Source of the DNA: Daucus carota subsp. sativus | Taxonomy: Eukaryota; Streptophyta; Magnoliopsida; Apiales; Apiaceae | Reading direction: 5' to 3' | NCBI RefSeq assembly: GCF_001625215.2 | Contig: NC_030387.2 | Coordinates: 39,703,606-39,767,605 of the forward strand | Length of the DNA stretch: 64,000 bases | Part shown: piece by piece, positions 1 to 64,000 of the stretch | Numbering within the stretch: position 1 is the first letter of the stretch | How the letters are laid out: each line of letters starts with the position of its first letter | Made by a program: the position numbers and the translations under genes | Notes under the pieces: model-generated | Databases searched by the model: none | What the model saw: the letters and a program-made list of their open reading frames with translations, nothing else | What the model was told of the DNA's origin: nothing

Positions 1-762
1 CCCGTTTTCCCCACCCCATTTTTAACCCTAAATCCTGTGCAAGAAATATATTTGAAATTGGAATGAGCCCTTTGGGAGTTTGTCACAATTCACAAGTATA
101 ACAAAACATATAACAAAACAAACTTGATGAATGAATGATCTGGGTTGGAAAATTGCACAAACAAATGTTTTCGGTTGAAAAATGTTCTGTAATAAAATGA
201 GAAAAAATGGTTCAAAGTCACAAGTCTAGCTCTGACTTATTTTATTTGTATTATTAAAAATATATTTTTTTGTTCCAAAATATATGTTTATTCTAATTTT
301 TGACTAGCAAAATTAATTATATTTTGATAGTACTTTATATATGTTATATAATTAAAAATTAAAAAAACTATAACATTATAAAGTATATTTAATTTCTTTT
401 CAAATATAATTTTTAATATTTTAAAATAATAAGTAATTTTTGAAATATTTAATTAAAGATTGCTCAATTTAATTTTGTGAAAACAGAACTATATTTAATC
501 GGGATAATGGGTCAAATTGAATTGGACTGCTTTATAACTGGACCGTAAAGCCCAACATTCCAACTGGGCTTTAAAAATTAATTTCCCGCTCTAATTTCAA
601 TTCAGCAGCATCATTTGCCGCGTCAATACAAAGATCCGAACCATTTCCAATCAGAGAGAAAGCGAGCTACAGCGCTCAATTCATATAACTACATAAAAAT
701 CTCTCTCCATATAAAACTCAATCGAGAGAGATTTCAGAGAGATTGCAGAGGGAGAGAGAGAG
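1..762. other. Upstream intergenic region and 5' leader
   Basis: AT-rich sequence with no coding signal up to about position 580. The last 100 bases are purine-rich (GA repeats, about 720-765) and are probably the 5' untranslated leader of the gene starting at 763. No recognised element was seen in the rest. Confidence 0.4.
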
Positions 763-2051
763 ATGTTGGGGAGAATGAGAATTTCGTCATGGAATTCACT
801 GGAGGAATTGGAGCTGGAGAGATCTGCTCCTTCCAAGCTCATCAAGGACGATTCCCTCTCGATTTACGGTACCGATTAGCAATATTTCTGCTTGTTGTAT
901 GCTAGAATCGTTATTTATCGCCTCGATTTTGTTTTTGGTTATCTTATTGATGATAATCTGATGTTTTAGGGTTTAATTACGATGATAGTTTTGAGGTTTT
1001 GAAAATTTGATTTAATTGTTGTTTTTAGGGATTTGTGGAATTAGTACTGAAATTTGCGAGAGTGTAAAAATTGCAATTAGAAGTTTAATGTCGAAATCGA
1101 GAAATTAGGGAGAGTTTTAGTTTTTGTTGGAATTTAATTGCGTAGAATAGGTCGGTGTTAAATTTGGTGGATGCTCTGCGGGAAAACAATTCAATTATTC
1201 GAGACTGTTTAGGATTTGAAATGAGCTTGAGACGTGTATGGTATGGTATGTTGTAAGAATTTATTGACGATAAACAACGATCACTAGTGTTACATCGTGT
1301 TACTCAGACTCAACTAGAATTTTCCAACATGGACTTGTGTCCAAGTGTTGGATGTGATGAGACTTTGAAAAGAAAACATGTTTTTGGCCTAAAATTAGTG
1401 TCTGAGTGTTCATATCCTTATCCAAGTGTTGAGTGTTTGACATAGATCTTGAGGGAAAATTGAAGAGTCGAGGTAACAAAGGTGTCACACATCCTCTAGT
1501 GGGGTGGACTGTAAAACATGATTTGGTTTGCTAGTTTGATTGATTTTATTTGGTATAACTTTGTTCTAAGTTTCCTTTGGTGTTATGATAACATTTAGGT
1601 ATATGGTTACTTTGAGTTTTGACAGTTTGTTCAGTGATAATTATAAACACTAAAATTACTTATGGGTCGGGATCTATATTGACATACTTTTGGTGATGTA
1701 GAGACTACACTTATGAAGCTTAAAGAGGGCTCTCGGCGTAATACAAAGTTAGAACATTCGGACTCAGTGGGGATGGGTATCGATAGTTCTGTGGCAAACA
1801 TGCCACCTGTTGTGGAGGAAGCGGAAATGTTAGATACTGACTGTACTTCCTCTGTTACTTTTAAAAACCAGAGTGATTGTCAACCTATACCCGTCGAAAA
1901 GGAACAACAGAACAAGAATGTCTCTATTCTTTCACTATTTGCTAGATATAAGAACTCTCACCGTGCTTTAGGATCACCTGATGATAAGGCAGTTGTAGAG
2001 AATGGTTGTATATCTTCTGATACTTCTGAGATTACTAATCATGTCAATTAG
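763..2051 (+). CDS. Plant-specific protein of unknown function, two exons, 151 aa
   Basis: Two exons can be joined cleanly: 763-868 and 1702-2051, with a GT donor at 869 and an AG acceptor at 1700-1701. The junction rebuilds a Glu codon, giving ...LSIYETTLMKLKEGSRRN.... The product is small, hydrophilic and acidic, with no signal peptide, membrane segment or catalytic motif. The N-terminal part (WNSLEELELERSAPSKLIKDD, then SIYE-TTLMKLK) looks like the conserved region; the rest is Ser/Asp/Glu-rich and probably disordered. I remember plant hypothetical proteins with a similar N-terminus but no function for them. The start at 763 is the first ATG of this frame and follows a GA-rich leader; no in-frame alternative upstream is convincing. 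Splice sites are read by eye. Confidence 0.6.
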
Positions 2052-2704
2052 TTACTGGCAAAAGATAGCAATTTTATTGATGTATCAATGTTATTCACCT
2101 TGGTCTTTCATTGTATGGTTTCAATTTTCCTACAAGGCAGCTGTTGTATTGTAATTGTTATATTGCTTTAAGATATGTTTTTTTTTTCTAAAAAAGTTAA
2201 GTTAAAAACCATTTATTGTTAGCTTGATGCTCATCGTGCTTCTTGTGAATTACTGAAAATCGTCTTTACGCTGGATGTATTGATGTTTTGGTTATCATTA
2301 CTATTTTAACACAAACTTTTGTACTTGTTGTTTACCTCCATTACTGTTCAAGTTGATTTTAGTGGTATTCCCAAATTCAAATGAAACTAAAATAATTCAC
2401 TTGGACCACATTCTAGAGAAACATGCTTGGAACTACATTTTGAGATACATATTCAGTTATTGTCTTATTCATGCTTGTTCAATTAGTCTGTCTTCATTGA
2501 TTTACACCATACTCTGCAGCCAAATCGCAACTCTGGTTTATTCCATATGTCCATCGCTTCAAACAAGTTAGATTTTTTATTCACATCAAGTGCCGTCTCT
2601 TTCTATTTATCTTTTACAGTATATGAAAATTGCAGGCTCTACAATCCTGTGAATAGCCTGGAATTTTCAATTTTATTCGTTGTTACATTTCACCCATTCT
2701 GACT
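2052..2704. other. Intergenic region between convergent genes
   Basis: About 650 bases between the stop of the small + strand gene and the stop of the GRAS gene on the - strand. It should hold both 3' untranslated regions. No repeat, RNA gene or further exon was recognised. Confidence 0.4.
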
Positions 2705-4270
2705 TTAGCATTTCCAGCAAGAAGCTGCAACAATGGGTTTTGATTTCCATCCAAGCACCAAGCATCCCTTCTCCTCCACAATGGTATATCCTTCGCAGAA
2801 CTCGTGTTTTCCTAGCCAGTCTTTTGCCTGAGCAATCATCTTACCTGGTGCTGGCTGAAATCCGGCTCTGCTCATCCTCCTCCGCCATTGATCTACTCTC
2901 TCATGCCTTTCTATTCGACCAGGGCCCTCGCAACTCACGATGTTCTTTATTTCCTCAGCAAAGTAGAACTGTTCAATTTTTGCACGTCGTGTATCATATT
3001 TAGGCAGCATAGCATCAAGAGAGTCAAATATTGCAGAATAGTAATGCAGCGCTTCCAGAAACCTCCCAAGAAAGAATGGTCCATTATGGCTGGAATCCTG
3101 CTCCACAAGAATCAGAATCTTTGGAGATAGCTCGTGAATTACTTTTAGAAATGCGTTTAATGCACCTCTGCTCTCTTTCACCACACAATGCAGCTGAAGA
3201 ATGCTGTTAATTGCAAGGACTTCATTTTTACGAAGCTTAATGTGTTCAGGCTTAAGGTCTTCCAAGCTGCTCTCAACTGCTGAGAACTCTAAATTTATTC
3301 CTAAGCTTCTTGCATAGGCCTTAAGCTCAGTCCCAATTATTTGGAACTTTTCTACACAGAGGCCAACACCCGTTATTCTTACACAGCATGGAGGTTGACC
3401 TGTCCGATTTGCAAGACTACGGATTAAGTTACGCCATTGCTGACCATGTCGTAAACCAAGGGACATGCCCAAATCCACAACATGGACGAAATTCTCTCCC
3501 TCAAAAGCTTCCAATATTGATAAATTCGCCACAAAATGTCCAAATTGAATGTGCGGGCAAACTTCATAGACAAGATCTAAGGCTTCTTCCTTCTTCTCGG
3601 AGGCAATGTCTATTATATTTGTAGCCGCAGCAGTTAAACCTGCTGTCCCTGGTGGCTGGACGAATGTCAGCCTGTCAGTAAGCCCTTGGACGAAGCAAGA
3701 AGCTACACGCTGAAAGGAAGTGCCGAAGACTAAAGCATCTGCTCGAACTTCAGCTAGTAAAACTGAGGCATGTGACCTGTCGCGACATGCAACAGCTTCT
3801 GCACACAAAACGAGAAGCTGAACAAGTCTCATTTCATCAGTAACTCCATCCTCTTTTGTTTCTCCATCATAATCTGATCCAACAATGGCTGATGCTGCAT
3901 CCTCCACACATTCAGCTGCTAGATACCTTTGTGTATAGGCGTTTATATGTTCTCGAATATGGAGCCCTGGCAAACTATTCAGGCTACTAGTGCTGCTTCT
4001 TCGACTAAACGTGCTGCCAAAGCTGTCATTACTACAGAAGCTACTGTAAGTGTTTCCAAGAATCTCACCCATGCTTGTAGTTCTCTTTAGCCTCTTACTG
4101 CTACTGGTTTCATCAGATAAACCCGGGTTCAAAATGGAGGCAACATTATTCAAAGTGTGTAGATATGGAAAAGGATAACAAGCCATGGCTGAACTTCTCG
4201 AATCAAGGCCATTGATTTGAACATTTTGTTCATTGTCATACAAAGCATGGGCCAAGAATCTATAAGCCAT
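2705..4270 (-). CDS. GRAS-domain transcriptional regulator, RAD1-like
   Basis: A single uninterrupted frame of 521 codons from an ATG at 4270, the usual intronless form of GRAS genes. GRAS regions appear in order: LHR I about residues 147-205 (RLVQLLVLCAEAVACRDRSH), the VHIID core as FVHVVDLGM (261-269), LHR II about 315-375, PFYRE around 398-420, and SAW from about 458 (QWRRRMSRAGFQ) to the GW pair at 507-508 and the SCWKC end. The first 140 residues are Ser-rich and low complexity, with no DELLA or TVHYNP motif, so this is not a DELLA protein. The C-terminus (CEGYTIVEEKGCLVLGWKSK) recalls RAD1 (REQUIRED FOR ARBUSCULE DEVELOPMENT 1); that subfamily call is from memory and tentative. GRAS proteins act in the nucleus as transcriptional co-regulators. 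The neighbours give no functional link. Confidence 0.9.
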   Translation of the reverse strand: MAYRFLAHALYDNEQNVQINGLDSRSSAMACYPFPYLHTLNNVASILNPGLSDETSSSKRLKRTTSMGEILGNTYSSFCSNDSFGSTFSRRSSTSSLNSLPGLHIREHINAYTQRYLAAECVEDAASAIVGSDYDGETKEDGVTDEMRLVQLLVLCAEAVACRDRSHASVLLAEVRADALVFGTSFQRVASCFVQGLTDRLTFVQPPGTAGLTAAATNIIDIASEKKEEALDLVYEVCPHIQFGHFVANLSILEAFEGENFVHVVDLGMSLGLRHGQQWRNLIRSLANRTGQPPCCVRITGVGLCVEKFQIIGTELKAYARSLGINLEFSAVESSLEDLKPEHIKLRKNEVLAINSILQLHCVVKESRGALNAFLKVIHELSPKILILVEQDSSHNGPFFLGRFLEALHYYSAIFDSLDAMLPKYDTRRAKIEQFYFAEEIKNIVSCEGPGRIERHERVDQWRRRMSRAGFQPAPGKMIAQAKDWLGKHEFCEGYTIVEEKGCLVLGWKSKPIVAASCWKC

Positions 4271-7200
4271 GGGAAACTCTGTAAGTCCCTCACTCTTTCT
4301 TTCTTAACTATAAAAAACTCGATACAGCTCTGAAAGAACCTATTACATAACCCGGACGAGTTATATAGTTATGTCTAGTGGATTTCTTGTTGAATACTAA
4401 GGAATGTACTAAGAAACCAAATTGTCATCAATATAAAACAAAGATCCGAGACAGCTAAAATATATATTGTGGTTGTCTGCATCACAGAGTGTAAACATAA
4501 ATTATCAAACATAGAACAATCAACATACGCTGCAACTATGTATTCCATAAATTTGGGAGTTCCTACGTTGTCATGGCAGCCATATTCTCTAGTCTTGTTA
4601 GAACTTTTCCCTATGCGAAAAGCTGAATCAGCATGATATGACATTTGATTATAGAAATCACTATGCTCTCTAGTCTGCAGCAATCGCGTTTTTCTGCGAA
4701 CTGTTTCATGGTATCAGAGCAACGATATCACTGCACGACGACATCGTAAACACACGAATAAGGATATTGATGTTTAAAAATTATGTTCTTTTTTTGTTAC
4801 TGCAATCTAATGGTAACAACTATGTGTAAGGTGAGATTTTAATACACAGCCGTACTCTGCTTTCGGAATATAACCGAATTCATGTTATATTTTTGATTTC
4901 GAACAGTATTTTATGCGTGTATGAAGTAGCCGTACAGTAGATTCATCCGGCTTGCTATCCAACGGATTACATATTATCTAGCTAGTTCCTTAGCTTGCAA
5001 GAATAGCAGAAACATCCATTACAAAGAATGTTTAGAATCCGGCAAAACGGTTACTGGACGGCATTAGGGTAGTAATTAATTGTGCTTTTGTCTAGACTTA
5101 TATTTTTAATCATTCTTGATTCCATATAACAGAAGAGACTATTCTTAGCGGAATAACAATTTGCGGTTTTGGCAGCGTTAAGCTACTAGAACCTCGAGTT
5201 TTAGTGAGATTGTGATACTCTACAGCTTGCCATGTATGGGAATATCAAGTGACTAATTCTCCGAACATAAACTTCCTCTCATGACTTAACATGATCATGT
5301 TATATTCAGACAGTTAACTCTGAGTTCTTATGTTACTGAGCCCCTGTGGTCCTTCCCTGTCCTTAATAGTGTCTAAAATAACAGAACTGAAAAATGTTCA
5401 AATATCATTTATTAACCTTTAATGTTTTGAATTATAAAATAATAAATGGGAGCTATCTTATATTTGAGACTATTTTTTTGAAAATTATGATTAAAAATGC
5501 CGATGCCATCTGATTCAAATTTATAAAAAATAATCATGACATGGAACCATAGTTCTAAAATTTCTTTAGTTATACGTTTTCTGCTTATCATTAGAAACTC
5601 AACAGTTTAATTAATTTAATTTTCACAAACATTATTTTATAATAAACCTATACGAGAATCTAATATATTAAATTTGTGTAGACATCGTTATATTGTCACA
5701 AATTTAATTGACTGAGGCTTAAATATTTATCATAAAACTGTTATACTAACTACGTGTAAAATAGTTAATTCTTAGCTGGTTACAGTATTATTAAATGTAT
5801 ATATTATCTGTCTCTGTTATGTTAAATATTTAAACGGTGCAATGCAGATTAATCAACAAGCACCTTTTATTAGTCGAATTATTCTCACATTTCGCATGTT
5901 AAATCATTAATAATATAATTTTCTGACAATCCTTTTATATTTGTAATTTACAATTTTTCTTAAATACCAAACTTTATGCTGAAACAAATTGTAACATGTG
6001 ATCTGCCCCAATTGGTTTCATGCAAAAGCCAATTTTAATCTATCCAATTTCAAATTTTTATAATATTTTTAGACTATTTTCTAATTTTTAAATTGACTAT
6101 CCTTCATAAAATGTCCAATTTTCTTAAACCAATATTAATACAGAAATATATTGTTTACATCTTAAAAAAACAACAACTTGACCATATGATTTTTAAATGA
6201 GTAATAATATCACATAAAACTTAAAACTTGTATGATCCTGAACTGTTAATAACATTTTTTTTTTACAGATTACCAGCTTACTGTTCAGCTCGTTTAGATT
6301 ATCTTGGTCCAGACTGTGGTTTGATGAATCGGATAAATACTATGAAAAGAGATTAGGAATTAAAAATACAATTCGACATTTAAAATTATATTATTTTCCA
6401 TAAATTAATTATCAAAATTTCAAAATTTGTATTTGAGAATTTTAACACACATTCTTGCATTTACAATTTCTTTCAAAACTTTTGTATTTACAATAAATTA
6501 TTATTAATGCCTAAAATATACAGAGGTCAAGTAGAAACTTTAAACACATATCCATATATATCATATATTTTTAATTGTGCATAATAATATTAGTAATTAT
6601 TGGCCGTTATAGTTTGTACGATCTAACAACGATCTCCAATGAGGTTGAATTTAAAGAATTACTTGTATAATTATCACTTTTTTTTTTTCAAAAAGCTCAA
6701 ACTAGAAATTTGTTCGGTATATATCTTGTGTCATACACGAGTCAATTTGTTAATCCATCTTTTTTTCATAGAATAGGACAAGTGGACCACATATCAGCAT
6801 GACTTGTTTAGGTGAGACATGAGTCAATTTTTTTATAACTTAGTTGTTCGCCATGCAAGTTACTATAAATTTATTCATGATAAAACGCACAGCAAGCACC
6901 ATATGACTTCCGACCGGCCATGATCCCCCTGTTCTATTCCGAGCTCCCCAGAGACCAACTCTCCATACCATAAACTCCTTGCACCGTTCTGTTTCGAGCT
7001 CCCCAGACAGCAATGAACTCCTTGTACCGTTCTATTTCGAGCTTCCCAGACAGCAATATGTAATATTTTACAATTATACAACTCTTGCATCTATCTGTAA
7101 TCCAACGGAGGAATCACCGTCTGAATCAGATGTAGCGATACTCGTTTTATCGGTATCCTTGCAGCAAGAATCAGACCATCTTGAAGTGCAGCACCCAGAT

Positions 7201-8126
7201 GAGTGAGCAGTAGTCAGAGCTTTTAGCATGCATGTCTTATGTCCAAGTCTAACTACTAGTCCAAGTAAACACAAGCACACAACTAAATAACATAACTCAG
7301 AGAGACTGTGACAGATGAATGAATGGGGACTGATCACTAGTTTCACCAGAAGCATCTCCGATAAGGGTCGCCGGTACTAAAGTCACATAACAGTCTTGGT
7401 TCCATCTGTTCTGTCTTATTAACAACTAGTGCAAGTGCAGGCTATCAAAATTACCATGTAGTATTGTATATTACACAACACCACCTGGACATTAACATGT
7501 TCCACATCAAGATCTCTAAACATACCCAAAGCTTCATGTTTTCTCCAACCTTCTGGTACTCTGAAATCTGAATATATGCCCCTACAGGTGTTATACATGG
7601 TCTAGCGTCAAAACTGATTTTGACTAAGAACTGCACCGATTATGTCAATTTTGACTAAAATCTCGTATCTCAAACCTTCCATGACTCTGTGTGTGTATGA
7701 CCCTCTACAGGTGTACTGTAGGGTGTCGAAAACTGATTTTGACTAAGAACCATGCGGATTATGTAGATGTATCTCAAAGCTTAAAGTGTTTGGATCTAGT
7801 CTTCCATACCAGACCTTATTAAACATCAACAGGCTAACTTCAAAATATAAACACACATATCTGCAGAGAGAGAGATTTAAAGATGTACAGTCAAATCACA
7901 AACACATATTTACATGAACAAGTAGTACACATGACTCCAGCCTTCTTCCGGAGGGGTTCGCTTTCATTCCCTATATATATCACTTAATGCATCTATGTAC
8001 AACATATTAGCAAGTCATATTAATCTCAAATTTAACAAATTATCAGTTCTCACATATATAAAGATTCAGATACGTACTCCTTCCGTCCCATTTTATACGA
8101 ACCACTTCCGATACGAGAATTATTTC
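4271..8126. other. AT-rich intergenic region, no convincing gene
   Basis: About 3.9 kb between the GRAS start and the DUF7950 stop. At 4709 there is an isolated stretch TGGTATCAGAGCAACGA that matches the initiator-Met tRNA primer site of LTR elements, but no LTR pair was recognised. Near 6930-7057 lies a degenerate tandem repeat. A - strand frame at 7074-7355 ends in a Cys/Ser/Asp-rich stretch but has no family motif and no clear splice partners, so it is not called a gene. Near 7575-7770 two copies of a roughly 125-bp unit (CTACAGGTGT... ACTGATTTTGACTAAGAAC) repeat imperfectly. Confidence 0.4.
6930..7057. repeat. Degenerate tandem repeat, about 43-bp unit, 2-3 copies
   Basis: The unit CTCCTTG-(C/T)-ACCGTTCT-(G/A)-TTTCGAG occurs at about 6974-7014 and again at 7017-7057, each followed by CCCAGACAGCAAT. 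A third, weaker copy (CTGTTCTATTCCGAGCTCCCCAGAG) precedes them at about 6930. No link to a gene is visible. Confidence 0.6.
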
Positions 8127-8900
8127 TCATCGGCCCAAGCAAAGAGCAGCGTTGATATCAAGCCTCCAAGCGAACCCACCATTGTCCATCCTCCACACAT
8201 CACACGGCACTGTCATTGCGCACGGCGAGCCTCCGTCGTTGCGGCACGTGACCACTCTCACACGGCACGTGAACGCCTCGCTCATCAGCGGCAGCACCAC
8301 CAGATCTTTCATCACGAGCCAAACCCTCGTGGAATCTCCGCCGTTCATTTCTCTGTAAGCCTTGTTAGTCCACCTCACGCTGTTATAGCCGTCCGATACA
8401 AACCCTGGACACGTGTCGTTTTCTAAAGTCATCACCTTCTCCTCGTCGGTTCTCCCCAGGCCGTACCTGTCCAGCCACGTGTCCATCACGGACTCCACCG
8501 TCACGCAAGACTCGACTAGTCTCGCCGGCCTCTCGGTGAACGCCACGTGTCCCATATCTCCCCTGTCGAAACTCAACCAGATCGGAGAGTTTTTACCCTT
8601 CACCGGCGTCTCGGGAAGCAAAGGCAACGTCACCACCGTCTCTCCGCTGCTAGATGACCCGCCGGAACTCGATTTCTCCGGCGATACCTTCCTCCTCCCG
8701 GTTCCTACCCTCTTGTTCCCATTCTTCACGTACCTTCTCTTAGGTCTAGTGGTTCCGGAAATATCCGGCACAGATCCACCGGCACCACCACCGGAGACAC
8801 CCACCGGCTTGGGTGCAATAGGCCTGTACTTGAGCATTATCCTATCAACTTCAGACATATCATTATATCTCGCTAAACAACACCCTCCTCTGCCCTCCAT
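8127..8900 (-). CDS. DUF7950-type plant protein, 257 aa, intronless
   Basis: A single exon. The ATG at 8900 (MEGRGGCCLARYNDMSEVDR) is preferred because the longer reading of this frame would need a non-ATG start. The N-terminal motif (RIMLKYRPIAPKP, about residues 20-32) and the C-terminal half (from about residue 100: SPIWLSFDRGDMGHVAFTE to WRMDNGGFAWRLDINAALCL) match what I remember of the plant DUF7950 family, whose function is unknown. Between them lies a basic stretch (RPKRRYVKNGNKR, a possible nuclear localisation signal) and a Ser/Gly run. No membrane segment or signal peptide is seen. The stop lies only about 50 bases from a Stowaway-like terminal motif (about 8079), so the 3' UTR probably runs into a MITE relic. 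The leader is long and GA-rich. Confidence 0.75.
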   Translation of the reverse strand: MEGRGGCCLARYNDMSEVDRIMLKYRPIAPKPVGVSGGGAGGSVPDISGTTRPKRRYVKNGNKRVGTGRRKVSPEKSSSGGSSSSGETVVTLPLLPETPVKGKNSPIWLSFDRGDMGHVAFTERPARLVESCVTVESVMDTWLDRYGLGRTDEEKVMTLENDTCPGFVSDGYNSVRWTNKAYREMNGGDSTRVWLVMKDLVVLPLMSEAFTCRVRVVTCRNDGGSPCAMTVPCDVWRMDNGGFAWRLDINAALCLGR

Positions 8901-8904
8901 AACC

Positions 8905-9115
8905 CTAGCTCTCTCTCTCAAATCTTTCCCAGAATCTCTCTCTAATCCTCCTCAAAACTCTCCAAAATCACTCTCTTTTAAATCTCTCCCAAATCTCTCT
9001 CTCTCTGTCAAATCTCTCCCGAATCTCTCTCTCCGTCCAATCTCTCCCAAATCTCTCTTTGTCAAATCTCCCCCAAATCTCTCTCTGTGTCAAATCTCCA
9101 CCCCTCTGTTTTTTG
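8905..9115 (-). repeat. CT/GA-rich degenerate tandem repeat in the 5' leader of the DUF7950 gene
   Basis: On the + strand, units such as AAATCTCTCCC and AAATCTCTCTCT repeat imperfectly every 17-19 bases. Read in gene direction this is a GA-rich 5' UTR, a frequent feature of plant leaders. It opens a spurious frame on the + strand. Confidence 0.6.
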
Positions 9116-9269
9116 GGTGCAGGGAGATGAAGAGGAGGGGGGTGCAAGAATATAAAGAGAGGAGATACAAGGACACGTAGAGAGACTTAACACGTGGGAC
9201 TTGGGAGAACAGTAGCATAAACAGCGGAGAGAGATGATTGGTTTAAACTTTAAACCGAGACGTGGCAAG

Positions 9270-9330
9270 ACCACCGATGGGTCCCACATGGATATAAATA
9301 ATCTTATTGGCTAATAAACCAACCAATAAG
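9270..9330 (-). promoter_or_regulatory. Probable core promoter of the DUF7950 gene (TATA and CCAAT)
   Basis: On the - strand a TATA-like TATTTATATC lies at 9300-9291, with a CCAAT motif upstream (9310-9306) and its inverse at 9322-9326. This predicts transcription from about 9260 and a leader of about 360 bases. A G-box core CACGTG at 9191-9196 would lie inside the leader. Placement is inferred from motifs only. Confidence 0.4.
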
Positions 9331-10652
9331 AAGAGGAGGAGTGTCCTGTAGTAGGGACACGTAGGGGCAGTGGTGTTGAGGTTTGTGTTAATGTCGAGGT
9401 TGTAAGAATCGGACATCTGGACGAACGTTATATTGTGTTGCTATTAGTGGAAAGCCCAGATCTAGCCACGTTTGGGGTGAAAGTAAAACCTTCATATTTG
9501 TGTGGATGTAGATACAAATGTTTGTAAGTATATGTCTCTCCTTTTAACAAAGAAGATCTACGATCTCCTGGGAGATCCCGTTAGGGTTAAAGCCTAGCAC
9601 TGGGAGCAGTCGTTTTTATTAGTGGGAGAAGCCGGTCCAGATACTTTAAATGTCATTTAATTTTTTATTAATTTAAATCTATTAATATGTTAATTCGAAC
9701 TCCTTTTTTAATACTTCCTCCGCCCTACGAGGATATTTATTTGCAGGCATCTTGAGTCTTTTACGGAGTATAGTTCAATCATTTTTTTAATTTATTTTTT
9801 TTAAATAAAAATTTAAACGTCAAATTTTTTCAGGATTTTTTTTATAAAAAAAACGTTATGAAACTATATTTTATAGGAGTTTCAAAATGCGTGCTAAAAA
9901 ATAGCGTAAAGAACCTGGTGGGACGAAGGTATTATATTTTATTATCTAAATATATTGGGACAACTTATTTTTAATACTTTTTATATCGATAAGAGATGAT
10001 AAAATATATGTTAAATTTGTAAAAGGTTCATTTAAATTAGAATGAAGGATAATAGTTGAAAAAAATAATTTTTTCAAAATTTATGTTTATAATTTATGGA
10101 GTTTCTTAAAATAATTCTACATTGTACGAAAATTATTGGAATTAACTCGCCTCTGATTCGCCAAACAGGCTCGTACCACGAGAGTACTAGCACTCCTTCC
10201 GTTCCACAGTACATGTCTTTTTGGAAGAAATTTTTGTATCATAATACATGTCTATTTTTAGTTTTCAATGCAAAAATATTGCTAATATTCCAAAATTACT
10301 CTTTTTGAACAATTAATTAATAAGGTTGAATAAGAGTCTACATTCATGCATTTATTAGATGTACAAGTGAAAAAATGTATTCTAATTATTTTTTTAAAAA
10401 AGACACGGAGTATTTGTTACTATTTCCATTATCAGCGTGTATTTTGAATTGGATAATATGCAACTGTCTACGGGCAGGAAGTAACCAGCTCATATCTAGC
10501 TGTTGTATGTCTTGTCTCGTTTTATATGTGTACTACTGTACTGTATAAAGGTTTCCTTTGTGCAGTCAGAGGTTTGTAAATTGTGCTATGTTGCGACCAT
10601 CCGCCTAATGATTTCTTATTCGAACAAGGATTTATTAGAGGAAAAACAGGTA
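9331..10652. other. Gene-free spacer with MITE-like relics
   Basis: No coding signal. Two weak Stowaway-like pairs of ends are visible: about 9714-9937 (TACTTCCTCCGCCC ... GGGACGAAGGTATT) and about 10190-10413 (CACTCCTTCCGTTCC ... GACACGGAGTATT). Both are too degenerate for firm boundaries. Confidence 0.4.
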
Positions 10653-10911
10653 CTCCCTCCGTCCCAAAAAGCTTTTCTCGTTTGATATGTCGGGACTGTT
10701 CATAACATGACACAAATGACTAATTTACGTCTAATCTGTAATACTAAATATAGTCATGAGTGATCTTGTTGGGTTCGTATTTACGAGTACTTTAATACAG
10801 TGAAATTTTTATATTTAATACTAATATAAAATTAAAGATATTAATGATCAAAAGTGTGTGTTGGCAAACGTGAAAAGGGGAAACAGGAAAAGTATTTAGG
10901 GACGGAGGGAG
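10653..10911. mobile_element. Stowaway-type MITE (Tc1/mariner), 259 bp
   Basis: The ends are CTCCCTCCGTCCC on the left and GGGACGGAGGGAG on the right, a perfect inverted pair. They are flanked on both sides by the dinucleotide TA, the Stowaway target site. The inner termini also partly pair (AAAAAGCTTTTC and GAAAAGTATTT). It has no coding capacity. It is a non-autonomous element moved by a mariner-like transposase. Confidence 0.85.
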
Positions 10912-11967
10912 TATGTTTGTGATTATTTCTGAATATTAAAAAATTGTGTTATAAAATATTTTCTTCGTCACACTAATTTTCTGCCCTTTTTTCATTGATC
11001 GACACGTGTTTTAAGAAATATATAAAATATATTTCCTCTTTTCCATTAGTTTCATCATACTCTCTACGTTATTTTTTGGTATGTATTTTGAGATTTCTAT
11101 AAGATATATTTACCTAATATATTTTTTTCAAAAAAAATTTGGGGGAAAAAAAGTTGACGTTTAAAATTTTATTTCAAAAAAACTTAAAAATGCAATTATA
11201 GAACTATAGAGTACTTTACAAGAGTTTTAAAATACGTGCAAACAGTGTATGTAAAGTTGTAAACAATCAGGCGGGACTCAGGGAGTAGTTCCATAACTTT
11301 TTCTTCAAATTTTTCTTTTTTTATAATAATTCGACTAGTAAACATTTATCCAGAAAAAAATTAAATAATTTATCAAACTACATTTATGAGAACATTAAGA
11401 AATATCAAAAAGTAAACGGACATAAAAAAATATCATTCTATACGTTTATTTATATACGTGTTGAAAAATTAAATACCGCTTAAAATATGAACGAGTACAA
11501 TAGATTATTAAAAGATTCCAAAAATGTATTAAAGGACACATGTGAACCAAAAAAGCAAAGAACTCTAAACCAGTGATGGGCCGTATTCACATATCATGTC
11601 ATCTTTCTTATTCGACGAAGAAAGATGCCTGCTGTTGGAACCAATCAAAGCCTGCGTCTTGTTTTTGTCCTTTGAAGCAGCAAGGGCAAAAATGGGATAT
11701 TATCATGATTCTGTGATAATCTAGTTGTATTCTATTTTAAGTGAGGCTGGGGATTGTAGCTGTGAGCCTGTGACCAGAAGCAGGTCACACCCTCTTGGGA
11801 GTATCATATATTTTTACATACACAAACGCGAAAATACGCACCACGGTTCCAATATTTTTTTTGACTCATCTATATGGGGATTGGGGAAGGTCTTTTCATC
11901 TCCAACTTTGCCTAATCTAATCTTCAGTCAATGAGAAAAGCAGTTCAATGGTTTCGATAAAGTCGAA
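10912..11967. other. Gene-free AT-rich spacer
   Basis: No exon, RNA gene or complete element was recognised. A possible right end of another Stowaway-like element (GGCGGGACTCAGGGAGTA) lies near 11270, without a convincing partner. Confidence 0.35.
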
Positions 11968-12269
11968 CCATTCCCTCTAAAAAGGTGTTTGAGGAGGCCT
12001 CTTTATGGATCTTATACTTTATATTCAACACTCCCCCTCACTCCAAATCCCATTATTTGGGTTGAAGAGTGGATCATGGACGCCCATCTTTGGGGTATAA
12101 ATTGCCTTCATGTTCATTTTAAATTGTGAGAATATTGGAGGGTGGCAGGGGCTCGAACTCGAGACCTCCCGCAAACCAGAATTCTGATACCATGTAGAGA
12201 ATCATTCCCTCTAAAATTTTAAGATGTTAGAGGAGGCCTCTTTATAGATCTTATATTTTATATTCAACA
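11968..12269 (-). mobile_element. TRIM (miniature LTR retrotransposon), about 302 bp
   Basis: Two direct repeats of about 63-77 bp face the - strand: 12193-12269, starting TGTTGAATAT and ending TCTCTACA, and 11968-12030. Next to the first is TGGTATCAG (12192-12184), the initiator-Met tRNA primer site. Next to the second is a polypurine tract GGAGTGAGGGGGAG (12044-12031). The interior is only about 160 bp and codes for nothing. The flanking TCGAA/TCGAG may be a 5-bp target duplication. The repeats have diverged, so it is not recent. Confidence 0.7.
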
Positions 12270-12609
12270 TCGAGCATGACAAATGTGGAATTAATTCTGG
12301 TCTGTCGCTCTGAAAAGTGTCACTACATTTTTGACACATAGATTTTCCGAATTTATATTGATTTTGGATAAACATCGGAAAATATGAGTCAATTTCGATG
12401 TGATTAAAATATATTTTTTCCCACGTCCATGATTCACTTTGATAATTGGCATTTTTTTTATATGATCGATGAATGTCGAAATGCAGCTAATCAAAATGGT
12501 TGGCGTGTTAAGGACCCCATGAACGGTGCATACGTGGCAGTCCGCCACATTGTTTTGATGGTTCTAAATTCTACTCTTCTAGATAGGATAGGGGAAGTGG
12601 TTTTGACGG

Positions 12610-13161
12610 GGGTTAATTATCAAGTTGCTCACTGAAGTGGGCTTAATGTATCAAGTTGGTCATTGAACTGAAAACGGTATCAAAATGGTCACTAAAGTCA
12701 CCATAAATATCAAACAAGTACATGGAAATATGAGTTCAAGCGCTAAAAATATTATTTATAGAGTTTTTTACATTATTCTTGAATGTTACCAAAACCAAGT
12801 AAAAGATTATGATTTCTAGTATTTATGATAATATATTTAGATTTTATCAAGTTTATTTATTATTTATTTTTAATTAAAACAAAGAAAATAACTGTATAAT
12901 AAAAATAAATAATAAATAAACTTGATAAAATCTAAATATATTATCATAAATACTAGAAGTCATAACCTTTCAGTTGGTTGTGATAACATTGAAAATGATG
13001 TGTAAAACTCTATAAATAATATTTTTATTACTTGAACTCATATTTTAAGGTACTTGTTTGATATTTATGGTGACTTTAGTGACCATCTTGATATCGTTTT
13101 CAGTTCAGTGACCAACTTGATACATTAAGCCCATTTCACTGACCAACTAGATAATTAACCC
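12610..13161. mobile_element. MULE-type foldback element, 552 bp
   Basis: Almost the whole element is a long inverted repeat. The left arm starts GGGTTAATTATCAAGTTG at 12610 and the right arm ends with the complement (ATAATTAACCC) at 13161; the arms run about 270 bp to a centre near 12890. It is flanked by GTTTTGACGG (12600-12609) and GTTTTGATGG (13162-13171), a 10-bp target duplication with one mismatch, in the Mutator range. It has no coding capacity. Shortly downstream (13180-13230) the left flank (ATAGGATAGGGGAAGTGGTTTTGATGG) is repeated, so the locus had a local duplication too. Confidence 0.85.
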
Positions 13162-13171
13162 GTTTTGATGG

Positions 13172-16100
13172 CTACATGCGATTATAGGATAGGGGAAGTG
13201 GTTTTGATGGCTACATGCAATTACTTATGCGATTACTTGTGTTGTGGCACTGCCAAGAAGCATAGCTCCTATCTTATGTTTACATAAATAAAATTGATAA
13301 ATTTATAGGTTCATATTATAGAAATCCGGATATAAGACTATTTGTTTGATTTACTCGTTTAAATTTATGATATGTAATCAGTAAACTAGTAAAATATTTA
13401 GAAAAAGTAACTAGAATTTAATTAGAGATTTTTAGAACATTTTTGGTATTTTAGAACTTTTAACTAAAAATTATTTAAACATTATATAAATAGAAAATAT
13501 AAAATTATGTAAAAAAAAAAAGCTCAAATTTAATGGAGTATTCCGCTTGACTATAAATATAGTTAACCTCATGATATTGGTTATATTTGTTAAATTTCAC
13601 GTACTGTAATGAATATATAGAATATTCATAATTACTAGAAGTGATATATTTCATTTTTAATAATGTAAAATATTAGTAACAAATTATTTTTGAAATATAC
13701 AATAGTCGACAGACATATCTAATGTCATCGAAGCACGGGGCCTTACAAATCCAAAAAATTTTATATAGTGTCTTATATATCTAATTTAGTCAAATAATTT
13801 TTAATGATCCCGTTGAATATGTTGCTAACAATTTTTTTATTATGGACTAGTCAGATTCTCGAAGAATTTGGTTCATTCTTCGGAGTGTATGTATTACGTA
13901 TTATTAAATTTTGGTTCATTCGTCGGAGTATGTATCAAGGATTATTAAATCGGTTGGACGAAATCGAAGGCATAAATAGTTCATCGGAGCGTGTATTTTG
14001 AATTGTGTTCCAAAGTAATAGTTAACTTTTTGTCATTAATTTGATGTGCAGAAAATGCATATTTTCACATTTTTTTTCAAATTCTTTTTTTTATAGAAAA
14101 ATTATTAAGACCCATATTTTTGTTCAGAAAAAAAAGATAAAATAATATACAAAATATAACTTTTTTTACACCTCAAACGTGTAAAAAATTACAAACAACT
14201 ATTATTTTAGAAAGACATGAATATTATACATTATTAATCGGTTGACTCCCCGAATACGAAATTGAATGCCTGTAAGGTAAATTTAGCTGAGGGTATTTGT
14301 ATATATCAAAAACAAAACCAGGTACTCACCGAATACAAAGATTTCACAATACAATTAACCGGTTTCCGATATTTAAAGCCTTGATATTATGTATATTTGG
14401 CAGGTATACGTCGCTTTTTTTTTGAGAAAGGCAGGTATACGTCGCTTAATTATGAGTTTCTGCAACCAGAAAATCTAGAGAGGAGATCGAGCGAGAGTGA
14501 CGGGAGGGAGATGACGAATAATATCAGGGGCTTTAACGTTGATTCTTTTGCAAGATTATGACATTGATAAATATAAACAAACACATGTCCTTCTCCTACT
14601 CATCTCAGACTATGGAGCCATTTGGTTGAGTTTAAAATAAGTGCTTCTTGCTTAAAATAAAAAAATGAAGTAGAAGTTAGAAGTTAGTTAAGACTTATAA
14701 GTGATTAAAGTATTTGTCAAAAAAGTAGAAGTCATGAAACAAAAGCTAGGAATCGTAGCTTTTTTTAAGTGTTTCTCGACTTTTTACACAAACGGTACGA
14801 ATAAGTGCTTCCAACCTAAAAGTCCACAAGCGGGACTTAAAAGCCCCGCCAAACACCGACTATATTCTATATCAGCATCGGGCTTTAAGTTAGGCACCCC
14901 TGCAAAGTTGATGCATCCACAAGGACCGCAACCAGGCTAGCATATTTGCATTTCTTTTAATGGCAAGGAAGAGCTTCTTGCCCCCCATTAACACCACACA
15001 CGGAAGCTTTTTATTACTCTTCTGAGTCTTCCCTCCCTTCCTATTTACCGGTTCTCTCCGCTAAGGATGCTTATAAAATCAATGGTAACATGTAGAAATA
15101 TAACATAAGGTATGAATCTTCGTATAACACCTTAAAGTAAGTTGAACTGCTTCTCTTATGACATCAGAATCAGGTTTGGTGAAAGTCACAAATTCGACTT
15201 TCCGTCATCCCCAGTATTGTCGTTATTTATTATTGATACAAAGAATTAATTGCTCCAAAGATGGACGTCCGTATACTTCGTTTGATTTTTTAGAATCATT
15301 AGTAGAGAGTTCTTTGAGTATTTTATTATTAGACGTTAGGATTTTATTATTTAAATTTTTGGAGATATTTTAAATGTCCAGAATGTTTTTTAGTTTGATG
15401 GAAAAAAATAATTTGAACTGATTTTTTTTCATAACAACTGTTGTATCTCGAGATACAACACATCTAAAAAAAATAATTCGAAAACTATACAGCGATAGCA
15501 CATACAGAAATATATTGGATACGTTTTCGGCATATCTGAACTCCTAATTACCAAGAATTATGAGAGGTCCATTAAACTAAGTTCACGTTAAACCTAGGAT
15601 GCTATCATCCTCTCATTCGCTTGTAAATATTTTATAAAACAACGCTTCCTGAATTTCTAATTAAAATAAGGTCAAAGGTTCCAAAAGTTTCATGTGTCTA
15701 TATTCTATATATGCTAATGGTCACTGGTCAGGACACCTAATGTTTTTAACCTATTAAAATTAGTTAAAGTGATTAATCCACTACTAATCTAAATTATTAT
15801 ATGACTCTTGCTTACTATATTTAGCCAGTAATCTCAGATCTTGGAGTCTTAGTTATTAATAGAAGCATTTTTAACCTTTTTTACGGTAATGGTCATCACT
15901 TTCATCCATTTAACTGGACCACGTTACTTTATAAAATCAAATGCAATCCGATATGAATCTTAAACGAGGGAGAAAGTATATATAAGAAATCAGCAGTCTC
16001 GATGGTCTTAATAATTGGGATATTTGGCTCAATAAACTATAATTATCTGCTATGGACCAGCTGATTAGTTTTAGAGACAGATGGATTTATGTATGAACAA

Positions 16101-17598
16101 CAATGGGGTTAAGAAATTGGTGGTTAAGAAATTTGATTAAACTCAAGTTCAATTTGATTCTAGTAAGTCAGTTTTGTTTATCGAGTTCGTTTTCGAAATT
16201 CGAGTGACGAAATTTGTTGACAAGTTTATTGAGTTGAGATGAGTTGGGGAGGATTCGACTCCAACTCAATTCGATATTATATTGATTTGAAGTATTTGTG
16301 AATAACTCAAAACTTGACCCGTTCATTAACAAACTTGAATTCGAAATGACAATTTTGATCTATAAGATTATCAAGTTGGCGCAAATAATTAAAAGAAAAA
16401 TTTTAAACTCGAATTCGATAAAACAAAACTCGATCCAATTCATTAAAGCCATGTTCTCATAAAATCTGAACCAAAAACAATTTAAGAGGGAAAATGGGAA
16501 ATTTCATAACACTAGTATATTAATTTTTGTCGCATTCTACTGAAATTTGAAACGAACTTTTTTACTATTTTGAGACGTTAGTCCGGGTTACCTGTTTACA
16601 TGAGCTCCAACTTTTAATTATTTTTGATTTTAAACTGAAAAATATTTATTTATATAATAAATTAGAATCCAATTTGAAATTAGAACTGAATTCGAAATTG
16701 ACTTAGAAGTTGATAGGATAAACTTATTTTATCTCTAAAAATAAAATCAATTTCAACACTAAAATAAATAATTTTTTAAATATTTTTGTTATTTTTATTA
16801 TTCTAATAACTCATAAATCATTTATAATTAAAAATTACTCAAACATCAATTATCATATTAAATTCTTATAAATTATAAATCATAATTTTATGTGTCGGCT
16901 GCTCGAGATTATCCCTCCTCTTATGAAGTTTGCGCTGATCTCAAAAGTTCCCGAGAAAGCAAAGGTGGAATAAGATAATGCTCCCACTACTCATCTTTAT
17001 CAAAAACCTAACAATCCTCATAATGAAGTAAGCTTTACTGTAGCCCTACATTGTACGGACGCACATAAAAATCTATACATAGTAAGCTTTACTTTGTATA
17101 GAAATGTACACTTTAGACCTAAATTTAACTATAATTAGTTAGTTTACTAAGAACGATTGTTTGTTCCTTTTTTATGGATGCATAAATATAGTCACATCAA
17201 TCCGGGGCCGAATCGAGAATGATATCTTCTACGAGAAATATCAAGCAAATTTTAGAATACTCCCTCCGCCCCATTTTATATGACCTCGGAACAGTATCCC
17301 CGTACTCTTTACTAGATCTGTTTGTCGTCCCGGCCTAGAATGTGTTGTTATACTAAAAAGGCTTTACTTTTCCCCCTTCTTATGAGCTTAAACAACCTTT
17401 TGGACAAACTAATAAGCTGTTAATCTCAACAATTATGAACTCTGACGAACCTGAAATACTATTCTACGGTACAGGAACTCGAGAAAATGTACATGCAGTT
17501 CTACATGTCGAATTGTGTATTGATAGTATGACTCAAACTATATGTTTAGCTGAGAATTAAAGCTAAGCCATGCTTCTCGAAAATTGCCTATAATTGGC
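13172..17598. other. Gene-free spacer with MITE-like and low-copy repeat traces
   Basis: About 4.4 kb with no supportable gene. At 13845-13990 a GGTTCATTCKTCGGAGTRTGTAT motif repeats in tandem. At about 14610-14870 a stretch (CCATTTGGTTGAG ... CCGCCAAACACCGACT) resembles hAT-type MITE ends, as does 26136-26960. A single Stowaway end (TACTCCCTCCGCCCC) lies at about 17260. Short frames here have no recognisable domain. Confidence 0.35.
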
Positions 17599-19983
17599 TC
17601 ATAATTTGGCTGAAGTGTCTGATGTAGCATGTTTTACCAGCTCCCTTCTTAATATTTTTCCGGCTTGAGATCTTGGAATAGCATTGATAAACGCTACGCG
17701 TCTGATTTTCTTGTATGGTGACACCTGCAAAACGGAGCATATTTTAGTAACAGAAACAAAAATCACGGTTGTGCAGCGTGCAGGCATAGTGACATCTGGT
17801 GCTCTATATGATCTGCAACATTGTGAAAGCGAAAGAATCCCTCCTTAAGCAGAATATTGTATCTGAATAGAGAGTGTCGCGAAATTTTAAGCATTTGTAC
17901 CTGCTTTGCAACAAAATCCATAATTTGAACCTCGGAGAGATTGCTGCCAGGACTTCTGACTACATAAGCCATAGGAATCTGTCCTGCTTCTTCATCCGGA
18001 TATCTGCTATCGGATAATGCATAATGTTAAAATCAGCAAAAATATAGAGCACCTGATACAAATTAGCGATAGCATCTACTGATATCTAGCACATCAAATT
18101 ATTTTGGCTGAGAAATGATAAAAAGGAACAACTAAAAGAGAGGCATACGGAATGACAGCAGCATCAGCAATGCCAGGAATTGAGTGAAGCACGCGTTCTA
18201 GTTCAGCTGGAGGAACCTGCAATTCACTTTTATGGATCAGATAAGAAAACTTGGTAGTGCTGTGGTGTACTGCAATTCTGCTACGACAAATTAGTTTCGG
18301 GCTTAAGAGCATTTTGGAGTTCATCACCTGGTAGGCCTTATACTTTATCAATTCTTTCAGTCTATCAACAATAAACAAGAACCCTTCTGAGTCGAAATAG
18401 CAGATATCACCAGTCTTTAACCAGCCATCTGAACTAAAGGTCGCAACAGTTGCTTCGTTATCTCCAACGTAGCCTGTAACCACAAATCGTTTTCTCCATT
18501 GTCAAACAGGAATTGGTAAGAACAATTTTCACGAATTCCTGGGAAACAAAAACCAGAAGGCGCACAAATGCCACCTACTAATGCCATTAATAAAATTCTT
18601 GCTTCTCATTGCAGTCGGATAGACTATTGATACATAAAAAACGGGAAAATTTAACCCTAATGCAGCACCTTTCATAACATTGGGCCCTTTTAACCAGAGT
18701 TCCCCTTCTTTTCCCGGTAACAAGGCCTCGCCAGAAGAAGGATCAACTATTTTAGCCTCCATATTTGCAGTCAGGCGCCCTGCAGAACCGTAATGTTTGG
18801 CCTCATCTGGTCCAACCATCGACGTTGCTCCTCCCCCTGTCTCAGTCATACCATATCCCTAATGCAAACAATAACCACAGCAATAACGAACAATCAGTTT
18901 TACATATCTGAGAAATTTGCTACTGCTTTACATTCAAAAATTATCAGTCAGACCCCTGAGTACCTGTAATATATCAATATCAGGGAACCTGGCATTGAAC
19001 TTCTGCGAAATTTCTTTCCCCAGAGCAGCACCACCACATCCCAGCTTTCGTAGTGAACTCAGATCATACTTAGCCACCATATCAGACTTAGCGAGCATCA
19101 CAACAAGAGGCGGTGACACTGGCATATATATAACTTTATACTTCTCAACCGTCTTTAACATCGTCTCAAAATCAAATCTCCCCATCAACACTAAACATTC
19201 TCCTAATGTAAAAGCCCTAAACAACATAAAAAATCCAAATACATGAAACAAAGGCAATGTAAATAAAGACACAGCAGCTGAATTGTCATTGGATGTTAAA
19301 TTATTGTTATGAAAAAATCCACATAGTACGGAAATTAAGTTCCTGTGAGACAGCTCGACTCCTTTGACACGGCCTGTGGTGCCCGAGGAGCAGAGAATTG
19401 CTGCTGAATCAGATTGAGCCGCGGTTACTTGTTGAGGAGTAGAGGAGGTTTTGGAATTGAGCATGGAAATGAACTGAGTCGAGTCGATGAGGACTGTGCC
19501 AAGAGGGAGAGAAGGGATGTGCTTGCAGGTAGATGATGTTGCGAAGGCAACTTTAGGCTTGGTGAGCTGGACAATGTGCTTTAATTCGGAACGTGTTGAC
19601 AGAGGATTAGCGGGAGAGATTGTTATGTTGAGAGAGAGGAGCGAGAAGTAGAGGACGGGGATGTGGAGAGAGGGAGGGGAGAGAATGAGAGCTACATTGT
19701 TTGGGGAGAGAGATGGGAAGCGAGATTGGAGAGAAGCGGAGAGAGAGTGGGATTGATGGAGGAACTGCGAGTAGGAGAGAGGGGTGCCAGTGGCAGCGTC
19801 GATGAGGAAAGGGGAGGTGTCCAGGGAGGAAGCGGTGGGAGTGGAGTTGAGGAGAGAGAGACAATATTGAGTGATCGAGAGAGGGTGTGAGGAGGGAGGG
19901 AGAGGGATTGGTGGTCGAGTGGATTTGAATGTTTTGGTGTTGTGGCAGAAGCCATTGTTGTTGTTATTAGTACTAGATGCCAT
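17599..19983 (-). CDS. 4-coumarate--CoA ligase-like acyl-activating enzyme, peroxisomal type, 550 aa
   Basis: Six exons join in frame: 19983-18964, 18858-18669, 18473-18328, 18216-18149, 18003-17901 and 17724-17599, all GT-AG, giving 1653 nt. The enzyme adenylates a carboxylic acid with ATP and transfers it to CoA. The AMP-binding P-loop motif [15 protein letters not shown] lies at about residues 199-213. GYGMTET opens exon 2, GELWLKG is the box II counterpart, DGWLKTGD follows in exon 3, and the C-terminal GKILRREL carries the catalytic Lys. The end -SAKL* fits a PTS1 variant, so import into peroxisomes is likely, as for the OPCL1/4CLL clade that activates jasmonate precursors. Substrate cannot be read here. 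The first 35 residues are Ser/Asn/Pro-rich and less conserved. Length is normal for the family. Confidence 0.92.
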
Positions 19984-20045
19984 GAAAATGTTTGGTGAGC
20001 TCGAAACTTATTACAGAGTGGAAATGTAAAAGATAAAAGAGAACA

Positions 20046-20220
20046 GAGAGAGAGGGAGGGGGGAGAGAGAGAGAGGGAGGGAGGGAGGGAGGGAGCGAGA
20101 GAGAGAGGGAGGGAGGGGAGAGAGAGAGAGAGAGGGAGGGAGGGAGCGAGAGAGAGAGAGGGAGGGAGGGGAGAGAGAGAGAGAGAGAGGGAGGGAGGGA
20201 GGGAGGGAGGGAGAGAGAGA
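20046..20220. repeat. GA/GGGA microsatellite upstream of the 4CL-like gene
   Basis: About 175 bases of GAGA and GGGA units alternate, starting about 60 bases upstream of the 4CL-like ATG. It is probably in the 5' leader or proximal promoter. It makes long spurious Leu/Ser/Pro frames on the - strand. Confidence 0.9.
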
Positions 20221-21550
20221 TGGTAATAATAATGCAAAGAAAGTTTCACCTTGTCATCCTGTTGAATAGCATTGCACGAGAGAGATGGCGATGATAATGG
20301 AAAGAAAGTTTCACCTAATCATCCTGTTCAATAGCATTGCATGAGATTAATCGTGAGTACATTGTAAGATTCTGGTCTTGACATCCGACTCAACAGTGGC
20401 TAGGACAGGACCAGGACTGAAAAGTACGGGTTCAGAAATTTTTTTCGATCAACATATATAGTAAGCCATGTAAATTATTTAACGGACTCATAAGGTCCTA
20501 TATGAGTCCCAGACTCCAAATAGTTGAATCTTAATTTATTGCGGCTTTAGTGTTTACCTCCTCGAGTACTCATTACTCAATAGGCTAACCGAGTCAAACC
20601 AAGCCGCCTCCTGCGAAATTCACTCCCTCCTCTTCGTGCCTTTGGTCTCTTCCTGCGTAATTCACTCCCTCCTCTTCACGCTTTTGGTCTCTTCATTGAG
20701 CGCCCCCTTGATATCGTCCCCTTGATATCGATATATCTTATAAAGTTTATTTCGTTCCTCCAGAGTCTGGACAATCAAAACCTCGATTTTGCTCATGACC
20801 CTTATGATATTGAAGATTCTGCTTATGACGAAAAATATGTATTCTGCAATCCAGCAATGGCCTCCTATTGGTGTGAGGTCAGTTTCAGAACAAGGACTGT
20901 GTTTTGGTGAATCCGAAGGCCATTTGCATTTAATCTGCAGGACTGTTATGGTTTAACAGCCATCATTTAATGAATCATGGCTTTTAGGTTTCACACGAGG
21001 ACTCCGATGTAACCATAATTCTGTATGATTCCCGTAGGTGTAACCACGAAGTACATCACAGAAAAATAACTTTCCCCAACATTTAAATGTTGGTTGTAAA
21101 GAGCTAGATTGATAGTAAAATAGTTGAGCTATCTGGTAATTGATGCGATACAGTCCAATTTATGCTAGGGAAATTATGTGAGACTCATTTCAGTTCTAAT
21201 TTGAGAAATACTCAACAGAACTACTTGTCCATGATACTTCAAAACTGGAAGTAACACTAAGAACAAGATTTAGCCACAAGTTAGGGTTAAAAGTCCGCAA
21301 CGGGGATGGCCTTGTACACCATAAGTGGTGAAATTATTTTTAGATGTTCAACAGTATTTCTTTAAAACTCTTTGCTGCTTTCATAAACGAAATCAAATAA
21401 TACAATTCAAACAATAATGTAACAATGCACTGATTTACTCATGACCAGATCAGATTCATTCCTGCTGCTTTTAATTGAAAACAATTCACGCTATTTTCTG
21501 AGTGGAAAGCTCCGGAATACATGATGCACAGGAGAAGAAAGCGGCCAAGA
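20221..21550. other. Spacer between the 4CL-like gene and the MPC1 3' end
   Basis: Contains a 42-bp tandem duplication (20610-20651 and 20652-20693; CCTGCG-A/T-AATTCACTCCC...). A short + strand frame at about 20722-20910 (DNQNLDFAHDPYDIEDSAYDEK) is hydrophilic and acidic but has no recognised family or splice partners. The last 300 bases should hold the 3' UTR of MPC1. Confidence 0.35.
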
Positions 21551-23182
21551 TCACTGAGATACAGCCTTGTCGTCCTTCCCTTGCAAGTACCTATTTTACA
21601 AACAACAGCGTGTACAAACATTAAAGTACATGGATAGTGGAAACAAGTCATCAAAATTAGTGTATGCGCAAGGAAAAGTTTACAGCTCAGAACAGAATTA
21701 ACAAAGCCGATTGAACATACTGTACAAACTTATACTTATTATTTAGCAAAAGAAAAAGAGAGAAGAGATAGAAATCCTGTTTTTCGATATGTAGCTATCT
21801 AAGAAGCATGGATATGCGTTCAAATGTGCAATACAGAGATACGCAGAGTCGGCAAATTTAAGAAAATATCGGTTTGTATGTTATTCACTTGACAAATGCA
21901 GCATGAAGTCCCTGTTCTTTTAAGCAACGAGTGGCTGTTGATGGAGACGGGCCAATAGTTGATTGACGATGCCTAGTTATGGACTAATCATTCAATCTAA
22001 TTTGGGGTTTTCAAGCAAGTATAGTCACAGACTTTTCTCCAACACCAATCTCAACCTTTCTTGTTTATTTACAGTTTGTGCCATCTCCTCAGTTCTCACC
22101 CCCTTTCCTACGGCCCGCCGCACCCCTCTGTCCATGTATGCAGACATGCTATCCCTGCTTCTTAGGTAGCTATCAAAAGCTACCTTAAAGTCGCAAGTTA
22201 GCTGACTTCAGCCCAGAATGTACATCAACCAGAGGCCTATAAAATATTATCTCAACCCTCAAGGTTATTGCTTTTCATACTGATACTTCAGGTGACTAGC
22301 CAATTAGAAATTCTTAACAGGTGCAAGTTGGCTTTATTGCAATTATGCTCCGTATATAAGCTAAACAAAATATATATCAAGTCTCTTTGATCTGTTATGT
22401 TCATTCAACGGTGTTCTGCTGAAGAGACTCATATTTTATACATCCTTCTGGAGTTGTTTGTGCGGATAGTCAGAAAGTTGCACCATAATGGTGTAATGGG
22501 TTGGAAATGGTTCAAGGGAATAAGATCTTGGCCCGGCTATGGGGCCTCCGAGAAAGAAGAAACTGATACTGTGTTTGTACAGACATAATCATGAACAACG
22601 AGTAACAGACTGTAGAAGCAAAATGCCCTCACATCTTCCACATAAACAACAGACAAAAAATAAGTAATATCCTTTTATCACTTACCCCTGACTCTTTGCC
22701 CAACGGGAGAACTGGTACAATTGAACAGTCTCATTTGAGGCATGGCATGCAAGAAGTAGATAGTTGCGAGGCTGAACCATCCAAGCAAATCTCATAAATA
22801 ATCCAGAGTATATGCACAGTGCTGCAAAACCAATAAATATATGTATTTAAATTCTCAACCATCACATCAAATATTCGATCTTAAAACAGGCACCACAAAC
22901 CTCCTGTCATGTTGCCTGATATATTTTCAGCTGGCTTCTGCATGTCCACCAGGCCCTTTCAAATTAAATGTACATAATACAATGATACACAGTTATGAGA
23001 ACACAAACATCTTAAAACTTGGAAATATTGGAAACATGGTTGTGCAACAGATGACTGACATAATTTTAGTAATAAGACTAGAAGCATACAGAGATAACAA
23101 ACCCCCAGTTGGCTATAGGACCCCAAAAATGAGTTGTTTTAGGGCCAACTGGACTGTTCAAAAATGCCTTGAAAGAAGCCAT
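21551..23182 (-). CDS. MPC1: Mitochondrial pyruvate carrier subunit 1, 107 aa
   Basis: Four short coding exons, of which only parts appear as open frames, join perfectly: 23182-23090, 22955-22901, 22821-22686 and 21590-21551 (324 nt, GT-AG). The protein reads [20 protein letters not shown] at the start, then [38 protein letters not shown] and [20 protein letters not shown] at the end. This is the MPC1 family: [10 protein letters not shown], the MQKP loop, and the [12 protein letters not shown] membrane helix are its hallmarks, and the length is normal. MPC1 pairs with MPC2 in the mitochondrial inner membrane and imports pyruvate for the TCA cycle. There is no cleavable presequence, as usual. 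An acceptor just upstream of the ATG (TTGTGCAG at about 23205) and a donor at 24825 suggest a long intron in the 5' UTR. Confidence 0.93.
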
Positions 23183-23205
23183 ATGAGTCTGCTCGTCAGA
23201 CTACC

Positions 23206-24975
23206 CTGCACAAAACTGTATTTACAAAGTTAAAAATGAGGTATCTAATCAATCAACTAACTCATTAGATCACATAAACAAAATATCAATAACAGTGCGA
23301 CACCCGATGATATGTACTTTAGACAATTTAAAGATCATATATAAGATAAAAAAGCACATGTGAATTTTTTTTAACTTTGAAGAAGAAAACACATCCACTG
23401 AACACCCAAAAGAGCACAGATAATACATAAATAATGTTAGTATAAATAAAGAAGGATAACCCAAATCACAAAAAGATTTGACTATTGAAAATAAATATTG
23501 CTCTGTGCAAAAAGGCTATTGTCGTATTCCTGTAAGCATTTTGTCAAACAGCTTCAAGACATCAATGCATAGATATTATATTATATACATATATTACACC
23601 ATCAAGATTTACTTTTGACTGAATGCTAACTGAATCACATAATTGGCATATTTAAAAGATCATAAGGAACTGAACAAAACCAAACCCTCAACCCATCCTT
23701 CTGAATAAGATACAAATATGGAAAAAATGAGATGAATGATACAGAAAACACCGTAGGAAGGCGCGACATAAAATATAAAAAGTCTACAAAAAAAAAAAGA
23801 GCGCCAAAGAATAAAATAGAAATTTACCATCCAAGAAAGATAAAACCTTTACATTGTGAAGGACATCAAAAATATACAGGAAATTTTATAAGAATGCTAA
23901 GAGGATTATACTAGTTTAGGACAGAAGCCCCAAAAAATAGAGTGAGCAAAAGAATCACGGGTGAGGTAGGAGTAGTTCACACACGCCAAAAACATAAAAT
24001 GCAAGAGCATGTTTGCATCACCTGTAAGTGCACTGATTCAGCAAGTGAGACTTTGGTTCTAGGTATATTCGTAGGAGTAAAAGGGAACCACATGTCAAAA
24101 CTCAAAAGAGTACGAGGACAACCAAATTAAAAACAGGAAAACAAGAACACAACAGCTCAAAATCCTACCTGGTACAAAACCAGAGTAAAAACGCCAGTTC
24201 AACATAAAATCAACACATATACATATAGAAAAGGTATCAAATTCAAACTTTCTAGCTAAGCAAACTAATTTCAGTAAAAACAAGAAACTAAACACCTATA
24301 ACAAGTGTATATATAAATTCATATATGTATATAATTAGAAAGTTACCTTGGTGATATACGGTTAGCGGGAAAAGAAAGAATCAATGCATCAATTGGGTTT
24401 CGGATAACATTCAAATACTAGTATAAAGCCGAGAATTTGAAATGGCACCTCAAATCATGTCATTTGAAATCCAAAATATGAAATAAAATACGTGTTCTCA
24501 AACGCGATCGTAGATAATTCAACTATACATATTCCCAAAACTAAAGACCTTATCTAAACACTTGCGAGTGACACCTGCAATTTCGGGTTTTTACAACAAT
24601 TCAACTAGTTATATCGTGTTCGAAAACAATAGTTCCATGCTATTACATCAACATCAGCAACAAATACTAGGTCAATTATCAAACAGAAGCATGTAATCAC
24701 TCGAAACCAATTCAAAAGCATCATTATAATTACATAACACAATCATTATCAATTGCAAGATACACAATTAGAATTAACCTAATACATATATGCATATATG
24801 TATGTATATGAGTTAGGGTTCTTACAGTAGTACGAGAATTTTGGTCTGGATCGTAGACAAGTCACAAGAGGAACAGATGAATTAAAAATAAAAAACTGCG
24901 TCGTATAAGATGATTGATGTCTCGGGTAGGGGTTTGGTTAGGTGCGGAGAAGACCACTGCCGTAGAGTGAGACGT
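23206..24975 (-). other. MPC1: Probable 5' UTR intron and leader exon of MPC1
   Basis: A good donor (ACT|GTAAGAACC, GT at 24825-24824) and the acceptor just before the MPC1 start codon would define an intron of about 1.6 kb, with a leader exon about 24826-24970. No other gene is supportable in this stretch. This is inferred from splice motifs and spacing only. Confidence 0.4.
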
Positions 24976-27760
24976 TGACTATTGAGTTTTTGACTATTGA
25001 GTAATTTTATAGTACCTTCACTGTTCTAAAAATCGGTGATTAATCCATGTTCCGTAACTCGTCGAATTGATTAAATCTCTGATTAATCACCGATCAGCTC
25101 AATTAATCCCCGATTAATCATTGTTCCGTAATTTCACCGATTAAATCCGATTCCTGCTTTTTACAACACCGTGGACCTTTGATAATTCGTTTGAATATAA
25201 TTGTTGTCATGTGTGAATATTTATTATCAAATTGTCGAGTTAATATTTTGAAATAAACAAAAATATGTAGTGGGGCAAAAGTGATCAAATTTCCATAATT
25301 ATTTTATAATTAATCATAAGATAAACGATTAATAAAATGAATTTTGTAAAATTATTTACATTATGCAAGTGGTCATTTAAATAACAAATATATGGGCTAT
25401 GTGAGCAACAATTTGTACCGTAAAATCTAAATTATAAGATGTCCCGTGTGGTCATAAAAACTTTGGCTCTCGTAATAATTCAAATCTGAAAAGTTATTCT
25501 TCTCTCATATTTTTAGAAAATCATTTATTAAAATTTTGAAATTAGAATTTACAAGCATACGTCTCTATTGATATCATAATTAATCCATTCAATTGTTCTT
25601 GTTACATGCCAGAACGGAGATATGACTTGGTTAGTTTTAATTTGGAAAAAATTTTGTTTCGCATAAGGCACCGTAACTGGGATGGTTATCAATATTCTAA
25701 AAGCAATTCATTTCAAAAAAAAATATATTCTAAAAGCAATTTAACAGATCAATCACTTTTCTCACTTCTACTCAAGCATTATTTTAAAATTCTTAACTCA
25801 AGAAACTAGATATTTCCTTCAATATCAGAAACATAATTATTCTTTAAAAGTTCTTTAAAGTTCATGCAAGAAGTCTCTAAACTATCGTCACTTGAGCACT
25901 TCAATCTTGTCAAATTATATAGAAATTGAAAAGTTTGCACTGACATTATCGAGGAAGCAGAAGTAATTCACTTTAAAAGATTGTTCGATTAATAAAATAA
26001 CATCATCTTCTCTAGATTTATCGAACTATTTTCTTTTTCTTTTCTTTTCTAAGCATGTTTCTCACAAAATTTAGGTTCAATCCCTGTGTTGTAGTCGATA
26101 CTTCAACTAAACAGAAGAACTTATACATTATGTGGGTGTTTGGGTAAGGGACTTATAGGCTTAAAAGTGGAAGAAGCCACTTCCCCTTATTTTATGTCTG
26201 TTTGGCAACTTTGATGAAGCACTCAGTTCAAGTTAAAAAAGCCTGGAAAAAAAAAGAAGCTATGTTTCCTGGCTTTTTATGGGAACTCAACTTTTTTCGA
26301 TTGTGCTTACTGAAGTGGTAAATTATGCCAAGGATAGTTAATAATTTTGTTCTCGTATGATTACAATTCACAAACTGCCCACATCTCACCATTCCATATT
26401 TAGGGGTGAGCATTCAGCAGGTTCGGTTAAATTGACTATTTTTTGACCAAAGATTATAAGTCACTTTTTCATTATTTTAAAAAATTAAAAATTACATCTT
26501 AAAGTAGATTAAAAATTATTTCCGATGACATATTTTTTTTTATTTTATCAATTGAAAAAATATTAATTAAATTTCAGTCAAATTTTGGTCAATTTGACCG
26601 GCAAAAAACCAAAGGTGACAACTAAAAAGAGACGGAGGGAGTACCTTTTTTCTTGTATAATCTGTATTTATTAATTTTTTCTTTTAGTGCAGAGTTTAAA
26701 ATTTTTGTATACTCTTCTATTTTTGTAATTTTCATGTATTAATAATAAAATGTCTTATATTATTATAATTTATTTTTTTAAAAAAGCAAATTATTATATT
26801 ACAAATTACAAAACTCAACTTATAAGTTAAGTTATACAAATACTTAAATAACTTATAAGTCACGGTATCCAAACGCTTATAAATCAAAACCAATTTCTCG
26901 CTTTTAATCTACTTCTTAACTTTAAACAATAAGTCACTTATTTTAAGTACAGTCAAACGGACTCTATATAAGCTTTAACATTTAAGCATCAATACATATA
27001 AAAGAAGAACACATGTATGGTATAAAACTTTGTCAATCACTTGTTTGCCTCTCATTGACTATGTATGGTATAAAATTGTGTCGATCACTGATTTACCTCC
27101 CATTCAGTCTTAATTGCCGACCAATCAACTATATATCACATTATCAAAATTATTTTGTAAGGAAAAGATGCTAAGATCAATGAAATATTTTTTTCATGTG
27201 CATAAAATAAAATCATAATTTTCACTATTTAGATGTTATTTTGATTTCATCCGAAATATGAGGGATGTGAAAATTAGCCCGTGCATCCTTCAAAATATAG
27301 GACAAATAATAATATTTGTGCGGTTTTATCCTTAGGTTGAGGAAATATTATTATTGTACTAAGCAATAAACTAAAGAATCATGATTTTATCCTATATTAT
27401 TCTTGTCCTGAAAGATAAGCTAAGAAATTTATTAAGTTTAATTCATGCAAAGGTAGCAAGAATATGCCTTTTTAAAGCAAATGCAATATGTTTGATTGAG
27501 TTCTTAATTTTTTAAAGTATATTGATGATTCGAAACACATATTTCATACTTTAAACTCACAAAAATAAGAGATTCTTGATACTTGTAATTTTTATTTTTT
27601 TGACAGAAACTTAATACTTGTAATTTGATATGGATTTATGAATCATCGACTTATGTTATTCTTACATAATAAGTAGTACTATTTAACTATATTTATTTTT
27701 TTGATAAGATAAATTGCATGGCTGGACAGAAATTCAACAATTTGATAAGTATATATGGTT
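24976..27760. other. Gene-free AT-rich spacer
   Basis: Around 25030-25150 the motif GATTAATC(A/C)CCGAT recurs in both orientations. 26136-26960 has ends resembling hAT-type MITEs (GTGTTTGGGTAAGGGACTTA ... AGTCAAACGGACTC). A lone Stowaway right end (GACGGAGGGAGTA) lies at 26630-26642. Around 27014-27075 a 47-bp motif (CATGTATGGTATAAAA...) is repeated. No gene was recognised. Confidence 0.35.
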
Positions 27761-27766
27761 CATCTC

Positions 27767-27818
27767 GTCCCACATCGAGACCAGAATAGAGAATAGATTG
27801 AAAGAGGAGTATATTTAC
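27767..27818 (+). promoter_or_regulatory. USE and TATA of the U1 variant gene
   Basis: GTCCCACATCG at 27767-27777 is an exact plant snRNA upstream sequence element (RTCCCACATCG). TATATTTAC starts at 27810, leaving a 32-bp spacer. That is the Pol II geometry; Pol III (U6-type) promoters are about 10 bp shorter. Confidence 0.85.
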
Positions 27819-27841
27819 AAGGGGGTGGGAGCCTTGAAAAC

Positions 27842-27999
27842 TTACATACCTGGACGGGGTCAATGGGTGATCATGAAGGCTCATGGCCTAGGCAAGTGGC
27901 CTTCATTGCACCTCTCGAAGGTGCACTAGCCTAACATCTCCTTATGGAGACTGTACGTCTTAATTTCTGGTAGTGGGGGCCTGCGCTTGCGCGGCCCCT
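27842..27999 (+). ncRNA. U1 snRNA variant with altered 5' splice-site recognition sequence
   Basis: U1 snRNA pairs with 5' splice sites to start spliceosome assembly. This copy keeps the U1-70K loop (GATCATGAAG, 27870-27879), the U1A/U2B''-type loop (ATTGCAC), a stem III (TCTCC-TTAT-GGAGA), an Sm-like site AATTTCTGG (27962-27970) and a strong stem IV (GGGGCC...GGCCCC). Stem I pairs through changed bases on both sides (ATGGG/CTCAT against ATGGC/GGCCAT in the 51-kb copy), which suggests selection on structure. The 5' end is TTACATACCTGG, where the canonical copy in this window has TTACTTACCTGG: nucleotide 5 is A, not U. The start is set by promoter spacing (32 bp from TATA) and alignment to the canonical copy. 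The 3' flank (CTAATATATCC) has no good 3' box. It may be functional or a decayed gene. Confidence 0.8.
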
Positions 28000-28139
28000 T
28001 CTAATATATCCAAACTTTTATTCCTTAATACATTAAATTAATTAATTAATTAATTAATACATTATTAAATTTATCATAAGGTTTTTTAGTTGGCAAATCA
28101 CAGGCCCAGTGAGAGTTGAGTTTTGTGGGTATGTTTGTG

Positions 28140-28189
28140 TTCCCACATCGAGAAAATGAGAGAATAGGGGATGGGAGGAGCTATAAGAT
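28140..28189 (+). promoter_or_regulatory. USE and TATA of the chimeric U1-like gene
   Basis: TTCCCACATCG at 28140-28150 differs from the USE consensus only in its first base. TATAAGAT starts at 28182, a 31-bp spacer. The same promoter occurs at 37115-37165 and 46407-46458. Confidence 0.75.
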
Positions 28190-28213
28190 GAGAGGAAGAT
28201 GCAACGTAGAGGA

Positions 28214-28434
28214 TAAGGCACGCACTTGGCGTCGATGGCTGATCGATAAGGGCCGAGGCTTCCTTACACTGAGGACGGTCTGCCCGATTGGTAGATATGC
28301 CTACGTCCTAATTTGTGGCGTCGATGGCTGATCAATAAGGGCGTGGCCTAGGTTTGAGGCTTCCTTGCCCAATTGGTAGATATGCCTACGTCATATTTTG
28401 TGCTAAGTGGAGCCTGCGTTCGCGCAGCTCCACG
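28214..28434 (+). ncRNA. U1-derived chimeric snRNA-like gene (two fused U1 bodies)
   Basis: Promoter spacing places the start at 28214. The first 17 bases are TAAGGCACGCACTTGGC instead of the U1 5' end, and the U1 body begins at GTCGATGGCTGATC (28231). After an Sm-like TAATTTGTGG (28309-28318) a second body restarts at GTCGATGG (28320) and runs through its own Sm-like stretch to a full stem IV (GGAGCCTGCG-TTCG-CGCAGCTCC). The U1-70K and U1A loops are altered in both bodies (ATCGATAAG and ATCAATAAG; CTTACAC and CTTGCCC). It is probably a non-functional or diverged U1 relative. The first body matches the 37.2-kb copy and the second the 46.5-kb copy. Confidence 0.7.
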
Positions 28435-28573
28435 CCAAATCTATTCTAAATTTTCTTTATAGCAAGTAGCACAACTTTGTTTTTGATTTCAGCAAGTAGT
28501 CTGACTAATTTTTATCTGACAAAGTTAATTTTGATAAAACACAATATTCTTAATCAAATGACAACTCAAGAGA

Positions 28574-28623
28574 AACCCACATCGCAAGGTTAATAAACAC
28601 AGACGGAAGCTCAGCTATAAGAA
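28574..28623 (+). promoter_or_regulatory. USE and TATA of the U5 gene
   Basis: AACCCACATCG at 28574-28584 matches the USE apart from one base. TATAAGAA starts at 28616, a 31-bp spacer of the Pol II type. Confidence 0.8.
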
Positions 28624-28648
28624 TTCACTAGCCCCCGTTGTTTAAAGC

Positions 28649-28772
28649 ACGCAGCCATGTGGTGAGCACAAAACGAACTATTCTTTCGCCTTTTACTAAA
28701 GAATACCGTGTGCTCGCCACCCACAGTGGCATACGCCTATTTTTGGAGAGTTGTTCCTTTGGACCAACTCCT
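28649..28772 (+). ncRNA. U5 spliceosomal snRNA
   Basis: U5 aligns the two exons in the spliceosome through its loop I. The invariant loop CGCCTTTTACTAAAG is intact at about 28686-28700. It sits on a long stem whose base pairs GGTGAGCAC with GTGCTCGCC. Then come a small hairpin (CCAC...GTGG), the Sm site CTATTTTTGGAG (about 28736-28747) and a 3' hairpin (GAGTTG...CAACTC). A 3' box-like CAATACGAGTCTTAA follows at 28774-28788. All parts look functional. The exact 5' end is uncertain by a few bases (28649-28653). It lies about 570 bp upstream of the U4 promoter in the same orientation. Confidence 0.9.
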
Positions 28773-29048
28773 GCAATACGAGTCTTAAATTTTTAGGAGT
28801 GGAAAGATTTAACACTTTGAGAGGGTAAAGAGTGGATGATCTTTAAAGTCCTTGAAAATAATATGTAGACCTTGAAAATTGATGTTAGCATATGTGAGAA
28901 GTCTTTCATGAAATAATTAAAATTAAAACTGACATGTGACCTTGACAATTGATGAATAACAGGTGAAAAAATGACTGAACCTTGACAGTGGATGAGTAGT
29001 TAGGAATGTTTAGAGGCACTCCACAGAGCTTGAAATACAATGAGAGAA

Positions 29049-29250
29049 TCAAGCAGAATATAAAGCTTGGAAAACTTCAGAATCAAAGCTCAATGTAACA
29101 TCATTCTTCCAAGGACATAAAAAGAAAAGGCGTTCCAGTGTTGCTACTGAAGTTCCGCAAACATGGCATGATGGGGGGTCTGACTTCCACATCTGTACTT
29201 GGGTATTATCTATCCGAAGGATACAATTCTGGAGAAATTGTAAGAAAGAT
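29049..29250 (-). mobile_element. LINE reverse-transcriptase zinc-binding (zf-RVT) fragment
   Basis: On the - strand an open stretch reads WKSDPPSCHVCGTSVATLER then LFFLCPWKNDV, the pattern C-x2-C ... (H/R)LFF-x-C-PW of the zf-RVT domain at the end of plant LINE ORF2 proteins. The usual His is Arg here. No reverse transcriptase, endonuclease or poly-A tail adjoins it, so it is a short relic carried in the snRNA spacer. A related copy lies at about 38590-38790. Confidence 0.55.
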
Positions 29251-29261
29251 ATATAATAATA

Positions 29262-29311
29262 AGCCCACATCGCTTGTGAGAAAAAGCTTGTCTAAAACTA
29301 ATCTTTAAAGA
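29262..29311 (+). promoter_or_regulatory. USE and TATA-like box of the U4 gene
   Basis: AGCCCACATCG at 29262-29272 is a one-mismatch USE. A weak TATA-like TTTAAAGA lies at 29304-29311, with a 31-bp spacer. The RNA starts about 33 bp further on. Confidence 0.7.
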
Positions 29312-29336
29312 CTAAAGAAAGTTGAAGTAATAAAGC

Positions 29337-29495
29337 ATCTTTGCGCTTGGGGCAATGACGCAGCTAGTGAGGTACTAACCGAGGCGCGTCAATTGCTGGT
29401 TGAAAACTATTTCCAAACCCCCTCCTTGGCCTTGGTTCTGCCTTGTGCCATCGAGAATTTCTGGAAGGGCTCCCTCTAATCCAGGGTAAAGCCCT
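29337..29495 (+). ncRNA. U4 spliceosomal snRNA
   Basis: U4 base-pairs with U6 and keeps it inactive until activation of the spliceosome. The RNA begins ATCTTTGCGCTTGGGG and holds the stem II region that pairs with U6, the 5' stem-loop with its kink-turn (CAATGACG...CTAACCGAGGCGCG, the 15.5K site) and the stem I region (TTGCTGGTTGAAAACTATT). Then follow a central domain, the Sm site AATTTCTGG (29457-29465) and a 3' hairpin (AGGGCTCCCT...AGCCCT). It looks complete and close to the plant U4 I remember. A degenerate 3' box (CAACTCTAGTCTTTAA) follows. The same spacer that follows U2 at 37.87 kb follows this U4 at about 29.63 kb. Confidence 0.9.
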
Positions 29496-29904
29496 ACAAC
29501 TCTAGTCTTTAAGTTTTCACTAAAAATAAAATAAGCATAGTCCTCATGTGAGTGTGAAGTGGCACTAAAAATAACCTCTTCTGGGAACAAAAAGAAATTG
29601 AAAACATTTACCAGTGAGGTACCCCATATATGGGTTGTGCTGCAGAAAATTTAAAGACCTACAACTCTGACATCCTTGATCAATTTATTACGTCCTCACC
29701 CTTAATCAAGTTAATGTTAGCTTGAACTCAATTTTAATCAAGTTACTACATCCTCACCTCTTAAAGCAACTGAACCTTGTCAAAGTTTTGTTTCTAGAAA
29801 GTGTTGTATTTTTGGTTCTTGTTTAAGATCTTAGCAATAGTACATAGCAAAGGGAACTACAGTGTGCATTATAGTGAAGTATTGCTTGGTTAGTATCTTG
29901 CTTT

Positions 29905-30160
29905 TCCTATTTCCCATAATTCACTTTGTATGTTTTTACTTGGCCGACGACATACTAATTAGCGATTTAGTACTTCGAGTTTGATCACATAAAACTTAAG
30001 TTATGGAACTTTACAAGCCAAAAAGCCATGTGCTTCATGTTTTACGTAATTCACTTGCATATTTTTACTTGATCGATGACACCACAACATACTAATCAGC
30101 GATTTAGTAGTTCGAGTTTGATCACTTAAGTTATGAAACTTTAAAAACCCACGTGCTTCA
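29905..30160. repeat. Tandem repeat family A (about 126-140 bp unit), two copies
   Basis: Units begin near CACTTG(T/C)ATGTTTTTACTTG and contain GACATACTAAT(T/C)AGCGATTTAGTA, TTCGAGTTTGATCACTTAA, TTATGGAACTTTA and CATGTGCTTCAT. The same unit occurs at 30710-30860, 38100-38500, 47340-47740 and 48545-48690, only inside the snRNA array. No coding or promoter role is visible. Confidence 0.8.
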
Positions 30161-31149
30161 TATTTGCCGTTAATAGCTGTATATAATTTCACATTGGAAA
30201 CATATGATGGAAGAGAGAAAGAAGAAAACGAAACCAAAGCGGCTAAGTAAATGAATCTGCATCTATTCATGAGGAGAGAAATGAAGTCTTGTCAACCAGC
30301 TGGGCCTTGTAACGGGGACCTGTAACTCGAGTGAGAGCTTTAAGTTGGTTGGAGTTTGGCTTTGTCCAGACGGTCGGGCTCTGCTGAGATATGTACAGGC
30401 TTGCCCATTCCAAGTATGGAGTTGTGCCTTGGCCACTGAGTGAAGACTCGGGGGTCAGGGTCACTAAAGTGGAAGGCACAGCGCTAGGCTGGCTTCACAG
30501 AGCAGCGATCACTTCCCTCTCTTGTCGGTGGAAGGATAACAAGCTTGTTCTTGGCAAGTCCAATTAACACCCGATGGACCACTCAAACCAACAACCATCT
30601 TTTTTTGGCTCGAAAATAATCCTCAAGCTATATTTTTGTGCACCTTAGACTAAATGAGAACAAGCTTCTTTTTGCTGCAGGTGCAATTATAGTGAAGTAT
30701 TGCTTCATTAGTATCTTGCTCTCCCTGTTTTCTGTAATTCACTTGTATGTTTTTTACCCCAACCGATAACACTACAATGACATACTAATAAGTGATTTAG
30801 TAGTTTGAGTTTGATCACTTAAACTTCAGTTATAGAACTTTACAAGCCAAAAAAAGCAATGTGCTTATATTTTTCAGTAATAGTTGCATATAATATCACA
30901 AAGGAACATATGAGGGAAAAGATTAAGATGAAAATGAACCACCTAGGCTAAGGAAATGAATTTGTATCTCTTCATTTAGGCTGGATGAATGTCATTCAGC
31001 TAGCTGAGCTTGGTAGCTTGGGCTTGTCACTCGAGCGAAAGCTTTGAGTTGGTTGGAGCTTGTCTTGTTCCAGACGGTGGGGTAGAAGAGCAGCATGATA
31101 TGGCAAGGCCACCGAACACCTAATGGACCAAGTTAAACCAACAACCAGT

Positions 31150-31745
31150 TTTTTTTATGTTTTTTTGCATCTTTGGTGAGGCTCTCGTTTTTTATGTTTT
31201 TTTTTTTTTTTTTGCATGACTCTCGGTAGCTGAGTTAGCATGTAATAAATGGTCCATGTAGCTGAGTTAGCCCGTAACAAATGGACCAACAGCGAGCCAG
31301 GATCAAAGTTTCGGAACCAATAACATTTTTTATTGCACCTTGATGTGACTCTTGGTAGTTGAGTTAGTCTGTAATAAGCGGCAAGTGAAACCAACAACCA
31401 ATTTTCATTTTTTTGCATCTTGATGAGACTCAATAAAGCTGAGTTAGCCTGTAATAAGTGGACCAACGGCGAGCTGAGATTGAAGCTTCGGAGCCAAAAC
31501 GAAATGCCACAATTTTTATTTTTATTTTGCACCTTGATGAGACTCCCGGTACCTGAGTTATCCTGTAATAAGTGAACTAACGGCGAGCCAGGATAGAAGT
31601 TCCGCAGCCAAAATGAAATGCCACATTTTTTTATTTTTTTTTAATCTTGATGAGACTCTTGGTACTTGGTAGCACTACGTTGTAAGTGGATCAACAACGA
31701 GCCATGATCAAAACTTCAGAGCCAAAACGAAATTCCACAATTTTG
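31150..31745. repeat. Tandem repeat family B (about 110-bp unit), about six copies
   Basis: Each unit has GCACCTTGATGAGACTC, GTAGCTGAGTTAG, CTGTAATAAGTGGACCAAC, GCGAGCCAGGAT and a T-run after AAACGAAATGCCACAA. Copies start near 31167, 31214, 31336, 31414, 31528 and 31643. The paralogous array at 48975-49590 has the same order, and both are followed by the same flank (31746-31920 and 49592-49740). Confidence 0.8.
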
Positions 31746-32003
31746 TGGAATCAACATATGAGATTTTCGCTATATAAAGGAATGTTTGGTTCCTTGCGTT
31801 ATGCAGCTTATTTGTCAACCATAAATAAATTTGTGCTTGAGTCAGTTAAATGTGTGTTTCTAAGATTTCATTTAAATTTGACCTCTTTTATATATGGTGC
31901 AGGTTTAGCAGGGGTTTTAGCCTAGGTAAGCTTCTCCAAGTTTCGTATAAGCGTAGTTTGTAGAATAGGGCATTGGTAATACTTGATAGATATACCCTTA
32001 AGA

Positions 32004-32077
32004 ACCCACATCGATAAGGGACCAAAACATCAGCCTAACAGGGAACCCTTAAGAACTCTTTACTTCTTTAAATATTA
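32004..32077 (+). promoter_or_regulatory. Orphan U1-type promoter without a U1 body
   Basis: AACCCACATCG at 32004-32014 and its flank (ACCAAAACATCAGCCTAACAG) match the promoter of the canonical U1 gene at 50965, and so does the upstream 100 bp. Homology fades after CAGGGA, the TATA box is lost, and a Stowaway MITE begins where the U1 RNA would start (ATTAC|TCCC). No U1 sequence follows the MITE. Confidence 0.75.
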
Positions 32078-32324
32078 CTCCCTCCGTCCCAGTCAATAGT
32101 ATACATTGGGGGACGGGGGCGCGGCACGGACTTTAATGCTTCAATATAGTATAGTTCTGTAAATTATTTTTAAAATTTTCTTTTTCTATATAAAAGTATA
32201 ATATTTATACTTTTATACAAAAAAAGAAAATCTTAAAAATAAGTTGTAGAACTATGTTTTATAAGTGCCTTAAAAAGCGTGTCGAGCAGTGAAAAAGAAA
32301 CGTATACAATTGACTGGGACAGAG
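32078..32324. mobile_element. Stowaway-type MITE, 247 bp, in the orphan U1 locus
   Basis: The left end CTCCCTCCGTCCCAGTCAAT pairs with the right end ATTGACTGGGACAGAG. The inner parts also pair (GTATAC...GTATAC; a central AAAGTATAA/TTATACTTT palindrome near 32190-32220). A TA precedes the left end. The right TA is not intact. Confidence 0.75.
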
Positions 32325-32547
32325 TTCATAAGTGAGGCTTGGTTTTTGTCCCTTGGTTCCCTTGTGATCATGTTCTTCTAAGCAGCTTCCTTTATAAGTA
32401 TTACTAATTACTAATACCTCATCCAAATTCAACTATGCAAGTACAGGTTTACTGAAACAGGATTTTCCAGTTCTTTAGATTTTGTTCCTCCAGCTGCTGC
32501 TTCATTGTTCCGAAAATATTTTCTTTAGATTTATATTCTTGATACAG

Positions 32548-33999
32548 GTCGAGGCCTAAATTTACAACGAGACATCTCCTGGAGAAATATAGAGTTGGCT
32601 TTTGTTTCGACAGCTATATCTGTTCTTTCATGCACCACAGAGATTATTAGGTTACGTCGTGGTTACGTTCTGTTGGACATACAGATAATTATTTCACATC
32701 ATAAGTTTATGATGGGGAGAAACAGCGAAGAACAAGTTATCATACATAAGAGATCAAAGGTCAGTAGATTAGGTGCTTCTACAGTTATGTTAAGAAACAA
32801 AGTTTTATTGATGTTAAATTTATATTAAAAGGTTCAATTATTCTCTAATGATGAATTTCTGACATTTTATAATGAACATTTCAGGCAAGTATGGATGTTG
32901 ATCTGAGAAGAGCCCTGTTTACTCAGAAGCCCAGGTCACCAGCTGAAAATGGCAGGCCAAGCAGTATGGTTTTTAAGGTAAGTTAGAAATATCTGTCTTT
33001 TTTCAGTTTTATGCAAGTGGTCATCTATATCAGAAGCTCATTTATCATTTAAATTTGTTGTAAACAGAAAGCCACATGGTGATTCCGGCTCATATAGTAG
33101 CAGAAGCAATTTCAACACTCCATGGTCTTGATTTAAGATGGTCAGGGCCTATCACACCTACGGAAATGAATTATGTTGAACAGTATGTTCTAGCCAAGTA
33201 TCCAGAATACTCAAATGCGCTTGTTGAAGGAGGGGAAAAGACAGAACTTTATGATCTTTGCATCAAAGAAGAGCCTGCACATCTGTCGCCTGATGACAAG
33301 CGAAAATCTCCCAGAGGTGGTTTTAGGGATTCAGTGGCGCCAACATTTGGAAGCAACCATCCTGATTTAGACAAAACACAGTTAGAACCGTCAAGGCTTC
33401 AAGACGTTCTTACAAAGAAGTCGTCCTTTTTAGGAAGTTTCATCTCCATACCAGAAATTCAAGCCAGGAATAAAGTTTTGAAGCAGTGTGGATTACCTGA
33501 TGAGGAGTACCTTGTTATCTTCACTTCAAATTACAAAAACGCAATGATGTTGGTTGGGGAGAGCTATCCCTTCTTCCGAGGGAATTACTACATGACAATT
33601 ATTAAGGAAGGAGATGATTACATTAGAGAATTTGCAAGTTACAAGGAATCAAAAGTGATTGCACCACCGGAGACTTGGTTGGATTTGAGGATCCGTGGAT
33701 CACAACTCAGCCAGTACTTCAGAAGGAAGAGTAAGCACACTCCAAAGGGTCTATTTTCATATCCAGCTGATGTAGATGGCACCAAATACTCTATGCATTG
33801 GGTTTCTGAAGCGCATAGGAATTCCTGGCATGTTCTGCTTGATGCCACTGCAATAAACGTGGGGGAGGAACGAATGAACCTGTCGCTCCACAGGCCAGAT
33901 TTTGTTCTGTGCAAGCCTGACAATACTAATGCTCACCCTTCAGATATCACATGTCTGCTAATCAGGAGAAGATCTTTCGATACAGGAGCTTCAGTTTAA
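32548..33999 (+). pseudogene. Moco-sulfurase-like / aminotransferase class V-like gene, 3' part, probably broken
   Basis: The main piece, 33068-33999, is an open exon (ATG at 33076, 307 codons to a TAA) reading IPAHIVAEAISTLHGLDLRW ... ETWLDLRIRGSQLSQYFRRK ... YSMHWVSEAHRNSWHVLLDA. It resembles the plant molybdenum-cofactor-sulfurase-like fold-type I family. In true PLP enzymes of this fold a Lys follows the WHVLLDA strand by about 30 residues; the corresponding stretch (FVLCKPDNTNAHPSDITCLL) has no such SFYK motif, so PLP chemistry is doubtful. Upstream, 32548-32759 and 32885-32977 look like exons and agree in phase (HKRSK-ASMDVDLRRALFTQKP ... SSMVFK). Joining 32977 to 33068 gives KKATW and then a stop, so the phases disagree by one base. 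The 5' half of such a gene is not present. It lies inside the snRNA array and probably came with it. A short functional protein from 33076 cannot be excluded. Confidence 0.55.
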
Positions 34000-34656
34000 G
34001 CATACGAGCAAGCAGATCACATCTCACAAGAAACATTAGTATGAACTGGCTAATTATCTGCTGGAGACTGTTTCATTATAGACCGGTTCAGTTTAAATCT
34101 GTATATGGTAACCTCTGAACTAGCTCAACTCCTTTCTAAAACTCAACCTCACTTAACATTGCGGTGTTTAACTAAGGGCTGATTGGCTAGCCCTATGCCA
34201 CCGCATTCAAATTTCTTCTAGTACGAACGTCATACAATAATTACTATCAGAAACAATTGCATCACAGATAAATCTAGCAATTTGTATTAGTTGCCAGTCA
34301 GGTAGCGATGATGACACGGGTATTTGCTAGAAATTTGTATATGCAACAGATCCTCCACGAGTGTCGATTACATGGTGAATAACTGAATATTGTTGGGGAG
34401 GACTGAACTTCAAGATATTCAGTCTAGTATATGAAGTTTTTGATAATACATGAATACACGAGCCCTCGCCAAGTTATTAAACAAGATATCGTAGCTATGA
34501 TAACTCCCAAGTGTAAAAATGCTATCACCATAGATACTTCAATTGCAAGCTTGAGCTCACCCACATTCTAGTTTTCTTTTTCCTTTTCTGGAAAAACAAA
34601 GTGGTGGATATGAAGTATGAACATGCCTTCCACACTATAGTAGAAAATCACAGTTT
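34000..34656. other. Spacer after the Moco-sulfurase-like gene
   Basis: AT-rich sequence with the probable 3' UTR of the preceding gene. No RNA gene or repeat recognised. Confidence 0.35.
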
Positions 34657-35331
34657 TGTGAAAATACTTCTTAAATAAAATTACAAAATGCCATTTCTTT
34701 AATATCTTTTGAAAAATCATGATTGAACTTTGCAAGTTGCAACCACTTGCAACTTTGAAAAAGTACTATTAGAATTTTCAGATAAGATGAGTGCCTTGCT
34801 GTATAAATGCCCTATATTCTATTAAATACCGGCAAGCAAAGTAATTAAGGAAGGATATATTAAAATTTAAAGTTTTTTCAAGTTAAATTTTTTTTTATCA
34901 ATTTTGTATTATTTATATGATTTTCTTTTAATTTATGGGACTTTTGAGTTCACAAAGATGTTTTTTATATGCACATATCATTTTAAATTAATACATAACA
35001 TATAATGCAAACAAAATAGAATACATGTTCACTCAGGGATCTCAAAATTCAAGCTGGAAGGCAAAATTTTTTTAGCCCGAGTCAGTGGCAGATCCTGGGT
35101 CCGCCCCTGCGGTGAAGTAGGTGTAAATATCATCTTCAACAAATCACGTGATTTTATCACCGAGAAGAATGGATTAATCAATGATTGTTTCTGTGTTTTG
35201 TTTGTTCGACGCGACTGTTTATATACATGTCGTATGGCTTTTTATTGTTGAAATAACTCATTTATCAAAAAAAAAAATTAAATTTTAAGAACAATATGAT
35301 TAAATTAGTTCTAAATAAATGTAGGTATGTC
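34657..35331 (+). repeat. Repeat module X, copy 1 (about 675 bp)
   Basis: This module (GAAAATACTTCTTAAATAAA ... TAAATGTAGGTATGT) recurs at 36057-36748 and 45352-46040 with only scattered differences. Near its end it has CAGTGGCAGATCCTGGGTCC, a motif common in plant dispersed repeats, and an A-run after CATTTATC. The family is unknown to me; it could be a retroposon tail. This copy ends where module Y begins. Confidence 0.7.
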
Positions 35332-36056
35332 TTGTTAGGTAAGATTAGCCTGTTTTTCTTAAATCTTGGCATTAGTTTATTGTTTTTTCGGATCTAAGGA
35401 TTCCAAGCATTTTCCGATTTGACCTACTTTTTCTTATATCTCGATTTCACGGAGCTACGGATTTCTCGTTCTTCCCAGTGATTTTGTACTTGAAAGTGGT
35501 CCGAATTATTTTGTTTATGTGGATTTGTTCCCCGGATTTAAGGATTGTTTTGGTTTAGTCTAGTACTTGTTTACCCATTTGCAAATTTAAGGTCGTTAGT
35601 TTGTCGCGTTTTGTTTGCGTTTGATATAGTTTTTTGTTGTCTCACCGTTTGTGTGAGTTTTGTTATTTTCTCACCATTTGTGTGAGTATGATGATTGATT
35701 TGGTAAAAAAAGTTGTCAGAGGATTGCATTCTCGGTCGATAGCTCAAACTGGTTATGACGGAAGCGAAAGCGGAGGAGTATGTGTAAATATCATCTTCAA
35801 CAAATCACGTGATTTTATCTCCGAGAAGAATGGATTAATCAGTGGTTGATTATGTGTTTTGTTTGTTCGACGCGACTGTTTATGTAGATGCCGTATGGCT
35901 TTTTATTATTGAACTAACTCATTTATCAAAAAAAATTAAGGTTCAAATTTTAAAAACAATATGATTAAATTAATTCTAAATAAATGTAGGTATGTCTAGT
36001 TGTGTAATTTAAATTACAAAATTACAAAATACTTCTTAAATATCTTTTTTTTTTGT

Positions 36057-36748
36057 GAAAATACTTCTTAAATAAAATTACAAAATGCCATTTCTTTAAT
36101 ATCTTTTGAAAAATCATGATTGAACTTTGCAAGTTGCAACCACTTGCAAGTTTGAAAAAGTACTATTAGAATTTTCAGATAAGATGAGTACCTTGCTGTA
36201 TAAATGCCCTATTTTCTATTAAATACCGGCAAGCAAAGTAATTAAGGAAGGATATATTAAAATTTAAAGTTTTTTCAAGTTAAAAACTTTTTTATCAATT
36301 TTGTATTATTTATATGATTTTCTTTTAATTTATGGGACTTTTGAGTTCACAAAGATGTTTTTTATATGCACATATCATTTTAAATTAATATATAACATAT
36401 AATGCAAACAAAATAGAATACATGTTCACTCAGGGATCTCAAAATTCAAGCTGGAAGGCAAAATTTTTTTAGCCCGAGTCAGTGGCAGATCCTGGGTCCG
36501 CCCCTGCGGTGAAGTAGGTGTAAATATCATCTTCAACAAATCACGTGATTTTATCACCGAGAAGAATGGATTAATCAATGATTGTTTCTGTGTTTTGTTT
36601 GTTCGACGCGACTGTTTATATAGATGTCGTATGGCTTTTTATTATTGAAATAACTCATTTATCAAAAAAAAAAAAAATTTAAATTTTAAGAACAATATGA
36701 TTAAATTAGTTCTAAATAAATGTAGGTATGTCTAGTTGTGTAATTTAA
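36057..36748 (+). repeat. Repeat module X, copy 2
   Basis: Second copy of the module described at 34657, inside segmental duplication A. Its right part includes CAAATCACGTGATTTTATCA and ends AGGTATGTCTAGTTGTGTAA. The preceding module Y shares the same 3' end, so X and Y form a head-to-tail pair. Confidence 0.75.
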
Positions 36749-37114
36749 AACAACAAGTTATTAACTTGTATTCTTTTTAAAATATGTAAATTTGAAATAG
36801 CTTAAAAATAACATAAAATTTTGAAATTACATAATTCCTGTAAAATCATTTAAAATATTCTAAATTTAATCAAATAAAAAGTATTATGAGATTAAATTAT
36901 ATATAATTATACAACCATCCACTATATAATTTTTTGCGTAATTTAACTTTAGAATAAATAATAATTTTTAAGAATTACAATATACATTTTATTTGGTGCA
37001 TTGAATTGTTACATGAAATTGTGATGAGGAGATAGCAGAGATACACATTAACAAGGGTTATTAGTTGGCAAAGCACAGGGCAAGTGAGAGTTAAGTTTTG
37101 TTGGTATGTTTGTG

Positions 37115-37165
37115 TTCCCACATCGAGAAAATGAGAGAGTAGGGGATGGAGAGGAGCTATAAGAT
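37115..37165 (+). promoter_or_regulatory. USE and TATA of the U1-like gene, copy A
   Basis: TTCCCACATCG at 37115-37125 and TATAAGAT at 37158-37165, 32 bp apart. The USE differs from consensus at its first base. Confidence 0.75.
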
Positions 37166-37189
37166 GAGAGGAAGATGCAGCGTACAGTA

Positions 37190-37329
37190 TAAGGCACGCA
37201 CTTGGCGTCGATGGCTGATCAATAAGGGCCGAGGCTTCCTTACACTGAGGATGGGTACTCGCCTATGGTCTGCCCGATTGGTAGATATGCCTACGTCATA
37301 ATTTGTGCTAAGTGGAGCCTAGCTCCACG
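37190..37329 (+). ncRNA. U1-derived snRNA-like gene, copy A
   Basis: Promoter spacing puts the start at 37190. The first 17 bases, TAAGGCACGCACTTGGC, replace the U1 5' end at exactly the same length, then GTCGATGGCTGATCAATAAG and a U1-like body follow. The Sm-like site CATAATTTGTG is kept. Stem IV is reduced to a perfect hairpin GTGGAGC-CTA-GCTCCAC. A 3' box, CAATTCTAGTTCAA, lies at 37331-37344. The U1-70K loop (ATCAATAAG) and the U1A loop (CTTACAC) are changed. It is either a decayed U1 or an RNA with another role. Confidence 0.7.
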
Positions 37330-37469
37330 ACAATTCTAGTTCAACTTTATTTAATTTTAACATTTATTAGTTACTTCGCATGCTGGGTTCTGAAGGAGCT
37401 AGGACGATTGCATAATCTGAAACCAGTGCTTTGACATAACTTGGTTATGTTTTTCAACCTAGTTGATTT

Positions 37470-37519
37470 GTCCCACATCGAAAGATAGAAGAATTGTTTG
37501 TTCCAGTTTTGTATAAAAG
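37470..37519 (+). promoter_or_regulatory. USE and TATA of U2 gene A
   Basis: Exact USE GTCCCACATCG at 37470-37480, 31-bp spacer, TATAAAAG at 37512-37519. The RNA starts 32 bp after the TATA start. This is a textbook Pol II plant snRNA promoter. Confidence 0.9.
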
Positions 37520-37543
37520 CTGAGCGGACCTTTGTTGAAAGGC

Positions 37544-37739
37544 ATACCTTTCTCGGCCTTTTGGCTAAGATCAAGTGTAGTATCTGTTCTTATCAGTTTA
37601 ATATCTGATATGTGGACCATTGGTTCACACGATATTAAATTTATTTTTTCAGGGGGAAGTTCCGTCACAGTAGCTTGCTGCTGGGTTCTTCATGTGTCGC
37701 CTTAGCGTTGCACTATTGCTTTGGCCTGGCACACCCCAC
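37544..37739 (+). ncRNA. U2 spliceosomal snRNA, copy A
   Basis: U2 pairs with the intron branch point. The 5' end ATACCTTTCTCGGCCTTTTG, the branch-point recognition stretch GTGTAGTATCTG, stem IIa (TTATCAGTTTAATATCTGAT), the Sm site (ATTTATTTTTTCAGG) and the 3' CTGGCACACCCCACC are all present at the usual length of about 196 nt. Stem IIb reads GTGGACC...GGTTCAC where the plant U2 I remember has GTGGGCC...GGCCCAC: both sides changed together and pairing is kept. Stems III and IV have diverged more. A 3' box (CAAATCTAGTTTAA) follows. It differs from copy B at one base. Confidence 0.93.
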
Positions 37740-37753
37740 CAAATCTAGTTTAA
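37740..37753 (+). terminator. 3' box of U2 gene A
   Basis: CAAATCTAGTTTAA matches the plant snRNA 3'-end signal CA(N)n-AGTNNAA and lies directly after the U2 end. Copy B has CAAATCTAGTTGAA at 46985-46998. Confidence 0.75.
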
Positions 37754-38099
37754 ATTTGTTGTTCTTGGAACATAAAGAATAGAAGCAAAGTGGCCCCGAT
37801 ACATAGGTTATTTGCTAAGAATGAATCAAACCTTGGTCACTGCATATTAATTGACCTTTGAAAATATGTATATACTTTGTGCTAAAGAAAATCTAAAGAC
37901 CTACAACTCTGACATCCTTGATCAACTTACTAGGTCCTCACCCTTAATCAAGTTAAGGTTAGCTTCAACTCAATCTTAATCAAGTTACTACATCCTCACC
38001 TCTTAAAGCAACTGAACCTTGTCAAAGTTTTGTTTCTAGAAAGATTTAAAATCCTAGGAATAGTACATAGCAAAGGGAGTGAAGTATCTTGCTTTCCCT

Positions 38100-38500
38100 A
38101 TTTTCCATAATTCACTTGTATGTTCTTTTTACTTGGCCGATGACACCACGACGACATACTAATTAGCGATTTAGTAGTTCGAGTTTGATCACTTAAAACT
38201 TATGTTATGGAACTTTACAAGCCAAAAAGCCATGTGTTTCATGTTTTACGTAATTCACTTGCATGTTTTTACTTGACTGATGACACCCCAACGACATACT
38301 AATTAGCGATTTCGAGTTTGATCACTTAAGTTATGGAACTTTACATGCCAAAAGGCCATGCCCTTCATGTTTTACGTAATTCACTTGCATGTTTTCACTT
38401 GACCGATGACACCACAACGACATAATAATTAGCCATTTAGTAGTTCGACTTCGAGCACTTAAGTTATGGAACTTTAAAAGGCCGTGCACTTCATATTTGC
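38100..38500. repeat. Tandem repeat family A, three copies
   Basis: Copies of the 126-140-bp unit described at 29905 start near 38131, 38271 and 38397. Internal length differences come from loss of the TAGTAGTTCGAG part in the middle copy. Confidence 0.8.
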
Positions 38501-38905
38501 CGTTAATTGCAGGTGAAAAAATGACTGAACCTTGACAGTGGATGAGTAGTTAGGAATGTTTAGAGGCACTCCACAGAGCTTGAAATACACTGAGAGATCA
38601 AGCTCAATGTAAACCTTGGGAAACTTCAGAATCAAAGCTCAATGTAACAGCATTCATCCAAGGACATAAAAAGAAAACGCGTTCTAGTGTTTGCTACTGA
38701 AGTTCTGCAAACATGGCGCAATGGGGTCTGATATCCACATTTGTACTTGGGTATTATCTATCCGAAGGATACAATTCTGGAGAAATCTCCGAAAAACATA
38801 TTTGAACCCGGGAAGAATGAATAATCACCAGTTAAACACTAAATCAAGTTTAAATTTAAATATGTTTCAATCCTTAACAAAATTGTAAGAAAGATATATA
38901 ATAAT

Positions 38906-39010
38906 GAGCCTACATCGCTTGTGAGAAAAACTTGTCTAAAACTAATCTTTAAAGATCAAAGAAAGTTGAAGTTGAAAAGCATCTTTGCGCTTGGGGCAAT
39001 GACGCAGCTA
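38906..39010 (+). pseudogene. Truncated U4 snRNA gene (promoter plus first 30 nt)
   Basis: The promoter region matches that of the intact U4 gene but the USE reads GCCTACATCG. The RNA starts ATCTTTGCGCTTGGGGCAAT at 38981 and U4 identity stops after GACGCAGCTA (39010). The sequence then continues ATATATCCAAACTTTTATTC, which is the 3' flank of the U1 variant at 28002. The join shares CTAATATATCC-like microhomology. It cannot encode a working U4. Confidence 0.85.
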
Positions 39011-39049
39011 ATATATCCAAACTTTTATTCCTTAATACATTAAAATACA

Positions 39050-41564
39050 CTAGCGTTTTATCCGTGCTACGCACCGAATGGTTATTTTTATAAAATAAAA
39101 ATAAATTCGTATATTTATAAATTCAAGTATATATTGTTTTATCAATTATATAATTTTATTACATAATATAGGTATTTTTTTCAAGAAAATAATATTATTT
39201 CTTAAATACTCTAATCAACACCCTCGTATTATATGAAATGAAATAACCGTATTTTCTTTTCAAACAAATATTATATAAGGATCGACTATCGTTTAGAGAT
39301 CATGGAATGTGATTCCTGCTCCCAGTTTCGGACCCAAAATCTGAATTCTCTCAGATTCATAATGATTTTTGAATTTGCACCGATGTTGATCTAAATTAAT
39401 TTGCTTTTACATTATGAAATATTGAAAACTAATAAGAGAAAAAAAATGTACATATAAAATTATGTTATTGTCAACAATTATGTAATATTTATGTATGAAT
39501 TTTTTCTGCAGTATATATGAGGATTGGGGAGGCCGTTAGAGAATAGGGACGAGAGCGAGGCGAGTAATTTCAGGGTCATAAATTATTTCAATTTCCCGTA
39601 TTAAATAAAGTAATGTCAGATTAAGGTCGATCAGGTCGGGTGGATGCATCCCCTGATATCCGTCATAATTATTATAATATATAATTTAATTAATTTGTAC
39701 GCACAAAATTCATTTATATACGCATGACTATTCTTTGTAGCCATATTTTAGAAATTTTGTATGCACTTAACTTATTTATGAAGTAATATAAATTATTAAA
39801 TTCAATGGAACATGCTGTAAAAGTATAAATTTGAACAAATTTACTTATGTAAATAAGATTTTATAAATTTAAAAAGAAAAAACATATTTTATTTTTATAT
39901 CTATTTTAATCACCGACATAATGAAAATTTTGTCCTATTAATTATAAAGTCACTGTGATATTTCTATATTGATCATTCTGGATGCTAACTTGTGTTTATT
40001 TATATTATTTCTCTCATTATAATTATAAATTTACACTTATTAAAATGATACATGTATGTCACGTGATACATGTTAATATTTTAACCACCGCAACAAAAGG
40101 AAACGATTTTTTTGTCATCAAGTAAATAAAAAGCTCATTCTAATCTGTAGGATGTGGAGACTCGCATAATTAAAAAAAGATTTATCGAATTGATATAAAA
40201 TTAGAAATATTGATTAGTCATACAAAAATTTATGGGTGGACTCGTATAAAATTATATTAATTTTTACAATTATATGTAATATATATGTATATTTTTTTTT
40301 TATAATATATATGAGAATTGGGGAGCTAGTTAGAGAATGGGGACGCGAGCGGGCGAGTAATTTCAAGGTCATGATGTTTTTCAATATCGCTTGTTGAATA
40401 AAGCAATGTTGGGTTATAATCACTTTGAGATTTATGAAAACTGGTCATTCTCAAAGCTAACTTGTGTTTATTTTATATTATTTCTCACATTATAATTATA
40501 TATTTATAGTTATGAAAATGATGTTTATATTAGCTGAGTGTGAATTTAATTTTATAAAATAGAAAATATTTAATTTTATATCATATAATACTCGAAAGAC
40601 CATGCACGTCATGTAATACATGTTAATATTTTAACCACCACAAACGAAGGAAACTATTTTTTTTATCCTATCAAGTAAATAAAAAGCTCATTCTAATATG
40701 TAGGGGGTGGAGACTCGTATAATTTTTTTAAAAAAAGAATTTATCAAATTGATCTAAAAATATACATATTGATTAGTCATATAAAAAATTTCGGGACTCT
40801 ATTTTGTTATAAAACTATCTAAAGTTAACGAATAAATATCATTGGCCTAAATAAGAAATGATATTTGATTGGTAGTAAATTAATTCCTCTTTTTTGATTG
40901 GTTAACATCCTAAAATAATTTATTTTTTCTTAAATTGAATTGAATTAAATTAAATTACTTAAAGTAAATCTCAAATTCTATTATTATCTTAAATGATTTT
41001 TAATTAGATAATGAAAAGGAGTCTAATTAGTTGAGTTATAATCAGATAATAAAAAGGAGTTGATTAATTATATTGTATAATAAAAAATTGTATTGATTAA
41101 CTCATGATTAACTTGTATGTGGTTAATATTTTGGATAAATTTTAATGGAAGAAAAGTCGGATAATGAATATTATTAGTGCTAAAATAATTTTCTTTTCCT
41201 CATTGGTCAACCACATACGGTGGTTTAAGAAAAGTTGAAGAATAAATATGATTGGTCTAAAATTTAGGGATGACTTCTGATTGATCCTAAAATAATTCCT
41301 ATTTTCTGATTGGTTAACTGCATACAGTGGTAGATGAAAAGTTGGATAATGAATTTGATTGGTCCAAAATTTAGGAATGACATCTGATTGGTCCTAAAAC
41401 AATTCTTATTTTCTAATTGGTTAACTGCATACCGCCGTAGAAGGAAAGTTGGAGAACGAATATGATTGGTCTAAAATTTAGGATTGGTGTCTGATTGGTC
41501 CTAAAATAATTCCTCTCTTCTGATTGGTTAACCTCATAGTGTGGTAGACTCAAGTATTATAGGA
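39050..41564 (-). mobile_element. Non-autonomous Helitron, 2515 bp
   Basis: Read on the - strand it begins TCCTATAATACTTGAGTC (41564) and ends with a hairpin (CGGTGC-GTA-GCACGG-like), a short spacer and CTAG (39053-39050). It sits between A and T, as Helitrons do. The U1-variant flank at 28002-28080 offers an empty-site comparison: the two sides (CCTTAATACATTAAA and TTAATACATAAATTTATCAT) are contiguous there. No Rep/helicase frame is present. Inside, a roughly 115-bp unit (TCTGATTGGTCCTAAAATAATTC) repeats in tandem at about 40840-41540, and 39505-40200 is repeated at 40300-40800. Confidence 0.75.
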
Positions 41565-41722
41565 TATGATTAATACATAAATTTATCATAAGTATTTAAA
41601 TTAAATATAAATATGATGAGTAAATTACATGGGTGTAATTAAAATGTAAATTATTACTAGAATCTTGAATATAAAAAGGTTCAAATTTTAACTTCTTCTA
41701 TCAACTTCTGTTAACCCTAATC

Positions 41723-43490
41723 TGTAACACCCCACTTTTACAATAGGGCTAAACAATTTAACAATTCTAAATTCATTCGGAAATATGATAATTTAGCAAA
41801 CCAATTGTCATAATAAAGTCTGAAACTGCATAATAATAAATCCAACAAAGTCTTAGATCAACATGAATATAAGTTCTAAAGTCTTATTAGCCCCTAACAA
41901 AAAAGAAACTAGAGTGGGTGTCACTCATCACTCTCCCCGCTACCCCTGATTACCTGCGGAAAGGAAACAAACGGGAGTGAGCCAATGCCCAGTACGAATA
42001 TAAAATAATGTAGGTGCGAGGAGTATCAATAATCTCGAAACAATAATTTCAATAAGTTGGTACAAATAAGTACTTCAAGCAACAATAATCGAGATAAACA
42101 ATAAGACTCAAAGATGAATAGATGACACAATGTGGGTCTCTTACACAAAACTGTACTTGCTCAACTCCAATCACCGAGCAAATACAGGACAATGATTTTT
42201 TCTTCGGCTATCCACAAGAAGAAACAAAGAATGTATAAAACATTCCACAAAACAATAACGATCATGATCTTCTCACGTCTCATACCCCAGAGACGTGCTC
42301 GTATGCTTAAATCACCGATACGAGTTGGTGTCTAGTTCACCTTTACTACGAACTCCATGTGAACATTGTCCGTGATTTACCCACACGGATCAGTTTAAGA
42401 GCCCAAACAATTACAAAAGTTGCCGACTCAATGAACAAATATATATACAATGATGTGATAATAAAACGAAAGGAAACAATATGAGTTGAGGCAACAATAA
42501 TTCAAATATATAGAGGCCAAGTGAAAAGAGTAGTGTGCAATAACAAACGAGATTTTAAGAATGTCACAATAATAAATATAATAAATATTTATTATTTAAA
42601 TAAAAGGAGAGAAAGAAATAGAATCCGTACCTCGATAATAATAATCAATCCAAAAATTGACTCGTCGCTGCTCCTTATTAATCTAACCAAATTCATTTAA
42701 GTAATTAGCGATATAATATTATCAGTACATCCAGATCATATACAATCACCGGTTAATAGTCACAGAATAGTACATAGCTACCATTATTATTAAATATAAT
42801 CCATGACTGTACTACCCACACTCTGTACCTCGAATATGGCCACTGGCAGGAAGAATACTAAGTTAAATTGAAAACAATACATGCAACTTCTTATAACAAA
42901 TAATTTAGTAAAACTCATATTAGTTTGCAAATAATTATTAGCACATCAGGCTTCTGCATTAACTTTCCTAAACCCATTTGAATACAAAATCTAGAAATCA
43001 CGTCCACGTAAATACCAACAAGTGTTATAGTTTATTATTCCAATAATAAATAAAATACATGATAGTATTGTCGATTCAAAATAATCATGTAGATATTATA
43101 ATACGAAATTTCACAGCTATAATGTCAAAATAATTTTAATTAATATACTGCCTCAACCATAAAATAAATAATATAAAATAATCCATATTTTAATGTCACC
43201 CCTCCCAAGCAAAACAAAACAAATTACACAGAATAATGCAAATCCTTGTTCTAAAATATGAAATAAGCAATGTGAACTTAATTTTATTATATACAAATTC
43301 CAGCCCGCAAGAGAATGCTTCAATCAACCAAAATCAGCATGTCTTACATGCTTGTCGAAAAGAATAGATAATTTGTATAAAAATGTGTTTAATCTATCAC
43401 ATATATTCTATCAAACACAAATTTAAAAATAATTAAAATATAATCTCAATAAAAGAAAAGAATGTAACAATTAAAATCAATTTTATTTTG

Positions 43491-43522
<32 letters not shown>

Positions 43523-44507
43523 ATATAATTAATGAATTATAGAAAATTGGATTTTAAAATCTATGAATTAATTACAAAATTCAAATAAACAGTATGTGCA
43601 ATATGGCATGTGCCATTGTTAAACTGCCCAAAATAGATCATCATATGCAGTAAGCTACATTAACACATAAGAACCAAAACAGTAGCCAATTCTCACCGAC
43701 CAAACATTTAAATCTCAAAATCATAAATCTAGTAATTAACACAGCATTCAACAGCCGCTCACAAATATATGCCCTATACTAAATAACACATTACAATATA
43801 TAAAAAAAATTATATTACCACGTGAATATCATGACTTGACAATAATATTATCAAATCATTACTAATGCATGCATACTAACAAAATCTGGCTAAATAATTA
43901 CAAGCTTATTTAGTGATTAAAATACATATTAAATATACAAGAAATTCCACTTACCTTAATTAAGAGATCCCCCGAAGAATATATAGCAACAAGTACGAAT
44001 AATTATAAACCTGAAAAATGGACGATCATTAATGTAATCCTAATATAATGTAGTGGTGTATTTAAATATAAATATTAAAAATCACACCTCTTTAACAATA
44101 GGCACCCTATACTATAATAGTGCAGAGGCTTCTTCCACTTTTATTAGTCTAAGACTCTATTCTGTATTGTAACTTTAACACAGGTGATGCCCTGCTTGCA
44201 CACGGAAGAATCACACCACGCCTCTGTTGATTAACACCGGTCTTCCTTGTTATCTTACACTATACTAGTTAATATTTATACTGCTATATAGATAAGTACG
44301 GGGTAATTTAGGATTAAAACTAGAGTTGTAAAAATAAATATTACTACTTATCAACTTCCTAAATTTGGGTCAAGCATACTTATCTAAACAAGAGTCATGT
44401 ACTCTATCTAAAACAAATTTGCACTATTATAAAATATTAATTATTATAACAATAAACATAAATCAAGTAAACATAGTTAATAATTACTAAAATATTGGGA
44501 TATTATA
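41723..44507. mobile_element. Probable solo LTR of a gypsy-type element, 2785 bp
   Basis: Starts TGTAACACCCCA and ends TGGGATATTATA, imperfect short inverted ends of the kind seen in plant gypsy LTRs. It is flanked by perfect 5-bp duplications TAATC (41718-41722 and 44508-44512). No gag-pol sequence, primer site or second LTR is seen, so it is best read as a solo LTR or non-coding derivative. It contains an (AT)n run near 43490. It is inserted into the 5' part of module Y. The weathered ends point to moderate age. Confidence 0.6.
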
Positions 44508-46406
44508 TAATCTCTCAGCCGCTCCTCTTTCTTCCTGCTTAGAAGCCCCCGGGGCTTCCACCGCCGGTGGAAAGTCCCAGAACTTTTTATTTGTTTTGTG
44601 TTTTTCTTCTTTCAATAAACTCTTTCTTGTTAGGTAAGATTAGCCTGTTTTTCTTAAATCTTGGCATTAGTTTATTGTTTTTTCGGATCTAAGGATTCCA
44701 AGCATTTTCCGATTTGACCTACTTTTTCTTATATCTCGATTTCACGGAGCTACGGATTTCTCGTTCTTCCCAGTGATTTTGTACTTGAAAGTGGTCCGAA
44801 TTATTTTGTTTATGTGGATTTGTTCCCCGGATTTAAGGATTGTTTTGGTTTAGTCTAGTACTTGTTTACCCATTTGCAAATCTAAGGTCGTTAGTTTGTC
44901 GCGTTTTGTTTGCGTTTGATATAGTTTTTTGTTGTCTCACCGTTTGTGTGAGTTTTGTTATTTTCTCACCATTTGTGTGAGTATGATGATTGATTTGGTA
45001 AAAAAAGTTGTCAGAGGATTGCATTCTCGGTCGATAGCTCAAACTGGTTATGACGGAAGCGAAAGCGGAGGAGTATGTGTAAATATCATCTTCAACAAAT
45101 CACGTGATTTTATCTCCGAGAAGAATGGATTAATCAGTGGTTGATTATGTGTTTTGTTTGTTCGACGCGACTGTTTATGTAGATGCCGTATGGCTTTTTA
45201 TTATTGAACTAACTCATTTATCAAAAAAAATTAAGGTTCAAATTTTAAAAACAATATGATTAAATTAATTCTAAATAAATGTAGGTATGTCTAGTTGTGT
45301 AATTTAAATTACAAAATTACAAAATACTTCTTAAATATCTTTTTTTTTGTGAAAATACTTCTTAAATAAAATTACAAAATGCCATTTCTTTAATATCTTT
45401 TGAAAAATCATGATTGAACTTTGCAAGTTGCAACCACTTGCAAGTTTGAAAAAGTACTATTAGAATTTTCAGATAAGATGAGTGCCTTGCTGTATAAATG
45501 CCCTATTTTCTATTAAATACCGGCAAGCAAAGTAATTAAGGAAGGATATATTAAAATTTAAAGTTTTTTCAAGTTAAAAACTTTTTTATCAATTTTGTAT
45601 TATTTATATGATTTTCTTTTAATTTATGGGACTTTTGAGTTCACAAAGATGTTTTTTATATGCACATATCATTTTAAATTAATATATAACATATAATGCA
45701 AACAAAATAGAATACATGTTCACTCAGGGATCTCAAAATTCAAGCTGGAAGGCAAAATTTTTTTAGCCCGAGTCAGTGGCAGATCCTGGGTCCGCACCTG
45801 CGGTGAAGTAGGTGTAAATATCATCTTCAACAAATCACGTGATTTTATCACCGAGAAGAATGGATTAATCAAGGATTGTTTCTGTGTTTTGTTTGTTCGA
45901 TGCGACTGTTTATATAGATGTCGTATGGCTTTTTATTATTGAAATAACTCATTTATCAAAAAAAAAAAATTTAAATTTTAAGAACAATATGATTAAATTC
46001 GTTCTAAATAAATGTAGGTATGTCTAGTTGTGTAATTTAAAACAACAAGTTATTAACTTGTATTCTTTTTAAAATATGTAAATTTGAAATAGCTTAAAAA
46101 TAACATAAAATTTTGAAATTACATAATTCCTGTAAAATCATTTAAAATATTCTAAATTTAATCAAATAAAAAGTATTATGAGATTAAATTATATATAATT
46201 ATACAACCATCCACTATATAATTTTTTGCGTAATTTAACTTTAGAATAAATAATAATTTTTAAGAATTACAATATACATTTTATTTGGTGCATTGAATTG
46301 TTACATGAAATTGTGATGAGGAGATAGCAGAGATACACATTAACAAGGGTTATTAGTTGGCAAAGCACAGGGCAAGTGAGAGTTAAGTTTTGTTGGTATG
46401 TTTGTG

Positions 46407-46458
46407 TTCCCACATCGAGAAAATGAGAGAGTAGGGGATGGAGAGGAGGCTATAAGAT
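46407..46458 (+). promoter_or_regulatory. USE and TATA of the U1-like gene, copy B
   Basis: TTCCCACATCG at 46407-46417 and TATAAGAT at 46451-46458, 33 bp apart. Confidence 0.75.
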
Positions 46459-46482
46459 GAGAGGAAGATGCAAGGTACAGTG

Positions 46483-46604
46483 CAAGGCACGCACTTGGCG
46501 TCGATGGCTGATCAATAAGGGCGTGGCCTAGGTTTGAGGCTTCCTTGCCCAATTGGTAGATATGCCTACGTCATATTTTGTGCTAAGTGGAGCCTAGCTC
46601 CACC
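46483..46604 (+). ncRNA. U1-derived snRNA-like gene, copy B
   Basis: The predicted first 17 bases are CAAGGCACGCACTTGGC, one base different from the other two copies, then GTCGATGGCTGATCAATAAG and a shortened body of the second (28320) type. Sm-like CATATTTTGTG and the compact hairpin GTGGAGC-CTA-GCTCCAC close the RNA. The 3' box CAATTCTAGTTCAA is at 46606-46619. Confidence 0.65.
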
Positions 46605-46714
46605 ACAATTCTAGTTCAACTTTATTTAATTTTAACATTTATTAGTTACTTCGCATGCTGGGTTCTGAAGGAATGTCCAATTGCTTGAAACTACACATTA
46701 AAGTCTAATGATTT

Positions 46715-46764
46715 GTCCCACATCGAAAGATAGAAGAATTGTTTGTTCCAGTTTTGTATAAAAG
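46715..46764 (+). promoter_or_regulatory. USE and TATA of U2 gene B
   Basis: GTCCCACATCG at 46715-46725, 31-bp spacer, TATAAAAG at 46757-46764, RNA start 32 bp later. The proximal promoter is the same as in copy A, but the sequence upstream of about 46700 differs from the matching place in copy A (37385-37460). Confidence 0.9.
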
Positions 46765-46788
46765 CTGAGCGGACCTTTGTTGAAAGGC

Positions 46789-46984
46789 ATACCTTTCTCG
46801 GCCTTTTGGCTAAGATCAAGTGTAGTATCTGTTCTTATCAGTTTAATATCTGATATGTGGACCATTGGTTCACACGATATTAAATTTATTTTTTCAGGGG
46901 GAAGTTCCGTCACAGTAGCTTGCTGCTGGGTTCTTCACGTGTCGCCTTAGCGTTGCACTATTGCTTTGGCCTGGCACACCCCAC
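46789..46984 (+). ncRNA. U2 spliceosomal snRNA, copy B
   Basis: Identical to U2 copy A over about 196 nt except one base (TTCTTCACGTG here, TTCTTCATGTG in A), in the loosely conserved 3' domain. It has the branch-point recognition GTGTAGTATCTG, the Sm site and the same compensated stem IIb. The promoter and 3' box are intact, so both copies are probably expressed. Confidence 0.93.
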
Positions 46985-47339
46985 CAAATCTAGTTGAAAT
47001 TTGTTCTTCTTGGAACATAAAGAACAGAAGCATAGTGGCCACGATACATATAAGAATGAATCAACAATGCACAACCTTCGTCACTGCATATTAATTGACC
47101 TTTGAAAATATGTATATAGGTTGTGCTACAGAAAATCTAAAGACCTACAACTCTGACATCCTTAATCAACTTACTAGGTCCTCACCCTTAATCAAGTTAA
47201 GGTTATCTTCAACTCAATCTTAATCAAGTTACTACATCCTCACCTCTTAAACCAACTGAACCTTGTCAAAGTTTTGTTTCTAGAAAGATTTAAAATCCTA
47301 GGAATAGTACATAGCAAAGGGAGTGAAGTATCTTGCTTT

Positions 47340-47740
47340 CCCTATTTTCCATAATTCACTTGTATGTTCTTTTTACTTGGCCGATGACACCACGACGACA
47401 TACTAATTAGCGATTTAGTAGTTCGAGTTTGATCACTTAAAACTTATGTTATGGAACTTTACAAGCCAAAAAGCCATGTGTTTCATGTTTTACGCAATTC
47501 CCTTGCATGATTTTACTTGACTGGTGACACCACAACGACATACTAATTAGCGATTTCGAGTTTGATCACTTAAGTTATGGAACTTTACATGCCAAAAAGC
47601 CATGCCCCTCATGTTTTACGTAATTCACTTGCATGTTTTTACTTGACCGATGACACCACGACGACATAATAATTAGCGACTTAGTAGTTCGAGTTTGAGC
47701 ACTTAAGTTATGGAACTTTAAAAAGCCATGCGCTTCATAT
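47340..47740. repeat. Tandem repeat family A, copy-B array
   Basis: Three units of the 126-140-bp repeat, in the same arrangement as at 38100-38500. Confidence 0.8.
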
Positions 47741-48974
47741 TTGCCATGGATAGCTGTATATAATTTCACACTGGAAACATATGAATGAAAAGGGAAAGAA
47801 CAAAACGAAACCACATCGGCCAATTAAAGGAACATGCATTTCTTCATGTAGAGAGGAATGAAACTTCGGCTACCAGCTCGGTCTTGTAGCGGGGGCCTGT
47901 AACTCAAGTTAGAGTTTTAAGCTAGTTGGAGTTTGGCTTGGTCCAGAAGGTCGGGCTCTGCTGAGATATGCACAGGCTTGCCCATTCCAAGTATGGAGTT
48001 GTGCCTCAGCCACTGAGTGAAGGCTCCCTCTCTTGTCGGTGGAAAGAAAACAAGCTTGTTCTTGGCAAGTCCAATTAACACCTGATGGACCACTCAAACC
48101 AACAACCATCTTTTTGGCCTGAAATAATCCTCAAGCTATTTTTTTGTGCACATGCAGCTTACCTATCCGACCATAGATATATTTTTTGTTTGTGCTTGAA
48201 AATGTCAAGCAAAAGTTTTTCTTCTCGTAGTCTCAACTCAATGACTGTACAGAAACTTTTACTGTTGAGAACATACTAATCCACTTGACTTTGATGTAAA
48301 CTGACAAAGGCACAAAGCACTCTTCAGGCAAGTTAAAGTTCTTGTATGTTTAAAAATCTTGGTATCTATAGCTGATAAGTGTTCACCCATCTTCAACTAC
48401 ATCCTTATTTGTCAAAGCAATTAAACTTAGTCTGCAACTTAGGGTCTATCCATGTAGTGTACCAGTGTGCATCCTGACTTGGGTTGGGGGAGATTGTTTT
48501 TGCAGCAGTTGCAATTATGGTGAAGTATTACTTTGTTAGTATCTTGCTTTCCCTATTTTCCGTAATTCACTTGTATGTTTTTTATCCCAGCCGATGACAC
48601 CACAAAGACATACTAATAGGTGATTTTGTAGTTTGAGTTTGATCACTTAAACTTCAGTTATGGAACTTTACAAGCCAAACAAAGCCATGTGCTTCATAAT
48701 TTTCGTTAATAATTGTATATAATATCACAAGGGAGACATATGACGGAAAAGATAAAGATCAAAACGAACCAAATCGGCTAAGGAAATGAATTTGTATCTC
48801 TACATTTTAAAAGGATGAAAGGTCTTTGACCAGCTGAGCCTAGTAGCTTGGGCTTGTCACTCGAGCGAGAGCTATGAGTTGGTTGGAGTTGGTCTTTGTC
48901 TAAATGGTCCTTGGTGTAGAAGATCAGCATGAGATGGTTAGTCCATCAACACCCAGTTGACCACTTACAGCAAC

Positions 48975-49590
48975 AACTAATTTTTTTTTGGATCAGAGCT
49001 TCGGTGCCAAAACGAAATGCCACAATTATTTTTTGGTTGTTGGTGTAGAATAGCAGCATGAGATGGCAAGTCCATCAACACCCAGCTGACCACTTAGAAC
49101 AACAACCAATTTTTTTTTTGCATCTTGATACTCTCGTAGTTGAGTTAGTCTTTAATAAGTGGAACGGCAGCGAGCCAGGATCGAAATTTCGGTGCCAAAA
49201 ACGAAATGCCACAATTTTTTTTTTTGGCACCTTGATGAGATTGCAACCAATTCGATTTTTTTTTGCATCTTGATACTCTCGTAGTTGAGTTAGTCTATAA
49301 TAAGTGAACCAGCGACGAGCCAATATCGAAGCTTTGGTGCCAAAACGAAATGCCACAATTTTTTTATTTTTTTTTGCATCTTGATGAGACTTTCAGTAGC
49401 TGAGTTATCTTGTAATAAGTAGACTAACTGCGAGCCAGGATCGAAGCTTCGGAGTCAAAATGAAATGCCATGGTTTATTTATTTTTGGACCTTGATGAGA
49501 CTCTCGGTAATACTGAGTTGTTAGTGGACCAACAGGCAACAGTGAGCCAGGTTCAAAACTTCGGAGCCAAAACGAAATTCCACAATTTAT
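48975..49590. repeat. Tandem repeat family B, second array
   Basis: Five to six degenerate copies of the 110-bp unit described at 31150, with starts near 49121, 49228, 49264, 49376 and 49488. Copy lengths vary more than in the first array. Confidence 0.75.
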
Positions 49591-49869
49591 TGGAATCAAC
49601 ATACAGAATGAGATTTTAGCTATATAAAGAAATGTTTGGTTCCTTGCGTTGTGCAGCTTACTTATCAATAACAGATAAACTTGTGCTTGCATCACTTTAA
49701 TGTGTGCTTCTAAGATTTCATTTAAATTGATATGATCTCCAGGTACTATAGCTGTTTCAATGTGATTTTATTGTTTTGCAGTGAAATATTATGTCAATAA
49801 AAGCTTGTGTTCGTTGAAGGATCACCGAAAAATTGGGCTTAGGAATCTCTAAACTCTCAAAAGATGGCA

Positions 49870-50498
49870 TCTATACTATACTATAAAAGCTAATATGGGT
49901 ATAATTTGTAGTCCAGTTATATTTTTTGGTTTAGTACATTCCCTCTAAAACTACAAGTTTACAACATGTGGAGGTCTGTTATTCTTACATTGTTAAATAG
50001 TTTTAAATACTAAAAACACTCATGACAATACATTAATTATCATATAATATTTTATAAAAAAAATTATGATGATGTTAAAAATAATCTTATAAATATCCAA
50101 TTTTGAATATCTTTTTTGATAAGAACCTTCATATAACTTTGTTTAACTCAAAAGTGTTCTCTTTTAGTACAAACACTAACTATTACGTAACCTTTTCTAA
50201 CTCCAATACGTTACATGATAAATATCTTTTTCATACGTAGGAAGATTTACGAAATATGAAAATCTAATTTAAAATTAATTAAATAATAAATTATCACGTA
50301 TTAATAACAGAAAAATATTTATAAATAGATAATAAATTGTAAAAAATATATTTTCGTGAGAAAGTATAATAATCAGTTGGTTATAATTTAATTAAATTCA
50401 CCTCATTAATACTAAAATATTAATAAAACGAAGTTAAAAATTAAATAATAAATTATGAATAATATATCCGCCTGTGCTTCGCACGGGTTATAGGCTAG
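49870..50498 (+). mobile_element. Non-autonomous Helitron, 629 bp
   Basis: Begins TCTATACTATACTATAAAAG after an A and ends with a hairpin (CCTGTGC-TTC-GCACGGG), ten bases and CTAG followed by T. These are the typical Helitron termini (5'-TC, 3' hairpin plus CTRR, A/T insertion). It has no coding frame. The paralogous spacer at 31.9 kb lacks it. Confidence 0.8.
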
Positions 50499-50964
50499 TA
50501 ATTATAAATCTTGGATCGAGTCTTTCTATTGCACTTTCAACCAATGTGTTTAAACAGTTCTCTTGTCTCAGTTGGATACATAGACAAATAATCTCGATAT
50601 AACATAGACAAAATAATCTCGATATAACTAGGGATATGATAATCTATTTGCACAATCAAAAACTATATCAATTGAAACAATTACTGCAGGTTTGGTGTCG
50701 TTGAAAAACAATATACATACTAGAATATTATAGCTAACAAAACTAATTTAATTTATAAAATATCTGGGACCAGAAGTTAAAATAATAAACTTTTTTTTGA
50801 ATGTTCAAAGATAAAAGAAGTTGATTCTTTCAAGTATATACAATACTAAAAAACAGTCACTGATCTTTTCGGTCTAGCAGGGGTTTTTAGGCTCTTCAAG
50901 TTTTGTATAAAGCATGGTTTGTAGAATAGGGGCATGGTTAATACTTGAAAGATATACCCTTCCG

Positions 50965-51015
50965 AACCCACATCGAGAAGGAACAAAACATTAGCCTAAC
51001 AGGGACCTATAAATA
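50965..51015 (+). promoter_or_regulatory. USE and TATA of the canonical U1 gene
   Basis: AACCCACATCG at 50965-50975, a 32-bp spacer and TATAAATA at 51008-51015. Its upstream 100 bp are paralogous to the orphan promoter at 31900-32030. Confidence 0.85.
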
Positions 51016-51039
51016 AAGAGGAGGATGCAGCCTTTCAAA

Positions 51040-51203
51040 TTACTTACCTGGACGGGGTCGATGGCTGATCAAGAAGGGCCATGGCCTAGGTTAGAGGCTT
51101 CCATTGCACTGAGGAAGGGCTCTCGCCTAAGGTCTACCCAAGTGGTGGAGCCTACGTCATAATTTGTGACAGGTGGAGCCTGCGTTCGCGCAGCTCCGCG
51201 CCA
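51040..51203 (+). ncRNA. U1 spliceosomal snRNA, canonical 5' end
   Basis: The 5' splice-site-pairing sequence ACTTACCTG is intact (51042-51050). The U1-70K loop GATCAAGAAG, the U1A loop CATTGCAC, stem III (CCAAGTGG...), the Sm-like site ATAATTTGTGA and stem IV (GGAGCCTGCG-TTCG-CGCAGCTCC) are all in place, and the length of about 164 nt is right. A 3' box-like CAATTCAGTCTTAA follows at 51202-51215. It starts TTAC rather than the usual AUAC. This is the best candidate for a working U1 gene here. Confidence 0.92.
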
Positions 51204-51215
51204 ATTCAGTCTTAA

Positions 51216-52341
51216 TTTTGTTTGTGTTGTTTCATGATAAAACTACTTAAGATCATAACTAGATTTTCCCGCTGCCAGAGATGATATTGGAAGAATCCTC
51301 CTGAATCCAAAAGATAATAAATGAACATAATATGTGGTATGAGGTTGATCTACGAAATATAAATTAGAGATGTGGAGTAGAAATGATTTTGGAAATATGA
51401 TTTTGCATTGAAAGTTGAAGTGGACAATTAATTTGAAACAAATTTATTTTTCAAAAGTGGACATATAAATTGAAACGGAGAGAGTACTAGTTCTCCCGAT
51501 AACTAAAAAGTGTAGCATGCCTCAATCTAACTGGAGTTCATGGTCAGAACCATTTGGTTCTTAGTTAATGGAGTCAGAATCTCAAATCCATATGTTGTGA
51601 TTTCATGATATGTAATGGGAACTCCAATCCTACTTGCAGAGTAAATCATTTCTTACGGTCTCCTTCCATTCTGATTCTTATTCCTATTCACGATCCAAAC
51701 ACCTCCTAGATTTCTCCACTTCTTAACTTGTTATTAAAAAGAAGCGGAAGTGGTGAAAAAACCTATGTTCCTCTACTTTGTAACTTGGTCGATTAAAAAG
51801 AGGCTTCTATGAACTTGATTTTGAAAAAGAGAATGAGCTTGGATGGTTTTTAATTGGCAATAGTGTTGTGTAATGACATAATAGGGTAACCATTGAGTAC
51901 TTGGTCTGCTAATTGTATTGTTCTGCATGCTGATATCATCACAGAGCGCGTTCTCAGATAGGTCGATTTCATTTCCGTTACAGAATTTTCTTCCTTACTG
52001 CTGTATGATCTCGAAAAACCTAAGTTATGGAATAGACAAGTTGTACAAGTACAATTTTTCTTTTACAATAGACTATGTAATCAATTAATGCACTTAAAAA
52101 TGTTCAGAGGATTCAACCTTGTCTGCAAATTCTAATTTTGTTCATTAGAGAAAGTGTCAGAGGGGTTCCACAGACATTTTATCAACCGCTCAAGGGTGTA
52201 GAAGTACTCGAATGTTTTGTTTATAGATAATTATTTTGATAAAACAAAGTAGGCCGACTAGACTCATAACTTCCAATCGCACAGGACAAAATTCTGTGAT
52301 CTTTATCGTCCAACTCAAGTAATTTTAAACTACCTCGAGTC
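51216..52341. other. Spacer between the snRNA array and adenylate kinase
   Basis: No RNA gene or repeat recognised. A weak Stowaway-like end (AAACGGAGAGAGTACT) is near 51474. The last 100-200 bases should be the adenylate kinase 3' UTR. Confidence 0.35.
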
Positions 52342-55154
<2,813 letters not shown>

Positions 55155-57022
55155 CTCTCTCTCGTTCTCTCTCTCTGCGTCTCTCTCTCTCGCTGTCTCT
55201 GCGTCTCTCTCCTGTTTCTCACAGGTTTCAAACACTTTGAAAAAAAGATATACAACAGAAGAACGCTGACTGAATGGTTAAATGACTGTTTTACCCCTGA
55301 TCCTAGTTGATTTTGGGGTACAACGTTGGCAGGTGTATCTTGGCATTGGAAGTTGTGCCACTGCGTTAACAACCCTCTCATGTTAATTAATCGCCGATTA
55401 ATTGTTGTTTGGATGAACCCGTCTCGATGAAGTTATCGGGTTAATAATCGTCTTTTGAAAGAATCAGGTTAATTTAATTTGAAATTTAACACTCAAAATA
55501 TAGTAACATCCGGTATTTGAATTGAAAATGTTACTTAATTTAATTCGGAAAATGTTACTTAATTGAATTTTCAGTTTAAATGTTATTTTAAATTGTGTTT
55601 TCAGTTCGCACATAATTTAAAATTAGATTTTAAAGAAAAAGGAAAAAGAAAATCAATTTATAAAAATCAGATATAACATTATTCTTTTATTATCACTGCA
55701 GAAATAGGTTACGAGAACCCAAATCTTTCGGGAAAATATAACAATACTCTTGAAACTGTACTTGATCAAAATCAAACACAATGACGACTCATTTATACAA
55801 GTTGCATTTGATAAATTGCATTTTAATAAATTAATTAATTTTGCTCTTGCTGGGCCCATCTCAAAGAAAAAAGATACTGGACTGGGCTCATCTCAAAGAA
55901 AAAGGATACAGGACTCAGAGAAGTCCAACAGTGCCCTATAATAATGTTCTAACTTAAAATTTAAGGCATTTGAGATAAAAAGTAATCTAACAGTGTCTTA
56001 ATGGTGCTTTAAAACACTAGGACACACTACATGTGCCTTATGTACTATCACACTTGTCCTAAACCAACCCAGAACCTGGGACGACGGGACGACAGAAGAT
56101 AAGCTCTTAACCACTGAGCTATCCAACCGTGCTCGTCCTAAACCATTTTAATCTATAAAATATTCACTTTCTCTCTCTTTTCACACCTTTTCATACTTGG
56201 CTTATATATAGTTTTATTCAAATATATTAATAGATAAAGCATATTGTTGGAACTTGGAATAGATGTATGTGTATAGTATCCTAAATCACTAGGAGATTAT
56301 ATATTATTATATTGCTCTTAGCAAGTTGGAAAACAATGAGCTGAAACTTGAAATCAGTATGGATTCAGCATAAACGACTCCTTTTTTGCAGAAACTGAAG
56401 GTCCAACAATCGACTCAAGTACTATATATCCAAAGCTGTAATGCCACAAATAAATATTTCATCTGAGAATTCTCACGTCTTGGAGATGTTTAGAAATTAG
56501 AACTGTCTATCTGAGGTGGCCCTTTTATCCGGGGGAACATCTCCAGAGAACAATGTCATGGACAGAGTGAGAACCGAGAGAGATGCACTCAAAAATAAGA
56601 ACAATATAGAGTGAACTATGACAGTCCCAATAAAGAGTACGGAGGGGAAACGTGTCCCTCATAATTTTTTTGACATGATTTCACTGTTATAAATTTGATA
56701 AAATTATAAAAGTGTCCTTGTCGAATTTGAAGATATATAGATAATTTCTAAAAATTGGCTTGATGCTCCCAGAAAAAAGCATCCTAAATCGTCCCTGATA
56801 ACAGTCATATGCATAATGCTGAAATTTTGTGAACAGCCATGTACTCAAAAATATGAAAAAGCTAAAAACTTGACTTAAAACAGGCCATAGAATTTAAGAT
56901 AAATCTCACAATCTTTACCAATGATTTATGTATTTCATACTTGTTAAAACATACTTTGTTCATAATCTTTACGCAAAAATGTAATACACGAGTTACCACT
57001 CTCAAGTAGCCTTTTGCTGGAA
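55155..57022. other. Spacer between adenylate kinase and the LOB-like ORF
   Basis: The first 80 bases hold the GA-rich leader of adenylate kinase. A small tRNA-like insertion is at 56067-56134. The rest is AT-rich without a gene. Confidence 0.4.
56067..56134 (-). other. tRNA-like 68-bp insertion with target-site duplication
   Basis: On the - strand it reads GGTTGGATAGCTCAGTGGTT, with a box A (TAGCTCAGTGG) near the start, and GGTTCTGGGT, a box B, at the end, about 30 nt apart. GTCCTAAACCA flanks it on both sides (56056-56066 and 56135-56145), an 11-bp duplication as left by LINE-type retroposition. It resembles a tRNA or a SINE head without the SINE body. It lacks a standard tRNA cloverleaf as far as I can fold it. 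Confidence 0.5.
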
Positions 57023-57361
57023 TCAAGCGTGATCTTCTCCAGCAACTTCTTTCACTTCCGGTTTGTTTTCATCGTCATAAATCTCTCCGATCTTTTGGAA
57101 TTGAGTAACAACGATATTTTCAAGTTGTCTGATTTTTTCTTCAGCAGCAGCAATTTTTTCACGGTGGTGTTCAATGCTTCGAAGGTGTTTGGCTTGCTCT
57201 ATCAACAACTTAATACTCTTTTTGTACTCTTCAATCTGCTCTACATTCTGATTTACGAGCCCTTTATACCCATTTATTGGATCAACAGACCTGTACTCTG
57301 CCTCAAATTCCAAAGACCTAATGAATTCAAGTCTTTTGTCCGGAGTTATGTTTTTCACCAT
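57023..57361 (-). CDS. LOB-domain-like ORF without the cysteine block, 112 aa
   Basis: From an ATG at 57361 the frame reads MVKNITPDKRLEFIRSLEFE, then AEYRSVDPINGYKGLVNQNV and a coiled coil of about 55 residues (heptads such as IEEYKKSIKLLIEQ and IAAAEEKIRQLENIV) and an acidic tail. The first 40 residues resemble the C-terminal part of the LOB/LBD domain: (R/Q)...SL-x-(F/Y)EAE-x-R-x-x-DP-x-x-G, followed by a Leu-zipper-like coil. LBD proteins are plant transcription factors whose DNA binding needs an N-terminal CX2CX6CX3C block. That block is not found in the same frame (a stop lies 12 codons above) nor in an obvious upstream exon. It is either a truncated gene or one whose first exon I could not recognise. 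Confidence 0.5.
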   Translation of the reverse strand: MVKNITPDKRLEFIRSLEFEAEYRSVDPINGYKGLVNQNVEQIEEYKKSIKLLIEQAKHLRSIEHHREKIAAAEEKIRQLENIVVTQFQKIGEIYDDENKPEVKEVAGEDHA

Positions 57362-58671
57362 CCTCACAATATTTTTGTGATAGCCATAACGACGACTTAC
57401 GACTCAATAAGCATAAATTTAAAAAGGCTTCGTCATCTAGGAAGCACACCCTCATCTCACACTCTGCACTGCACTCTTCTCTGGTAAAAAATACAAGCAG
57501 CACAACAATTCATAGTTCTGCACACAACTGAGATGAGTGAGTAGAGGACACACTAAACACATTCGAGTTATTTAAGCGATTTCTTGCAATTATCCATGCA
57601 CATGGACTATATCTAGAGATAATCAGGGAACTGCACTATCAATTGCAGTAAAAAGTTTAAGACTCGTATCATCAGGGATGAACATGAGCGAGAACCGCGG
57701 AGGCTAACCCATCCCCGGTTGAGCCAAGAAAATTGATGGATTCTCATGTTTTTATACATGTTTTTGTTCTTAAAAATCAAGATATTTTCTTCTTTTGAGC
57801 CCCGGCTAATCTCAAATATCAGTGAAAAGTCATTATTCTAGATTTCAGCCCCGGATCATATTAATTTCTGGTTCCAACGCTGGAGATGAAATACTTATTA
57901 CGAGATTTCCAATCATCACTATACATACTCCATACAATAGCTTCTTAACACGATTACTTGCAATTCGTATACACACACGGAGAACCAACACCAGAGCCCA
58001 GAGCGACAGAGATAAGAGTGAGTGCAGAAAGCAATTAAGACAAACTTTTTTAGTTCGAATTTAGCCAATTTTCCTGTAGTGAACACCGCCCATTAAGAAT
58101 AGGCGATGAGAAATTCTCTAGGTTTAAAATCATTGATCGATTAAACTTTTTTACATGGATCTATTCTGACTACTTCAAAACTAACGATTACCAAAGCACG
58201 GACAAATTTGGAAGGAAAATACACAATGCAAACTAGCTAAAAACAAAAGAATTAGGGAAAATAGATTTTTTTGCCACCCAACTTATTGTGTTTTTAGAAA
58301 CTTGCCACCCAACTAAATTTTTTTCCTTTTACTCATTAATGATATGTTTGAATTTTTTTAGCCACCAACTTAGCTTCGGATTTGATTACTAGCATTATGA
58401 TAATTTTTTGTAGCATCCCTTATATATAGTGATAGTATGTAATATTTTGATAATGTGTCGTATGTTTATATCTTTATATATAGCAATGATAATATAAAAT
58501 GAGCCGATGAAAAATTAAAATCAGGAAAAATCGTAATTAGAATTCTAAAAATTCAATAAATCATGAATATGAAATCAACGACTTCAAACAATTCACCCTC
58601 CATGATAAGATAAATTTAGTTATAGAAATCACCAGTTTCTAGTTTTTAGTCTGTGAGTTGTTTCTATTAGA
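57362..58671. other. Spacer upstream of the LOB-like ORF
   Basis: No exon with a CX2CX6CX3C block was seen on the - strand. Around 58270-58320 a TTGCCACCCAACT motif is repeated twice. Otherwise AT-rich with no recognised feature. Confidence 0.35.
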
Positions 58672-58689
58672 GTAACCCATTTTAACCGG

Positions 58690-58750
<61 letters not shown>

Positions 58751-59255
58751 AACATTCCAGAGAGGGACTCCTTATATGGAGTTACACAGTGCGCCACTAT
58801 AAATCATCAATTTTATTATAAATTCTGTTATAAAATACATATAAAACGTGATTCTAATATAGAATACTATAAAATAAATCTATTTTAAGTAATTTAACAC
58901 TTAAAATTTGATTAAAAAAAGTATATTTTTGAAACTGATTCTACAACAGAATAATTCTGGATGATTATTATTCTGTTATAGAATCATGTTGAGATATTGC
59001 ATAATTTTAGATGATCTTTGGAATAAAAAAATTGTATAACTTCGTTTTCGGTTTAATAATCAAAATTTGCAATTATATTTCATAAAAAATATAATAGAAT
59101 ATATATTATGTATATATTTATAATGGTGTGCTACGTAACTCCATATAAGAGGGTATGCTATGGAGTGCTACCCTATATATATATATATATGTATATGTAT
59201 GTATGTTATATTATATAGAACCTTTGATTTTGCTTAGCCGGTTAAAATGGGTTAC
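58672..59255. mobile_element. MITE-like element with 18-bp inverted ends, with (TA)n inside
   Basis: GTAACCCATTTTAACCGG at 58672-58689 is exactly inverted at 59238-59255. A (TA)n microsatellite (58690-58746) adjoins the left end and a shorter one the right. Between them a second inverted pair (CTTATATGGAGTTAC at about 58771 and GTAACTCCATATAAG at about 59135) suggests a nested MITE. A target duplication is not clear. Confidence 0.6.
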
Positions 59256-61292
59256 CTCAATTATAAGTACTAGCTTTAAACTCGTATAATGCATGAATAT
59301 TTAATATTTTTATAATTCTTATTATCTTATAGTATATTTTAACCCAGAAAATCACATATGATATCCCTTTTCCATATAGTATTTTTTTTTAAAATAATAT
59401 TTAATTATTTTTATTTGTCAATCATAAGATTGGGCTTTTTATAATTAATATATAACTTTGGTCTGTTTGTGTTTGAGCTAATTTTCTGATAGATTAGGCT
59501 CTGGTGATCTATTTGTTGCGTTTGTTTCTCAAATTTAATTTCATTAATAATTTAGTTCTTTTATAACTTGTTTATGTGATTTGTCAGAATATTAAATGAT
59601 TTGTTTTAACATCAAAAATTTCTTACGTTGAAGAGTATTAGGCTTCTGGTTTTAGTACAACTTTAAACTATATATATACAATTATATGATTGCTAAGAGT
59701 CGATCACGCATCCTGACCGTGATATAACATGGATCGGTTCGGTGCGATTTTTAGATAAAAGCGCATCCAGAAACGAAAACCTCGATTTTTAAAATCAAGA
59801 ACCTCAACCACAACCAAAACCACGATTCGGTTTCATAATCTCTAATTGGTTACAGTTAAAAAACCGCATTAACTAAAAATGAGAAATTTATTATAAATCA
59901 AATAAATAAAACTTAATTTACAAAATATATATTTAAACATAACAGCATCTCTTCAGTGTTTAATAATTAAAGGTTTTATGATACTTGATCAAAGCAAATT
60001 TCAATAACCTAACAACATTACTTTCTAAGTTTCTATCACTTATATTTTGCAATGCACATGTGGACTTCTATGTTTTAAAGTTTATTATGTTAAACTAACT
60101 CACACATAATAGCTATTAATTTGGTACTTTGAAGTTTGAATCGTGAGAAGGGATGCTATGGATTAGACGGGCCTCCGGTCCAGAATTGGCTAATATTCAT
60201 CACTCTTGAACCTAAAAAATATGTGTATACATTAATTTCAAAAGCTTTAATATAAATTATATTTAGAATTATTTGTTTTTTTAAAAAAAATCGGTTCGAA
60301 TCGGTTTTCTTCGGTTCGAATTTAGGCTATAACCTAAAGCACAACCATTAGACTCAATTCGGTTTTTCAATTTTCGATTTCTTTTCAATTTTATAGGGTT
60401 CGATTTTTATGAGATTTTACCAATTTCAATTGCATTTTTTTGCTCACCACCGGCTACGATAGCATTCTTCCGTTATCCCTCTTACGCTTATGTACATAAG
60501 GATATAGTTACCCACCTTTGATTGTGGAAATGAACCATCAATACTATTTTATGATTTATATAGAACAAAAATTATGTCATTGTAATGTATAAGATTATTT
60601 ACTATTTCAGATATAAAATATAAATTTAATTATTGTATATTTTTTAAATTATTTAATAATTTGCTTAAAATTAAAATTGATAGACGGTTAATCAAATTAT
60701 AAAAAAAACCCATTTAGAACGATCTCATCATGATTATAAGATAGAAATCAAATCGAATCATAATGATATATACGATTCAATAACGATATTAGGTAGAAAT
60801 CAAGGTAAACCCACCAGCGCATTCCGATATATCATACGGGCTTACGTTTCCATTTATAAATATTTTAAACAAACTTTTGGCCCACATACATAAAACATAC
60901 CCCTTAAAATGATAGTATTTAGAGATACATTATAGGAGCGTTTGAAACAACTCTTTCCTTATATCAAACCACGGGCCCAATGTTACTCACTACCTATATC
61001 GAACCTCATGCCCAATGTTACTACCTAAATCTGTCGGTAGGATACATTAGTGGATTAGGATCACAATAAATAGATATCTGTGTAGATATGATATTATATG
61101 ATATCTTGTGGTTGTTGCAAAATCCAAATTTAAATCTTGCAATTTAATGCTACTATCTACACTTCTCTTTTCTTTTTTTTTAAACTGGCCTAATTGCAAA
61201 ATTATATTTCACAAGTCTGTGCGCTTAACAAGAGACTGAGCAAGAGGGTTTTTTCTAGAGCTTAGGGTTTACAATTCTCAAGTAGAGGGACA
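59256..61292. other. AT-rich spacer
   Basis: Scattered CGGTTCGAATCGG and GGTTCGATTTTT motifs at about 59735-60420 are of a kind common in plant dispersed repeats. No gene was recognised. The last 70 bases before 61293 (GCTTAGGGTTTACAATTCTC) look like a 5' leader. Confidence 0.35.
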
Positions 61293-63458
61293 ATGGAGGG
61301 AAGTAGCTACCAGCCTTTTCAGAGAATCTTGAGGTTTGGGACGATAAATTTTAGTGATTATAAAGATCTTGAAGTGCCAAGTTTCCAAAATGCCGATGCT
61401 TTGAGTCAAGAGGTTCACAATTTAGCTCCGAAAGATTCGGTGAATGGAAATGAGAATGTCAAGGTAGGTCCTGTGGTGTCGAAAGATGCGAAGCATAAGA
61501 AAGAGAGATACCCTGTAAGGCCCAAGGTGGATGATTGCCTCTATTTTATGAAATATGGTTGGTGCAAGTTCGGATTCAATTGCAGATATAACCACCCATT
61601 CAATCAGTTAATCCAGGTATAACTACTTTAACTTGGTTGATCTTTTAAGTGGTGTGTGTTAATCTTTATATTAGAATGAATAAATTTAAAGTTTAGATGT
61701 GCAACTGATTCTTTGTTTGATTGAATAATGAATAAAATGGGGATCAGGACTATACTGATTCTTATAAAGTTTTAAAAAAATGTTTCTCCATAAATTTATT
61801 CTTTTTCTTGGTACATTGGAACATTCTTGTTGATTTACTAAATCCTAGGATTGTGACTGGTCATAAGTTTCTCTTATCTTGATAGAAATTTGACATCTTT
61901 AGTCCTGATTCGTGAATCGCATTTTACCCTGTTGATGATTATTCAGTGCGATTATTAGATTGTGGATCACTTTATTCTAGCGTTGGTGGTTAAATTAGAA
62001 TTATTATAAAATAGGGAATATTGATTGTATCCTTTCCTCAGGTCCCGTGAAAAACCTTGTCACTACTTATATATTGCTACAAGTGTATTCACTTCACACG
62101 GAAAATGAGGCTATGCCTGTCCTTTATGACGACATAAGAGGCCACAAGGCTTATTCACTTGACATGTAGCAAGCTACTCTATGTGAATTAAACAAGAATC
62201 TGCCAGATCGAGATCATCCTATTTCTCGTCTATAGCCATGAAAGCATTACTGAGAGAAATTCTGAAGAATAAAACTATCTTTTCTTCTTTTTTTTTTTGC
62301 CACAAGAATATAACTATCTTAAAAAACAAGAATATTATAAAAATACCGTCTTATACAACATAACTAAGCTTTTATCACACTCCCTCTAGTAATGTCAAAG
62401 AAGTGCAATAGGTAACAGTAAATAAAGACTTTAATTACTAACGGTCTTTGATATGTGCATGCTGAATAAATCGATTCAACACCCAAATCACTAAATAATC
62501 AGAATTAAAGGGTCATCTTTCATGTTTTATATTGATGATTTCTTTGTCTGGAGCTTTGGATAAAATACTATCTTCTACAATATAACTAAGCATTTATATT
62601 AACAAGTAGGTCTTTCTTTAGTATATCTATCACATTGTTTATTGATACAACATATGACTAGAAATTCCTGATATTGATATTTTTACATCTCGTAAATGTT
62701 CACATATGGGATATATGTGTATCAAGCTGTTTGCTTTTTTGAGCTTTTTATATCTACACGAATGACTCTTACTCTCTTAACAGACCAAGTTTCATTCGGA
62801 TGATACCTTAATACCTTAATTTGAGTTACTATGATATTTCTCCTTTACTGAAGGTTCCTTTAGAATACCATGATGCTCTTATATACACAGCAGCAGAATG
62901 GGGCCAGCCTATCGCTGCAGAGCTTCAGCTGCCAATGAAAACTTTATCAGCAGATGCCAAGGCCTACCAGCAGATGCCAAGGCCTATCAGCATATGCCCT
63001 CTAAATGATAAAGGCCTGCCTTTAAGGCCTGTAAGTGTTTCCCTAAATACTGTGCTGAAATATTAATTAATGTCTTTTAACATTCCCAAAACTACTTAAG
63101 CAGATTATTTTCTACCAGGTTGTTATAGGATGACTGTTTTCTGGTATGGTGTGTCTATTAAGGTGACCCGCATTCATATCTGTATACAAATAACTTCTTT
63201 TTATTCTTGATGATTTAGGATATGGAGGTCTGTACATTCTACAGTCGCTGCGGGGTCTGCAAGAAGGGACCAGCATGTAGATTTGACCATCCAGAAACTC
63301 TGGCGGTTCCAGCTGATGGATCAGAAGATTCTGCTGGATCAGAAGATTCTGCTGGATCAGAAGAAGCTGGGGTTCCTGCTGCTGGATCCCAAGATGCTCA
63401 GGGTCTTCCGGCTCAGTTATCCCAGCTTCCTGACCCGACCACCGAAGATGAAGCCTAA
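61293..63458 (+). CDS. CCCH zinc-finger protein, two fingers, 246 aa
   Basis: Three exons join at phase 0: 61293-61616, 62854-63030 and 63219-63458. Finger 1 ends exon 1 (CLYFMKYGWCKFGFNCRYNH, C-x8-C-x5-C-x3-H). Finger 2 opens exon 3 (CTFYSRCGVCKKGPACRFDH, the same spacing). CCCH fingers of this type bind RNA or DNA in plant C3H/ZFN proteins, most of which have five fingers and 350-500 residues, so this one is short and may be a reduced relative. The C-terminal 50 residues contain a repeat of SEDSAG from an 18-bp tandem unit, and exon 2 has a 21-bp tandem repeat (AYQQMPRPI...). The exon 2 acceptor (CTGAAG|GTTCC) is chosen for phase and could lie elsewhere. Confidence 0.8.
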
Positions 63459-64000
63459 TGAAGTCAGTCATTTATGCAGCAGACTGACTTTCTGCTTTAA
63501 AATTCTAGTTTATCTGAACACATGTCTTAATATTTCCGTTTACATTCTGCTGTTGTCGCAAACTCTTTAAGGGTTTTTTTCACCGTCGGATAAACATATC
63601 CCTCCTGTCTCTCATTTAATAATCGTGTATGCTTGATTTAGTTTCCATTTGACGTATTTTCAATTTTATTCTAGTTCTCAAAAAAGTTCCCCATGTATAG
63701 GTGTTCAGTTGTTATTGGTCATTCTCCTATAAACAAAAGTGGACGCTATATGCATGCACATATACTGAGAGATGGGCCTAAATGTCAACTTTTTAAGGTG
63801 TGTCCTGAAAATCAAATCTTATTTTTACAGTGTTGAGAGGGGGAGAGATATTAAGGTGTGTCCTAAAAATCAAATTTTACTTCTACAGTGGAGAGAGAGA
63901 GAGAGAGAGAGATCCAAAATACATATGATTTAAAACGTTAACATCACCAAACTCATACCTTCATCAAGAGAGTCCACTTGAATTACTTGCGCTTTAATAA
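63459..64000. other. 3' flank of the CCCH gene with a direct repeat
   Basis: Probable 3' UTR, then a direct repeat of about 40 bp (TTAAGGTGTGTCCT-A/G-AAAATCAAAT) at about 63793 and 63851, followed by a short (GA)n run near 63890-63912. Nothing else recognised. Confidence 0.4.

Follow-up and report, generated by a model that had tools for sequence, protein, structure and literature searches.

How did genes for several types of spliceosomal snRNA come to lie together, on one strand, in the carrot genome, and do they work as a group? The array in question spans about 23 kb of a 64-kb window (the whole stretch of DNA that was analyzed) and comprises four snRNA types, SRP RNA, truncated copies and shuffled blocks. 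The answer that we favor, with a probability of roughly 0.8, is that small-RNA genes under USE control form a birth-and-death array, in which the intact genes would be separate units transcribed by Pol II or Pol III according to promoter spacing and carried on a tandemly duplicated block.

Gene identity was established with the Rfam covariance models, run with cmscan at the gathering thresholds over the whole 64-kb window. Seven matches reached the gathering level, all on the + strand and all within the cluster. Six of them are snRNA genes: a U1 variant gene (27767..28001, USE at 27767, body 27842-28001, 119.2 bits) with a TATA-like box, a U5 gene with USE and TATA (28574..28769, body 28653-28769, 93.6 bits), a U4 gene with USE and the TATA-like TTTAAA (29262..29493, body 29337-29493, 101.3 bits), two U2 genes, U2a (37470..37739, body 37544-37739, 170.9 bits) and U2b (46715..46984, body 46789-46984, 171.6 bits), and a canonical U1 gene (50965..51215, body 51040-51200, 145.4 bits). 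A sequence-only reading of the locus had called these six complete-looking and placed them on a single strand; both calls hold, and scores below threshold, which it had named as the contrary outcome, did not arise for any of the six. It also described the array as mixing four of the five major snRNAs and apparently lacking U6, which agrees with Rfam in the 64-kb window, where the U6 model gave no match even at E<=1.

The three U1 derivatives, U4 fragment and orphan promoter that the same reading listed were each located again, by similarity or by sub-threshold matches. U1 pseudogene A (28140..28434) consists of a USE and TATA followed by two partial U1 copies fused together; the part at 28305-28434 scores 34.8 bits, under the U1 threshold. 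Pseudogene B (37115..37328), which has a USE, a TATA box and an exact 3' box downstream, scores a sub-threshold 28.8 bits. Pseudogene C (46407..46610) has the same three elements and is recognized by similarity only, since the region at 46.4-46.6 kb is without any Rfam match. The U4 stub (38880..39010) holds the promoter region and approximately the first 30 nt of U4, at 94% identity to 29235-29366, and the orphan USE (32003..32044) comes from a copy of the canonical U1 promoter that has been truncated, with 31902-32044 matching 50871-51005 at 82% identity. At E<=1, Rfam returned partial matches in the window to U1 at 28305 and 37198 and to Plant_SRP at 31003, 47876 and 48833, together with five weak miRNA-family matches. 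Within the cluster, neither tRNA (ARAGORN was run with the bacterial code) nor further Rfam families were found at E<=1 except mir-218, a weak match at 38564 on the strand opposite to the array. A U1 pattern found two matches in a collection of genome contigs, both on contigs titled as bacterial MAGs and without a U1 model match, and none in a collection of viral contigs.

In plant U-snRNA genes transcribed by Pol II, roughly three helical turns separate the USE from the TATA box, a spacing rule reportedly associated with Waibel and Filipowicz 1990. Searching for RTCCCACATCG with at most one mismatch yielded 11 USE-like sites in the window, all on the + strand and 10 of them within the cluster, against an expectation of 0.64 from shuffles. 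The distance of 31-33 bp from USE to TATA claimed earlier is found at 9/9 snRNA-type promoters measured (the orphan USE excluded), with a TATA-like pattern that was picked after inspection of the sequences themselves. These include all six above-threshold snRNA genes (32 bp in the U1 variant, 31 in U5, and 31 to the TATA-like box of U4), each of which has a promoter-like region of its own and a USE-to-gene-start distance of 63-68 bp; in the U1 variant, the TATA-like box lies 32 bp from the gene. Downstream, the plant snRNA 3' box has the consensus CA(N)3-10AGTNNAA (PMC5079582). Exact boxes follow U2a, U2b and pseudogenes B and C, and were equaled in 0.6-3.1% of shuffles. Boxes with one mismatch follow the canonical U1 and U5 genes, a fit that shuffles of the same stretch reach in 13% and 31%, respectively, and that of U4 is irregular.

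Plant U6 and SRP RNA genes are type-3 Pol III genes with a USE and TATA. Four loci for SRP (7SL) RNA, absent from the first reading, were found in the array with the Plant_SRP model, all on the + strand. The full-length gene, SRP1 (30234..30606, body 30299-30602), scores 208.1 bits against a gathering threshold of 105, covers model positions 1-305, has a promoter-like region of its own and ends in T7. SRP2 (47811..48115, body 47876-48113, T5) has an exact USE core (CCACATCG), yet it is internally deleted and stays below that threshold at 85.6 bits. Two more internally deleted, sub-threshold copies lie at 30939..31156 (58 bits, T8) and 48769..48989 (47.6 bits, T9); the former keeps both ends, with 27 nt in place of the 183 model positions at its center. 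In all four loci the USE-like core is 56-57 bp from the gene start and the gene ends in a run of 5-9 Ts, as do 0/6 of the snRNA genes examined, and no 3' box within two mismatches was found downstream of SRP1 or SRP2. Given their shorter USE-to-start distance and terminal T-runs, the SRP loci are expected to be of Pol III type, and the array is thus predicted to mix Pol II-type and Pol III-type genes. The earlier suggestion that promoter spacing keeps Pol III genes out is not supported, since four SRP RNA loci, one of them full-length and the other three degraded, lie in the array.

SRP1 itself may be weak or dying, given that its USE-like core has two mismatches, tied for the worst among the four SRP loci, and that it has no clear TATA; a weak TATA-like box is found at a distance of 22 from the USE-like core. 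It has changed more slowly than the deleted copy (4 versus 11 sites), a difference that is not significant (p=0.12), nor is that between SRP body and flank (p=0.10). We also considered that the truncated SRP copies might be functional, Alu-like short RNAs. This idea was provisionally rejected: their bodies are 82% alike and their flanks 87% (p=0.2), indicating no constraint.

One recent event in the array is a tandem duplication across 35330..47745, in which 35330-38501 and 44625-47745, offset by about 9.3 kb, are 95.9% identical (BLAST, gaps included) and each carry one U1 pseudogene and one U2 gene. Without gaps, the two copies align over 3095 columns and mismatch at 50 of them, with a local divergence of 0 to ~5%. 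Further similarities connect 29627-30143 with both 37869-38343 and 47113-47587 (80%), 29947-30449 with 47535-48026 (85%), 30663-31156 with 48491-48988 (84%), 31395-31878 with 49244-49728 (81%) and 28960-29238 with 38510-38786 (92.5%). Block duplications common to several genes support the joint amplification that had been suggested earlier. The similarity of the recent copies ends at 38501 and 47745, about 20 bp past 126-bp tandem repeats (38198-38480 and 47345-47728). A 100-nt identical tract (28316-28415 and 46496-46595), adjoined by sequence of 85.5% identity, joins pseudogenes A and C, which are 18 kb apart.

Could the assembly itself have laid alleles or dispersed loci side by side? The 9.3-kb duplication, with its low local divergence, could represent two alleles placed end to end, but different sequence follows each copy (U2a is succeeded by the U4 stub, U2b by SRP2), and an identity of ~80% is too low for the older duplications to be alleles. 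Since copies differ by ~1.6% to 20% and then run into different sequence, a collapse looks unlikely, and we regard an artefact of either kind as extremely improbable. Judging from the shuffled copies, the recent duplication and the identical tract, the array most likely arose through birth-and-death by unequal crossing-over. Purifying selection may have acted on U2 since the recent duplication. Relative to the whole block, the U2 pair is conserved at p=0.007 when the promoter is counted and p=0.057 for the RNA alone; its far 5' flank is just as conserved, differing at only 4/728 sites, so the higher conservation of the pair relative to its near flanks may reflect recency. The U4 stub and U4 show no difference from their flank (p=1).

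If selection does keep the cluster together, it might be as a co-regulated hub of Pol II and Pol III USE genes, in which a raised local concentration of the USE-binding factor, or anchoring of the locus at a Cajal body, lets splicing and SRP RNAs increase in step. All 15 RNA features that we catalogued are on one strand, four snRNA types and SRP RNA share one locus, and a USE or USE-like core is common to snRNA-type loci and Pol III-type SRP loci alike, which is in line with a hub. However, proximity and a single strand follow from tandem duplication alone, 8 of the 15 features are degraded copies or stubs, and an ORF for an ordinary protein (99% to carrot DCAR_0730098) sits within the array. 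We find such a hub very unlikely. The same 8/15 truncated features could instead mean that the array is mostly a graveyard, with only U2 and perhaps U1, U4 and U5 active and the main RNA supply coming from other loci. The weak USE of SRP1, the internal deletion of SRP2 and the U1 variant without a 3' box point the same way, as does the multi-copy nature of plant snRNAs, with numerous likely active genes counted in Arabidopsis (10 U1, 17 U2, 14 U5 and 9 U4, in the accessible part of PMC545797). This is possible though doubtful: the scores of U1, U2, U5, U4 and SRP1 lie far above what Rfam requires, and an exact USE, a TATA box and an exact 3' box accompany U2. We infer activity for the U1, U2, U4 and U5 genes and for the full-length SRP gene.

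The U1 variant at 27842 deserves separate consideration. Its 5' end reads ...ACAUACCU... where canonical U1 reads ...ACUUACCU..., a single change of U5 to A, and complements GUAUGU where its canonical counterpart complements GUAAGU. The gene has TATATTTA as its TATA-like box and a Sm-like AAUUUCUGG; its best 3' box candidate has three mismatches, no better than shuffles. Compared with canonical U1, 16-17 pairs have changed, seven of them through double compensatory changes, and only 2-4 pairs are broken where 12.0-13.5 are expected (0/5000 simulations were as low). Newly broken pairs number 2/46 in the model alignment and 4/44 with MAFFT, with seven double changes either way. The three U1 pseudogenes have no double changes and a pair breakage near the random rate. 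After its split from canonical U1, the variant was for a time subject to structural selection. That it is a real variant U1 with a perfect match to AG|GUAUGU, dedicated to introns with U in place of A at +4 (+4U introns) in the plant and kept by its compensated stems within an array of USE genes, is a tentative and rather unlikely proposal. In Arabidopsis fio1 mutants, the +4 base reportedly divides less-used from more-used 5' splice sites. If the variant is expressed, it becomes testable whether plants read +4U 5' splice sites with a second U1.

In the birth-and-death reading, each intact gene would be an independent unit to which the USE recruits a SNAPc-like factor, and the USE-to-TATA distance would select Pol II for U1, U2, U4 and U5, which end at a 3' box, or Pol III for SRP RNA, which ends at a T-run. 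A composite block, U1 - U2 or U5/U4 - SRP - SRP - U1, would have been duplicated in tandem repeatedly, and unequal crossing-over between short repeats of the block would have reshuffled the copies, leaving working genes amid truncated ones. Repeated tandem duplication and reshuffling of this block would thus explain why the genes lie together on one strand. The array suggests that genes of two polymerases sharing one upstream element can travel and multiply together, and its promoters form a natural series in which spacing and end signals account for most of the differences.

No published plant cluster with four snRNA types and SRP RNA was found in the literature covered, in which subscription papers are thinly represented; early work on snRNA genes in tomato, potato and pea reportedly exists outside the scope of this comparison. 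As far as the accessible parts of two papers go, linked plant snRNA genes of different types have so far been reported as pairs, and the four types in carrot exceed the one- or two-type plant clusters described there, in line with the earlier view that the mix is unusual (PMC545797, PMC4083563). In Arabidopsis, U1-U4 and U2-U5 clusters are described, and the U1-U4 pairs are suggested by the authors to derive from duplication of an ancestral pair (Wang and Brendel 2004, PMC545797). The carrot array resembles them in having mixed snRNA genes nearby on one strand, with USE and TATA and with U1 upstream of U4. In contrast, the Arabidopsis mixed clusters have two types each, with U1 and U4 180-300 nt apart, and their list, in the portion available, names no SRP RNA, whereas four types occur in the carrot array, along with SRP RNA, truncated copies and blocks shuffled over 23 kb (PMC545797). 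The five-snRNA cluster of the dinoflagellate Symbiodinium, from what is accessible of its description, likewise brings several snRNA types together, although it includes U6, while the carrot array is without U6 and has SRP RNA (PMC4083563). Human variant U1 snRNAs are, like the carrot variant, U1 paralogues with sequence changes; the carrot candidate differs as a plant gene, known from sequence alone, in which the base that reads the splice site has changed and the stems are compensated. Plant telomerase RNA, a type-3 Pol III gene with USE and TATA, shares with the carrot SRP loci the USE or USE-like core, the short spacing and the T-run end, judging by the accessible part of its report (PMC6765143); unlike known plant type-3 Pol III genes, the carrot SRP loci have weak TATA-like boxes and three of the four are degraded.

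Seven RNA genes reach the Rfam gathering thresholds in the whole window, all seven on the + strand and between 27.8 and 51.2 kb, in the order U1 variant (body 27842-28001), U5, U4, SRP RNA, U2 (37544-37739), U2 (46789-46984) and canonical U1 (51040-51200). The single-strand snRNA cluster proposed by a sequence-only reading is thus borne out by six genes above threshold, and its remark that U6 is apparently lacking agrees with the absence of U6 matches in the window at E up to 1. Partial U1 and SRP copies and five weak miRNA-family matches were also obtained at E up to 1, and 8 of the 15 listed RNA features are truncated or stubs. ARAGORN (bacterial code) found no tRNA in the window.

An ORF of 311 aa in mid-array (33064-33996, +) is 99% alike to D. 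carota subsp. sativus DCAR_0730098 (358 aa), whose relatives are named molybdenum cofactor sulfurase or aminotransferase class V. A GRAS protein (2705-4303, -) matches a Daucus carota protein at 98% and a Heracleum protein at 87%. These two proteins assign the DNA to carrot or to one of its nearest relatives, and the DCAR_0730098 locus tag might be read as a position on chromosome 7. Flanking ORFs recognized by Pfam, all on the - strand, encode an AMP-binding enzyme (18934-20004), an adenylate kinase (53732-54280) and a LOB domain (57023-57400).

Sites resembling the plant upstream sequence element (USE) with at most one mismatch number 11 in the window against 0.64 expected, all on the + strand and 10 of them in the cluster; a one-mismatch site outside it (9281-9291, +) has no RNA gene found behind it. 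The USE precedes the TATA-like box by 31-33 bp in all nine snRNA-type promoters measured, which include three U1 pseudogenes (A, 28140..28434; B, 37115..37328; C, 46407..46610) and exclude an orphan U1 promoter (32003..32044); this is the spacing that the earlier reading had described. The plant 3' box, the snRNA end signal, is given in an excerpt of PMC5079582 as CA(N)3-10AGTNNAA. Exact boxes, equalled by 0.6-3.1% of shuffles, lie behind both U2 genes and pseudogenes B and C. Boxes with one mismatch behind U1, U5 and pseudogene A are weak evidence, since shuffles get there in 13-31%. The box of U4 is irregular, and none was found downstream of the U1 variant, where the best match has three mismatches, the same as every shuffle. 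Both U1 genes (51040 and 27842) begin UUAC... versus AUAC... in the Rfam consensus, and the true start may be upstream.

The full-length plant SRP RNA at 30299-30602 (SRP1; 208 bits, threshold 105) was absent from the sequence-only reading. Three SRP-derived loci below threshold (31003, 47876 and 48833, all +) each carry an internal deletion. The distance from USE-like core to TATA-like box is 22 bp at the SRP loci versus 31-33 bp in the six above-threshold snRNA genes, although the SRP TATA-like boxes are weak and the pattern was picked after the sequences were seen; the distance from core to gene is 56-57 versus 63-68 bp. A T-run of 5-9 closes the RNA at 4/4 SRP loci and at 0/6 snRNA genes examined. 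Promoter spacing reportedly selects the polymerase in plants (Waibel and Filipowicz, 1990), and the SRP loci depart from the snRNA genes as would be expected of Pol III transcription. The activity of SRP1 is not assured, because its USE core, with two mismatches, is tied worst among the four loci. SRP1 and SRP2 (47876-48113) differ at 17 sites, columns with gaps left out, and the Rfam consensus base is in SRP1 at 11, in SRP2 at 4 and in neither at 2 (p=0.12); their identity is 93% in the body and 89% in the flank (p=0.10). The loci at 31003-31152 and 48833-48984 have a large central deletion in common and retain the 5' domain, 3' end and T-run. In outline they resemble an Alu-type derivative, yet they show no constraint (body 82%, flank 87%). 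Each is followed by degenerate 114-115-bp tandem repeats (31253-31744 and 49100-49600) with no Rfam match.

Self-BLAST resolves the array into three shuffled copies of a composite block. Copy A holds the U1 variant, pseudogene A, U5, U4, SRP1, a truncated SRP, 114-bp repeats and the orphan U1 promoter; copy B holds pseudogene B, U2, SRP-upstream repeats and a U4 stub (38880..39010); copy C holds pseudogene C, U2, SRP2, a truncated SRP, repeats and canonical U1. Corresponding pieces of A and C mostly share 80-85% identity. B and C have a recent tandem duplication in common (offset ~9.3 kb; 50 mismatches in 3095 ungapped columns), and their similarity stops about 20 bp past 126-bp tandem repeats, giving way to a U4-type spacer in B and SRP2 in C; unequal crossing-over between repeats would leave such a breakpoint. 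Pseudogenes A and C lie 18 kb from each other and have an identical 100-nt tract that adjoins 85.5% sequence, which suggests recent exchange. Pseudogenes B and C are more diverged in the body (94%) than in the flank (98.5%; p=0.013), which would be in keeping with exchange there. Given block duplication, unequal crossing-over and exchange, the single strand and the proximity of the genes would require no selection. Further repeats are a ~690-bp element in three copies 97.5% alike, upstream of U1 pseudogene/U2 units (34654-35342, 36051-36743 and 45345-46035), and a 107-bp unit repeated 3.5 times in tandem (41173-41548), which lies in the highly AT-rich sequence that separates the two U2 units.

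The U2 pair differs at 1 of 270 sites in promoter and body, at 12 of 380 in the 3' flank (p=0.011), at 7 of 106 in the near 5' flank (p=0.0007) and at 4 of 728 in the far 5' flank (p=1.0). Because this far flank is as conserved, the likeness of the two genes may reflect recency.

The U1 variant differs from canonical U1 at 45 model columns, with the Rfam base in U1 at 22, in the variant at 17 and in neither at 6; its departure from the eukaryote-wide consensus has therefore not been much faster than that of U1. In the model alignment 16 pairs are changed, 7 on both sides, and 2 are broken, whereas the same substitutions placed at random break 12.0 +/- 1.6 (0/5000 simulations as low). Since this alignment leans towards structure, the count was redone on a structure-blind MAFFT alignment, giving 17 changed, 7 double and 4 broken pairs (13.5 +/- 1.8 expected; 0/5000 as low). 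The three U1 pseudogenes, with 24-31 of 44 pairs comparable and with A and C not independent owing to their identical tract, show no double changes and broken/changed ratios of 3/8, 5/9 and 3/8 (random 4.3, 6.0 and 4.2). Set against this control, the few broken and the double-changed pairs argue that selection very probably acted on the variant as an RNA during part of its history. The variant's 5' end, ACAUACCU, is complementary to AGGUAUGU, and that of canonical U1 to AGGUAAGU. In Arabidopsis fio1 mutants, according to excerpts of two reports, less-used 5' splice sites tend to +4 A and more-used ones to U (PMC11732430; PMC9803359). This contrast and the complementarity prompt the sharp but unproven idea that the variant may be a U1 matched to +4U 5' splice sites. 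Against it stand the missing 3' box, the single copy in the window, an argument in an excerpt of PMC11732430 that the choice of a 5' splice site is decided at a step other than U1 pairing, and the fact that constraint in the past does not show use at present.

As far as the excerpted text of PMC545797 goes, Arabidopsis has ten snRNA clusters, comprising seven U1-U4, one U2-U5 and two single-type tandems. The carrot array is of this same known kind, but compared with the clusters described there it is larger and mixes Pol II-type with Pol III-type genes.
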